Positions 1 through 64,000 of a stretch of 64,000 nt of DNA are shown here, piece after piece; within the stretch, counting starts at the first letter, position 1, and each line of letters opens with the position of its first letter. The position numbers were made by a program, and so were the translations under genes. This DNA comes from Dysidea avara (taxonomy: Eukaryota; Porifera; Demospongiae; Dictyoceratida; Dysideidae): the NCBI RefSeq assembly GCF_963678975.1, contig NC_089277.1, positions 22,289,440 to 22,353,439 on the forward strand, read 5' to 3'. The notes under the pieces are model-generated. The model was not told the DNA's origin, ran no database searches, and saw only the letters and a list, made by a program, of their open reading frames with translations.

Positions 1-734
1 ATGAAGAGCAGTTTTGAGACTTTGTCAAGAGAATTTGTGGGAAATAACACTATAGTCAAACTATTAAAAGTTTAGAAGATACTTCTGTGCATAATATGCT
101 GTTGAAAGCAGTTTGTTTAGCAAGTGCTTCATTAGTATAAGGCATAGCAGCGTAATTGAAGAATTACAAAATGTTCATGAATTACGAAATCTGAGAATTG
201 CAATAAAGTAATTTTGCATTGTTGCACAATTTAATATACATAGTTGGTTAATTCCAGATGAGTTAGCTAGTTGCATGGCGCCTGGTTTTTAGAAGTAGCA
301 CAACATCAACTTGTTTTGTGTAGTACGTATTTAATAGTACAATAATGTGATACTCTCTGTGTATCTCATACTACAGTGATGCCACAGTCAGTTGCATTAG
401 GTACACATACCAGTTGTAACTATAATGTTCATCATGTAGTACCGTAGAGTTGAGTTGTTAAGCGCATGTGCTTATAATTTTTGAAGAAAATTTGTAAAAA
501 TAATGCTATCTGTTAGTAATTATGGGTGGGTATAACACAGAATCACTACCTTGTAACAGAGTAATTCGTGGTCAGCATACCAGTGTATGAATATTTTGAC
601 TTCATTTCTGGGTGAAATTGTTCATGATGAACAATAATATTGCAGTCCAGAAGGCTGATTTGCTGTATACACAGTGAAGGGAGACCTAAGTGCTCAAGGA
701 GATGTTAATTTTCTGGTATTTCCAGTGTTTCTTC
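1..734. other. unassigned sequence upstream of the DPY19L exons
   Basis: AT-rich DNA with no convincing open frame or splice-bounded exon. It presumably is intron of the DPY19L gene, whose earlier exons must lie before the window. I see no RNA gene here. Confidence 0.4.
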
Positions 735-1219
735 TAGTGATGCATTGATACCACTTTTTCACTACCAATCTGATACATTTAAGACCAGAAATGGCCGATA
801 CAGATCCGATACTTTGCCCCACAGGCATTTCTCACAAGAAACAACTAGTGATTTGACTAATAGTTAATAAACCAGCTTACTAAACTCATTTGCTAATCTC
901 ATCAACCACAGTTTGCTGGTTTGTGGCTATCAATTGGGTGAAGATAATATAGTTTTATGGCTTCAATGAATCTTATTTTGTGGCTTACTGCAGTTTCCAC
1001 TGTACTAGTAATTGGCTTCTTTCGAAGAATTCATAACTTATATCAGCTCTTGCTTAACTATGTTCGATGCACTATGTACGCTGCCATCTTGAAAAGTAAT
1101 TAAATGGTGTCATTTAAAGTATCGGTTGGTATCGGGCATTTATAGCCTTACCGATACAAATCTGATACCACCAAAATAGGGCTGATACCAATACTAGTAT
1201 TGGTATCGGTGCATCACTA
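735..1219. mobile_element. 485 bp hAT-type miniature element
   Basis: The ends are inverted: TAGTGATGCATTGATACC at the left and GGTATCGGTGCATCACTA at the right. The element is bounded by a perfect 8 bp direct repeat, GTTTCTTC, at 727-734 and 1220-1227. Eight-base target duplications with ends beginning TAG/CAG are typical of hAT transposons. It has no coding capacity, so it would depend on a transposase supplied elsewhere. The interior repeats short GATACC/GGTATC motifs. It lies in an intron of the DPY19L gene. Confidence 0.8.
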
Positions 1220-1399
1220 GTTTCTTCTCATGTATAGCTTTGTTACGTGTAAGACACACATTGGGCCATGTGCGCTTTTCAGCCATGGCTAATCACTGGT
1301 GACTGGAAGTACTTGTATTGTATGTACATGTGTAGCATGATTATGTGTTAGTAAACTGTTATGTAATAGTGCAGCTACATTGTTGTTACTTATTTACAG

Positions 1400-1969
1400 A
1401 TGGATATGCTGCGCTCTTTGACTGTCACCTTATTCATAGCTCTGTTGACCTATAGGGTATGTTTGTGGTATGTCTATACTGCTCTTATTACATGTATACC
1501 CTAGTTTACCAACTAGTTATGTGCCACTAGTTGTGCTGCACTTTGTTACTTACTGTAGCACATGATGTACTGTACATGTGTACCTGTAGGAACTACCTAA
1601 ATTACAACAACAAGCTGAGCAATTGAGAGAGTTCTATGATCCTGATACTGTGGAGTTGATGAAATGGATAAAGTAAGTGTTAACCGCTAATTACTGGTAA
1701 TGAATTGTCAATTGTGTATAATATTAAGATGCATTCTCGAGTATGTTTTAATGTGCTGAAACTTTTAACATTTTGTACCTGATGTAGCTATACCTAATAC
1801 ATTTTTATGAATACATTATTATGTTGTACTACACAGTACCAAGACAGCACCACAGGCAGCATTTGCTGGTAGTATGCAGTTACTGGCTGGAGTGAAGTTA
1901 TGCACCAGTAGGACCATCACTAACCATCCTCACTTTGAGAACAAACTGCTCAGACAAAGAACTGTACAG
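1400..1969 (+). CDS. DPY19L: DPY19L C-mannosyltransferase, three penultimate exons
   Basis: Three exons with good splice sites: 1400-1456, 1590-1672 and 1837-1969. They join in frame (phases 0, 2, 0) and then to the exon at 5531. The protein runs from a membrane segment (LRSLTVTLFIALLTYR) into a luminal stretch with ELMKWINTKT, AFAGSMQLLAGVK and TNHPHFENKLLRQRT. That order matches the C-terminal part of animal DPY19-like proteins. By family knowledge these are multi-pass ER enzymes that transfer mannose from dolichol-phosphate-mannose to tryptophan in thrombospondin-type repeats. The start codon and most membrane helices lie before the window. The last intron is about 3.6 kb and holds a foldback element. 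The exon at 1400 is the least certain because it is short. Confidence 0.8.
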
Positions 1970-1999
1970 GTAAACAATCAAACTGCATGTGTGTACACT

Positions 2000-3490
2000 G
2001 TACAGTAGTACAGCATGCACACATACACTAACATGGAAACCTTTGTTTACTCTAATATGTACCATATGTCAGTCAGCACCACTTTTACAGTGACCCCTGA
2101 GCAAAAAACATGGCTAATGTTGACAGCAATGAATTACTGTAGGATGCTGCATTGGTTCCTACCAACCTGATGCCTCTGTAGAGGTTTCACAAGCTTCTCA
2201 GAACATAAGTTTCTGCTTTGGAGCAGGCACATTTTAGTGTGCTTTTCACAATATCAGTGTACATATTGCTGCTGGAATTCTGCTGGGTATACATACTTCT
2301 TTCAAAATCTAAAACCCACAATCATTAGTAGAAATGGGTATGCTATAACTAGTGTGTAGATTACTGAACTTTCATATTTAAATTTTTTTGGCAAGGTCAT
2401 TCCTACATAGTGTGATAGAGCCTATTTTTAGCAGCCACCTATATGGGGACACTTCAATTCAAAATTTTTCTAATGTATACAATATTCCAGCCACCAACCA
2501 ATTATGTGACCTGATTTTGGAAAACCTACCTTTTGGACACATAAACCAAGCAAGTTTTAATATATGCCAACATGAAATATAGCTACTTTATCTGGTTAGC
2601 ATTTCCACACTACCTTTGTCAAATTAACATGCCAAAATTTTTGTTCATAATTATGGCATATCCTAGCAAGCCAAACCAATATAAGATTAATGTGTAGTAA
2701 TCTTAGCATATATACTCTCTTTCTAGAGACCAAATTTTGTAAACATCTCTAATGCAACACATTGCTCTACAGACACTCGAGTGACTCCATCTATGTGTGT
2801 GTGTGTTTTGTGCCCTTGCAGTCTATCTGGTGCTCACAAAGGTGTGAATTTGGCCTATACCTTTCCATTACGGCACTCATCCATTTTGAATCCTAATTGT
2901 TGCCTAACCCACCTTACTACCCACCCTCCATCCCTTTGTGAGGACTAACGATCAAGCAATACTCTTGAAATGGCAGGAGGCTGCTTCTTGTACCCTAGAT
3001 ACTATGAAGGTCATAAATGTCTCCGTAATCAGGGAAAATTTCACTGCGTAGCTGTGAATTGCATAAAATGCCATTTATCTACAATTGTACATTATACCAA
3101 AAATGTAGGTTTTCCAAAATCAGATCACGTATTGTATAACCACGTCTATTATGGGTACAGTATTTACTGTGTATACTGTATGGTATGACAAGCCAGGTGT
3201 ATCTGTGTGACAGGCAGTTTTGCAGTTATGTTATATACAGGATGATGTAGTTATCTGAATGGCAGGCCTTAATTTAATTTTTAAGGCGACAAGGACAAAT
3301 GTCCTTACATATTCACAAATGTACAGACATAGAGTCAAATTGTACAGACATGAGCTAGAGAAACACTTTACACTGCTGGAATTGGAATAGGGAATTTCCA
3401 CTGAAAGCTTTGAAGTTAAATACAACCACATAGCTATAACATATCACCACGCTGTGGTCATTACAGCTGTTGGTGATAGCAGTACACAAA
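2000..3490. other. intron sequence without recognised feature
   Basis: AT-rich last intron of the DPY19L gene. Short open frames at 2388-2582 and 2970-3188 show no family resemblance, splice support or protein-like composition. A short TG-rich run lies near 2796-2812. Confidence 0.5.
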
Positions 3491-3493
3491 AAG

Positions 3494-4152
3494 GGGTAGT
3501 TGGAAAAGGCAGATACGGTCGGACGCGGACATGGACATTTTCAAAAAGTACTTTTACATTTATATAACAGTTATTTTTCATACCTAATGCTGTTTTTACA
3601 GCAGTCTTCGCTTCCAGACCCAGGCATCGATCTTGTCATAGCCCTTATTCATATAAAAACGCATGTGCGAAGGATGGACTAGCACTCTAAAGACCATATA
3701 GTGTTGTATACGTGCTTTAGAAATCTAATTCAGAGTCATAGAGATTAATCTAGCATGTCCCAACCTAATCTCGTAGGCCAGATCCTTAAAACCCTCAACA
3801 CTCGGTATAAGCACCTGCGCCTTATACTAAAAGGCATAAGAATGTGGATTTGTCCTGCTAAGCTAAGTTGCATGGGGCATACAAGCTAATCTTTACAAAT
3901 ATATAACTCTGTATTAGACTTTAGAGCATGTGTACAACACTATATGGTCTTTGGCATGCTGTGGAGTGCTGGTATAGTCCTTTGCACGTGCGCTTATAAA
4001 TGGATAAGTGCTATGACAAGATCGACGCCTGGGTCTAGAAGCAAAGACTGCTGTAGAAACAGCGTTAGGTATGAAAAATAATTGTTATATAAATGTAAAA
4101 GTGCTTTTTGAAAATGTCCGCGTCCGACCGTATCCGCCTTTTCCAACTACCC
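3494..4152. mobile_element. 659 bp foldback element with long inverted arms
   Basis: The outer ends read GGGTAGTTGGAAAAGGC at the left and the complement CCTTTTCCAACTACCC at the right. Complementarity continues inward for roughly 200 bp on each side, through the stretch with ACGGTCGGACGCGGACAT. Flanks on both sides contain TACACAAA, probably a decayed target duplication. There is no coding region; open frames in the arms are by-products. A second one-sided copy of this end lies at about 38930-39045. Confidence 0.75.
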
Positions 4153-5530
4153 GTACACAAAGGGGAGGTGGCATTGGTAAATCCTTGGGTTGGGAAAATG
4201 TAGATCTCCTAACAGCCAAGTGACAGTCATTGTTAGCACTACAAACAAACATGTACACATCAACTTTTATGGTACCACTATTGGTATTTGCAAGGACATG
4301 TGTGTCCACCCAAAACTAATTATGTGCAGACATTGTGCTATTTGTGCAGATTTTGTCTGTTGACTGCATGTTAATTTAAGGCCTGGAATGGTATTTTTGA
4401 GTATACATTGTTTGTTCATACGCAAGGTAGTTTTTAATACGGGTTACTTTTTTAGTATTAATATTTCACGATACTATCCTACTCACTGTATGCTTAATAC
4501 TGTACTGTGTGCAGAATTGTACTTTTTGTGCTTAGTATGATACGAAGTTCATTCAGTGTACCTTATGTATGTCTTTTAATTGTGGTATTATTTTAGCCAC
4601 CTAACTAACCTCAACAGCAACCACATGTACACTGTGGTTGTTCTGAGAATCATAGTTATGTAACATGATATCAAGATTATGGTATTACACAAAATACCAC
4701 AGTACATAGTGTATGTAAGAATCAGGTGGTTTTACACAGAATTATCCATCACAATAATTCTGTGTAACACCATCAATAGTTTCAATTTCAGTGTTTCAAT
4801 TTCAACCACAGTTAATGCTAGGAAAAATTAATGTACCATTTAATCACTATGGTATCTACATGGCATTTTGTCATTTTCATGCTATAGATTATGTATAAAA
4901 TATGTATTTCATTAATACACTGTACAGCACTCATGCAGCACACAGGAGAGGCCCACTCATCATTACTCCCATAATGAAAACCATTTATAATATTATAACC
5001 TCATAGAAATCTAGCCTTTATAGGTCTACATAGCATTCCTCTAGCTTGAAACTTGGCTGTTCATGTACATACAAACCCACAATTAAATGTTCGTGTGTCC
5101 CAATATAACGAGTCAAAGTGTATCATATCTTTGAACTGGCTAATAAGCATCATAGCCATGAGCAAACCACATTCCTATGATAAATAGAGCCTTACCAAAA
5201 TTCAATTAAACTCCACAATTATATTTGAATTGCCCTTCAGTTGTAGTTAGCACATTTTGTTGCTTGCTACTATCAACTAACCGCTGCGTCTACATATTTA
5301 CCAGGACCAAATGGTTAGCTTAGCTGGGTACTATAAATATTTCACACACACGCACACACACACATAGCCTTGAAGAGTATTACTTAGAAAAGCAAGGTTT
5401 TATGACATATAGTACATGGGGATAAATTGACTTTAGGTGCTTATAATCCTTCAAAAGCCTGTAGGAAATTTTCTGAAGGTATACTGTGTGTGTAGTTCAT
5501 ACTGTATATATGCTTTCTACTTTCACGCAG

Positions 5531-5854
5531 GTTTATCAGATGTACGCTAAGAGGAGCCCTAAAGATGTATATGATATTCTCAAAGCTATTGATACACACT
5601 ACATCATTCTGGAGGACAGTATTTGTATAATTAGTCCTGACCCAAATAACAAGTACTGTAGATTACCTGATCAACTGGATCTTGTGAATGGTCACACTTT
5701 GGACCCTATTACAGGTAGTGAGGATATCCCAGGATTGCAGCCTGCCAGTTGGCCAAGATTTTGTGATGTTATTCGGTTTAATAGAGCAGAGTATAGCAGA
5801 TATTTTAAACTAGTGTTTGAGAATAAAACATTTAGAGTTTATAAAGTAAAGTAA
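5531..5854 (+). CDS. DPY19L: DPY19L C-mannosyltransferase, terminal exon (copy 1)
   Basis: The exon starts after a pyrimidine-rich acceptor ending TTTCACGCAG and ends at a TAA stop. It encodes 107 residues beginning VYQMYAKRSPKDVYDIL, then THYIILEDSICI, CRLPDQLDLVNGH, PRFCDVIRFN and the end FENKTFRVYKVK. These blocks match the C-terminus of DPY19-like proteins, including the conserved ILEDSIC block and the C-terminal hydrophobic-aromatic stretch. Phase 0 fits the preceding exon ending at 1969. An open frame extends upstream to 5486, but that part is intron. A near-identical exon lies at 30041-30364. Confidence 0.88.
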   Translation, partial: VYQMYAKRSPKDVYDILKAIDTHYIILEDSICIISPDPNNKYCRLPDQLDLVNGHTLDPITGSEDIPGLQPASWPRFCDVIRFNRAEYSRYFKLVFENKTFRVYKVK

Positions 5855-6024
5855 ATCATGTGTTTGTATAGTATGTCAAATTAACATGATTCATATTTCT
5901 CGCTGGTACCAAAATGATTCCCTTGTACACCGTTTCAGTGAACTTGAAAGTTTAGTGGTAGTTTGCATGGCATGTGCATGTGTTTTTGCATAATTTTAAA
6001 ATGACTATATATCTAAACCAAATA

Positions 6025-6220
6025 TTAACCAAGCTGTAAAAAAATATGTGCCCCTACCAAAAAATTCCGGGATGAAAAAAGGTGGAAGCCACAATGATGT
6101 TACTACCAGGGATTAACATGATTGCAACTAGCTATTTCTTGGTCGCCACCTTTGATTTCACATATTTTTAACCCTGGCTTTTTTAGGTCACAGCTTGAAT
6201 GTTTTGGTGTAGATATCACT
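6025..6220. repeat. decayed palindrome head of the composite repeat family
   Basis: AAGCTGTAAAAAAATATGTG and the later TAGGTCACAGCTTGAATG bracket an imperfect inverted repeat that includes TTTCTTGGTCGCCACCTTTG. It is an older version of the palindromes at 19769-20098 and 51393-51710. The same head is present in the duplicate at about 30510-30750. Confidence 0.6.
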
Positions 6221-6359
6221 TCTTTCTATAATTGCATACACCAAAGCTGGCCAGAGGGGCCTGCTTTTTAAAGCTTCCTTTGTCTTTTTCTTTGCTACAA
6301 GAAGAAGGTAAAAAATTATGTGAATTTGACTGTATTATGTGTATGCATATTGTTTTGTA

Positions 6360-7370
6360 ATTCTCTTCAGGGTGACTTGTAACATGGCTGAACTCTTTAC
6401 AGGGTGACTGGTTCCCACGATTTAGCTGATCTCTGTACAGGGTGATTTGGTCATAGCTGAAATTTTCACAGCCAGAATCTCAAGGTGACATGTTTGCAGC
6501 TGAACTCTCCACATGGTGATATGAGTGTAGCTGGTCTATCTATGGTGCATGACTAATATGTAGCTGAACATGGTGACTTGCATGATTGTACCTGATTTCC
6601 TTACAAAGTGACTTGTAACATAGCTAAACTCTCCAGGTAGCTGAAGCAGAGCTCGAATTGAGGGTATATGGGGGTATAGAAATTGTTTTAAAATTTTTCA
6701 GAAATAGTACAAAATGCTTGGCAAGTTGCAGCAGTTTAAAACATATATAATGTAAAACTCATGAAACAGATTTTCTGCAGTTAATATCACAGGTGAAAGG
6801 GAGGTGAGAACTATCCCAACAGTGAATGTAAGAATACAGGATGGTCCCAAATCGATTTACTCTAAAAAACAAGGCATACATTCTAATAGAACAATCAAGC
6901 AAAGCACATGAACAGTAATAATTTTAAAATAGCCTGTTGTCATATACTAACCTCTAACATCCAAGAGCTAGAAGTGAGACTGCTAATTGTGGCCAAAATA
7001 CTGACTGGGCATAAAAGGAATATTATAATCTTTGCTTTGGGCTTATAAGATGCTTAGACAAACACCATGCATATGTACTTAATATTGCAAACTGATGACT
7101 AAACTCTGATGGTTAAAATTACAACCGTTGAAGTGTTAGCTAATTTACCCTCCTCCTGTCTGCATATTGAGAAATTAGTATACCTTCATGTTATTTTACA
7201 ATTTGAGCACTGAACTGAAGTCTCTACAGCGTGACTTGTTGCATGTGGCTGAACTCTCGAAAGGGTGATTTGTTGTGTAGCTGAACTCTTTACAGCTAGG
7301 GTGGCTTGTTTGAAGCTGAACTCTCAACAGGGTGCCTTGTTTTGTAGCTGAACAGGATGACTTACTGTGT
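6360..7370 (+). repeat. short degenerate minisatellite of the 31 bp family
   Basis: About a dozen diverged monomers of the AGCTGAACTCT..ACAGGGTGACTTG type lie at 6360-6640 and 7215-7370, separated by about 570 bp without the repeat. Orientation matches the large array at 20331-23440. With the palindrome just before it, this is a small or decayed copy of the same composite element. Confidence 0.7.
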
Positions 7371-7489
7371 TGGAAGTGCAGTTCACACCTGAATTGTACA
7401 AGTACACTTTTTCTACTTCAATACTACCGAGCAAATTTTTTTAAGTTAGTAGGGATTGGTTCCCTGCAGCAGCACGGACATATGGTATA

Positions 7490-7965
7490 CAATGGCGGAT
7501 CCAGGATGGGGCATTTGGAACAAATGCCCCCCCTCACCTTGTGGAGGAGCCATATAGCTACTTTTGATTAAAATACTGAACTTTATGTCAGGCCAAGATC
7601 AGCTTATAAAATATGCACATTTTACTAGCATTTAAATTCACCTGAAACTAAAGTCAAACTATGAAATTGTCACCCAGCACCTTCGTGAGTACTAAGCGCC
7701 TCTAAAAATAATTATCGTGTTGCTATTGTTTAAGACATTCAGAGCCTTTCAAACAGCTTTTAAGACTTCACAACCATCTGGAAAGGCCAAAATAGTGAAA
7801 ATCAACAGTGAGATACTACTAAGAGGTGTATATTATTTGCTGCTTCAAGGATGCAGCTACTAACAAGAGAATCTGGGTCTCCCAACTAATAATATCTATG
7901 CCCCAACCACATACAACTTGGCCTGTTTGTGCCCCTCCCCTTGCCAGGTCCTGGATCCGCCCCTG
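7490..7965. mobile_element. ~475 bp miniature inverted-repeat element
   Basis: The ends read CAATGGCGGATCCAGG at the left and CCTGGATCCGCCCCTG at the right. GGTATA occurs at both junctions. The paralogous site in the second duplication copy (about 31290-31320) lacks the whole block, so it inserted after the duplication. There is no coding region. The ends resemble hAT-type miniature elements, but a clean 8 bp duplication is not visible. Confidence 0.65.
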
Positions 7966-8569
7966 GTATATGTACAAGCTCTCGAGCTACAGTTAGTAAA
8001 ACGAGTCCATTAAATTAATTTTGTCAACTTTGCAACAATGCAATAAATATACTTTTGTCTAGCACACCAAAATGTTGCAATATAATTATACACCATGTAA
8101 TGTGCCCAATAATATACATGTTTATCAAAGGTTATTAACTTGATCGAACACATGTCTGACTCCCTGCATACAACTGTACATGTTAATTTTCTTGATACAA
8201 CAAAGCTAATACATAAACAAGACGACAAAAAAGTTGCCTGCTTTATCTAAAATAATTATACAACTGATCAAACTACTAAACTGCAAGTATAATTAGAGGT
8301 AGCTATATAAGCCTGCAAGGGAAATGGATGTCTTCACACTAAATCCAGTATCTTGCATGCCGGTGCATAACCATGCATGTGAACATTGTTTGTCCATAGA
8401 AGAACAGAAAGCTGTTGGTGCAAGTTCTTTTTTATCATATAATGCAGGTCTTTTTCTCTAGAGCTGAAAGTTGCAGTTGCCATAACTATATAGCAAGAAA
8501 GTTTGAATGGCTGCACCCAGTTGGTAGCCTCTCCTAGCTAGCTACTGCTGTATAGACCTTGTGCATGCC

Positions 8570-8885
8570 AAGGCGTGGCCATGGTCTGGCAAAAACCGGG
8601 GAAAAGTTGCTACGGCTTCAAGTTTCACGATAGTTTACGAGAAAAGTGAAGGCAAAAGTGTCGAGCGTTCTATTGCAAAGACCTTCCTTAGGCGGAATAA
8701 CTCGCCATGCAGCAAATATATTATATACTTTTACCCAGTAACTTACTTTGTACCAGCGCTACTCTATCTTTTAGCACGATTCATTTGTATTACTATATTA
8801 AGCATTAAAAAAATTTCTTGCCGTTTTTTTGCCCTCGGATGCGTTATTTTGATGATGTAATGAAGTGCCACGCCTTAGCGCGCAC
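8570..8885. mobile_element. possible miniature element with GCGTGGC ends
   Basis: GCCAAGGCGTGGC near 8567 and GCCACGCCTTAGC near 8867 form a short imperfect inverted pair about 300 bp apart. The 99-codon frame 8561-8860 between them has no family resemblance and I do not call it a gene. No target duplication was seen. Confidence 0.35.
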
Positions 8886-9121
8886 ATGATCTATAGCTAA
8901 TAGGACGGCACACCTCGTCATGCTCAATTCCATGAAATGACACCGGTTTTGTTTTTACAATGAAAACCGTAGCTATAACGCCGTTAAAGGAAACCATAAA
9001 CCATACAATAGGTCTACATGCAGGCTAGCTGCACCACTTGGGCTGCACATATCGCCGGCTTGTGAGTTGAGGAGACTTGAAACTGAGAAGTTGCTGTAAA
9101 CTGACCAAACGGCCTGTGGCA

Positions 9122-9176
9122 ATGAAGATTACGTCTAGGGTTACGTTGCTGGTTACGTGCTTGTTGCTGTTGAAAG
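9122..9176 (+). CDS. TM2-like membrane protein, signal-peptide exon
   Basis: ATG at 9122 opens an 18-codon exon encoding a classic signal peptide (MKITSRVTLLVTCLLLLK), with a GTAAAG donor at 9177. It ends in phase 1, and the acceptor at 14622/14623 supplies the matching two bases, giving A-E-H-I-V-E-C after the junction. The surrounding 9000-9120 bp is somewhat richer in CpG and could be the promoter. The exon is missed by length-limited gene finding. The 5.4 kb intron makes the link an inference, but the phase and the fit of a signal peptide to a cysteine-rich ectodomain support it. Confidence 0.65.
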
Positions 9177-9179
9177 GTA

Positions 9180-9985
9180 AAGATATGAGTAACTTATATA
9201 GCTATAGTTGCTCGGAAATAAAAAGCCACGCATGTAAGTATAGCTAATTTGGTCGCGGCAGCAATTTTGACCACTATATCGGTTAGGACGCTATATATAT
9301 ATGTGGCTAAACAGGACCACAGTGGCGCTTATCGCTTATGAAATTTCATGCTCTACACCCTCAGGCGTCTCCACACCCCAAATGGGGATTTGTCTGTCCC
9401 CACCCCTAGGGCAATTGACAGCTGTCCAATTCACTGACCAATTTTCGCCCGGGTATAGTTGCATTTCTAAATAACACTCTCTATACTTTTACTAGCTACG
9501 TCGAGGGGTAGGTAACGAAAAATTACGGAATTTTACGGAGTCGAAAATTTACGGATTTACTCATTTTAAAATTACTAAATTTTATGGAGAAATTTGTCTT
9601 GAAAGATGAAATATAGGCAGTCACTTTTCTGAAAGATGAAATATGGGCAGTCATCTTTCAAATTTCGTAAACGATTTTTGGTTATAGGTGTATACCAAGT
9701 TTATTACTAGTCGCATGCAAGTCGCATGCATGAAATATCTTAATTTAATTTAATTTGTTTAATGCAAATACCTCATAATTGAGTGTTGTATGCATGTGAA
9801 AAGACGTAAACTTAAAATTACTGCTGTCTATAAAGATGAAGTGCGTGACAAAATGTGTTTAAGTCAGGCGCATTAGTTAAGTTAGTAGGTAGTGAGTTCC
9901 AAAATCGAATTGAATGTGGGAGAAATGAATGTCAACCCTAGCAGGTAAACTGATGAATCTTTTAAGATAGCCCCGGATAGATGAC
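9180..9985. other. intron without recognised feature
   Basis: First part of the intron of the TM2-like gene. It contains tandem-like short repeats (GAAAGATGAAATATGGGCAG occurs twice with one change near 9602-9650). No gene was seen. Confidence 0.4.
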
Positions 9986-9989
9986 AATA

Positions 9990-10570
9990 CTAGTTGGAGA
10001 TCTTATGAGAAGTCAATACAAATAAGGTTGTTGATAACTTTGTAAAACATGGTGATGATGGCATTAGTTCTTCTTACTTTAAGTGATTGCCAGTTTAATT
10101 GAGACAACATGGAGGTCACACTGGAGTATGCCGAGAATTTGTTGAAGACAAAATGAGCAGCCTTACGTTGGACCATTTCTAGTTTTGCAATATCAGTTCT
10201 GACATAAGGGGACCATACAGTATAGAGGCATACTCCAAAATCGGTCATACATAAGTGAGGTAAGCAAGTGATTTAATTATAGTAGTAGGAGAGCATTGCC
10301 TGAGATTTCTTTGCAAAAATGCACGTGTAGAATTTGCTTTATTACAAATGGCAACAACGTGATCATGCCAAGACAAGCTGTGAGTAAAGATGACTCCTAA
10401 GTATTTGGCAGAATTGACCTTAGAGAGGAAATGACTGTTGATATTGTATGTTGAATTTATAGGGTTTTTCTTATTGTTATAGTTAGGTGTTCACACTTTG
10501 TCAAATTGAGTTTCATTAGCTATGTGTGGGCCCACTGAACAATGATGTCCAAGTCTTTCTGTAGTCTAAT
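9990..10570 (-). pseudogene. fragment of a Jockey/CR1-type reverse transcriptase, C-terminal part
   Basis: The minus-strand frame 10003-10248 contains LEMVQRKAAHFVFNKF and SMLSQLNWQSLKVRRT, followed by a MFYKVINNL block. This is the usual tail of non-LTR retrotransposon reverse transcriptases. Upstream on the same strand (to about 10570) other frames give KLNLTKCE-like and NKANSTRAFLQRNL-like stretches broken by stops and shifts. It is a dead 5'-truncated LINE piece inside the intron of the TM2-like gene. It is related to the fragment at 52030-52860. Confidence 0.7.
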
Positions 10571-10701
10571 AATATCTTCTGCACTATGAATCTCTCTCTA
10601 TGTAGCTAGTCTATATAAAATAAAACATGAAATATGTGCTTAGTCATATGCATCCTTCATAGAAACCTAAACAATTATCTGTACCCATAGAAACCTAACC
10701 A

Positions 10702-11110
10702 CATAGGAGGCGGAAAGGTGGGGGGGCTAGGGGGCTGAAACCCCCCTCGGTCTGTCGAGGGGGATTAGCCCCCCCCCTTAGAATGATATCACGCCAAAAT
10801 TATCCTTCTTGGAGTGGGGCTGAAAACCGTGATAAAGATTGAGATACTCTAATAGGGCAGTCACTTTAATAAAGCAGTCAAGTATTACAGCAGTGTATAG
10901 CAAGCTATGTAAGGATTTTTATGTAGTTTATCAGCTATAAGTGCATAGCTGGTGAGGTGAGCAGCTGTTGTCAGCTGGTTGTGACCTTTTTTTGGTCTCA
11001 CGTTATCAAATCAGAGACAATGTGTAGTGCCTCAGGTCATTTTGACCCCCCTTTCTATAAGTCTGGATCCTGGTCAGCCCCCCTCATATCAACTACTTCC
11101 TCCGCCACTG
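10702..11110. mobile_element. 409 bp hAT-type miniature element
   Basis: The ends are CATAGGAGGCGGAAAG at the left and CTTCCTCCGCCACTG at the right. They are flanked by the perfect 8 bp duplication CCTAACCA at 10694-10701 and 11111-11118. CAGTGGCGGA-like ends with 8 bp duplications indicate hAT. Poly-C/poly-G tracts follow each end. A copy of the dispersed CTCTAATAG..CAGTCA motif sits inside at about 10843-10880. Confidence 0.8.
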
Positions 11111-11119
11111 CCTAACCAT

Positions 11120-12025
11120 ACCAAGAACAAACATTAAAAACACTCATTATATAGTGTTTTCAGTGGCCTTCACATATCAGATAAGCTTTTTATTAATTAT
11201 CACGATATTAAGGGTGCTCTGTACAGTTGTGTAAGGCTTCCTAAGTCACATGGTGAAACAGGTTATCTTTTACATTGATGGAAATAAAAGGTTGCTAATT
11301 AGTCAGTGACTTATTACTGAATTTTTAGTATCTATGTGTTAGGCAACAGGCATGCCCCTTTGCTATTCTACACCCTTATGTTTAAAATAGAACTATAGTC
11401 TGTCATTTTTCACCAAAAAGGCATAAAATTTTTGGATGAGTTACTGTAGTAATTTTGCTTTAAAAAGAGTGCTTGCGGTTTTTTGATAGCAACTTTGGGT
11501 GACAAATAGCATGGAGGTGAAAAGAAAGATTGGCCAGTGGTAGAGTCAAACCGGAAGTTGAGTATCTGATGATTGAGAAGCTATATAAAATACAAAAAAT
11601 AAAACACACAATAGTTTATACTGTTCTGTATAGTGTATCATGAAAGTATCAAGGCTCTAGTGTGTAAAATGTAAGTACTAGTTTAAAGAGAAAAATTATA
11701 ATTCGCATTCTACAGCAAATTAGCAGTTGGATTTGGACTAAAGTGTGCTCTACTGTTAGCTTATATCCAGTAAGAAAGTACTGCACAGTATCTGCCCAAA
11801 CAATTTATGAATTATGGTAATTTCATGGGAGCCATACATGAACTGTACAGAGTACCCTTAAAATATCAGAAAACAGTTGATAGCTAATACCTGCACTATT
11901 TAGAAAACAGTGCGTAATGAATCAAGTCAAACTAAATCAAGAATGATAATTTATTAACTGAATGATGATTTACTAAATTTTACTATATATCAAGTGTCAT
12001 CACTCTCAGTATTTGCTAATTATGT
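11120..12025. other. intron without recognised feature
   Basis: AT-rich intron of the TM2-like gene. No open frame of note, no clear repeat boundary and no RNA gene were seen. Confidence 0.4.
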
Positions 12026-12028
12026 TTC

Positions 12029-12459
12029 TCAATGACAGTTACAGAGTTCTGTGCACTTCCAACCAGCTTTTGTGCATGAACATCTGCCACCACAGATCTT
12101 ACACTTACACTTGACTAGTTCACTACAAGCTTTAGCAGCTATAGGTAATGTACTCCACACCGGAACCCAGACATTGCACTCATTAAGTGTCTACCCCAGC
12201 CTTCTGGGAGTGGGATCTGTTGCTCACTGGTGCACAATATTGCAGTTTGGCATGCCACTTGTTTGGTATGCTGCAGCAGTGCATCCTGTGTTGGCGGTAG
12301 CTTCTCCATCATCCTACCTTTGTGGCAAAACAAACTCTTTTTAGCTTCATTCACACATGGTAGCTCACTTGTTTTGTCATACAATATTACTGTAAAATGC
12401 TCTAGCAACTTGAAATGTGAAGAATCAATATCTATAGTCGATAAAGGGTGGAGTGCCAT
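12029..12459 (-). pseudogene. frameshifted C-terminal fragment of an uncharacterised Cys-rich protein family
   Basis: On the minus strand the frame from 12459 gives FTVILYDKTSELPCVNEAKK, KGRMMEKLPPTQDALLQHTK and LPEGWG. The neighbouring frame then gives WVPVWSTLPIAAKACSELVK followed by a cysteine-rich tail with CKCKICGGRCSC and WKCTELCNCH, ending at 12029. Together they resemble the C-terminus of an uncharacterised protein family I associate with cnidarian and sponge genomes, often multicopy. A one-base frame change lies between about 12160 and 12190, so this copy looks broken. It lies in the intron of the TM2-like gene on the opposite strand. No function is known. Confidence 0.5.
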
Positions 12460-12464
12460 GTAGG

Positions 12465-13440
12465 CAAATGTTTGTGTTACATTATTGAAACAATTCCATG
12501 CCTCCTGTATTCTGATCTCTTACCCTTACCATAAAATGAAGATGTAGTGTCACAACCTGTGAAATTATATATATATATATATATTAGTTTGCTGTCCTTT
12601 TCTCATTTTACGACATTAGGATGGAAGATCTAGAATAACAAAAGCAATATTTCCTTTTGCGATTAGTTTGAACATTTTCTATATACAAATAAATAGAGGT
12701 AGGCATAAATACCAAAATTATGGCTTAACATACACTGTGAAGGTTAAATCCAAGTGATTCAGTGCAAGAGGTTGGACATGCAGTGAATCAGGTGATGGCT
12801 AACTTAGTAAATTGCCGAATATCATAGTGCTGATAATTCATGTAATTTTTGCAAATAATTGATGTATGCTGCATGATAATCAATGGCTTATAGCCTTGTG
12901 TGCTCCTGACAATACAGTCACCAATGGTTTGGGTTAAGAGTACAGTTAACTAAGAAGGGTTGAGAGTGAGTATCACAACTTTCAGAAGATGCTTCATTCA
13001 AGATACAACATTATACATATTGGCCAATTGCACAACAAGGCATTTACAAAAAAGTAGTGCCAATCACAGGCATCACTGATTTGGTACCTAAGGCTAACAT
13101 TTGTGTGTGGTTTGGTAATTTTTTGAGTGTGGTTTGATAGTTGATTTTCTCAGTGGTTGAAAATGCACATTGCAGACTGACTGTATCATTGGGTAAGGAG
13201 AAAAAAGGGACTGGTTTGGTTTGAATACCTACAGTTGCTCTATGATCCCAGTTATTGTTGGGATAGGAATGTGATCCATCACTGGTCTACAGCAGCATGT
13301 ACAAAGCAATGATGTCACATTTGGAGGTGTGTCAAGAACAAGCACAGGAATTCAAACTGGACCAGACCATTTTTCTCCCTATCTAGTGACAAAGAGAAAA
13401 AGTGGCCTGGCCACGCAAGACTACATAGCTTGATTTCAAT
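12465..13440. other. intron without recognised feature
   Basis: Contains a short (TA)n run near 12567-12585 and otherwise unassigned AT-rich DNA. Confidence 0.35.
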
Positions 13441-13461
13441 GTAATTGGTGTAGGCACCAGC

Positions 13462-13500
13462 CTATTATGCTGGCATAATTTTGAGCATAATAGGTGTCTG
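13462..13500. repeat. short hairpin, CCTATTATGCT..AGCATAATAGG
   Basis: An inverted pair CCTATTATGCT and AGCATAATAGG with a ~12 bp loop that itself contains GGCATAATT. It looks like the core of a small dispersed repeat, since the surrounding text (CAAGCAGAATGCTAGAATAA) is similarly repetitive. No function is assigned. Confidence 0.4.
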
Positions 13501-13509
13501 AAAGCATCA

Positions 13510-14620
13510 AGCAGAATGCTAGAATAATAGGCAGAATAATTGTCAAACTGCAAGCAAAAATACATGCCACAGAAAAAGGTTGACTTACAATAACAGAACA
13601 GTTGATGCCACTCATATGGCATTAGGTAGCTTTTGACATGACTGTTATTATAGTTTACAATGTAGCCAAATTCTTAATGCACAACGAATGTCAGGCAAAA
13701 TCCTGAACATCATTGATTACGAACTCTTGTGTAAGCCACACATAGACTATATGTACTATATGTAGCAAAGCAATGAAATCAATTGGATTCTTAAATTGCC
13801 AGTTCACAACTTACAGACTTGTTAATAAAAGCATTGAAAGAGTTAAGCTACAAGCAGTTTGACAAGTGCACTGGACAAATCCTGGGAAGTTGAAGTCATG
13901 ATCACCTCCTAATAGGAGAGCTGAATAAGGGAATTTTGCCTTGCTTGACAAACACAATGAGCTAAATCATCCCAAACTGACACAGAAGACAGACAGAAAA
14001 AGAACCAAGAATTATACTAGAGTGTTTAAGAGTGTGGATCTTGTCTCTGGTTGGTTTGATGGAATATTATTGTCAACTAGTACAATGACATGGATCTTTT
14101 TGATAAACATTACGAAATATTTTAGACTTTGATATTGAGTCATCTATTATATAGATGGGATCTTACCTAATATATGTTGTGTGTACAAGGAAAGCCTGTA
14201 GTTTAGCTTGCCTATTCTTAACACTATGAAAATTGACTACTAAAAGGGAGAAGAATGAGGAATTCATTGAGTTAAGGGGCTTGTTGAACAGACTGCACTA
14301 TTGTGGTCACTGGGGTACATACAATGCTTCTAAATTGCTCTCAAATTGAGGATCTGGGTTGAAGGAATCGGTATGAGGTACTGGAGTATTGTTCAGTTGT
14401 CAAGATCCAATATCAGAAAGACTAGTTGGTATTACAAGTACTAAAATCCGAGGATCCTGTATTACTAGATTTGACTGGCATTGTTTAATTATGAAGAAGT
14501 GAGGCTGGTTGTTTGGTGATGTTTTAGCCATACCTTTATGATCCCTACTATATAGTACTACAATGTATAATTGTATGATAATGACCATGCATGTTATATT
14601 ATACTTTTTGTATATTGTGT
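13510..14620. other. intron without recognised feature
   Basis: Unassigned intron before the second exon of the TM2-like gene. The 63-codon frame 13941-14132 has no recognisable similarity. The acceptor TTTTTGTATATTGTGTAG precedes 14623. Confidence 0.4.
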
Positions 14621-14622
14621 AG

Positions 14623-15386
14623 CAGAACATATAGTGGAATGCAGAGCAGTTTCCAATAATAGCTTTGTGCAGTGCCAGCTGTCATCAGATTGTGGTGATC
14701 CGCCTGATTTGCGCATTGGTTTATGCAACACTACTACTGGAATATGTAGTTGCATTCTAACTGCCTGTTATGACTACAACAACCGAACTAACCATTGTGA
14801 TTTAAAGGCTTGTCATGCTGTGGAAGGGTTTGATGATGATGGCAAAATTATTTGTATCAACCGAGGTGGTAAAAGTAAAAGGAAAGCCTTACTTCTAAAC
14901 ATGATTTCATTTACTGGAGCTACAAATTTCTATCTTGGAAACTATCTACAGGCCTGTATTCAGACACTGTTGTTTATTCTGTTCTTGGCATTTTGCGGTT
15001 TAAGAATGATGAGTTGCCTTTATATATGTTGTAGGACTTGCTGTAACAAAAAGAAAGGTAATAGGAAAAGAAACTATAATAATAACTTCACACTTTCTAA
15101 GCTTCGTGACAGCAAAGAAGAGGATCAAAGACAAATAATAGAAAACAATCGAGAAACAGGAGAAGTACAGGGTATACTTCATTGGATAGCTATTGCTATA
15201 TGCTCATTTTCTTGCTTTGATTGCTTGTCAACATTGCTTTCTGGCATAGAACTGGGATGGATGATATACGATTTTATCATGATTGGGATTAATGGCAAAC
15301 TAGATGGTAGTGGATGCTTATTGGAGGATGATACTGTTAATCTTGTTCAGGAAATAGCTTTACAGGCTGTTACCATTGGAAAGTAG
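14623..15386 (+). CDS. TM2-like membrane protein with Cys-rich ectodomain, main exon
   Basis: The acceptor AG at 14621-14622 opens a 254-codon exon ending TAG at 15386. After the signal peptide (exon 9122-9176), about 75 residues form a cysteine-rich segment with N-glycosylation sequons (NNS, NTT, NRT). A basic KSKRK then leads into ALLLNMISFTGATNFYLGNY, which resembles the first helix of a TM2 domain with its FYLG turn. A long hydrophobic run follows (about 15000). Next comes a charged cytoplasmic-like loop of ~45 residues rich in K, R, N and E, then a second hydrophobic pair ending WMIYDFIMIGINGKL with DGSGC, like the second half of TM2. The function of such proteins is poorly defined. The split TM2 with a large inserted loop is unusual. 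An in-frame TTG or ATG upstream of the acceptor is not needed as a start. Confidence 0.75.
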
Positions 15387-15399
15387 GCACAGATACAAG

Positions 15400-17370
15400 G
15401 TTTTTGTTTTTGGAACCTTAGAAAAATTGCTTTTATGAAAAATGAACAATTAAAAAATATTTAAAGTTGAAGGTATTATGAATATGGCTACTTAGCAAAT
15501 TCTAACTTTAGTATTGTTGATGTGTCTGAAAATGCATCTTTTGTACTGTTTGTTTCAGGTTATGTATAGATATTAATATTCAGATTTAGCAAGTGTTGTT
15601 CTTACTACCAGTACTTGTTCACAGAGTTGTACAGTTTTTGTGAAATGGTATGCTTTTTGCATGTTATAGTTTTAATGGGCTAAGGTGGAATAGTAGTCTT
15701 AGCAGTTTATTTGGGCCAATGTCTGACAACTGAATAGTTTTTGCATTATTTTTTTGTTATTATGCACATAGAAATAAGATCTTATGTAAGTAAATATTTT
15801 CACATTAATCATGCAGATGCTGTTTAATAGGGGAGGCTATGGAGAACTTGACGACTGGTTTCCAAAGTAGAGCTTTAATCATAGTCATGATGACATTTTG
15901 AAAGGGAATGGTATGGTTTCACTTTGAAGCATGATAATTAACTACAGCTGCTGCTGCTCACAATTAATTAAAAATCCAAAGTCTCACAGTTGAATCTTCC
16001 CATTCCAGGCCTTCACAGAAAACATTTGAAACCTTGTAACAAAACAGTCTCGAAGTTAAGAAATAAATTGTTAATCATTTTTGAAGAGCTTAGAATGCTT
16101 AAAAGAAACAATTTGAAGAAACAATTTTGCTTAACAATTTATGTCACTAAAGTTTACTCTACATTGTATTACAATAGGTAATGTCTTTAGCAATGGATAG
16201 GACCTAGATTCATAGTTTGTACTTGATTTGCCTAGTGTAGACTGCATAGACTGTTCTATTAAAGGATTTATAATGTTTTTAAAAGCTGATTGGTTTCTAG
16301 ACACAGTTAGTACCGCACCTGCTGTGCAGTATGTTTATTTCATATAACTGCCATACACCTTGGTGATTAGCTATAATAGTTATCATCCAAAACATATTCA
16401 TGTGTGTAATAATTATCCACACAAAACAGCCAAGCTTTTGTTGTTCAAAAGAAATCGTGCTAACAGTCATGACATTAGCTACCTGTATTAACCATAGCTT
16501 TGTACATGTAACAAATGCACAACTGATCATGAGTCTTGTTACATGATAAAAAAAGTATTGCTATAGCCATGCATATTATGCTTACTAGGCAAAATAGTTA
16601 ATAATGGAATGAGCTGAAAATAGGTATATATAATGTGACTGACACTGGCCTGCGAAATTACGGCATGTGGGAACAAACTACACTTCGCCACACAACAGGT
16701 CATAACTGGCACACAGAATTTGCATTTATTGTAATGTTTAACAAGGAATTAAAATTGCATGACAATGGTGTGATGCCATAAAAGCTACAAGTCATGAAAA
16801 ATTGGAAAAGTTATGTGCCCACATACCATGCTATCATAGGCCCCATCACTGCTGTCTAGATTTTTTAGAAAGGTTTACAAGGAATCAGATTAAAAACCAC
16901 TGAGCTATACTACAAAAGATATGGCTATAACTCTAGAGAACATTACAGAGTTACAGTTTGGCTGGCAAAAACAGGAGGTGCATGGATATCATTCCAACTT
17001 GTTGTCGCATTGCTGTGTCCTGTTCTTACAGAATTTTTAATTCTAGAGCCTCCCCGGGCTGGGATCTTTTAGACCACCTTAGGTAAACTTTAAGTATTAC
17101 ATATATGTAGATATAGTTTTTTTTTGTTTTTTTTTGTGTATTGTAATTTAATTTACCTTTAGTTAATGTAAGTCTTGCCAGGGCTCCTGTACTGATCCAT
17201 CAGCACATGGTACCCCTGTGTCTAGGCCCCTGTATGCTTGTAATGTATATTTTGTCTTAATCATTAAGACGTTTATTCTCTCTTTTCTCTCTTTCGTCAG
17301 ACCACTTTTCACTTGCTCACTTGTGTATCTAGGCATTCCATCCACTATCCGCTGCCTGGTCGAGTTTTAT
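15400..17370. other. 3' flank and intergenic DNA, no recognised gene
   Basis: The 3' untranslated region of the TM2-like gene presumably ends within the first few hundred bases. Small frames at 15990-16181 and 16297-16530 (minus) look random. No repeat with clear ends was identified. Confidence 0.4.
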
Positions 17371-17374
17371 TCCG

Positions 17375-17766
17375 GTGCGCACTCCTCACCTACACCAGCC
17401 CACGAGCTTGTGGTACACCTTACCAGCGACGGGAATGGAATTGGATAATTCTTGACAGATAAAACCATTCACTGATGAATGCCATACACCCTGAAACGTA
17501 TTAAAACTTCGACGAAAGAGTCCTTTGGTTGTCATGATTGAAAACGGCAAAAACATGTTCAACTTCAAAACGATTCATGCCCTTTGAACTGAGTGCGAAT
17601 TTGTGGCACGGCTTACTCCTCGACAACAATGATTAGGCAGCTCTGCTTCGAGTTATGAAGTCGCCTTGTGCTGCTGTAAACCCCGAAGAAAACAACTTTT
17701 CTCTACAAGCGTTTATAAGAGAGTTTTTAAAAGGTGTAAATGGAACTGTAGGTGAGGAGTGCGCAC
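17375..17766. mobile_element. 392 bp element with 20 bp perfect inverted ends
   Basis: GTGCGCACTCCTCACCTACA at 17375-17394 is the exact reverse complement of 17747-17766. The interior has no coding signal and I did not find a convincing target duplication. It may be a miniature transposon or a foldback remnant. Confidence 0.6.
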
Positions 17767-18086
17767 GTAAAACTAGTTTTCTATCCCCTCTCTATAATCT
17801 ATGGCCGCACTATACATAGCTTTTAACACATTTTAAGATAGAAGGAAGCTATCATATCACCGGAGCCAGCTTTGTTATTTCAGATAACTTGAAATGGCAG
17901 AAAAAAATCACATCATTGCGCTTCTATCAAACGGAGCCATGTAGCTAATGTCACCCCCTCATGTAGCCACACCCACCGGGGGGCTTTAATCAACTCACCG
18001 CTTCCACATTATTAATTAATCCTTAGGGTCAAATTAAAACTAACGTGTGGAAGATATAAAACACAGCACACACAATAGCTACGTAC

Positions 18087-18227
18087 CTGTGAGAGGAACA
18101 CCACAGAGCTGTCGTTGGCGAGCTCAATGGAGGCGACATCCGACGCTATCCACCTGAATGGAGCCAAAATAAACACACATAGTGTCCACAAAGATAGACC
18201 ACTACAATCTGACTTGTTGTCTGCCAT
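18087..18227 (-). CDS. possible first exon with signal peptide (unidentified gene)
   Basis: The minus-strand ATG at 18227 begins 47 codons with a hydrophobic stretch (LSLWTLCVFILAPF) and then IASDVASIELANDSSVVFLS. It is followed by a good donor, CAG|GTACGT, at 18087/18086, leaving phase 0. The form suits a secreted or type I membrane protein, with the remaining exons further left. I recognise no family and found no downstream exon, so this is tentative. The region 18100-18400 has more CpG than its surroundings, as a promoter might. Confidence 0.3.
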
Positions 18228-18393
18228 TCCGAATCAATCCGAGGAATCAAACAATTGCTTCACGTGCTCAGCGTGCCACAGAGAGCAAGTGGTGGTTAAA
18301 ATCCGTATGAAATCGTACGAAACCGATGTACGTGTGTAGACCTACCCTGAGCTCGTCAGCCTCGTCGTCTTCAACCTCGTCGTCAACCCTTCT

Positions 18394-18825
18394 GTGATGC
18401 AAGAGGTCAGGAAAAGGAGAAATGAACGACAGAACAATAAAGGATCTAAACAACATTTATCGCTACATCAAGATTCTGGTCAATGTGGTGAAACAAAATC
18501 TTTGACGACAACAACAGCAACAACAGACAATGAGTCAGAGAACTGTTTGTCTCGTTTTTCATGGCTCTGGAGGATGTGCCAGTTTCTATTTGGCATAACG
18601 TGTTGTGTAGGGTACAGGTACTCGTATTTTGTGAAGCTACTTCACGAAAATGATATGTGGCTTTCAGAAATATCAGTGAGTGCTTTTGTGTCCTTGTCAG
18701 TGTTAGTGTGTATATTTTACATGTATTCTTGGTCAAATGTGTCTGAGTTATTTGTAATTGTGTGTTTAGAGCATCTCAGTGATGCTTTCTTTCTCTCTAA
18801 CAAGGGTCAGCCACATCCATACTGA
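18394..18825 (+). CDS. hypothetical small membrane protein
   Basis: A 143-codon open frame. The first ~45 residues are polar with a Thr-rich run (TTTTATTDNESEN). Two hydrophobic segments then follow: one around FLFGITCCVGYRYSYFVKLL, the other from ISVSAFVSLSVLVCIFYMY to SELFVIVCLEH. No family is recognised. It could be one exon of a longer gene, since the upstream frame is open in pieces (18115-18339). A chance open frame is also possible. Confidence 0.3.
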   Translation: MMQEVRKRRNERQNNKGSKQHLSLHQDSGQCGETKSLTTTTATTDNESENCLSRFSWLWRMCQFLFGITCCVGYRYSYFVKLLHENDMWLSEISVSAFVSLSVLVCIFYMYSWSNVSELFVIVCLEHLSDAFFLSNKGQPHPY

Positions 18826-19100
18826 CAGTACACTTGCATCCAGAATCAAGAACATTGATTGTTAAATTTTTACCTTGATCGCTTGATTTCACCTATAAGT
18901 GAGCCTAGATTCTTAACTATCAACTGCAAAAGCCTAGTATATTTTTTTACTTGTGTTGCTAAAAAAATCAATTCAAAGGTGCTTGATTTTCACTTTAGCG
19001 GATGTCTTTATCACTTGATTCATTGTGCAATTGCCCCTTGATTGTATGATTGAGACTTGATCCTGGTTGTAAGTGTTTCAACACCTATATAGGCTGTGTG

Positions 19101-19258
19101 CAGTAAAACCTGTTAATCAGGATACTTTAAAAATGAGGTCACCTGCATATTCTGGACACTTAGCGTTGGCCCCAAATTATTCCTTAGGTAGTAAACTGAC
19201 CTGGAAACTCAGGATCTGTTTGTAGTCAAGACACTTGGTTGGTGTCAAGGTTTCACTG
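19101..19258. mobile_element. 158 bp pogo/Tc1-like miniature element
   Basis: The left end CAGTAAAACCTGTTAATC and the right end GGTGTCAAGGTTTCACTG are imperfect inverses, with TA after the right end (19259-19260). CAGTRAAACCT ends flanked by TA are common in pogo-like miniature elements. There is no coding region. Confidence 0.55.
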
Positions 19259-19768
19259 TATGTGTGTGTGTTGCTCCAGACTCTAGTCTTTGACGGAGGG
19301 AAGACTGGTTTAGAGGTCTTTTTAAAGGATGTGTATGTGTTGGGGAGGGGTAGCAGTAAAACAGTTATCATTGAACCTTTGTATAGTGCAATTGGGATTG
19401 TTTATAAATTGTGTTTTTTTCCCGATGTTTCTCATCCTTAAAAATATTGCTCCCCCCCCCAAGGCATTGATTAGAGACTGCTGTTAGAGGACCTGGCCAT
19501 TATTTCAAATGTATGGGTTATGTATTGACCAGACAATCCCCACATTCTTGTGACAAATACTTGAGAATACCACAGGGATATATAATGTTAAGGATCAAAA
19601 ATATTAATTTGTTCATGATCAAGGTAAACTTCAAAAGAGGTGATGAAGTCATTTAGCGAATTGTTTATAAGGCTTTTCCACAAATGAATTGTTTAAAGCC
19701 AAGAAAAACTTTGTTAATCAAAGTCCTTCACTAGTTGTAATACTGGTTGAAATGTATAATTAATGTAA

Positions 19769-20098
19769 TCTAATCAAAAACAGCCAAGCTGTAAAAAAAG
19801 GAGTGCGGCCCTCAAAAAGGCTATGGTGAAAAAAGATGTGAAATCCAAGGTGGCGGCCAAGAAATGGCTGTGATGGTAGGTTAATGGTAAAAATTTTAAT
19901 AACGACAATTCAGGTGAATTTGGTGCCGCTTGGTCAATTGGCACAAAATTCACCTGAATTGTCATTATTAAAATTTTTACCATTAACCTACCATTACAGC
20001 CATTTCTTGGCCGCCACCTTGGATTTCACATCTTTTTTCACCATAGCCTTTTCAAGGGCCGCACTCCTTTTTTTACAGCTTGGCTGTTTTTGATTAGA
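19769..20098. repeat. 330 bp palindrome (composite repeat head)
   Basis: Two arms of about 157 bp, from TCTAATCAAAAACAGCCAAG to its complement ending TTTGATTAGA, surround a short centre near GCTTGGTCAATT. The arms differ at only a few positions. Open frames reading through the arms on both strands are by-products of the symmetry. Confidence 0.85.
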
Positions 20099-20330
20099 TT
20101 TCACTTCTTTTTGTATTTGTATACCCCAAAGGGCTTTTTAACCTATATATTTTTCTTTACCACAGGAAAAAGAAAAAGATGAAGCAGATTTTATAAATAC
20201 TTTAACTCATTCTGATTTTATCACTAAATGTACAAATTATATATATAATACATAAATTATATCAAGAGTTCATAATATAAAAAGAGAGCATATATTTATT
20301 ACATGTCAATTAATCCCCCACAGGATAATT

Positions 20331-23300
20331 TGCAGCTGATCTCTCAACTGGGTGACTTGAAATGTAGCTGAACACTCTACAGGGTGATCTGCTTGTACGT
20401 AGATGAACTCTTTACGGGATTCTCTCTAACGGATGACTTGACTCTAGCTGAACTCTCTACAGGGTTATCTGTTTGTAGTTGAATTCTCCACAGAGTGATT
20501 TGTTTGCAGCTGAACTCTCTACAAGGTAACTTCTTCTAGCTGATCTGTCTACAGGGTGACTTGTTTCTAGCTGGTCTCTCTACAGGGCGATTTGTTTGTA
20601 GCTGAATTCTCTACAGGGTGATGTGTTTGCAGCTGAACTCTCTACATGGTGGTTACTTTGTAGCTGAACTCTCTGAAAGGTGACTTCTTCTAGCTGAACT
20701 CTCTACAGGGTGATCTTTTCATAGCTGAACTCTCTACAGGATGATTTGTTTGCAGCTGAACTCTCTACATGATGATTTCTTTGTAGCTGAACTCTCTACA
20801 GGGTGATTTGTTTGTAGCTGAAATCCCTACAAGATAAGTTCTTCTAGCTGATCTTTCTACAGGGCGATTTGTTTGTAGCTGAGTTCTCTACATGGTGGTT
20901 TCTTTATAGCTGAACTCTCTACAAGGTGACTTCTTCTAGCTGATCTCTCTACAGGGTGATTTGTTTGTAGCTGAACTCTCTACAGGTGATTTGTTTGTAG
21001 CTGAACTCTCTACAAGGTGATACTTCTAGGTGATCTCTCTACAGGATGACTTGTTTCTAACTGAACTCTCAACAGGGTGATTTGTTCATAGCTGAACTAT
21101 CTACTGGATGATTTGTTTGCAGCTGAACTCTCTACATGGTGGTTTCTTTGTAGCTGAACTCTCTACAAGGTAATTTCTTCTAGCTGAACTCTCTACAGGG
21201 TGACTTGTTTCTAGCTGATCTCTCTACAGGGTGATTTGTTTGCAGCTGAACTCTCTACATTGTAGTTTCTTTGTAGCTGAACTCTCTACAATGTGACTTC
21301 TTCTAGCTGAACTCTCTACAAGGTGACTTGTTTCTAGCTAGCTAATCTCTCTACAGGGTTACTTGTTTCTAGCTGAACTCTCTACAGGTTATTTGTTTGT
21401 AGCTGAACTCTCTACAAGGTGATACTCCTAGGTGATCTCTCTACAGGATGACTTGTTTCTAACTGAACTCTCAACAGGGTGATCTGTTCATAGCTGAACT
21501 TTCTACTGGGTGATTTGTTTGCAGCCTAACTGTCTACATGGTGGTTTCTTTGTAGCTGAACTCTCTACAAGGTAATTTCTTCTAGCTGAACTCTCTACAG
21601 GGTGACTTGTTTCTAGCTGATCTCTCTACAGGGTGATCTGTTCATAGCTGAACTTTCTACAGGGTGATTTGTTTGTAGCTGAACTCTCTACACGGTAGTT
21701 TCTTTGTAGCTGAACTCTCTACAATGTGACTTCTTCTAGCTGAACTCTCTACAAGGTGACTTGTTTCTAGCTGATCTCTCTACAGGGTGACTTGTTTTTA
21801 GCTGAACTCTCTACAGGTTATTTGTTTGTAGTTGAACTCTCTACATGGTGGTTTCGTTATAGCTGAACCCTCTACAAGGTAACTTCTTCTAGCTGATCTT
21901 TTTACAGGGCATATTTGTTTGTAGCTGAGTTCTCTACAGGGTGATTTTTTTGCAGCTGAACTCTCTACATGGGAGTTTCATTATAGCTGAACTCTCTACA
22001 ATGTGACTTCTTCTAGCTGAACTCTCTACAGGGTGACTTGTTTCTAGCTGATCTCTCTACAGGGTGACTTGTTTCTAGCTGAACTCTCTACAGGTGATTT
22101 GTTTGCAGCTGAACTCTCTACATGGTGGTTTCTTTGTAGCTGAACTCTCTACAAGGTAACTTCTTCTAGCTGATCTTTCTACAGGGTGATTTGTTTGTAG
22201 CTGAATTCTCTACAGGGTGATTTATTTGCAGCTGAACTCTCTACAAGGTGACTTCTTCTAGCTGAACTCTCTACAGAGTGATTGATTTTTTTGCAGCTGA
22301 ACTCTCTACATGGTGGTTTCTTTGTAACTGAACTCCCTACATGGTGATTTGTTTGTAGCTGAACTCTCTACAGGGTGATCTGTTCGTAGCTGAACTCCCT
22401 ACAAGGTAACTTCTTCTAGCTGATCTTTCTACTGGGCGATTTGTTTGTAGCTGAGTTCTCTACAGGGTGATTTGTTTGCAGCTGAACTCTCTACATGGTA
22501 GTTTCTTTGTAGCTGAAATCTCTACAATGTGACTTCTTCTAGCTGAACTCTCTACACGGTGACTTGTTTCTAGCTGATCTCTCTACAGGGGATTTGTTTG
22601 CAGCTGAACTCTGTACATGGTGGTTTCTTTATAGCTGAACTCTCTACAGGTGATTTGTTTGTAGCTGAACTTTCTACAATGTGATACTTCTAGCTGATCT
22701 CTCTACAGGATGACTTGTTTCTAACTGAACTCTCAACAGGGTGATCTGTTCATAGCTGAACTTTCTACTGGGTGATTTGTTTGCAGCTTAACTCTCTACA
22801 TGGTGGTTTCTTTGTAGCTGAACTCTCTACAAGGTAACTTCTTCTAGCTGATCTTTTTACAGGGCATGTTTGTTTGTAGCTGAGTTCTCTACAGGGTGAT
22901 TTGTTTGCAGCTGAACTCTCTACATGATGGTTTCTTTGTAGCTGAACTCTCTACAAGGTGACTTCTTCTAGCTGATCTTTCTACAGGGTCATTTGTTTGT
23001 AGCTGAATTCTCTACAGGGTGATGGCTGATCTCTGTACAGGGTGACTTGTTCCTAGCTGAACTCTCTACAGGTGATTTATTTGCAGCTGAACTCTCTTAC
23101 ATGGTGGTTTCTTTGTAGCTGAACTCTCTACAAGGTGACTTCTTCTAGCTGATCTCTCTACAAGATGACTTGTTTCTAACTGAACTCTCTACAGTGTAAT
23201 CTGTTCATAGCGGAACTTTCTACTGGGTGATTTGTTTGCAGCTGAACTCTTTGCATGATTGTTTCTTTGTAACTGAACTCTCTACACGGTAACTTCTTCT

Positions 23301-23440
23301 AGCTGATCTCTCTACAGGGCAATTTGTTTGAGCTGAACTCTCTACATGATGGTTTCTTTGTAGCTGAACTCTCTATTAGGTACCTTCTTCTGGCTGATCT
23401 GACTACAGGGTGACTTGTTTGTAGCTGAATTCCCTACAGA
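20331..23440 (+). repeat. minisatellite array, ~100 monomers of ~31 bp
   Basis: The monomer is like AGCTGAACTCTCTACAGGGT followed by GATTTGTTTGT. Four main variants differ in the last third: GATTTGTTTGY, TGGTTTCTTTGT, GACTTCTTCT and GACTTGTTTCT. They recur in a similar order, giving blocks of three to five monomers (about 93-155 bp). Some junctions have lost one or two bases. No protein frame runs through it. It is the body of the composite repeat. Confidence 0.9.
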
Positions 23441-23524
23441 ATAAATTGCAATATAATATAATTGAGTAAATTATAAATGCAGCTGAATGCTTTATTAGGG
23501 TGACTGTTCTATTAGAGTATCCCA

Positions 23525-24310
23525 ATCTCGCATTTGCTACACGTAGTTGCCTTTCGAATCATAACTCAGTGGTTTGTAATCCGATTCTTCTGTACTACTG
23601 CAAGGACTTTCTATGATGATTATTCCAGCTACAGAGTGATTTTCAGCTCATTGCTCCAAGCGGTTTGCCTGATAGACACGAAAACTAATAGTTTTTTATT
23701 CATAAAAATCGATCGCGTAATTTTGACACAGGTCGGGTTTTGTGTCATATCTCCGTGGTCTTTGTCCCGATTCCTTTCAAACCACTAAAAGGCACTCCTA
23801 CGATGGTTGCTCCATCCACATAGCAATTTTCACCTGATTCCTCAAAGGAGTTTACCCTGTAGGCGTGACAGACCTTCGACCTTATTTTACGCAAATAATC
23901 GGTCATAACTCCGTGAATGTTCATCAGATTCCTACCAAAGTTGGTACAGAGATCCGCCTTAATGAGCCCTTCAAGTGTGCCAAACTTCAGTCCGATCCGA
24001 GCACGCATTCGTGTTTTATGGCGGATTTTGCGAAGTGTGCGAAATGAAGAAGTAGAAGAAAAAAAACGAAGAAATTAAAACGAAATTTTGTTCACTCGTA
24101 TCTCGGAAATGGCTGGAGCGATTTTCTTCAAATTTGGTGTGTAGACTCCCCTTGCTGGCCGGCACCTCTCTAGCAAATTTAGTTCCAATCGGATAAGGGA
24201 TCACAGAGCTACATAGGTCTGAAAATTGCGTTTTCTTTCTTCCTGTTAATATACTCACGGGTGGCACGACGGCTTCTTGGGCCGCACGACACACTACCGT
24301 GTGTCTTGAT
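23525..24310 (-). repeat. composite repeat tail with terminal hairpin
   Basis: This unique-sequence tail is shared with 40706-41525 in inverted orientation. On the minus strand a frame 23745-24008 contains LKFGT..IKADLCTNFG and CHAYRVN, and the other copy keeps a similar peptide in the equivalent frame. The end holds a 7 bp stem hairpin, GACACAC-TACC-GTGTGTC, at 24288-24305, preceded by GGCCGCAC. I do not claim the frame is expressed. Confidence 0.65.
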
Positions 24311-24594
24311 GAATGGATCAAGCAATCAGGTACACACTTATAATGTTGGACATACACAGTGGTATCCTTGTGAGTAAGTGAATTGATATGTACAAATTGT
24401 TTATTCATGCTGATGTATTTTTTGTTACATTGCATCAAACTATTGGAATACACGTGGCATTGCACCAAACTATTTGAACAAACGTGGCTCAGTGGTTTTC
24501 AAAGTTGGCAGTTGATATTGTAATTGTAATGTTTCAACGGAGATTCCACTTAGTGAGACACTGATATCATTCAGTGAGAGTGACTTGTTCAATA

Positions 24595-25083
24595 CCATAT
24601 AGGGGAAAATTTCGATGGGCTAAACTTTTGCGTATTTTGCGGTTTTTGATAAAACTGCGAAAGTTTCCCTGCGAATGCTGCTGCTAGCTGTGGTGTCCAG
24701 ATTGATTAACAATTTGGAAAGTCCTGCAGCAGCCCAGCTTCTTTTGCGAGCCACGCCCACTTATTTGGATTGTGCATTGCTGTATGTAACTAATCATACA
24801 TGGAGCCACACCCATTTAGCAAGGTGTGTTGCAGCAATCTGAAGGCATGCACGAAGCCACGTGCATTGCTGTGTGTAGAGCCACACCCACTTTAATCGAT
24901 CGTCAAGTGCCAGTGTATGTTCGCATCATAATCGTCGTGAGCCACGCTCATTTATTGACAAAATAAATGGGCATTGTTTACGCGCACGGCTATGCGTTTT
25001 GAGCGTGCCGTCCACAACGAAAGTTTAACCACATTTGCCCTCTACCGCAAAATTTTCGCCCATTGAAACTTCCCCCTATACGG
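24595..25083. mobile_element. 489 bp TA-flanked miniature element
   Basis: Left CCATATAGGGGAAAATTTCG and right AACTTCCCCCTATACGG are inverted ends with ATGGGC just inside both. TA dinucleotides flank at 24593-24594 and 25084-25085. This fits a Tc1/mariner-type miniature element with CCGTATAG ends. Related ends bound the elements at 29174-29798 and 32448-32638. Confidence 0.7.
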
Positions 25084-25089
25084 TATCAT

Positions 25090-26770
25090 GGCGAACTAGA
25101 TGAATATAGTTTAATGATTTATAAGTGTTGTTTTCCAGCAAAGTCAACTGGCAAACTTGCTTGTGTTTCTAAATGTCAAGCTAAATGTATTTGCATTTCT
25201 TTGCTATGACTAGCACTATTGTTGTTTAGTTACGTGAATCCAGCTTACTATTATAGTTTAACAAATTTATATAGTGGTGTTATGCTAGTTGATTGCTTGC
25301 ATAATATAGAGTGCTGTGATTAACTCTATAAATGATATTATGACTGGTTTTGTGAAAAGCGTAGTCATGAGCTTGCAAACAAAGTTCACAAACAAGTATA
25401 AGAAAAATTAGGAATTTTAAACTAGAGTAGGGACTGTGTATAGTACTGCAGTAAAAAGCACTGAAACAAACTGGATCAGAGTAGTACGTATTGTCCAAAT
25501 ACTGCAAAACAATAAGAAGTGAATATCCCTAGTTTCCCTACAGTGCATTTTCTTATACTTGTGTATATACATATGTACACTACATGAGTATAAAGTAAAA
25601 ATTTGACACAATCATTCAGACATCAACAAAAGTAGGTCCCATTCATTTTCATACACATCGTTGCACTGTAGCTGACTCCATGCAATACAATACGTACCTA
25701 CTATTGAAATTACACCCTGTAGCTGATTCATTAGTGATTCTCCAAATACAATGTTATAGCCTTCACACACAGCACTCATTTTACATGAGTACATTGTTGT
25801 TGTAATGTGATTGCTCTATGTGATTGCTCTATGTGAACATTTATACTGAGCATGAAAACACTATCGTCGTTGCACTCTATCACATGTACATCCTCTAACT
25901 GCATACATATGTATTGATTGATACCTGTACTGTGCCTATGGACAGTGTATATGGTACTGTTGCGTAGATGCTTATCCTTATTCCCAGGGATATCAAGCTC
26001 CAAGAGGAGGCACAGTTATCAAAACTTTGATCAAGTTCATATTGTCCAACATATCAGTGTTGTTACTAACAGTTATCATCCATACTATCATTAAGGTACA
26101 CATTGTTGACTGGTGATCTGGTCTATATTGTATGACTTGTCATAGTAGAGAGTGTTGAGTATTGATGTGAGGATGAACACGCATGAAAGAAGGTGATAAT
26201 AGCAAAAAACGTATTAGCATTGTAATCTCCAAAACAAGAGGAGTCGAAAATCTTTGTTTCATGCCAGTTGATAGAGAAAATGTAATAAAATAGAATTCAA
26301 AAATTCTTGCAGATCCAGGCACATATTTGATTGAACACATGAAACTTTTGTGAATTGAATTTTTTTCATACATGAATATAATCCTGTACATGTTATAGGC
26401 GTAGCAACCCGGAAGGGCAATGGGAGCTAATAAATTTCTGCTTTTAGTTTGCAAAAGATCACAATACTCTAATAGAGCAGTCAGTTGTTCTAATAATGCA
26501 GTCAATGTGTGAATATGCTCTCAAAATTGATCTGAAAAGGCTAAATCTTCAAAAAATTTCTGTGGGTGTATAGGTATGCCCCAAGACCCCAGAGAAATCT
26601 TGTTTCATATGCTGACTATGCTTTACAACAAGCCCCCCTGTCTAAAAATATTTTGCTACGCATGTGTAACTTAACTTAAAAATTTCTATAGCAACACCAC
26701 AGGAGAGGCCCACTCAACATTACCCCCTAGTTTACAATAAAACCTCATAGAAATCTAGCCATATATACTA
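25090..26770. other. intergenic DNA with repeat fragments
   Basis: About 25420-25530 carries a one-sided piece of the foldback family seen complete at 36896-37177 (CTAGAGTAGGGA..AAAAAGCACTGAAACAA..ATATCCCTA). The CTCTAATAGAGCAGTCA motif occurs at about 26464-26505. No gene was recognised among the small minus-strand frames. Confidence 0.45.
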
Positions 26771-26772
26771 GT

Positions 26773-26922
26773 TAAAGCACCGCTGTGAGTGCAATATGGA
26801 AAAAATAGCACGAGGGCGTGGGCGAGAGACTAATACAGCACGAGGCAAAGCTGAGTGCTGTATTAGGTTCGAGTGCTATTTTTCTATACTGCACAAGCAT
26901 GGCAGTGCTTTAACTGGTGTAC
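26773..26922. mobile_element. 150 bp foldback element, AGTTAAAGCAC ends
   Basis: Left AGTTAAAGCACCGCTGTGAG and right CATGGCAGTGCTTTAACT are inverses, and the arms continue through GAAAAAATAGCACGAG. A second member of the family is at 28257-28389. No coding capacity. Confidence 0.7.
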
Positions 26923-27445
26923 TAAAGTAGTGGCTGCAAAGAGTTGGGGGTGATGCCAAGTAGCTAGCAGGAGATGAGTGCCTATCCGCATAAATTCGAG
27001 ACCGTGTGTATTGCAGTGATTAATTATTCGAGGCATTATTCATACTGTACCAGCACGATGAAGCTAGCTATGTAGCTTTAATTAATTTGAGCTGCCGAGA
27101 GCGACAGTAAGTGGCCAACTGCTTGTTCCTCAGTTGAGGCGCTTAATGCCCATAAGTAAGTTTGTGACTATGTTATAGAAAGGCTTGCTATCGTGTTTAG
27201 CGGGTGAGAGTGCATTTATAGGAGGAAATTCACCCACTTGTGTTTAGGTCATGGCATTGTTCTATGTGTTTATGATATGTCATAATTGTTGAATGGCTTC
27301 ATAACATTGCAGTGGTTTGGTGAAAGGAATGCAATAATGTGCCTGGCATTGGTCATGCTTTGGTCAACTTGTTTACTGTTTTAACTTGTTTACAGTTTCA
27401 ACTTGTTTACTGTTTCAACAGTGCTATATTGGGAAAATACAGCAC

Positions 27446-28126
27446 TAGGGTTGGGCGATATACCGTATGACTGGTAACAAGGCGATATTACAGCTGGCAA
27501 TAACCTATACGGCCTTGTTTTTGAAAAACCGCCATACTGGTATAAACGGTTATTGTGATATCATAGCGGGAATACAGCTGCAACTACACACTTACACGTG
27601 TTAACAACGCCATATTGTACTTGTCAATCAGTATTTCAGCCTCCTTGTACTAGCAAACAAGCCTAAACCATGCGCTACTACTCCATGCGCTACTACTCCA
27701 TGCGCTACTACTCCATGCGCTACTACTCCATGCACTACTACACGAAGCGACGCGCTAATTATTAGAATATATGCGAGGCGAGGCACGTGTACTGGATGCA
27801 GCACTACTGTGATTGTGGGATAACAATTCTGGCTTCACATTAGTAAGCCTTAGTAAATTATCTGCTAGCTATATACATAGAAACTAGCTATGTCTCCTTC
27901 AAAATTCATATGTACTATAAGTTAGGCTGGTTTTTCCAAACTCCTTGCGGTTGTGGTAGCTGGTCGCCCGTAGCTGGTAAACAAAGTTCACCCATGCAAA
28001 TATACTGTGTAAACAGTTTTGAGTGTGCTTGCTATAGTTCATTTCAATACCGTGATATTTGCAATAATCGTGATAATAAGCTCCACAATAACCGTGGGAG
28101 GAAATTTTCAATATCGCCCAACCCTA
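27446..28126. mobile_element. 681 bp hAT-type miniature element, nested
   Basis: Perfect 16 bp terminal inverted repeats, TAGGGTTGGGCGATAT, are flanked by the perfect 8 bp duplication TACAGCAC (27438-27445 and 28127-28134). It lies inside the 2.1 kb block that itself interrupts the duplicated segment. The interior carries a 15 bp tandem repeat and no transposase. Confidence 0.88.
27668..27742 (+). repeat. 15 bp tandem repeat, ~5 copies
   Basis: CATGCGCTACTACTC is repeated four times almost exactly, then once with a base change. It is internal to the hAT-type element at 27446-28126. Confidence 0.85.
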
Positions 28127-28256
28127 TACAGCACACTTGGGCAAATACAGCACAGTTGGAACAAATATAGCACCCTGCCAGCTTTGAAGTGTGCAGCCAG
28201 GTGTACAATATGGAAATAAAAGTACACTTCTTTTCACCCAAAGTACAATAAATTAC

Positions 28257-28389
28257 AGTTAAAGTACTGTCAACGCATGTGTATGGAAAATACAGCACGA
28301 GGGGGTGTGTAAAGAGGCTAATACAGCACGAGGTGAAGCCGAGTGCTGTATTTTTCATACACTCAAGCATAGGCAGTGCGTTAACTGTA
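28257..28389. mobile_element. 133 bp foldback element, second copy
   Basis: AGTTAAAGTACTGTCAACG at the left and CAGTGCGTTAACT at the right are inverted ends. The interior has CAGCACGAG..GCCGAGTGCTG, as in 26773-26922. Confidence 0.65.
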
Positions 28390-28449
28390 ATATTGTACTT
28401 CCTGGTTGTCTAGCTTGGAGCAATTTTCTCTAGTCTTCAAACCACTGCA

Positions 28450-28690
28450 ACTTTCGGTGATCAGGATATCAGTAAATGTTTACTAATCTATTTCTAGTCG
28501 TAGAATGAACTAATAGAATTAGTTTGGCAATTTACAATGTCACGCATGTGATGAATCGTGCTGTCTTGGTGGAGTCGTGTTTAAAAAGTTTTGTGATCAG
28601 ACAATCAGTAAGTGTTTATACAATCTATTCCTAGTTGTAGAACAAACTCGTAGGATTAGTTTGGCTGATTTTAGTGATTTACAGTGTATT
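28450..28690 (+). repeat. imperfect ~135 bp-spaced direct repeat
   Basis: The block around ATCAGTAAATGTTTACTAATCT..TAGAATTAGTTTGGC is repeated at about 28600-28665 as ATCAGTAAGTGTTTATACAATC..TAGGATTAGTTTGGC. This suggests an old tandem duplication within the inserted region. Confidence 0.5.
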
Positions 28691-29173
28691 GTTTACGGAA
28701 CATTCCTTAAATAAATTCTCCACATAACTGTGCTGTATTTTCCCAATTAAGAACATAACTGTACTGTATGACTCATACAGTACAGTTATGCAGCTGATCA
28801 GTACTGTATGGACAATATGATATGTGGCATCGCTTTGATCCTCCCACGCAAAGTACAATATAGGTGTACATAGCATTCTTCTAGCTTGAAACTTGGCTGT
28901 TCATGTACATATAAACCCACAATTAAACGCTCATGTCTCCCAATATAACGAGTCAAAGCATATCATATCTTTGAACTGGTTGGTTAACATAAAAGCAACG
29001 AGCAAACCACATTCCGATGATATTTCCTGGGAAATATCAAGATACTGCCTCAGGCAATATGTGAGTTAAATCCTAAGCGGCACCTTTGAACACCCATGCT
29101 AAAGTGGTATATGATATATCTGTATGTGTTTGCGTGTAGATAGAGCCTTACCAAAATTTCCACATCCACAATG

Positions 29174-29798
29174 CCATATAGTAAAAAACTTTGGTGAATT
29201 TGGCGAATAGCGTTCAATTCGCCAAAGTTTTTTGTCGCCAATTGTTTTAGATGATCACATGAGCACATTGAATAACTAGAACTTGAGATGAAGGTCAGCT
29301 TGTACCACCACGCAATAAAGATTGAGCTGACTTTGGAGATCTTGATCTTCCTAGGAATGTGTCCCACAGTTGTACGCACTCCTTGGGATAGCATTTCCAA
29401 CCGGCTTCCTGTTTGCACATCTGGCTAGTTCATCGTCTTGCAATGGATTTGGCCAAATATTTTGATATATGTGATAACCTCTGCTACTGGAGTTAATATG
29501 GTCACTCTCAGTGTCGCAGGAGATAGCGAAGCATACCTTAGCTAGCATGTCGTTAGATCAGTAGCTACAAAAGTACTGCTACAACAACAACACCATCTAC
29601 CTATACACTTACTACACTACTTAACTGATGAGCTGACACCTTGTATCCTCACGTACCGTACAGTAACCGTACAGTAAAAACTTTGGCGGTAACAACTTTG
29701 GCGAACATTATTTCATTCACCAAAGTTTTTTCCGCCAATTTTTTTCAACAGAGGGGTTTCGTCACACTTTTATACTACCAAAGTTTTTTACTATACGG
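29174..29798. mobile_element. ~625 bp TA-type miniature element in copy 2 of the duplication
   Basis: Left end CCATATAGTAAAAAACTTTG and right end CAAAGTTTTTTACTATACGG are inverted, with TA after the right end. The equivalent stretch is missing from copy 1, so it inserted after the duplication. Extra internal copies of the ACTTTGGCG motif near 29229 and 29687-29730 suggest nested or partial copies. Confidence 0.65.
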
Positions 29799-30040
29799 TA
29801 TTGTATTTGAATGCCCTTCAGTTGTAGTTTGTTGCTTGGAACAAGCAACCAACCACTGCATCTACATATTTAACAGGACAAAATGGTTAGCTTTAGCATA
29901 CTGTAAATAATTCACGCACGCACACACACACACTCACTACTTAGAAAAACAAAGGTTTTAATGACATACAGTACATTGGGATAGATTGACTTTAGGTGCT
30001 GTGTGTGTAGTACATACTGTATGCTTTCTATTTTACACAG

Positions 30041-30364
30041 GTATATCAGATGTATGCTAAGAGGAGCCCTAAAGATGTGTACGATATTCTTAAAGCAATT
30101 GATACACACTACATCATACTGGAGGACAGTATTTGTATAATTAATCCTGACCCAAACAACAAATACTGTAGATTACCTGATCAACTGGATCTTGTGAATG
30201 GTCACACTTTGGACCCTGTTACAGGTAGTGAGGATATCCCAGGATTGCAGCCTGCCAGTTGGCCAAGATTTTGTGATGCTATCCGGTTTAATAGACAAGA
30301 GTATAACAGATATTTTAAACTAGTGTTTGAAAATAAAACATTTAGAGTCTATAAAGCTAAGTAA
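30041..30364 (+). CDS. DPY19L: DPY19L terminal exon, duplicate copy
   Basis: An intact 107-codon exon with acceptor TTTTACACAG and a TAA stop, almost the same as 5531-5854. By direct comparison there are six changed amino acids (for example ISP to INP, DVIRFN to DAIRFN, YKVK to YKAK) against twelve synonymous codon changes. That bias points to selection on the protein rather than neutral decay. Copies of the other exons (the AGSMQL or WINTKT parts) were not found nearby. It may be an alternative last exon for the same transcript, since its phase 0 start fits the exon ending at 1969, or part of a partly lost paralogue. Confidence 0.6.
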   Translation, partial: VYQMYAKRSPKDVYDILKAIDTHYIILEDSICIINPDPNNKYCRLPDQLDLVNGHTLDPVTGSEDIPGLQPASWPRFCDAIRFNRQEYNRYFKLVFENKTFRVYKAK

Positions 30365-30509
30365 ATCCTGTGTTTGTACAGTATGTAAAAAGTTCGTTCT
30401 AGCAATTCTCATATTTCTTATTGTTGAAAAATAGTGAACTTGAAAGTTTAGTGTTATTTATGGCATGTGCATGATTTTATGCATAATTTGAAAATGAATA
30501 TCTAAACCA

Positions 30510-31220
30510 AAACGCTAAGCTTGGAAAAAAATGTGTCCCCCTTCCACCCAAAGAAGCCAGAGTGGTAAACAGGTGAAGTCAAAGGTAGTGGACACAATGA
30601 TGTTAATCCAATCGTTTTAATGATCATTAAAAATGATAGGGACTATAATATCCTTTTAGATAGTTTTGGCTGCCTTTTGATTTCACATCTTTTTTACCCA
30701 GGCTTTATGGGCTGCATCCATTTTTCACAGCGTGGATATTTTGATATAAACAACACTTTGTTTTGTAATTGCGTACACCAAAGCTGACCAGAATAGCCAG
30801 AATATAAGCTTCCTTTTTGCTTACTACAGGAAGAATTATATACACATTAGACTATATCATGTGTGCATTTTTGTGCATATTCTCTACAGGGTGATTTGTA
30901 ACATGGCTCAGTTCTTTGCAGAGTGACTTGTTTGTGGCTGGAGGGTGATTTATTCTTTACAGGGTGACTACTTTACTGTATCTGATCACTCCACAGGGTG
31001 CAGTGTATTACTGATTTGTAGCTGAAAATGGTGACTTGCATGATCGTAGCTGTTCTCTCTCTACAATTTACTTGTAACATAGCTGAACTATTCGGTTATA
31101 GCTGCAGTGTGACTTGTGGTCTCGACTGTTGTTAACTGAGCTCTCTAGGTTGACTTGTTGAGTTGCTGAACTCTCTACAGGGTGGCTTGTTTGAAGCTGA
31201 ACTCACTACAGGGTAGCTTA
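30510..31220 (+). repeat. degenerate palindrome and short 31 bp-type array (duplicate)
   Basis: A decayed palindrome (AAGCTTGGAAAAAAATGTGT to TTTTTCACAGCGTGGATATT) is followed at 30885-31220 by about ten worn GTAGCTGAACTCT..ACAGGGTGACTTG monomers. Same structure as 6025-7370. Confidence 0.65.
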
Positions 31221-31375
31221 TTGTGTTGTGTTGGAAGTACAGATCACATGCACCGGAACTGTACTTTTAATAAGAAAAATAAAAAATTTAATGGGGATTG
31301 GTTCCTAGAGCTTGATATATGTACGAGCTAGCTCTCTCCAGAATCGAAAGCTACAGTATTAGTAAAAATTTAATC

Positions 31376-32130
31376 CTTAATTGTATAACAGGCTGAACAT
31401 AGCTGAAAGCAAAGCGTAATGGTATATCTGCAGGAATAGGTGGCCTCCCACTTTTTTCTATGATCGCTAATAATTTAAGATTTCTAATAATTTTCCTTAT
31501 ACTTGCTTTTGTAACATTATTATGACTGGTGAACCCACACATACTGCATCAAAAGTGCCAGAGTTAATGTTTTCATCTGAATGCATGTCCCATTTATCAA
31601 TTACTGACATGAAAGTGAAGTGGCCATTATGCTTTGCTTTCAGCTATGTTCAGCCTGTTATACAGTGCTACAAATGGAGAACAGTAGAAGTGCTTCTGCA
31701 ATCAATCCAGTCACCACAGAAAATACAGACGATTTCCGTTTACAAATCTTATGTAGGAAAGTCACGCAATGCACTACTGACACACCATGCAGGGACTGTC
31801 ACCATCCAGCAAAAAGAAATTAAATGGGACACAAAGTAAGACCATGATGTGTGCACTGTACATACTGCGGTATTCCAAAAGGCATGTCTCAGGACGAAGC
31901 AACGTTGCACAGTAAAAAATCAAGCCTGTATGTAGTCTTAGCCATTATGGTGTTACGCTTGTCTGAAGGCATCAGCAATTAGCTAGTCAGCAAAAAATTC
32001 CATTTAATAAAAATTGTCACAATCTATTGAAAGCATTTAGAATCGCATTGAAGGCACTTTTGGGCTTGGTTATACTTAACCAATACTGCCAAGGTGGTGG
32101 GATTGTATTGCTTTGAGTGATATTTTTGTC
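31376..32130 (+). repeat. dispersed repeat copy A (pair with 37190-37960)
   Basis: TTATTATGACTGGTGAACCC starts a ~600 bp stretch near 31516 that matches 37205-37960. Shared landmarks include ATTATGCTT..CAGCTATGTTCA, ACGATTTCCGTT, AAATGGGACACAAA, GAAGCAACG and the ending TTAACCAATACTGCC. An inverted piece of the same repeat (TGAACATAGCTGAAAGCAAA) lies just upstream at 31391-31410. The short frames are not conserved between copies, so I treat it as non-coding. Confidence 0.65.
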
Positions 32131-32447
32131 AACCTCCCTAATATACTACTGTACTATATGATAATCATGCCTTGCACATATCAACAATGACTCACCAGAA
32201 CAGTAGATAGTGTACATTTTTACTATGTACACCTTACGTAGCACGTTTGTTCTAGAATAATCTTTGTAAACAATGACTACTATAAATGCAGAGCTGTTGT
32301 ATTCCTAGCCAGTCTGTGGTAGAATGTAGGGCAAAGAAGAAATAGATAACGGACTTGATTGGGGCAATATCGTGGCAAAATAAATCTATTTCAGTGCTGT
32401 GTAATATTTCAGAATCTGTCTATTTTTCAACTGTCGAGAACATACTA

Positions 32448-32638
32448 CCATATAGATGGAAACTTTGGAGGGAGGTAAACTTTGGTGAATAGCAAGCTAA
32501 ATTGCATTAGGGGAAATAAACGTTGGTGAATTCAAGCGCAATCTTTTAACTTTAAAGAAGCTAATAAACTTTGGTGAATTTGTAGCAAATCAGCAAATTT
32601 GCTTAAATTTCCCCCCACAAAAGTTTCCCTCTATATGG
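32448..32638. mobile_element. 191 bp TA-flanked miniature element
   Basis: CCATATAGATGGAAACTTTG at the left and AAAGTTTCCCTCTATATGG at the right are inverted ends. TA flanks at 32446-32447 and 32639-32640. Several internal AAACTTTGGTGAAT repeats. Related to 24595-25083 and 29174-29798. Confidence 0.7.
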
Positions 32639-33085
32639 TATTACAAAACTACTTGATCTTCATTCTCCTTAACATATTGCAAGTTTTGCTATAATGTGTG
32701 ACTATTCTATTAGATCTTTCTTGAGCAAAATGCTTGAAGTTTACTATATATGTTCCCTAGTGTTGCTTCATGAAAATTGCACCCATAATGCCAGCACTTT
32801 AATTATCCACATATATTATAATACCAATTTTCTAGCAAAATTGATGAATGCTTTAACCAAGACATGGGTGTAGTTTGTGCAGATTTGCATGCATAATAAT
32901 ATCAAGCATACATACAGCAAATCATGAGATTTAAAACAGGTGTGCACATACATATTGTCAAATGTACTCTAAAAACTCTTATACAATGCTTAGGTCTATG
33001 ATAATTGTTCTGTTTAATTTTCAGTTTTTGCATGGAAAATAAAAACTATATGTACAAGCACAGTTATCATAAAATACAATTTTTT

Positions 33086-34800
33086 TTACAGTGAAAATAA
33101 ACAACATTTACTTTCAGCAATTTCAGGATATGCATAGTTATAGAAGTGTAAGTATTGATTCCAGACACCTTCTATAAACAAGTTTTCGAATGTGCTTTTT
33201 GCCAGTCCATACTGAGTGGTGTAAATTTTGCTAACTTTCTCTAGTTTTGCACACACCAATAAATCAGTGACAAATTGTCTAGGTGGAGACTTAGTAACTA
33301 CTATTGCAGTGACAATTGCATCTTTTTCATTATTATCATCTCTTAATTGAAACGTAAACATGTCAGTTATGTTGTGAGTAGTAGGGTCTTCAACTACATA
33401 GGTAACTACACAGCCTGGTACTGACAAACACAAGAAATAGTGTGAAAATTCTTCTTCAGATTTGAAGACTTGACTAATCTCAAACTTTGAACCATAACAG
33501 TTAACAAGGTTCAATGCTTCAGGAATGTCTTCAGGACTTATCCTTCTCAAGCCATTTGTTTTGGGTGTATCATATGGAATTGTATACCAAAAATTACTGA
33601 AAGGATAAACCCAGCAAGTAAATATAACTACTGGTTTAAGTATGAAAGGGACCATTGTACCAACTAGCAGTTGAGATATTCCACTCTTTTTTGTTTTACC
33701 TAGCATTTCTTTCAGTAATTCACTTGTTATCAGGGACATTTGATCATTAATTTCTGGATATAATTCAGGATAAAGTTCTACACATGAAGCTGAGAAATCA
33801 CAACCTCTTATGCTAATGGAATGAGGCACACTACTGCCAAATGTGCATTTTACATATTTGCTTGAAATCCCCACAGCATGAGTGTGATCATATTGAGGGT
33901 GATGAATGTACCATTTGTTAGCTTTTTTACATTCAAATGTCTCAGCTACATCTTTAGAATTCAGCCAAGTCCATTCAAGTCCTTCAGGTAAAAGAAAAGG
34001 GTCTTCCCTTGCACGATCTTTCAGTGGTTGCTCTATAGGTCCTACTTGTCCTACTTCTTGTCCACGCAATATAACAGGCAGCTTTGCCCATTTTTCCAGT
34101 GCAGGAATTGTAAATACACATCCAAGCAGGGGGCAAGATCTCTTTTTGCTCAATGTCAAATAAGCATTATAAGCATGATCAACATGAACCTGCCACACAA
34201 TGAACAATGATCCCACCATAATCTTGTAACATGTTAGTGTACCACTACCTAATTCAGTTTCTAAATAGAAGCGATGTTTGTGAAGCTCAGCAATTGTGTA
34301 TTGTCTAGGATCTACATCAATCTGCTCTGTAATAGAAATATGGCTGGGTTTCAAAGGTATCACAGGGATGAACGGCACTACTTCACTCAACTTCATACCA
34401 TAGAAAGTTTTCTTGAAATTTTGTAATGTTTCATGTGCTGTAGGTATCATAGAAGCAGTTACCATTGCTTCCATCATTCTGGTATCTAAGAAGTTCCAAT
34501 GTTGGGCTATTGTCAAAGTGGTACAAAGAGCTTGAAATGAGTTTACTTGTTCAATTTTAGGTACAATTTCACCAGATATACAAGCTTTTGGTGATAAAGC
34601 CTTTTCCAAACATGCATCTTGCAGAATGTTGAACTTACAACCAGAATTTTCAATCATTGTTTTAATACCTGAAGAGAGCTTCGAGAAAGCATAGTCAATG
34701 TCTTCTTCAGGAGAAAATGTTAAAGCAGCTGGTATAGATGTTGGTGGCAAAGTAACAGCTTGTGAACATATATTTTTTGCAGACTGAGTTGACAATAAAC
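33086..34800 (-). CDS. last exon: novel central domain fused to a reduced N-myristoyltransferase-like domain
   Basis: Acceptor ATGTATGTAG|G precedes 34800, and the exon reads 570 codons to a stop at 33086. It starts with two bases, matching the one-base overhang of the DEATH exon at 54760. Residues 1-230 form a domain I associate with sponge and cnidarian uncharacterised proteins (LDTRMMEAMVTAS, FYLETELGSGTL, IMVGSLFIVWQV). From about residue 235 it aligns by eye with N-myristoyltransferase: VGPIEQ..LPEGLEWTWL, LLVGTMVPFILKPV, DTPKTNGLRRISPEDIPEAL, VVEDPTTHNITDMFTF and the final 24 residues from NQYLHFYNYAYP to a terminal Leu. NMT uses its C-terminal carboxylate in catalysis, and that end is kept in length. 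The acyl-CoA loop and the NYVEDDDNMFRF-type substrate region are not recognisable, so the enzyme may be inactive. Confidence 0.75.
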
Positions 34801-34859
34801 CTACATACATAAAAGCAACTTTCAAGGAAGATTATAATTTCTCTATATATTATGTACAA

Positions 34860-36050
34860 AATATTGCATAATTGCTAATGCACACCACAATATCAAATAT
34901 TATACATATGTACATGTACGTTTGCTGGCCATTATACTTGGTGAAAAGGTTGTGAAATCAAAGGTTACAGCCAAGTAATGGTTGCAATGATGATAATGCC
35001 AACCATTTTTAATGATTAGTGTGTACATAAATAGCTTATAATAGTGCTAAAAGCTGTGCACACTACATGGTTACAGTATTATAGACTTTTAATATTAGGA
35101 TGTGTCAAGATACAAAGTATAGTGTGTCAAGTAGCCCACAACAGAGTAACATTAACCAAATTCACAACCATATGTGACCGTCTCAGCAAAAACCCGTCTA
35201 ATTCACACAACTGCCGATTTTTTTTCTCAGCATTACCTCTAGTGTCCAAGGAATGGACTGAAAATAAATTACAGGTGCTTCAGGGGTGTAGCCAGGATTT
35301 TTTGAAGTGGGGTTCCAACAGCAGTATTGGGTTACTAGAAGCAGGGGGCTGGGGGCACAGCCCCCAGCTGTGGAGACTCTCAGTTTAATGAATCAAAACT
35401 CAGCAAATTGCTATTTTATGCAAAAAGTATATTAATTATAATGCATAATGCTATAGGTATAATAATAATGCCCCTGCTAGTACTAGATAAAGCTACCTAG
35501 TGGAAACAGACAGCATAACACATAGAGACACATAATAATAAACTTGCGTATTTTTGTAGCATGCATAATTAATAAATATTTCATTTTTCTGGTTTTTGCT
35601 GAGATGGTCACATATGGCAGATAACTCGATCTAATTAAGTACACACTGAATACAATTCAACATGCTCATACTAGTAGTGTGTGCTTTTTAGCACTATACA
35701 CCTATGCTGAAATGCACACATGCACGCACAGAGGCTCCGTTTCTGGGATAACCAGATAGTTCGTGCACTGCTGTGGGTTTGCTACATAACTAAAACTCTT
35801 CTTGTAAGTAGAGTTAAGATGAGCGCTTTTTCAAGCTGATACCAGGCAGTGCTTTCAATAATTTCTGATGGGTTATGATAGAGAAGACAGTCAAATTTTT
35901 TTTTTAAATGTGGCATGATGTCCATGGTATATAAAACTAGCCATATTAGCATACCTTCATTCAGTAGCATTTCTCAAATAAAAAAGTGAATAGATTCTCT
36001 GATAGCAAAAAAAATAATTTAAGATTGGCTGCCTGGTTAAAAGAGAACCT
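34860..36050. other. intron with repeat remnants, no gene
   Basis: 34930-35010 holds a worn piece of the composite-repeat palindrome (GTGAAATCAAAGGTTACAGC). CAGGGGTGTAGCCAGGATTT at 35281 looks like one hAT-type end without partner. GCTGGGGGCACAGCCCCCAG near 35348 is a short GC-rich hairpin. Confidence 0.45.
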
Positions 36051-36057
36051 TTTCTAG

Positions 36058-36842
36058 CATTGGCATAGCCAAACCTGGGCAAGCCAATTAAGGCATTGCC
36101 CTGGCATCAGACTACTTTGCCCCACCATCAGCCACCCAGAGCAATTAAATGGATTAAAGTTAGCTAACCACTCCATATTGCACAAGAATAGATAGCACAA
36201 CTTACACAATACGAACCGTTCCAACATATTTCTTTCCAACAGAGATGGGGTTATTCAACGGATTATCCTCACAAGTAACTCAATTATGTACAAATAATAG
36301 GAGGCAATGAATAGAAACGAGAACTTGTGATTACAAAAACCCATGCAGCATTGTAACAAGGAGTGAAGGGAAAGGATTAGTATTAACTCTTCCAGTATTG
36401 TGGGATGGACAGTTAGCATTTGGATCAACTTGTGTAACTATCGGTGTGGTCAAAACTCGGATCAGAGAATAGAGGCGAGGTAGCATAGAGAGAGTTGAGG
36501 AATTAGCACCCATGCATCTAGCAGCATAGATACCATTTAGTGATAGTTCAAATGGTATGAAGTATTTGGTCAGTCAGCAATTGTTTTCTTTTTTGTTTCT
36601 AGGCTGACAACTTAGTGGCACTGGCAGGCATAGTCATCACGTGATACAACACTAAGCTTAGTCTGGCCTAGCGTTTGCTTAGAGTAGAAGGTAGTGTAGA
36701 TAAAGTACATGTAGTGACGCATACACATTTTAAAAATGCTGCATTGATGTCCATATGAAGATGGGCATGTGTATGTGTATTGCATGGTTGAATGGCTTGC
36801 CCACTCAGTGCCCAGACACGGCAAAGATCTGGCTACGCCACT
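36058..36842. mobile_element. possible 785 bp hAT-like element
   Basis: Left CATTGGCATAGCCAAACCTG and right GATCTGGCTACGCCACTG are imperfect inverses of the CAGTGGCGTAGCCAG type. Both ends are followed inward by GGGCAAGCC-like text. The flanking octamers TTTTCTAG and TTTCTCAG are only partly alike. No transposase. Confidence 0.4.
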
Positions 36843-36895
36843 GTTTCTCAGTATACATAAACAAAATGATGTAGGACTGTCTTACAGTTATTTGT

Positions 36896-37177
36896 AACAA
36901 GTACACATGGAATTTTCAACTAGAGTAGGGATCACAGCACGTTGATAAAAAGTACTGAAACAAGCTGGAGTAGTGAATCACAGTAAAACAATAACAAGTG
37001 TTATATCCCTACTGTGCTCCATCCAAGATACCATAATGGAATGATGCACAATAGGGATATAACACTTCTTATTGTCTTATTGTGATTTAATATCGTGCAC
37101 TACTCCAGCTTGTTTCAGTACTTTTTATCAATGTGCTATGGCCCCTACTCTAGTTGAAAATTCCTGTGTACTTGTTT
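36896..37177. mobile_element. 282 bp near-perfect foldback element
   Basis: Arms of ~115-120 bp run from AACAAGTACACATGGAATTT to its complement ending GTGTACTTGTT and include CTAGAGTAGGG and AAAAAGTACTGAAACAAGCT. The centre is ~45 bp around CTCCATCCAAGATACC. Relatives with the same GTAGGGAT..AGTGAAAC motif are at 25420-25530, 51792-52951 and 55561-55790. Confidence 0.8.
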
Positions 37178-37189
37178 GTTAACTTTTTT

Positions 37190-37960
37190 TGTAATGTTTT
37201 TGTAATTATTATGACTGGTGAACCCATGCATATACCACATCTGAAATGGTGCTGCACTCCCTAGCTATATCAATTATCATCTAAAAAGTGAAGTATCCAT
37301 TACACTTTGTTGTCAGCTACATTCAACCCATTACACAGCATTTCGAATCAAGGACTGATCAAAAAGCACCTCTGCAATCCACGGATACCGAAAGGAAAAA
37401 AAATGGTGCCATGCACCCCAGTTATATCAATTATCATCTGAAATGTGAAGTATCCATTATGCTTCGATGTTGGCTATGTTCAATCCGTTACACAGCATAA
37501 CGAATCAAGAACTGTTCGAAAAGCTGTGCCTCCACACAATCAAAATAACCACTATGAAAAATACAGATGATTTCCGTTACGAAGGGAAGCCATCACGTGC
37601 TACTGCCAAATCGACACTTTCCACTGTCAGCAAAGATGAATGGGACACAAAGGAGGACACTGGTAAGTCCATGAAGAATGCATTGTACGTACTGCAGTAT
37701 GCCAAAAGGCACCTGTCAGGTTGAAGCGACGTCGAACAGTGTAAAATCAAGCCCATAGCCTTACCCGTTATTGAGTTACACTTGTCTGAAGGAATCAGTC
37801 AGTCAGTTACTCAGTCAGTAGAAAATTCCGTTAAATAATTTAAAAAAAAAATTCCGTAACAACTTGTTGAAAGCATTTTGGGTCGATCTGAAAGCTTGTT
37901 TGAGCTTAGTTTTACCTAACCAATACTGCCTCATCATCAGGGAAAATTGAGGGTGTTTCT
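37190..37960 (+). repeat. dispersed repeat copy B (pair with 31376-32130)
   Basis: Starts TTATTATGACTGGTGAACCC near 37207 and ends ACCTAACCAATACTGCC near 37929. It contains an internal duplication of CACCCCAGTTATATCAATTA-type text (37257-37275 and 37418-37437). Small frames are broken differently from copy A, so I treat it as non-coding. Confidence 0.65.
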
Positions 37961-38299
37961 TGGGTGATGTTATTTCGTGGGACACACTTACTCCTTTGTG
38001 GTTCCTACTAGATATTGTAATGTATAATTGTTCTGTACTGCATGTACTTGGCATACAGCCATGTTTGTATGAAGCCATTTCTAAAGGAATAACTGAATAT
38101 CTAGTGTTTTCAGAGGTGAAAAATTCAGGTGTGCACCTCACAGCATAACGTCTGTCACTAGTGGTAGAAATCCTTATCAAGCATAGTGTAGACAAATTAA
38201 GTACTGAATACAACTAATTAGTACAAGTTCTTGTTAGTCAACAATCTGCTTCACATAAGTGTTCTTGGTTAATGTAGAAAACAAAGCGCAGTGTTCTGC

Positions 38300-38510
38300 A
38301 CCCTCTTCATTTCTTCCTAGCACACTCTTTCCACACATTTCTATCTTGGGAAAGGCAGTGCCAATCAGCCTCAGCAATACTGAACCTTTTCTGATCTTGT
38401 CTCTTTAATGGAGTTTGGCTCCATGTATATAGGCCAAGTCTGTGGCCATCACCCAAACATGTGCAGAAGCCTCTTAGGGATCCTAGCATCATTCATTCTT
38501 TGTTGTGACC
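38300..38510 (-). pseudogene. LINE reverse transcriptase C-terminal fragment
   Basis: The minus-strand frame from 38492 to 38307 contains GDGHRLGLYTWSQTPL and QKRFSIAEADWHCLSQDRNV followed by WKECARKK. It resembles the tail of craniofacial-development-protein-like LINE polyproteins, with the DWxxLSxDRxxW pattern. It appears to belong with the RT part at 39150-39930. Confidence 0.6.
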
Positions 38511-38524
38511 AAGCCAATGCAAAC

Positions 38525-38526
38525 AT

Positions 38527-38601
<75 letters not shown>

Positions 38602-38602
38602 T
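38525..38602 (+). repeat. (ACGC)n / (AC)n microsatellite
   Basis: About fifteen ACGC units run into a short (AC)n. Arg/Thr/His/Ala open frames across it are artefacts of the repeat. Confidence 0.95.
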
Positions 38603-38929
38603 GACGGATAGCAAATCTATTATAGATGTCTCTATTCCATCCACTTGTGAAAAGCAGCCTGATCAAACCAGAGACATGGCTGTGGTGTAAATGTGTAGGT
38701 ATTGGAGTGACTATCCATTCATGGTGAAAAGTGAACTTCACTGGTGCGTGCGTAGATCAATGATTTTCAAAAATTTGGTCACAAATGGTGTATGCATAGA
38801 TAATACCCACACCCTCTAGGGTCTGGGTATGTGTATTATCTGTGGTTTATGGTACTCTGTCTTAGCCTCTCCTCAGTACATGCGTTCATGAATTAAGCAC
38901 TACTTGAAGGCTATGTCTGTGTCTGGAAA

Positions 38930-39045
38930 CGAAGACTACTGTACAGAACAACAATACATAACTGTTGTATAAATGTAAAAGTTCATTTTGAAAATTTCCG
39001 AGTCCATGTCCATCCATACCTGCCTTTTCTAACTACCCGACCAAA
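38930..39045. repeat. one-sided copy of the 3494-4152 foldback end
   Basis: AACGAAGACTACTGTACAGA..TAACTGTTGTATAAATGTAA and then ATTTCCGAGTCCATGTCC..CCTTTTCTAACTACCC match the right arm of 3494-4152. The partner arm was not found. Confidence 0.6.
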
Positions 39046-39149
39046 CTATGTAAACAATGGTAATTTGTACCTAAGGCTTTGCTGAGCTACCATGGGTTAT
39101 GGAGGTAAATAGCGGTTACCAATTACGTGTAATACTGTGACATTTTTTT

Positions 39150-39930
39150 TACAGAAGGTATACCATTTGTTATTTTTCAATACTACTCAGCTCTAATCAT
39201 ACGCTTTCTTCCAGTTAACAAACAACATGAAAAGTTTACTGTGATTTTCAATGTTAAATTTATACATCCTCTGTCGCTACAAAAACCACACTGAGAATCA
39301 GACAGTAGTTTCTCAGCCATCTCTTGAAGTGTCTCTCAGGAACCTTGCCAAATAACTTTCCCATGGTATCCAATAAGCTAATCCCTCTCCAGTAACCACA
39401 CTATCCTTTCTTAGGTACTGATACCTCACATCACTCTTTCAGTACCTTTACCTCTTCCCTTACAGATCATGCATATACTCCAATAAATCAACATCACAAC
39501 ACTTCAGCAACTCAGGCAGTAAATCATTCTTACCAACAGCTCTTCCAGAATTTATACATGGAATAATCTTCTCTGAGATGGGTGAGTTCTCCATACAACC
39601 TCTTCAGGGCAGTAGAGGAATTGAGTCTATTGTAATCTCATTGAAAACACCGGAGACATTCAACACAGACCGAAAGTGCTCATGCCATCTCTTCAGTGTC
39701 CACCCACAACACAGCTGTCCATCAATCTGTCACAATGGCTTAGGTTGCACAGGTTGTATTCTGGCTCTGCCATGTCAAAATTTGCACACACTACACGCAT
39801 TGATCCACCATCAGCCACACCATGCTCAATGCTTGCTGTTGATACCAAGTGTTCTTACCATCTAAGCCACATACCTAAACCGCTCCCAATCTTCGAGGAG
39901 CTGGATATCAAATGGTACGGTAGTACCATT
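39150..39930 (-). pseudogene. LINE reverse transcriptase fragment (N-terminal half of RT)
   Basis: On the minus strand, several broken frames give LCCGWTLKRWHEHFRSVLN, then SVPKKG followed by YWRGISLLDTMGKLFGKV, then LFVNWKKAYD, the usual first blocks of a non-LTR RT (the palm Asp lies in the last). Stops and shifts are numerous. Probably from the same LINE family, perhaps the same insertion, as 38300-38510 and 53100-53900. Confidence 0.6.
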
Positions 39931-39949
39931 TAAGTAGGGATTGCAGTGA

Positions 39950-40700
39950 AACTTTCACACGCCGCCCAAAATTCTGCCTTTAAAATCATCTTAGAGACAT
40001 TTTACACAACCAAAATCACCTTTACGGAATAGTACTAGTCCATATAATACATAAAACAGCATTAAATACAACAAAATACTTACAGGTGGCCAGATATAAA
40101 ATTTCTAAACAAATCACCAAAAAACTCGAATTTTAGCCTCACTGCCTCACTCACTGATCACTCACTGATCACAGTCGCAAGGCTAGAGGTCAAACGAAGC
40201 AGTGCACGGCCACCATTTTACGCCACAATAACAAACTCACCAGTGGGATGTGCCTTTTGGGGTTCCGACGAGTGCAGGTCCTCTGTGCCTTGTCTCTTCT
40301 TTCATCTTCAATCGGGCTGCTTGTCTTTTTCTTCATACAACGAAACCATATTGAGGCATTAATTTTCCATAACAACACTTTCTTTAAGCAGCATAATAGA
40401 TTCCACAAGATTATTTAAAGCGCTTAAACTATGCTACTGTATGAAGGTACTGGTACTAGATAGCTACCTGTATCTTCACGATAGGTCACAAGATCAAATA
40501 ATAATAATCACGCCCATTCTTTGTTCTACGCATTATCGATCTATCGATTGAAACCACGATGACACACCCCTTTTACGCTAGGTGACGGAATAGCTAGTCA
40601 GTGACCACACACCTTCAAGTTGGAAGGCTAACTCTAATAATCAATTAAAGTCACGATGACCACGCCCTGTTTGGGCAAGCGCACATCTTTGCAGACTGAC
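39950..40700. other. unassigned DNA
   Basis: Contains a repeated CACTGATCACTCACTGATCA near 40150 and the minus-strand frame 40190-40408, which is basic and of no known family. CpG is slightly raised at 40180-40300. I see no supported gene. Confidence 0.35.
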
Positions 40701-40705
40701 TCAAG

Positions 40706-41525
40706 ATCAAGACACACGGTAGTGTGTCGTGCGGCCCAAGAAGCCGGCACGCAACCCCGTGAGTATATTGACAGGAAGAAAGAAAACGCAATTTTCGCAC
40801 CTCCGTAGCTCTGTGCTGCCTTGATGAAACAAGACAAATTTTGCTGTGTACATTCCCTCCAACTTCAGTACTCCACATTCCAAATTTGAGCGAAATCGCT
40901 TCAGGCATTCCTGAGATATGCGACTTCAAAAATTGGCTTAGTTTCTTCGTTTTTTTTTCCTTCTTCTTCTTCTTCTTATTTTTCTTCCTCTTTTCGCACA
41001 CTTACAAAAACTGCTATAAAACGCGAACGCGTTATCCGATTGCCTTGAAATTTGGCACACAGAAGGGGGGTATAAAGGCGCATCTCTGTACCAACTTTGG
41101 CTGGAATACCATAAACAGGCAAAGAGTTATGAGCGATTATGCACGAAAAATAACACCAATATGTTGTCACGCCTACAGGGTAAACCGCGTATGGGAAGAA
41201 GCTGAAAATCGGTGGGTGAATAGGTTTACTATCGAACCTCAAACCTTTTGTGGTTTGAAAGAAATCGAGCTAAAAACCAGGAAGATACAGCAAAAAAATC
41301 AACAGTGTGCAACAATTATGCAATCGAGATTAGCTAATTTTATTATTATTATTATTATTATGCTTGCCACGCCTACCAGATAAACCACTTGGGGTAATGC
41401 TTTGAAAATCGCTGTACAGATGGAGTTATCATCTTAGAAAGGCTCTTCAATGGTGTAGAAAAATCAGACTTAAAGCCACGGAGTTATAACACGAAATCCA
41501 ACTTAGTGTAGCAAGTGCGAGATCG
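40706..41525 (+). repeat. tail of the inverted composite repeat, with hairpin
   Basis: Hairpin GACACAC-GGTA-GTGTGTC at 40711-40728, followed by GTGCGGCCCAAGAAGCCGGC. The tail is diverged from 23525-24310 but matches over GTACCAACTTTGG, TGTCACGCCTACAGGGTAAA and GGTTTGAAAG. The plus frame through 41041-41283 keeps IALKFGT, LCTNFGWN, CHAYRVN and GLKEIELKT in the frame equivalent to the other copy. A TTC/TCC-rich tract lies at 40950-41000. Confidence 0.65.
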
Positions 41526-41569
41526 AGATACTCTAATAGAGCAGTCATCCTAATAGAGCAGTCACGCTG

Positions 41570-44500
41570 AACAGAATTCAAGAGATCAGTTAGAAATAAG
41601 TAACCTGTATAGAGATCAGTTACAAACAAATCACCCTGTAGAGAGTTCAGCTACAAACAATTCACCCTGTTCAGACATCAGTTAGAAGAAGTTTTCTTGT
41701 AGAGAGTTCAGTTACAAACAAATCACCCTGTTGAAAGATCAGCTAGAAGATGTCACCTTATAGATAGTTCAGTTACAAAGAAACCACCATGTAGAGAATT
41801 CAGCTACAAACTAGTGACCCTGTAGATACATCAGCTAGAAGAAGTTACCTTGTAGAGAGTTCAGCTACAAAGAAATCATTCTGTAAAGAGCTCAGCTACA
41901 AACAAATCACCCTGTAGAGAGATCAGCTAGAAGAAGTTACCTTGTAGATAGTTCAGCTACAAACAAATCATCCTGTAGAGAGATCAGCTAGAAGAAGTTA
42001 CCTTGTAGATAGTTCAGCTACAAACAATTCACCCTGTACAGAGCTCAGTTAAAAGAGGTTTCCTTGTAGAGAGTTCAGCTACAGACAAATCACCCTGTAG
42101 AGAGATCAGTTAGAAGAAGTTACCTTGTAGATCGTTCAGCTACAAACAATTCACCCTGTAAAGAGATCAGCTAGAAGAAGTTACCTTGTAGAGAGTTCAG
42201 CTACAAAGAAACCATCATGTAGAGAATTCAGCCGCAAACAAATCATGTATAGAGAGTTCAGCTACAAACAAATCTCCCTGTAGAGAGATCAGCTAGAATA
42301 AGTTTCCTTGTAGAGAGTTCTGCTACAAACAAATCACCCTGTAGAAAGATCAGCTAGAAGAAATCACCTTGTAGAGAGTTCAGCTTCAAAGAAGCAATCA
42401 TGTGAGAGTTCAGGTACAAACAAATTGTCCTGTAGAGAGATCAGCTAGAAGAAGTTACCTTGTAGAGAGTTCAGCTACAAAGAAACCATCATGTAGATAG
42501 TTCAGGTACAAACAAATCACCCTGTAGAAAGATCAGCTATAGAAGAAATCACCTTGTAGAGAGTTCAGCTATAAAGAAACTATCATGTAGAGAGTTCAAC
42601 TACAAACAAATCACCCTGTAGAAAGATCAGCTATAGAAGAAATCACCTTGTAGAGAGTTCAGCTACAAAGAAACCATCACGTAGAGAGTTCAGCTACAAA
42701 CAAATCGGCCTGTAGAGAGATCAGTAAGAAGAAATTACCTTGTAGAGAGTTCAGCTACAAAGAAACCATCATGTAGAGAGTTCAGCTGCAAACAAATCAC
42801 CTGTAGAGAGTTAAGCTACAAACAAATCTCCCTGTAGAGAGATCGGCTAGAAGAAGTCACCTTGCAGGGAGTTCAGTTACAAAGAAATAAACCATGTAGA
42901 GAGTTCAGCTGCAAACAAATCACCTGTAGAGAGTTCAGCTAGAAACAAGTCACCCTGTAGAGAGATCAGCTAGAAACAAGTCACCTTGTAGAGAGTTCAG
43001 CTAGAAGAAGTCACATTGTAGAGCTACTAACAAAGAAACTACCATGTAGAGTTCAGCTGCAAACAGATCACCCTGTAGAGAACTCAGCTACAAACAAATC
43101 GCCCTGTAGAAAGATCAGCTAGAAGAAGTTACCTTATAGGGAGTTCAGCTATGAACAGATCACCCTGTAGAGAGTTCAGCTACAAACAAATCACCCTGTA
43201 GAAAGTTCAGCTACAAACAAATCACCCTGTAGAAAGTTCAGCTACAAACAAATCACCCTGTAGAGAGTTCAGTTACAAAGAAACCACCATGTAGAGAGTT
43301 CAGCTGCAAAAAAATCAATCATTCTGTTGAGAGTTCAGCTAGAAGAAGTCACCTTGTAGAGAGTTAAGCTGCAAATAAATCACCCTGTAGAGAATTCAGC
43401 TACAAACAAATCACCCTGTAGAAAGATCAGCTAGAAGAAGTTACCTTGTAGAGAGTTCAGCTACAAAGAAACCACCATGTAGAGAGTTCAGCTGCAAACA
43501 AATCACCTGTAGAGAGTTCAGCTAGAAACAAGTCACCCTGTAGAGAGATCAGCTAAAAACAAGTCACCCTGTAGAGAGTTCAGCTAGAAGAAGTCACATT
43601 GTAGAGAGTTCAGCTACAAAGAAACTACCACGTAGAGAGTTCAGCTGCAAACAAATCATCCTGTAGAGAGTTCAGCTAGAAGAAGTCACCTTTTAGAGAG
43701 TTCAGCTACAAAGCAACCACCATGTAAAGAGTTCAGCTGCAAAAAACTCAATCATCCTGTAGAAAGATCGGCTAGAAGAAGTTACCTTGTAGAGAGTTCA
43801 GCTACAAAGAAACCACCATGTAGAGAGTTCAGCTGCAAACAAATCACCTATAGAGAGTTCAGCTAGAAACAAGTCACCCTGTAGAGAGTTCAGCTACAAT
43901 GAAACTCCCATGTAGAGAGTTCAGCTGCAAACAAATCACCCTGTAGAGAACTCAGCTACAAACAAATATGCAGTGTAAAAAGATCAGCTAGAAGAAGTTA
44001 CCTTGTAGAGAGTTCAGCTACAAACAAATCACCTGTAGAGAGTTCAGCTAGAAACAAGTCACCCTGTAGAGAGATCAGCTAGAAACAAGTCACCTTGTAG
44101 AGAGTTCAGCTAGAAGAAGTCACGTTGTAGAGAGTTCAGCTACAAAGAAACCACCATTTAGAGAGTTCAGCTGCAAACAAATCACCCAGTAGAAAGTTCA
44201 GCTATGAACAGATCACCCTGTTGAGAGTTCAGTTAGAAACAAGGAATCCTGTAGAGAGATCACCTAGAAGTATCGCCTTGTAGAGAGTTCAGCTACAAAC
44301 AAATCACCTGTAGAGAGTTCAGCTACAAACAAATCACCCTGTAGAGAGATCAGCTAGAAGAAGTCACCTTGTAGAGAGTTCAGCTATAAAGAAACCACCA
44401 TGTAGAGAACTCAGCTACAAACAAATCGCCCTGTAGAAAGATCAGCTAGAAGAAGTTACCTTCTAGGGATTTCAGCTACAAACAAATCACCCTGTAGAGA

Positions 44501-44594
44501 GTTCAGTTGCAAAGAAACCATTCTGTAAAGAGCTCAGCTGCAAACAAATCACTTGTACAGAATTCAGCTACAAACAAATCACCCTGTAGAGAGA
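41570..44594 (-). repeat. minisatellite array, inverted orientation, left part
   Basis: The reverse complement of the 20331-23440 monomer, for example GTAGAGAGTTCAGCTACAAA followed by CAAATCACCCT. The same variant classes occur (AGAAGAAGTTACCTT, AAGAAACCACCATGT, AAACAAGTCACCCT). It is cut at 44594 by the LTR element and resumes at 50351. Confidence 0.9.
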
Positions 44595-44724
44595 TGTAAC
44601 GAAGAAACGAAACGCGTGTTGACCGCCATGTTATTCTAATTAATGTGTCAAGAAAAAAAGGGGCGCATGCGTAATAATGCTAATTAGCTACAACAGCAAA
44701 ATAATGGCCTAATTGTCTATAACA
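44595..44724 (-). repeat. 3' LTR of the BEL/Pao element
   Basis: 130 bp, identical to 50221-50350. The minus-strand end reads TGTTATAGACAATTAG... and the other end ...TTCGTTACA. The sequence upstream of it on the coding strand ends CCCCCCCCGGGAA rather than a purine run, so a normal polypurine tract is not evident. Confidence 0.95.
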
Positions 44725-44794
44725 TTCCCGGGGGGGGTTTGATTACCCCGCGAAATCAAAAAGTTACACGAACATAAAAGATAATCACAACCAG

Positions 44795-46795
44795 TCAAAC
44801 ATCTGCTTCTAACGGTATCAAATGCTGTATTGGACGCCTTAGATTGATGACTTTCTCCTTGCTTAGTACCTGAATCTTTGCTGATCTAACCTTTCCATCT
44901 CGTCCTTCTAGTGTTTCAGTCACCTTAGCTAATTTCCACAAACATTTGGCTGTTCCGTCTTCTTTTAGTATCACAATATCTCCAACTTGTATCCTCCTAG
45001 CATTGTCATTAGGTGTCTTGATTGCTCTTCGTTCTTGTAAGCTTAACAGATAATCTTTCTGCCATTGTCGAGTAAAACTGTTCAGCACACGAAATTGGTG
45101 TTTCGCTCGTTTAGTCAGTGTTTTGTTAGTACTTGAAACCTCAAATTGACATCCACTGGGTGTAGTAGCTAACCTTCGTCCATAGACTAAACTAGCTGGG
45201 GTTAGAGCATAGGACACACCTTCCTCATCATCCTGCACGTAGGTCAAGGGTCTATTGTTCAGTATTGCCTCTATTTCTGTAACAGTTGTCACCAACTCAT
45301 CAAACCTTAAAGTGGATTTTCCCACGACCTTCCTCAAGCAACGTTTCACACTTCTAACCATTCTCTCCCAAAATCCCCCCCACCAGGGGGCCTTCTCTGC
45401 AATAAACATCCATCGGATCTGTTTGTTTGTCAGGTGTTGATGGACTTCTTCTGATCGTACCACCTTCATCACTTCCTTAGCACAATGCTTAAACGTTTTT
45501 GCATTATCTGACATAACAAGTGATGGTACTCCTCTCCTGCTACAAAAACGTCTGAAAGCTAACAAGAAAGTGGTAGATGTCATGCCATCAGTAACCTCTA
45601 AATGCAATGCTCGAGTGGAGGCACACGTAAATAAACAAATGTATGCCTTACTACTCTGTGTCCCTGCACCACTCCGAACATACAAAGGTCCAGCAAAATC
45701 TACCCCTATATTGTTGAAGGGTGGGTCTTCACTTACTCGCTCAGTTGGAAGATCAGGTATCTGTGGTCCGGAGTATGGTCTACCTTCATAACGTCTGCAT
45801 ACATTACATCGTCTTATAATCTTCTTTACAGCTTCACGGCCTCTGAAAATCCAGTAATGTTCACGTAAGGAAGCCAATGTCTCTGAAACACCATTGTGAT
45901 GCACTAATTTGTGACTCTCTCTAATTAACAGCTCAGTAAAGTAGTGTTTTGTTGGTAACAATACTGGGTACTTCATAGTTTCTGATAGGTTTGCATTACC
46001 TAAGTGTCCTTTACAACGGATAAATTTCTGATCACTTAAAAACAATTGGAATTGCCTCTTGTAGGTAACTGTCTTACCCTTCTGTAATTGTTTGTGCTCT
46101 TCTGGGAAGGAGTTCTTCTGTATTGATCTGATCCATAGGTTCTCAGCCTCTCTCAATTCCTCACCATTCAAATCTTTTGATACTTCTGTTCCGTTTTTAG
46201 ATTTCAACAAGTTGGCAAATTTCAACACAGTTCCCGTCACTCTTAACAGTTTAAGCTTAGAATTGTACCTTTTCAGGTCAAATATGGCTTCAAGATTTAA
46301 AACTGCATCTCTGTCTTCTGCAACTGATACCATCGAGTGTACTATGACTGGTGAGTTCTTCACTAATTCTGCACTAGCCGCTGTACATTCATATTGTGTG
46401 GGGTGATCAGGCCACTTGTCAGGATCTTGTTTCAAAAAATTTGGACCATTCCACCATAGCTCATTGGATATCAGCTCACTAGCTGTACACGATCTGGATG
46501 GTATGTCTGCTGGATTCTTCAATCCTGGGCAAAATCTCCAGTTCTCTCCCGTAAACTGGCGTATCTCTGCTACTCGAATCTGTACGTACTGCTTCCAATG
46601 GCGGTGGTTTTTGATCCAGCACAACACTGTCATTGAGTCTGTCCAACAGTATACTTGTGGCCTTATAGGCAGAGACTTCAAGATAGTATTGACCAAACGA
46701 GAAAGTATGGTAGCTCCCAACAATTCTAGCCTAGGTATGGTTTGCCCTTTTATAGGTGCAACACGGGTTTTTGATGCCATTACACATGTACTCAC
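44795..46795 (-). CDS. BEL/Pao pol, C-terminal frame: RNase H end and integrase
   Basis: 666 codons. Residues 1-100 are the end of RNase H (IPRLELLGATILSRL, YCWTDSMTVLCWI). A zinc-binding HHCC module follows (H296, H299, C330, C333). The integrase core has D366 in GVDFAGPLY, D430 in VMSDNAKTF and E477 in WWGGFWERMV, then LNNRPLTY. A C-terminal domain has a GDIVILKED..W start and ends at 44795. All expected catalytic residues are visible. The frame begins just after the single-base shift near 46817-46823. The M at 46795 is probably not a real start. Downstream (44725-44794) is a short 3' region before the LTR. Confidence 0.88.
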   Translation of the reverse strand: MSTCVMASKTRVAPIKGQTIPRLELLGATILSRLVNTILKSLPIRPQVYCWTDSMTVLCWIKNHRHWKQYVQIRVAEIRQFTGENWRFCPGLKNPADIPSRSCTASELISNELWWNGPNFLKQDPDKWPDHPTQYECTAASAELVKNSPVIVHSMVSVAEDRDAVLNLEAIFDLKRYNSKLKLLRVTGTVLKFANLLKSKNGTEVSKDLNGEELREAENLWIRSIQKNSFPEEHKQLQKGKTVTYKRQFQLFLSDQKFIRCKGHLGNANLSETMKYPVLLPTKHYFTELLIRESHKLVHHNGVSETLASLREHYWIFRGREAVKKIIRRCNVCRRYEGRPYSGPQIPDLPTERVSEDPPFNNIGVDFAGPLYVRSGAGTQSSKAYICLFTCASTRALHLEVTDGMTSTTFLLAFRRFCSRRGVPSLVMSDNAKTFKHCAKEVMKVVRSEEVHQHLTNKQIRWMFIAEKAPWWGGFWERMVRSVKRCLRKVVGKSTLRFDELVTTVTEIEAILNNRPLTYVQDDEEGVSYALTPASLVYGRRLATTPSGCQFEVSSTNKTLTKRAKHQFRVLNSFTRQWQKDYLLSLQERRAIKTPNDNARRIQVGDIVILKEDGTAKCLWKLAKVTETLEGRDGKVRSAKIQVLSKEKVINLRRPIQHLIPLEADV

Positions 46796-49700
46796 CGTTC
46801 CATCATTATAAGCAGACTCAAATAAACGACTGCTGCATAGGCCTTTTCTGAGGCATCACTAAATCCATGAATTTCCAATGTGGCAGGCGTCAGCTCTCTG
46901 ATGTGATAATATCTTGGGACGTTTATCTGTGACATCACGTCTAGGTCATTTGTAAACTGCTCCCACTTAGTTAATGATAGTTCAGTTAACGTTTGGTCCC
47001 AATCCACCTTGTCCTTACACAAAATCTGGAACAGAATCTTGGCTGCAATGATAATTGGACTAAAGAGTCCTAGCGGATCAAACAATTTAGAGGATGTCTT
47101 CAAGACTGACCGCTTAGTAGGTGGTAATGACTTGGCAAACATCATGACATCTTTAAAACTGAAGTGTAAATCATCTGTTTTTGTATCCCAGGTAAGACCA
47201 AGTATCTTAACACCTTCAACTTCACTTGGAATTGTGGTATTATCTGTGGAATCAATTTTTTGCTGTAAGGACTCTGAATTGGTTCTCCACTTGCGGAGGT
47301 TGAATCCTCCACTTGCCATGAGTTGTCTGGCCTTCTCATATGTATGGATTCCTTGTTCTTCATTTTGCACACCACAGATGAGATCATCTACATAAAAAGA
47401 CTGTGACAGTAATTCTGCCATCTCTGGTTCCTTAAGCAGAAAACGGGTCAAGTGGTATTGGATTGTTTCTGTCAAAATTGCTGGACTAGGTGTTAAACCA
47501 AATACTAGTCGACAAAATCGGTATTGTATTACCTCGGGCCTTGGCTTCAAAATGTCATCAATCCACAAAAATCTCAGAGCATCACGATCCTTTGGGTCTA
47601 TGACAATTTGATGGAATGCCTTTTCTATGTCAGCAGTAAGACCAATTGGGTGACTTCGAAAGTTCAAGAGTAAATTAAATATGTGCGGTATCCCATTTGG
47701 TCCTTTCTCTAAGCAGTCATTTAATGAAAGTGATGTTTTGTTGGCTTTGGCTGATGCATCAAAGACAATTCTCAATTTGGTGGTCTCTCTGTCAGTCTTT
47801 ATGACAGCATGGTGAGGTAAAAAATAACAGCCATCTTGGTATGTTTTGCTAGGGATATGCTCTATAATACCATCCTGTACCTGCATCTTGAAAGTTGCGT
47901 CATACTGTTGAAATAGAGATTTATCCCTTTGTAACTTGCTTCTTAACTGATTGAGTCTAGCCATGGATATTTCATAACCATTGCCTTGAGGTCTGAAATC
48001 TGTTTTCCAAGGAAGAGTGACCTGGTATCTGCCCAGGATCCAATCATATTTCAAATCAACAAACAAAGAACTCATGGAAGCCGTCTGGGTTTCTTCAGCT
48101 ATACCGATTGACTCGGTCTCCCAGAAACGGTGCAAGTCATTACTCAAATCTTGGTCACTACACTGTTCACTGAGTGAACCAACTCCTTCTATTACCAAAT
48201 TAGACAATGCATAATTCACTTCTTTGTTTCCTGCATTGACTGGTCCAGATAGAAGCCATCCAAACTTGCTACTCACAGCAGTTGGCCCTTCATTTCCACG
48301 TTTAATGTCTCCAGTGACAATATCCCAATAGAAATCTGATCCAATGAGCATATCAACTTTGTCAGACGAATACTTGGAAGCACTTGTATCTGCTAGGTCT
48401 AATTCTTGTAAGTGGGAATATTGCTGTGGCTGGACAGGTATTTGCAATGGTGAACAGATGGCATGGTAGCTTAGTGCTGTAATCTCTACATCCTTGCCTT
48501 GCTTTGCTTGCAGTCTAACTTTAACCAAGTCACATTTTTTCTTATTGAACTCTTCACTTCCGAATGTGTTCACCGTCAAAGTTTCTTGTTTCAGGGGTTT
48601 CAATTTCAGCCTCATCTTTAGCTCATTAGACAGATATGAGCGCTGACTTCCAGCATCCATCAGTATTCTCACAGGTACTAAATCACTATTTGCTGTGTAG
48701 GCAAAAGTGCGAGCAGTCTGTAGTAAAACTTCATTCTTGCACCTTGCTACTGTGGTTACTTTGGGTGTGGAGGTGTCACTTCCTTCGGTGGTACCACTGG
48801 CCTCTTTGGGTGGCTCTGGAGCAATATTCTGTTCATACAGGGACTGATGGTGCTTCCTTCCGCACTTACGACATCGCCTATTCACAGAACATTCAGAAAC
48901 ACGGTGACCATTACTCAAACAAAGAAAACAACAACCTTCTCTTTTCAATACTGCCACCCTTCCTGAAATAGTATTTATCTTTTCACAGCTGGCTGAATAA
49001 TGTTCAGCTTTGCAAAATATACATTGCACCTTACGCTTCGACTTATCCTCTTGCACTAGTAAGGAAGCTGCAGTGGGCGGTGGCAATCTCTTTTGCTGGT
49101 CCATATTTCTGGTATCAAAAAATTTCATGCTCTCACTCATTTCCCTGGCTTCAACTTCATTCTTTATTACCTCCAAGAGTTCATCCACAACCCATACATC
49201 CCTCTTTGTAAGTCGAGCTATCTGTAGACGGATGTTGTATGGTAACTTGGTCATTATCACAGGGATCAATAAACAACCATATTGTTCACGGGCAATTCCT
49301 AACGCTTCAAGTGCTCGGACATTCACATTAATTTTGTCGTACACTAAACGAATCTGAACAGCTTTATCTCCATTACAGTTAGGTAGTTTCACAAGTTCTT
49401 CCATGTGGGCTGCGATGATGTTTTGTTTCTTCCCAAATCGTTCCTTTAGCAACTCCAAAGCTGCTGCATAGTTACCTTCCGACAGTGTGAGTCCTTGTAT
49501 TGCACTGGCCGCAGGTCCTTCTACAAGTCCCTTGAGGTAATTAAACTTGTCAATCACTGATAAATCAGGATTTTGATGTACTGCAGAAGTAAAGCTTTCC
49601 CAAAATGACTGAAAATGAATTACCTCTCCGGAAAATTTAGGCAGGTACAACTTTGGTAACTTAGGTCTAACTCTACTTTCATCTAACCTTGGAGTGTTTC

Positions 49701-50064
49701 TTCGAGTGATTTCGCTCGTCTCTGTAACGGAAGCATCGGTAGACATACCAACTGGCAACGTATCGGGCTTCTTAAGATATGCTTTGATCTCGCCACATAA
49801 TTGTGAAACCTTATCAGCAATAGCTTCCGCCTCCAGCACATCATTCTCGATTTCTTTCACGTCTATTAATGTAACCATATCTTCATCAAAACCTCGTAAT
49901 ACCTTGAGCTTTTCTGTTAACTGTTCGTCGATAATACGTAAACGAGTGATAGATTTCTCAACTCTTTCTCCTTCAAGCAACGAAGCAGCTTCCTTTATCA
50001 ACCTGGTTACAACTCCACGGTGGCCCTTTCTTCGTTGCTTCAGTCTTTCTAACTGTTCACACAT
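46792..50064 (-). CDS. BEL/Pao gag-protease-RT-RNase H frame
   Basis: 1090 codons from ATG at 50064. In order: an N-terminal helical part rich in charged residues (1-110); a DUF1759-type gag region (140-290; LPKLYLPKFSGE, FQSFWESF, YLKGLVEGPA); Cys/His knuckles (348-405; CIFC..H..C, CFLCLSNGH..C, CRKCGRKHH); an aspartic protease with DAG at ~470 followed by SQRSYLS; the reverse transcriptase (745-900) with TADIEKAF and YVDD at ~891-894; and the start of RNase H (HGFSDASEKAYAAVVYL). Homology switches frame near 46817-46823, and the last dozen residues before the stop at 46792 are out of frame. A lost base, rather than programmed frameshifting, is the simplest reading, since the site lies within a domain and lacks a classic slippery heptamer. 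Confidence 0.9.
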   Translation of the reverse strand: MCEQLERLKQRRKGHRGVVTRLIKEAASLLEGERVEKSITRLRIIDEQLTEKLKVLRGFDEDMVTLIDVKEIENDVLEAEAIADKVSQLCGEIKAYLKKPDTLPVGMSTDASVTETSEITRRNTPRLDESRVRPKLPKLYLPKFSGEVIHFQSFWESFTSAVHQNPDLSVIDKFNYLKGLVEGPAASAIQGLTLSEGNYAAALELLKERFGKKQNIIAAHMEELVKLPNCNGDKAVQIRLVYDKINVNVRALEALGIAREQYGCLLIPVIMTKLPYNIRLQIARLTKRDVWVVDELLEVIKNEVEAREMSESMKFFDTRNMDQQKRLPPPTAASLLVQEDKSKRKVQCIFCKAEHYSASCEKINTISGRVAVLKREGCCFLCLSNGHRVSECSVNRRCRKCGRKHHQSLYEQNIAPEPPKEASGTTEGSDTSTPKVTTVARCKNEVLLQTARTFAYTANSDLVPVRILMDAGSQRSYLSNELKMRLKLKPLKQETLTVNTFGSEEFNKKKCDLVKVRLQAKQGKDVEITALSYHAICSPLQIPVQPQQYSHLQELDLADTSASKYSSDKVDMLIGSDFYWDIVTGDIKRGNEGPTAVSSKFGWLLSGPVNAGNKEVNYALSNLVIEGVGSLSEQCSDQDLSNDLHRFWETESIGIAEETQTASMSSLFVDLKYDWILGRYQVTLPWKTDFRPQGNGYEISMARLNQLRSKLQRDKSLFQQYDATFKMQVQDGIIEHIPSKTYQDGCYFLPHHAVIKTDRETTKLRIVFDASAKANKTSLSLNDCLEKGPNGIPHIFNLLLNFRSHPIGLTADIEKAFHQIVIDPKDRDALRFLWIDDILKPRPEVIQYRFCRLVFGLTPSPAILTETIQYHLTRFLLKEPEMAELLSQSFYVDDLICGVQNEEQGIHTYEKARQLMASGGFNLRKWRTNSESLQQKIDSTDNTTIPSEVEGVKILGLTWDTKTDDLHFSFKDVMMFAKSLPPTKRSVLKTSSKLFDPLGLFSPIIIAAKILFQILCKDKVDWDQTLTELSLTKWEQFTNDLDVMSQINVPRYYHIRELTPATLEIHGFSDASEKAYAAVVYLSLLIMMER

Positions 50065-50202
50065 GGCGGCGATCTTGGGTGCGTACTCTCAGCTGGGATC
50101 TTTCTACAAGTACAGCCGAGAACAACAAATCTATACGAAACACACGGACTACCTTTCGGGGTGCCTATTCACACCCGGCACCAAGGAATTCAGGACTCGG
50201 CT

Positions 50203-50220
50203 GCCCCACGTTGGGCGCCA
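50203..50220 (-). promoter_or_regulatory. primer-binding site, tRNA-Lys type
   Basis: Immediately inside the 5' LTR on the minus strand lies TGGCGCCCAACGTGGGGC. It would pair with the 3' end (including CCA) of a tRNA-Lys. By established knowledge this 18-mer class primes several retroelements via tRNA-Lys1,2. Confidence 0.85.
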
Positions 50221-50350
50221 TGTAACGAAGAAACGAAACGCGTGTTGACCGCCATGTTATTCTAATTAATGTGTCAAGAAAAAAAGGGGCGCATGCGTAA
50301 TAATGCTAATTAGCTACAACAGCAAAATAATGGCCTAATTGTCTATAACA
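50221..50350 (-). repeat. 5' LTR of the BEL/Pao element
   Basis: 130 bp, base-for-base the same as the 3' LTR. Followed at 50351 by the AGAGA target duplication and the continuing minisatellite (AGAGATCAGCTAGAAGAAAT). Confidence 0.95.
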
Positions 50351-50960
50351 AGAGATCAGCTAGAAGAAATTACCTTGTAGATAGTTCAGCTACAAACAAA
50401 TCACCCTATAGAAAGATCAGTTAGAAGAAGTTACCTTGGAGAAAGTTCAGCTACAAAGAAACCATTTTGTAAAGAGCTCAGCTGCAAACAAATCACCTGT
50501 ACAGAATTCAACTATGAACAAATCACCCTGTAGAGAGATCAGCTATAAGAAGTTACCTTGTAGATAGTTCAGCTACAAACAAATCTCCCTGTAGAGAGAT
50601 CAGCTAGAAGAAATTACCTTGTAGAGAGTTCAGCTACAAAGAAACCACCATGTAGAGAGTTCAGCTGCAAAGAAATCACCCTGTAGAAAATTCTGCCAGA
50701 AACAAATTGCCCTGTAGAAAGATCAGTTAGAAGAAGTTACCTTTTAGAGAGTTCAGCTACAAAGAAACCATTCTGTAAAGAGCTCAGCTGCAAACAAATC
50801 ACCTATACAGAATTCAGCTACAAACACATCACCCTGTAGAGAGATCAGCTAGAAGAAGTTACGTTGTAGATCGTTCAGCTACAAACAATTCACCCTGTAG
50901 AGAGAGCAATTAGAAGAAGTCACCTTGTAGAGTGTTCAGTTACAAAGAAACCACCATGGA
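50351..50960 (-). repeat. minisatellite array, right remainder
   Basis: About twenty 31 bp monomers continue the array cut at 44594. The last monomer ends ACCACCATGGAGATTTCTG near 50965. Confidence 0.9.
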
Positions 50961-50985
50961 GATTTCTGTAATCAATATAATATTA

Positions 50986-51224
50986 TGTGACCGGATTTGC
51001 GAAAAGGGGTCTTCCACACACATCCAATTCCGTAACCATTGGAGACCATAACTCAGTGTTCAAGTAACATACTAACCTGAAAATTTCACCACGTATTCAG
51101 CTATAGTGGTGCTCACCACTGTCCAAAATTCAAGGCAATAACTCTTTCCAATCTGACGTTATCAATTGTCAAAGTTGGCAAATTGGATGTGTGTGGAAGA
51201 CCCCTTTTCGCAAATCCGGTCACA
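50986..51224. mobile_element. 239 bp TA-flanked miniature element, 44 bp perfect ends
   Basis: The first 44 bases (TGTGACCGGATTTGCGAAAA...) are exactly complementary to the last 44 (51181-51224). TA flanks at 50984-50985 and 51225-51226. The interior is unique. It is absent from the equivalent spacer of the left copy at 20100-20330, so it inserted into this copy only. Confidence 0.88.
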
Positions 51225-51392
51225 TATGTATTATACAGTATATATAATTTGTACATTTACTGATAAAATATTTAAAGTACATCTACTTCATCTTTTCTTC
51301 TTCCTGTAGTAAAGAAAAAAACATAGGTTAAAAAAGTCCCAAAGCTGGCCATAGGCCGGCTTTGGGGTATACAAATACAAAAAGAAATGAAA

Positions 51393-51710
51393 TCTAATCC
51401 AAAACAGCCAAGCTGTAAAAAAAGTGTGCGGCCCTCAGAAAGGCTATGGTGAAAAAAGATGTGAAATCCAAGGTGGCGGCCAAGAAATGGCTGTGATGGT
51501 AGGTTAATAGTAAAAATTTTAATAATGACAATTTAGGTAAATTTTGTGAAGCGGCACAAAAATTCACCTGAATTGTCGTTATTAAAATTTTTACCATTAA
51601 CCTACCATCACAGCCATTTCTTGGCCGCCACCTTGGATTTCACATCTTTTTTCACCATAGCCTTTCTGAGGGCCACACACTTTTTTACAGCTTGGCTGTT
51701 TTGGATTAGA
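51393..51710. repeat. 318 bp palindrome (composite repeat head, second copy)
   Basis: Arms from TCTAATCCAAAACAGCCAAG to the complement ending GGATTAGA, with centre AAGCGG. Very similar to 19769-20098. Followed directly by the dispersed CCTAATACAGCAGTCACCCT motif pair (51711-51747). Confidence 0.85.
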
Positions 51711-51791
51711 TACCCTAATACAGCAGTCACCCTAATAGACAGTCACATGTTTATAGCTAACTGTATGCTTTAACAAAAATTAAACAAACTA

Positions 51792-52951
51792 GTATATTAA
51801 AAATTATAAGTTTAAAAATGAAGTAGGGATCCAAGCGGTAGAAAGTAGTGAAACAAAAGATGAACGATAGTAGCTATTACAGTATGGCTCGGTGGGAAAT
51901 CCCTACTTTGGCATTGGACACAAAACAATTGCTATAACATGTCAAAGTAGGGATTTTCTACTGAGCTATGCTGTAATAGCTACTATCGTTTTGTCATACT
52001 GGATAATCAAAAGAGCCATCCAACCCCAATATCATCGGGAGTTCCTCAAGGCACGGTGCTAGCTCCACTGCTCCTTCTATTGTACATAAATGATTTACCT
52101 TCTCGAGTACACTCTTCTAAAGTAAAGTTGTATGCTGATGATGTATTAATCTACTGCTACATTAAATCTGAAACTGATTGTCATGCATTACAAGAAGACC
52201 TAGATGCTTTCGCACAATGGGCACATATTTGGCAGATGGAGTTTAACCCCAGCAAATGTGAATTCTTGAGAATTACCAATAAGAAAAATCCCATTGTCTT
52301 TAATTACTGCACTACTGCATTGAAGCTGTACCTATTGGCCAAGTTGCTCATACCAAATACCTTGGTGCAACAATTTCAAGTAACCTTTCATGGAATGAGC
52401 ATGTCCAAAGGATTACCAACAAGGCCAAACAAGTAAACAACTTTTTGTATCGTAACTTACGCGAATGTCCTATTCACATTAAATGTAATTGTTTTGTGAG
52501 AACTGCTGCTAGATTTTGCTTTAATGAATTTTTGAGATATTCAAGTGTTACTAACATGTTGTCTTCTCTTAATTTACCATTGTTAAAGGCAAGCTAAATT
52601 AAGTACTTTTTACAAAATAATTATCGGATATTTGATTGTGCCTACAGATGATCTTACCCCTAAACTTTCAAGTTTAAGGAGTGGCTACTACCACCAACCA
52701 ATGACACTAATTAATGCATACAAATTTTCCTTTTCCCCATCAACCATCAAATTATGGAACCAACTCCCTGCTGATGTAATTAATTCCTCTACCCCTAATG
52801 AGTTTTGTAATAACTTAAGTAACTTTTATGATCACACCTGTGCGTTATAATCTTTTGATTGAGAAATATAATATAATAATCGTTCATCTCTCGTTTCACT
52901 ACTTTTTACCGCTTGGATCCCTACTCGTTTTTAAATTTATAATTAATATAC
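51792..52951. mobile_element. 1160 bp foldback-family element carrying a LINE fragment
   Basis: Inverted ends of ~75 bp: GTATATTAAAAATTATAAGT..AGTAGGGATCCAAGCGGTAG at the left, and the complement ACCGCTTGGATCCCTACTCG..TTATAATTAATATAC at the right. The left arm contains its own hairpin (51860-51992). Between the ends lies a reverse-transcriptase fragment. Related, empty members are 36896-37177 and 55561-55790. Confidence 0.7.
52030..52860 (+). pseudogene. Jockey/CR1-type reverse transcriptase fragment
   Basis: Across frames: SSGVPQGTVLAPLLLLLYIN, KLYADDVLIY (the RT YxDD box), QMEFNPSKCEFLRI, then after a shift HTKYLGATISSNLSWNEHV, RTAARFCFNEFLRYSSVTNM, and finally FSFSPSTIKLWNQLP with the end near 52850. 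It is 5' truncated and shifted at least twice, so dead. Its 3' end coincides with the right inverted end of the surrounding element. Confidence 0.75.
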
Positions 52952-53099
52952 TTTAATTATACGATTCTTCTTTGTAATCAGAAGCTGAAGCTCCAAGTAT
53001 GCCTCAACAAACCAGTCTGGTTGTCCACCTCTCAGACAGTAACTCAGTAGTTTCAGCATTAAACTGTTTACATACACCATCATCTCATAGGAGAGTTAC

Positions 53100-53900
53100 A
53101 GTGTACTTCCTTCTCTAGAATTGTCCTGCACGACGCATCCTCACTTTTAGTCCCAACTTAGTACAAAGCAACTTATGGTCAATCCAGCAGTCTGCACAGC
53201 ATCAAACACTCACATCGTGATACAAGGATCTATCAGTTTGAGGCATAATGATGTAATCAATACAGTGCCAATGTTTTGTTCCAGGATAGTGCCAATGTTT
53301 CATGCCAAGTATGCTTAAACACTGGCCTTCTCATACATTGTATTCATCACAGCTAATTCATTCAGAGCACACCAATGACCAAAAATTCTTACCACCTGGC
53401 ATCTTCATTCATTTCTCTAACTTCATGATAACCACTGACATCATGCCACACCAAGTCTTCCATCTAGTAGTACTTCCAACCCTAGCATTAAAATCACCCA
53501 TTAGTATCATTAAAATAGGACTGGAACCCAATCCTGGAGAACCACTTTCTCAGTCAACAATAGCCTTAAAGTAAAGACACAGTGTTCTAATCTCACCAGC
53601 ATCGCTCCATGTCCTACATGTCAAGAACAATGCCAACACCCTTGCCACATTGAATCACATCACAAGCTGCTAGCAAAGGTCACTCAGAGTGCATCACAGT
53701 ACAACCATCCTCCAAATACACTGCTTGGCCAAACCACTTAGCTTTACTGATTCCCACCATATTCATTTTAAATCTCTTCAGCTCTCACACTTTACGATTA
53801 GCCTCCAAGGTCTAGACATGCCAGTACAAATGTCACCATTAGCCTCCACAAGGGTTCTAGCATTCCAGGCTTCCAGCACGGTAACTAGCAGGGTGCTTCA
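53100..53900 (-). pseudogene. LINE endonuclease fragment
   Basis: The minus strand gives WNARTLVE near 53850, MGDFNARVG near 53490, and CWIDHKLL with MRRAGQF near 53150-53180. These are the start, DxN and SDH-type blocks of an exonuclease/endonuclease/phosphatase domain of a craniofacial-development-protein-like LINE. Many stops and shifts. The RT part of such an element lies at 39150-39930 on the same strand. Confidence 0.6.
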
Positions 53901-54086
53901 CTTGTCTCACCACAGCCTGACTTCTAGTGTGAAATTGATACACATCTCACAACACTAATATAGTGAGACTCTGGTGTACTTCACCAGGCCACTAACTAAA
54001 AACCAGAACAGAAACCAAATGACAGCTAGGTTGCATCACCGGTTGTGGTAGACACTAACAAAATTGTTACTGCCCGCCAGGCACTC

Positions 54087-54089
54087 CAC

Positions 54090-54187
<98 letters not shown>

Positions 54188-54190
54188 ACA
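54087..54190 (+). repeat. (CA)n microsatellite, ~50 units
   Basis: A nearly pure CA run, interrupted by one G near its left end and one T near its right. Cys-Val and His-Thr open frames across it are artefacts. Confidence 0.97.
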
Positions 54191-54759
54191 TCTTTTGATC
54201 ATCTCCAACACTCTCCACAAGAATGTGGATGTTCCAAGTGGCAAATGAGATGGACTCAGAGCAAAGACTGTGCCCTGAAAATAAGTTAGACACTCTAATC
54301 ATACTAGTGCAAAAACACAAACACTCAACCTCAAGTAGCAAGCTTGAAGCAATTAAGTAAACTGCTTTAAAGAACTGAACTACTCCACACATTCTAAAAA
54401 GCAGCCGTCAGCATTCGCCAGCAACTTATGTTGCTGCCCAGGAACCACCACAAGGAGGTGCTGACATGGTGCACACGCGTGCACACGACACATCAGAATT
54501 TAATTGTCACTCTCATAAATTACTAATTTTCTTTAACAGTATTCATGCACAAATGCTAAACAGCATATGTAACAATTTGCACGGTTGCATTAGCTGAGAA
54601 ATCCAAGAATATAATGTATGATAGCAAAATTTCTGCATACTACACATAACGTAGCCAAATGACGTATGCTTTATCTACTACTGATAGTTATAAACAGATG
54701 CTGTAAATACTGTAGGTATACTTTGTTACCAGCAGATGTTCTCTTTGTTACACACTTAC

Positions 54760-55056
54760 CTTCACTAATTGATTTCAGTTTTTGCTCAATTTCATTTGCA
54801 AGTCCATCCAATTCAATGCTAGGCTGCCTCAAAGCTTGTATCAGCTGGTTCCATGATGCTGAGGGTTGTTTCTTAAGCCACAATTGAAACATTTGTGTAC
54901 AACATGTACTCGCATCCTTGGGATAGTTGCTCTGAATTTCATCCAACTTGCCACAGTCATCATCATCAAGGAGTTCAATTCCCAAATCATACCACTTTGA
55001 ACTGACAGACTTCTTAACTAATCTGTTAAGTAGTTTGAGGGTGGGACTATTCTTTC
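54760..55056 (-). CDS. DEATH-domain exon (upstream exon of the NMT-like gene)
   Basis: Acceptor GATTTTATAG at 55057 and donor GAAG|GTAAGTG at 54760/54759 bound 297 bases. The protein contains KNSPTLKLLNRLVKK, SKWYDLGIELLDDDD, QMFQLWLKKQPSASWNQLI and LDGLANEIEQKL: the six-helix pattern of a DEATH domain, with the W of helix 2 and the central L-x-x-W-L block. DEATH domains pair with other DEATH domains in immune and cell-death adaptors. The exon ends with one base and the exon at 34800 begins with two, giving an in-frame Gly. At least one earlier exon is needed, since it begins with a two-base overhang; I did not find it. Confidence 0.78.
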
Positions 55057-55144
55057 CTATAAAATCAATTTCACTGTAAATGCAATTATGAAAGCGAGAT
55101 GATTATTACCTATGATTTATATACAAATACATAACATTATCAAT

Positions 55145-55190
55145 TAAGGCACATGATAGTGTGTTGCGCGGCCAAAGAAAGACATGTAAA
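55145..55190. repeat. solo hairpin end of the composite repeat
   Basis: AAGGCACATGATAGTGTGTTGCGCGGCCAAAG-type text matches the 40706-40740 end (GACACACGGTAGTGTGTCGTGCGGCCCAAG) with a few changes. The rest of the element is not present here. Confidence 0.5.
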
Positions 55191-55560
55191 CTAGCATAGT
55201 TAGTCTAAGGCTATACAGCAGACAAATAATTCTGTACAGCATTCTTGCTTATAACCACTAGCTATATTGGTGATATACTGTATATTTTAACTGGCCTGAC
55301 CAGGATTGATTGACTAAAATTGGTCCAGCTGGAGCAACTTTTGACTCAGATCAAAAATTCGCACTAGTGGACACTCCCTCAGTAAATCCTGCTTACGATT
55401 ATGCCTAGCCATTTACATCTGGCAGTGTGATGAGAATTCTGAATGTTCAATTAGATTTTAACCAAATTGACTAAGCATGGTGACATGCATATGTACATGG
55501 GTTGAAATATATAACTAGGGCTTTTAGTGTATATAGTCCTACTGCTTAATTGTGTATTTA

Positions 55561-55790
55561 TGAAGTGGGGTTCCAGCAATAAAAAGTAGTGAAACGGGAG
55601 ATACAGTACGAATTATGGTAGCTATTATAACATAGCTGTATGTGGGAAGTTTGTATGCACCATAATAATTACTATTATATCTGTTCAATGCTAATGTAAT
55701 GATTTTCCCACACAGCTATGTTGTAACACCTAGCATCGTTCATTCACCCAGTTTTACAATGATTGGTTGACTTCCATTTTTGAACCCACA
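55561..55790. mobile_element. worn foldback element
   Basis: GAAGTGGGGTTCCAGCAATA..AAAAAGTAGTGAAACGGGAG at the left, a middle with CATAGCTGTATGTGGGAAG and its complement CCCACACAGCTATG. Related to the 51792 and 36896 elements, but the right end is decayed. Confidence 0.5.
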
Positions 55791-55950
55791 GCTGTTGGAG
55801 TGATTTCACCAATACAGTTTGTGACTACATTGCACATGCACAATGAATAGGCATTTGAGTAGTGAATTAAGTTTTATGAAAAGTAATTTCCAAAGGATAT
55901 ACACAATCATGGACAGCTAACCTGAAAATTACTTGTGTACAGCAGCTTTT

Positions 55951-56003
55951 CAGCACATTGGACTTTGAATCCAATGATCCGAGTTCAAATCTCGGTAGGA
56001 CCT
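55951..56003 (+). repeat. tRNA-Gln-like 3' part (tRNA-derived SINE or pseudogene)
   Basis: CAGCACATTGGACTTTGAAT followed by CCAATGATCCGAGTTCAAAT and CTCGGTAGGACCT matches the anticodon arm (anticodon TTG), T arm (GTTCAAATC) and 3' acceptor strand of an animal tRNA-Gln. The anticodon stem pairs (CATTGGA with TCCAATG). The 5' acceptor strand and D arm do not match, so this is not a working tRNA. It is followed directly by the foldback at 56019-56470. Confidence 0.7.
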
Positions 56004-56018
56004 CAAAAGCTCTAAGAC

Positions 56019-56470
56019 GCTCCCCGTGATTGCCACCACCTGCTACGCATACTAACAATGACTTTATTGAGTGGCTTAATATAACAATAAATTAAAAGTA
56101 ATATTGACTAAGTTCAGTTTGAAGCTGCCACTCTCACGAATCTTCTCTAAGACTGCCCTTCATGTGATCCACACTTCCGTATATTCTTGGATACTGATGT
56201 ACGGACTCAACACCTCACTCCTCCTTTTTGGCTGATCCCTTGGGAGAAGCGAAGCCACATGTGTGGAGTCTGGACGTCGGTATCCAAGAATATACGGAGG
56301 TGTGGATCACATGGAGGGCAGTCTTAGAGAAGATTCGTGAGAGTGGCAGCTTCAAACTGAACTTAGTCACTATTTCAATAAATTACTGTACTTTAATTTA
56401 TTGTTATATTAAGCCACTCAATAAAGTTATTGTTAGTACACGTAGCAGGTGGTGACAGTCATGGGGAACG
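56019..56470. mobile_element. ~450 bp foldback element with ~180 bp arms
   Basis: The left arm 56019-56194 (GCTCCCCGTGATTGCCACCA ... TATATTCTTGGATAC) pairs with 56280-56470 (GTATCCAAGAATATACGGAG ... GGTGACAGTCATGGGGAACG) around an 85 bp loop. Mismatches are few; the right arm has a ~15 bp extra piece. Only the left arm is joined to the tRNA-like segment. Confidence 0.85.
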
Positions 56471-56479
56471 CCTTTACAT

Positions 56480-58180
56480 CTTGCCACTGTTACTATGTAT
56501 CTGTAGATTTTTAAACTAGTGCAATTGAGTTTGTTAATTTATGTCCTGCTGAAGATTTTTGCAATAGAATTCATAGTAGAACTGTATACAATCGCCAGAA
56601 ATACATTAGTGATTATGCAGCTTGCATGGCAGCTTTTAATCTGTACATGCATATTCTAAAACAGCAAGACTACAAAAATTTGCTGTACTGCAGATATTTA
56701 AAAATTATGTGGCATATACCATATGCATGCACATACAGGAACATTGCAAAATCTTAGTCCCCAATATAAGTGACTTGTTCCATGAAATAAAACATTTTAA
56801 ATCTTGTGTGTGCATACAGCAAGTGCCGTGAAATTAACAGTACCATAGGGCATGACTGTATGAAGCAGTGCACAGTAGTTTAATAGTATCTCATACTCAG
56901 ACCACTTTTTCCTCTTGTTTTTACTTGTGAAGTGTAGATACTGTTTTCACCAAGCACGACAGCTGTAAGTTCACAATGTGTATAAGCTGTAGAATATTCC
57001 TAACTCTGACATGGGATATTAAACAAACACAGTAAATTTTAATCCAATGCTTTAAAGTAACTAACGGTCAGGGAGCCACAGCTGTGATTGTTCTATTAGA
57101 GTAATAACTTGACTGCTGTATTAGAGTATTTCAATGCTTTTAATACAGTGGGAGGCAACAGTAAAGTGTTTTTGTAGGTGTAATAGGTATAGCTAATGGA
57201 TGTTACAGTTGTATTCATGCTATTGAAATACAATCCATGGTATAATTATAGCTTTTTGCTATGATCAACTTTTTCCATATACATTAAATTATGTAAGTAT
57301 GTACTATGTATCTAGTTATAGTACGTATGTACAAGTTGACTGAGCTAAGCCCTGAGTTTTTTTCGAGAAATAACATTTCAACAAACCATATGATTAGTAG
57401 TGATAGTAAAGGTGTCAAGAGCAGTTTGGTTCCATTACAAGTTCAGGAAAGGGGCACAATTAACAGACAGTGCACTTTTGTGAAAATTTTGATTGACCAT
57501 AAATATTATGTCAGACATTTGAATAAAAATATTTCTATTGGGTCAAATAGTACTACAAATGAAGCCAAATTTCAAGAACTTGTGTAATTACATGCATGGC
57601 CGGGTTATTAAATGCTTATGAGCTCAGCCCAACGCATACATACTACAGAGATGTTAGAACCACTTTCACAAAAATAATGTCTATGGAGTAAGAATCTCAT
57701 CTTAGACTATGAGAATTACATACGTATGTAGCACAACCATGTCTACCAAAACAAATTACCATGCACATGTCAACTCCCTGCCTCAGATTTAATGTTTCAT
57801 TATAAGGGATGATACTCTGCATGACAGCATGCGCACATGCATGGACAACTATACTCTATCAACATGAGGTGACATAGTAATTGCAGGGGAACAATGAACT
57901 AACAGCTAGTTATTCCAACAACATAATATTTGTGCATATACAAAACAATGCTTTTGTGACATGATTTTACGCACTTGCTGTCATCAGACACTACAAACCC
58001 ACAAATACATTCACCCACACATTTGTAGTATATACGTATTTTGTTTCATTTAAACACATTACTAGGCTACAAATCCAGGCTATTCCACTACATGTATCCT
58101 ATGTATCAAACATAATCTACATGTGGTTTCAGTATATGATCAAAGAGGTAATGTACAATAATTTCTTCATGTTAATACAA
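56480..58180. other. unassigned DNA
   Basis: AT-rich. The dispersed TTCTATTAGAGTA..GACTGCTGTATTAGAGTA motif occurs at about 57090-57127. The 93-codon frame 57306-57587 has a protein-like look but no family or splice support, so I do not call it. Confidence 0.4.
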
Positions 58181-58184
58181 CAAG

Positions 58185-58420
58185 ACACAAGATATTGTGT
58201 TATACAGCCCAGTGCGGGTGCACGACAGACAAGTGTGTATTTTACAGGAATCAAGAAAGTGCCATTTTCACACATGTAACTCAATAATGCCTGAATGGAA
58301 ACAAATCATTTTTGCTGCGGAAACTCCCTTGGGGTGGGGTACCTCCTGTGTCTCAAATTTGAACTAGAAAATTATGGAGCTACATTTTTATCCATAACTT
58401 GTGCTAACCTGCAAAAAGAG
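58185..58420 (+). repeat. diverged remnant of the composite-repeat tail
   Basis: ACAAGACACAAGATATTGTG, then CAGCCCAGTGCGGGTGCACG and later GAAAGTGCCATTTTC, CTCCTGTGTCTCAAATTTGA follow the same order as 40706-40890 (hairpin, GTGCGGCCC, GCAATTTTC, CTCCACATTCCAAATTTGAG). An old, unattached copy of the tail end. Confidence 0.45.
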
Positions 58421-58429
58421 AACACCTAC

Positions 58430-59045
58430 TAAGGTACATATGCTTCGAATTATAACAAAACCATCTAGGTATGAGCATATCTCACGAAATAACTATGGAC
58501 AAACTGATTACAATATGTGACTTGCTAAGCAAACACCTGACTTGTTTGCATTTTCCTCGAACCTCATTTTATGACATTTTGTTGTCTAGAGGGAAGAATC
58601 AATGGGATGTTAAAGTTTCAGCCTTATCTGGTAAGTGCTTTCAGAGTTATAACAATAGGCAACAAGAACAGCAATAAAATCTATTCTACAGTGTTCATAC
58701 AGGGAAAAAGTTACAGACACTTATTTAATCAATCATAAGTCTCAAGTGCAACAAGCTACAGAGTTGGGAGTTGTATCATTCTATTTACCATGAACTGGGG
58801 CATTCATCATAGTTTTTGGCCTAAATACACCCATGCTATTAAGCAAGAAGGTTGTTCAAGCTTACAAATGGTGATGATAAAATTATGTTTTACCACAACA
58901 TAACAAAACACGCATAACCATGTAACTCATGTTTGCTTCGTGGTACAGAAACGAAACAAAATTACTTTCCATGAAGAGGCGAATCCATTGGTATATCAAC
59001 TCAAGTTTTTCCTTCACTGTTTACTGAAGCAATTATAAAACATGC
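58430..59045. other. unassigned DNA
   Basis: The frame 58471-58677 has wording similar to text near 35150-35200 (ACTGATTACAATATGTGACT vs CAAATTCACAACCATATGTG), so it is probably repeat-derived. No gene. Confidence 0.35.
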
Positions 59046-59048
59046 ATA

Positions 59049-59280
59049 CAGTGGAACCTCAGCTATACGGACCCCACTTATCTGGATTCTCGGTTAACCA
59101 AACTACAAAAACGACTGCTCTATTAGAGTAGTGACTGTTCTATTAAGGTAGATGAAAATTTTCTTTATGCTATTTTAAGGTTATTTATATACAGTTTCAG
59201 AGATATGGACTTTTCAGACTTATGGACCACCCCTGGTCCCACGGGATTTGGGTAAAACTATTCATGTACTGTAGCACGAG
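59049..59280. mobile_element. possible pogo/Tc1-like miniature element
   Basis: CAGTGGAACCTCAGCTATAC preceded by TA is a typical left end of such elements. The right end is decayed (GGTAAAACTATTCATGTACT near 59250). A pair of the CTCTATTAGAGTA motif lies inside at 59114-59150. Confidence 0.4.
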
Positions 59281-59289
59281 TTTTTTTAC

Positions 59290-60105
59290 CCAATATATTT
59301 CAATGGCATTTATCTCAAAAACAAAATCATGCAAACAAGTCAAGTTTCCGTTCGCGGACACCTACATATAATTTCCCAAACAAGACAGTATAAAAAGCAG
59401 TCTGGGCATGAGACTAGTTTAATAGTATGATGCAACAAAAGAGAAATTTTCACGTTATTAATGCTGACAGCAAAATTTTAGCCTTGAACTATTTATAACT
59501 ACCACTATACACAGCATTCGGAGTTGGTTGCAAATCCACAAAAAAAATATTATTACATTGCTCAACATCAAAAATATTACCCCTTGAAATTAAGCTATAC
59601 ACGGTATTGTACTTGGTGCCGTGCTAATGTATAGTAAAGCTTTCAAAAATAAAACCCAACTTCTTTTGCTTGTATCTTTTCACAGGAACCACCGATTGAA
59701 GCACTAAAACGATTCTAAAGGATAGCACAATATTTGCCATGACAAAGAATTCTATTTTGGTTGGAAGTCCCCCACTTATAGGTGTCTAAAAAGGGTCAGC
59801 TGCACCAGGCACTGCAAATATCAGCAGCAACAGTATTGCTTGTCTTTACATCAGACTTCTCCTCCTCACAATTTTATTTTATTTCAAAAGACAAAGCAGG
59901 TCATACTAGCTGAAATATTAATCAACTCTTTGACCCCAGAGTGTTTACCAATAATAGTGAAAGGAGTTTTATGGTGCAACCATCTTATGGAAGTGTTATG
60001 CACCTATCATTTGTAACCCCCAGTACAGGCTAAGTAGGGGGATTATAGGGGAGTTCCGAACAAATTTGCCCCAGTAGTGGGGCTTTTGACTCCGAACTTT
60101 AATTT
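59290..60105. other. unassigned DNA
   Basis: No open frames of note; short low-complexity runs only. Confidence 0.35.
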
Positions 60106-60110
60106 TATAA

Positions 60111-60575
60111 ATGAGTACAGGCTTGTGTGCAGGCCACAGCCCACACTAGTCTAACGTTGCCGCCCCTTCGCAAAGGAAGGGTCTGGTCACTCTAGCATTC
60201 AAAATTTGTAGCCGTGTTACAGAAAACAGGTAACATCAATCAGATCGCGTTGTTGTTAATATAATTTTTTTTTGTGACATTTCTTTTGAAGTTACCATAG
60301 ATACCATAGATTTACATAAATGTATGGAAGGGCTTGTAACAAAGTTTTGTTGAAGATGCAATAAGGATTGAGGCAAATGGGTATGTTAACAGCTGCTTGT
60401 TCTATTTCAAGAACTACTTACTTCTTAGTTGTTGGACTTGCCATTCCTGCTGCCATTAAAGTGATGTCATTGCTTAATCACTCCATTGTTACAATCCTGT
60501 AATGCTAAAGTGACCAGACCCTTCTTCTATGTAAAGGGGCGGGTGCCGCCAGATGCATGCTTGTACACGTAAAGT
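60111..60575. mobile_element. ~460 bp inverted-repeat element
   Basis: The left arm TGCCGCCCCTTCGCAAAGGA..GGGTCTGGTCACTCTAGCAT (60160-60202) pairs with ATGCTAAAGTGACCAGACCC..AAAGGGGCGGGTGCCGCC (60500-60551). GTACAGGCTTGTG and TGCATGCTTGTACACG extend the symmetry outward. No coding region and no clear target duplication. Confidence 0.65.
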
Positions 60576-60579
60576 GAAT

Positions 60580-61680
60580 TGCTAGTAAATTTTGGTGGGG
60601 ATTTGGTACAGGATTAGACAACTGGCTACGTCCCGGCTTTTACTTTGCAAATTGTCAATCCCCAACAAAAATTTGGATTTCCATGCGGGCGGGAGGACAT
60701 TTTTCAATATTCATTATTAAAGAAAATACTCCAAATCAAGCTGACTATATTACTTTTATGAGCAGTATTTACTAATCGTAATATATTGTATTTATACTCA
60801 AATTTTTGTGAGTTTTACAATTATTGCTATATATACATAAGCTGTCTGTCATTATAAAGGTTAGTTGTAATATGGTGCGTGGGCGGATCAAAGGCTGCCA
60901 CCAGTGTTACAAATCAGTTGTATACCAGTTTACAAATGATTGTAGCATGGCTAAGGACCACCTTTAGGCTACAGAGTCTGACCACTAATTAGTTCAAAGG
61001 TATCAAAGAAACCACACAGCACACCACCACAGTTGCAATCAATCTATAGCTGATGAAATTAACTTCACAGCGGTGGCCATACAATGTCTCTCCACAATGA
61101 ATAACCACGTTGCACTAAACCATGACCACCTAAGCGCGGATAGTGAAGCAGAACAGTTGCTAGGCATCAATACATTTAATAAACATTCTTTCGTGTGCAC
61201 CAGCTTCCAATGTGTTGCTTAGCTATATAGAGAGATACACTCCACAAAACACTAAGCCGCAATAACTAATACTACTTATATTACAAAAGCTTACGCTAGG
61301 TACCACACACCATCAGGTACTGATAATTATTAGTTAACTTCCCGTTATTTATGATTTGTAACCACTAAATGAGTTGATCAGTCAGTAACATGGCTACACT
61401 TGACAAAACAGGAAGATTGCTAATCAATGACTAATACTTTCTTAAATTATTACTTACACTTATCACAAACAGGGCACGCACATTAACTTTGATATACACC
61501 CACCATGTACCAATATTTATTTCTGGTTATGTATGATTGGTAAAACTAAAATGGTTAAGTTGATTAGTACAAAGCAACCACAATTATACATAAACAAAGT
61601 AAAAAGTTTTACTGTTACAGTAGAGCGCCTACAATCATCAAAAATGTTACAGTTGTACAGTAGAAAATTACAACATTTGC
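60580..61680. other. unassigned DNA
   Basis: AT-rich intergenic or intronic sequence. No gene or repeat with defined ends was recognised. Confidence 0.35.
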
Positions 61681-61681
61681 T

Positions 61682-63472
61682 TTACTGGTCCTTGAAGAAG
61701 TCGTCAATGTCTATATCAGCTGCCAGTTCTTCAATCATAGCTTTAGTACCTGTGTCAATAAACCTTTTGTTAGCATTGAAAGCAGCTGAACTAGAATTGT
61801 CAACTTCAATATGAATAACAGAGTTATTAAATGAGCAAGAAGCAAATAATTGGCTTGGAGTCAATGAAGCAACACCTTGGTTAGGAATAAATGGAGCTAT
61901 AACTTGCTAGGAAGTGATGGAGTGACAACTTGGCATGTAGAGGCAACAAAACTTTGAGGTACTGGAGTTTTTACACAAGCTATTTCTCTTTGATTTCATT
62001 GCTGTTCCATTGGAGGAGCTAATATTCTTGATGATTCTAAGATTTGCTCTGCTGTTGGCCTTTCATAAGCACACAATGCAGCCGGTGATCGATGGCCAGA
62101 TCTATCCTGTATCATTTTCTTTTTTATACAGAGATGTAACTCCTGTAGAACGTAGACTGTGGTTTGTTTTTCTACCATCGACCTGAGCTGCTTTGCACAT
62201 CTGTTTTACAATAGCTGATAATTTATTTTTTCCAACTGGTTGATCAGCAGAAAATCATGGCATATTAGGATCTGCTGGGACTTCTGGTAGAGGTCACCAA
62301 TAAAAAATACCATCGTGATTAGCTTTTGAACTCTCTGGAAGTTTTTCACAGTATTTATCTAGGATATACACATGATCGCGATAGCCAGCATCTGCATTTT
62401 GATACTGATATACAATCTTGTTGTCTAGATGAAACTGTCGAAACCCACCAGCACGATTCTTTGATCTATGCTCTGTGTATGTGTAACGTACAACAACTTT
62501 TTCTGCACTATAACTTCTTCACGCTTAATCTGAGATAGTTTAAGGCTTCTGTGTTCTTCACCACCTAGCAGACAAAAATTTTTGCCATTGTAATAATAAA
62601 AGACACAGTTAAATAACCTACTGGGAGTGTCCACATTCAACACCCCACTCTCCCAAAGCCTACGCTCATCTTCTTCGTCCACAGTTTCAGTTTTTTTAAC
62701 TACAGTACCCACTCCTTTCCGGTACAACCTTCAAAATTCATGATCACAAACATTTCGAAAGCCTTCAAATTGAGGATCTGAATTTAGATTAACAGCTTTA
62801 GCAGCTGATTTGTGCAGACGAATCTCCCGCTGGAGCCCAACCATCAGTAAATACAGTGTCTTGGGAGTATATTCGCCTCCATCTCTTTTCCTAGTTTCTT
62901 TCACAAATGCGCAAAGCCATTGTGATAGCTCACTAGCATTATCAGTAAATAGAATTTCTTTATAAGACTTACTAGTTTCGACGCTAGTATTCTTTTGTCT
63001 AGCTTGGACCCACTCAGAAAAGTTCTTAACAGCCCATTTATTGTTTGCCACAGTGTTCTTCGGTTGAAATGGTTTTGTAGCTTCCTGTAAGTCAGCATCA
63101 TTAATCCACCTCGCGATCCACGAGAGGTTCTTTATTCCTCTTGTTCTTACTGAGTGAAAGACTCTTCTTCTTTTCTTGGTCCATTTCACTGCTTACCAGT
63201 CCAAGGACACAACTTTCCTCACAATTTTCTTTATCACCAATGAAGCGCTCTTGTTGCATAGTGCGTGCTACACAAGACGCTACTTCTTTACCAAATACAG
63301 GCATCTCAATGGTTGGCACTGACATTGACTTCAGGTCTGGATAACAGTCACACCATCCTGGAGGAGCAAAGCAGGGAAGATGGTTAGCAGGACGCTTTCC
63401 TGAGTTCTCTACGCCGATGGTAATAATAGACTTGCTGACAATTGGCTCTTTCACCGACCTCATAACACACAC
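61682..63472 (-). pseudogene. broken DUF3504 / Crypton-like tyrosine recombinase-derived gene
   Basis: The minus strand gives, in order: an N-terminal Lys/Ser-rich part (63472-63110); a SAM-like core-binding part (63110-62731; KNTVANNKWAVKNFSEWVQA, LCAFVKETRKRDGGEYTPKT, YLLMVGLQREI); then GVGTVVKKTETVDEEDERRL, FCLLGGEEHRSLKL, a shifted EHRSKNRAGG, KTNHSLRST (the HxxR-type box), DRSGHRSPAAL, and CAYERPTAEQ with the expected catalytic-type Tyr. The tail to 61682 ends FFKDQ. Lesions: stop at 62731-62733, frameshift near 62470, stops at 62294-62296 and 62255-62257, frameshift near 62110, frame change near 63110. By family knowledge these proteins derive from Crypton transposons. This copy cannot be functional as one protein. 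Confidence 0.75.
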
Positions 63473-63627
63473 ACTAAACGATTATAGTGTAACTGTGGTA
63501 GCTATCTACCCTAGAAACAGTACTACACTGCACAAAACAAGGTTAAACTATAAACTGAAAAGTTGGCGCTGGTTACCTACTGCTGGGCGCCTTTGGTCCG
63601 CGCACATACCATACCACAAATCAGTTA

Positions 63628-63742
63628 GAACACACCCATTCAGTTTGTATCTGATTCGTAAACACTCCACCCTCGGGCCTGCAGCCCTTGGGTGTTGTGT
63701 TTATAAATCAGATACAAACCTCATGGGTGTGTTACAACTATT
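63628..63742. repeat. ~115 bp foldback hairpin
   Basis: AACACACCCATTCAGTTTGT..ATCTGATTCGTAAACAC pairs with GTGTTTATAAATCAGATACA..AACCTCATGGGTGTGTT around a ~30 bp loop containing CCTCGGGCCTGCAGCCCTTG. It lies just upstream of the recombinase-like pseudogene and may be one terminus of that transposon. Confidence 0.7.
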
Positions 63743-63759
63743 ACCTAAAGCCCTTTAAG

Positions 63760-64000
63760 AACTAGTGCTTACATTTTGTCACCGTTTCTGAAATGCAAGT
63801 GAGATTTGCTGTGCTGTTCAATGATAGCCAGCCTTCTTAGCATCAAAATAAAAGTGCTCATGATTGATAACAACAATAATGAAATTGGAGGCGGGCGGGG
63901 ATGAGAAACAATTGATCAAGTTTAGCTGGCCTTACTGAGGCTGCCACATTGCCATCGTGTAAAAATTTTTTTTTACCTTAACTCTTGATGTTTTGTTTTG
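63760..64000. other. unassigned end of window
   Basis: Contains a short G-rich GGAGGCGGGCGGGGATGAG stretch near 63888 and poly-T near 63966. No gene. Confidence 0.3.

Follow-up and report, generated by a model that had tools for sequence, protein, structure and literature searches.

A predicted DEATH-domain gene with a TRADD-N-like module and an N-myristoyltransferase fold in the sponge Dysidea avara, and its expanded family

The window analyzed here is a stretch of 64,000 nucleotides from Dysidea avara (G000:C6:22289440-22353439), taken from a surveyed genome of 550.8 Mb in 108 contigs. On its minus strand lie two exons that are predicted to form one gene, in which a DEATH domain precedes an N-myristoyltransferase (NMT)-like domain:

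54760-55056, minus strand: DEATH-domain exon (P0002), 98 whole codons, identified by Pfam Death, its splice sites and its likeness to P0006
34801-54759, minus strand: intron of 19,959 bases (GTAAGT...TAG) with mobile elements, predicted from sequence
33086-34800, minus strand: large 3′ exon with a TRADD-N-type module, the NMT-like domain and the stop codon, identified by its identity to P0003 and an AlphaFold2 model
34379-34699, minus strand: death-fold-like helical bundle, residues 34-140
34106-34351, minus strand: TRADD-N-like alpha/beta domain, residues 150-231, with an invariant G196-S197 in the b2-b3 turn
33089-34105, minus strand: NMT-like domain, residues 232-570, identified by Pfam, PDB matches and the model
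33707-33787, minus strand: eroded region corresponding to the oxyanion/acyl-CoA loop, residues 338-364
39534-39594, minus strand: alternative 5′ exon that opens NCBI isoform X2 (P0003), beginning MENSPISEK, with donor GTAAGA and skipping DEATH (tblastn, 100%)

The DEATH exon opens with two bases after an AG and closes with one base before GTAAGT, and a TAG lies directly 5′ of the large exon. When joined, the two exons give a single frame of 669 codons with one terminal stop; the phases, splice sites and open frame are those claimed in the initial annotation. The open frame of the large exon is not due to chance, since its stop-free run of 581 codons compares with at most 201 in 30 mononucleotide-shuffled versions of the window. 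This exon is 100% identical (tblastn) to residues 20 to 591 of P0003, the D. avara protein named "glycylpeptide N-tetradecanoyltransferase-like isoform X2" by NCBI. P0003 was the sole NCBI model seen at the locus, and its product lacks DEATH; because it uses the 5′ exon at 39534-39594, the splice from 54760 to 34800 is predicted rather than observed. The alternative exon sits in what resembles a dead LINE or LINE relic, and the DEATH-less isoform may reflect either regulation or a model artefact. The D. avara paralogue P0006 reads ...KSISEGLLSTQSAK..., which is the identical junction between DEATH and the large exon, and its DEATH part is 85% identical to the DEATH exon. Together with the DEATH exons found 5′ of other copies (below), this supports the proposed fusion of DEATH to an NMT-like domain. 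A search of the window with the N-terminus of P0006 did not find a first coding exon 5′ of DEATH.

The predicted 20-kb intron contains a BEL/Pao element, a reverse-transcriptase fragment and two 31-bp repeat arrays, which are listed here with the other features of the window:

44798-50088, minus strand: frames of a BEL/Pao-type retrotransposon (RVT_1, Peptidase_A17, integrase zinc binding), in the predicted intron
51951-52433, plus strand: reverse-transcriptase fragment (RVT_1, 66.8 bits), in the predicted intron
20422-23439, 41604-44593 and 50351-50962: related 31-bp tandem repeat arrays of ∼98, 97 and 20 copies, the first oriented opposite to the other two
5477-5851 and 30011-30361, plus strand: Dpy19-family exons for the C-terminal end, a nearly identical pair (86.5 and 85.6 bits) and likely a local duplication
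62734-63192, minus strand: reading frame carrying a QRICH1-type domain (56.5 bits), perhaps a Crypton relic
55935-55995, plus strand: tRNA-like Rfam match (32.1 bits, slightly above the cut-off of 29)

The DEATH exon scored 30 bits against Pfam Death (cut-off, 22.6); its PDB matches to FADD were weak (best E, 0.078), and neither of the window's two exons had a Pfam match to NACHT or LRR. The middle part of the protein had been described as a novel domain of ∼230 residues. Instead, it appears to be a known kind of module, in which a death-fold-like bundle (a weak match) is followed by a domain that, judged from profile comparisons, is likely TRADD-N-like. A novel domain is not supported; the order Death-like, TRADD-N and variable C-terminus is described for Amphimedon (PMC8195603). 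The module has the RRM/ACT-like alpha/beta fold of the TRADD-N superfamily and the tiny-Ser/Cys motif: G196-S197 is invariant in 110 sequences, lies between strands 188-194 and 199-205, and is replaced by GC in many module-only relatives. When aligned to NCOA6 with hhalign, profiles of 60 and 26 module sequences gave 88.9% and 62.7% (decoys, ≤0.73%) over 37 aligned columns, and the 110-sequence family profile gave 11.5%. In a column-shuffle control of the first hhalign comparison, 16 of 300 shuffles scored at least as high as the actual profiles; we did not rely on this control because some shuffles scored impossibly (above 130). Pfam gave no match to the middle domain in the window copy and no TRADD, Death or CARD match spanning it in the relatives scanned, Foldseek with the module alone gave a best E of 0.12, and the absence of TRADD among the 50 VIA entries listed for the module counts as an absence only. 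In single-sequence tests, the NCOA6 domain scored 1.0 bits (reached by 94 of 2,000 shuffles), the DEDD2 domain had its score reached by 577 of 2,000 shuffles, and the TRADD domain gave no score.

The assignment of the C-terminal part to the NMT fold held up. The large exon scored 59.3 bits against Pfam NMT_C (cut-off, 27.9), all 42 PDB sequences that it matched were N-myristoyltransferases (best E, 1.4e-12), and its AlphaFold2 model (mean pLDDT, 86.7) overlays human NMT1 and has the two-half GNAT fold of NMT. The domain was thought to be shortened, but the modeled fold is complete, with residues 232-570 aligning to HsNMT1 115-496 at ∼25% identity over 328 residues.

To compare relatives, we drew on 120 of the 198 proteins that a first protein search found. 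The resulting alignment (A1; n = 110) holds the window translation and 109 of the 120 listed proteins, leaving out the redundant P0003 and ten apparently short or partial sequences; all family members with NCBI names among the matches listed are from D. avara. The window protein lacks the acyl-CoA binding loop HKKLRSKR, as do nearly all 110 relatives, with a mean of 0.85 basic residues in the CoA loop of A1 members versus 5 in each of two canonical NMTs. At the position of the catalytic Thr282, the window protein has Gly, and Thr occurs in 5 of the 110 aligned members; the lid (Ab loop) motif YVE[DE] occurs in none. The last residue of the window protein aligns to HsNMT1 496, and tail lengths vary widely among relatives (23 of 110 have a two-residue tail after F568 like that of the window protein). 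Because Thr282, the lid motif and the basic residues of the CoA loop are mostly lost in A1 and tail length varies, the NMT part of the window's clade is read as a putative pseudoenzyme.

The family is large in D. avara. Scoring of all 53 candidates gave 48 NMT_C matches above the cut-off, and 36 near-full-length module-plus-NMT exons, with clusters on C3, C4, C6 and C9, were selected from 78 matches (76 of 138 candidates scored), with split and partial ones left out. With all 135 candidates scored, the module itself occurred at 107 places, 58 of which were taken as module-only exons; as a protein query, it retrieved 111 proteins, 108 of them with an NMT Pfam domain. DEATH is present in P0006, P0009 and P0139 and its second half in P0013 and P0023, i.e., in five of the six NCBI-named D. 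avara members seen, with P0003 as the lone exception. Within 30 kb of the 36 NMT-like exons, a DEATH exon lay upstream on the same strand in at least 19 cases, downstream on the same strand in 4 and on the opposite strand in none; the scoring covered 150 of 858 DEATH candidates, which makes 19 a lower bound. The corresponding counts within 40 kb of the 58 module-only exons were 23, 0 and 0. Three module-only loci (L047, L049 and L052) have the order module exon, CARD-like exon and second module-like exon, and the single CARD match in module-only loci was below the cut-off (E = 0.021).

Phylogenies built from the module and from the NMT part, both rooted with L046, recover two clades. Support was 1.0 and 0.99, respectively, for clade I, which includes the window gene, and 0.92 and 0.64 for clade II, which comprises the C3 cluster and others. 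With 150 of 858 DEATH candidates scored, we located a DEATH exon for 18 of the 19 clade I copies and 1 of the 17 clade II copies; 16 of the 17 copies with none found belong to clade II. A CARD-like exon lies 5′ of one clade II copy (L073) but is under the cut-off (18 versus 23.9 bits), and no significant DEATH match was seen in the 5 kb upstream of that copy or the 4 kb upstream of L046. The clades also differ in the acyl-CoA loop, which had been called unrecognizable. This is true of clade I, yet clade II retains an H-x-K-Y-x-x-K-R-like loop (KR in 13 of 16 copies and exact HKKYxxKR in 5), for which reason we dropped the notion that all copies lack it; some members may thus still bind acyl-CoA or act. 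L046 (C1:63389145; L046:216-2258, minus strand), a frame of 681 codons, combines a divergent module with an NMT domain that is better preserved and includes HKKYGGKR (NMT scores, 96 and 102 bits); it is a possible intermediate. A separate, apparently ordinary multi-exon NMT seems to exist at C3:773913-775676.

We estimated dN/dS from 69 pairs with more than 55% identity, drawn from 33 copies. The medians of 0.23 for the module (69 pairs) versus 0.41 for the NMT N-half (68 pairs) and 0.38 for the NMT C-half (69 pairs) indicate that the proteins are maintained by purifying selection, with less constraint on the NMT part. Average values gave no sign of diversifying selection, with dN/dS below 1 in the NMT part as well. 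In A1, module identity exceeded NMT N-half identity in 5,978 of 5,995 pairs (mean, 62% versus 32%), and entropy peaked in the CoA-loop region, reaching 3.01 bits over residues 346-360. Judged from these alignments, the family layout is one of a constant module half and a variable NMT half. The halves may not always have traveled together: well-supported groups within clade II conflict between the two trees, and dS differs between the halves in several pairs (0.28 for the module versus 1.4 for the NMT N-half between the window gene and L013; 0.22 versus 0.85 between L031 and L034), which suggests gene conversion or exchange.

The simplest reading of these data, we infer, is a death-fold adaptor that senses through its NMT fold. 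As the best explanation, held with moderate confidence, we propose a death-fold signaling protein whose NMT fold serves as a pseudoenzyme receptor with an immune or cell death output. The predicted protein would run from DEATH through a second death-fold-like bundle and the TRADD-N-like domain to an NMT fold derived from a duplicated NMT. This fold would now bind a peptide, an acyl group or a protein, and binding would be relayed via the TRADD-N-like domain, leaving DEATH free to assemble with other death-fold proteins and yield the signal. Paralogues with a constant signaling half and a variable NMT half would form a repertoire, and the DEATH-less first exon may give a regulatory isoform. The suggestions of the initial annotation, an immune adaptor and binding to glycine peptides, acyl groups or effectors, remain at the level of inference.

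It is unlikely, although the NMT fold is complete, that some copies are active or semiactive effector acyltransferases that, upon death-fold assembly, acylate host or microbial proteins with an altered donor or target. Clade II and L046 keep the HKKY..KR-like loop, and in the window protein and L046, as in human NMT, the YNY-x-[YC] motif is followed by 13 residues. Kaur et al. list enzymatic effector domains at the same position (PMC8195603). Against this, the 110 closest relatives have lost the catalytic Thr, the lid motif and the CoA-loop charges, and their C-termini vary; trimming of the HsNMT1 C-terminus by 2 or 3 residues lowers kcat/Km to 2.3% or 0.4% (PMC7048800). Still less probable is a structural scaffold or inhibitor, in which the NMT fold merely stabilizes the module or serves as a decoy or dominant regulator of the ordinary NMT; the loss of the active site within a conserved fold and the apparent separate NMT would fit, but recognition better fits dozens of diverging copies whose variability is greatest near the former ligand sites. 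We give the least credence to a DEATH exon that belongs to another or dead gene, with the large exon used solely with other first exons: isoform X2 begins at 39594, the required 20-kb intron holds several mobile elements and no first coding exon was found 5′ of DEATH, but the phases match, the junction in P0006 is identical and an upstream DEATH exon on the same strand accompanies 18 of the 19 clade I copies.

Extending the pseudoenzyme-receptor reading, we tentatively raise a broader idea that we consider less likely than not. Sponges may possess a separate intracellular receptor repertoire in which a variable NMT fold, not leucine-rich repeats, binds N-terminal peptides or acyl groups, with DEATH (clade I) or CARD-like (clade II) output through a TRADD-N-like switch and diversification by duplication and by exchange of module and receptor halves. 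The family may be an unrecognized class of immune sensors. NMT is, to our knowledge, an essential enzyme that stands alone; in this early-branching animal, dozens of loci join its fold to death-fold signaling. If the NMT part is indeed a receptor, it would add a new recognition fold to animal immunity and offer a good test of how enzymes evolve into receptors: one genome holds side by side an apparently ordinary NMT (C3:773913), the single frame L046 with its higher NMT scores and CoA-like loop, and two clades, one that keeps the loop and one that lacks it.

We found no paper on a death-domain/NMT architecture among the titles and abstract openings of the matches listed. In D. avara exposed to foreign symbionts, a transcript annotated as glycylpeptide N-tetradecanoyltransferase, which is not tied to one gene, is reported to be lower at 5 h (PMC11229196). 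Like human NMT1/2, the window protein has the complete fold with both halves; unlike them, it is fused and expanded, and its clade lacks the CoA loop, catalytic Thr and lid motif and has C-termini of varying length. D. avara also has NLRD proteins (DEATH-NACHT-LRR; 25 among 126 bona fide NLRs), which share with this family a DEATH domain, a presumed recognition part and expansion in the same genome (PMC12909245); the putative recognition part here is instead an NMT fold, and "myristoyl" and "tetradecanoyl" are absent from the main text of that paper. A close parallel is with the Death-like/TRADD-N proteins of marine invertebrates in the NCOA6 clade (PMC8195603), in whose main text "myristoyl," "acetyltransferase" and "GNAT" do not occur. 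Kaur et al. (2021) proposed there that TRADD-N holds flanking domains inactive until a signal arrives. The window protein has the make-up of such proteins, with Death-like domain(s), a likely TRADD-N and a variable C-terminus in an expanded family. Both share the order of a Death fold, a TRADD-N-like domain and a variable, fast-evolving C-terminus, as well as a large lineage-specific expansion in a sponge, and they differ in that the C-terminus of the window protein is an NMT fold.
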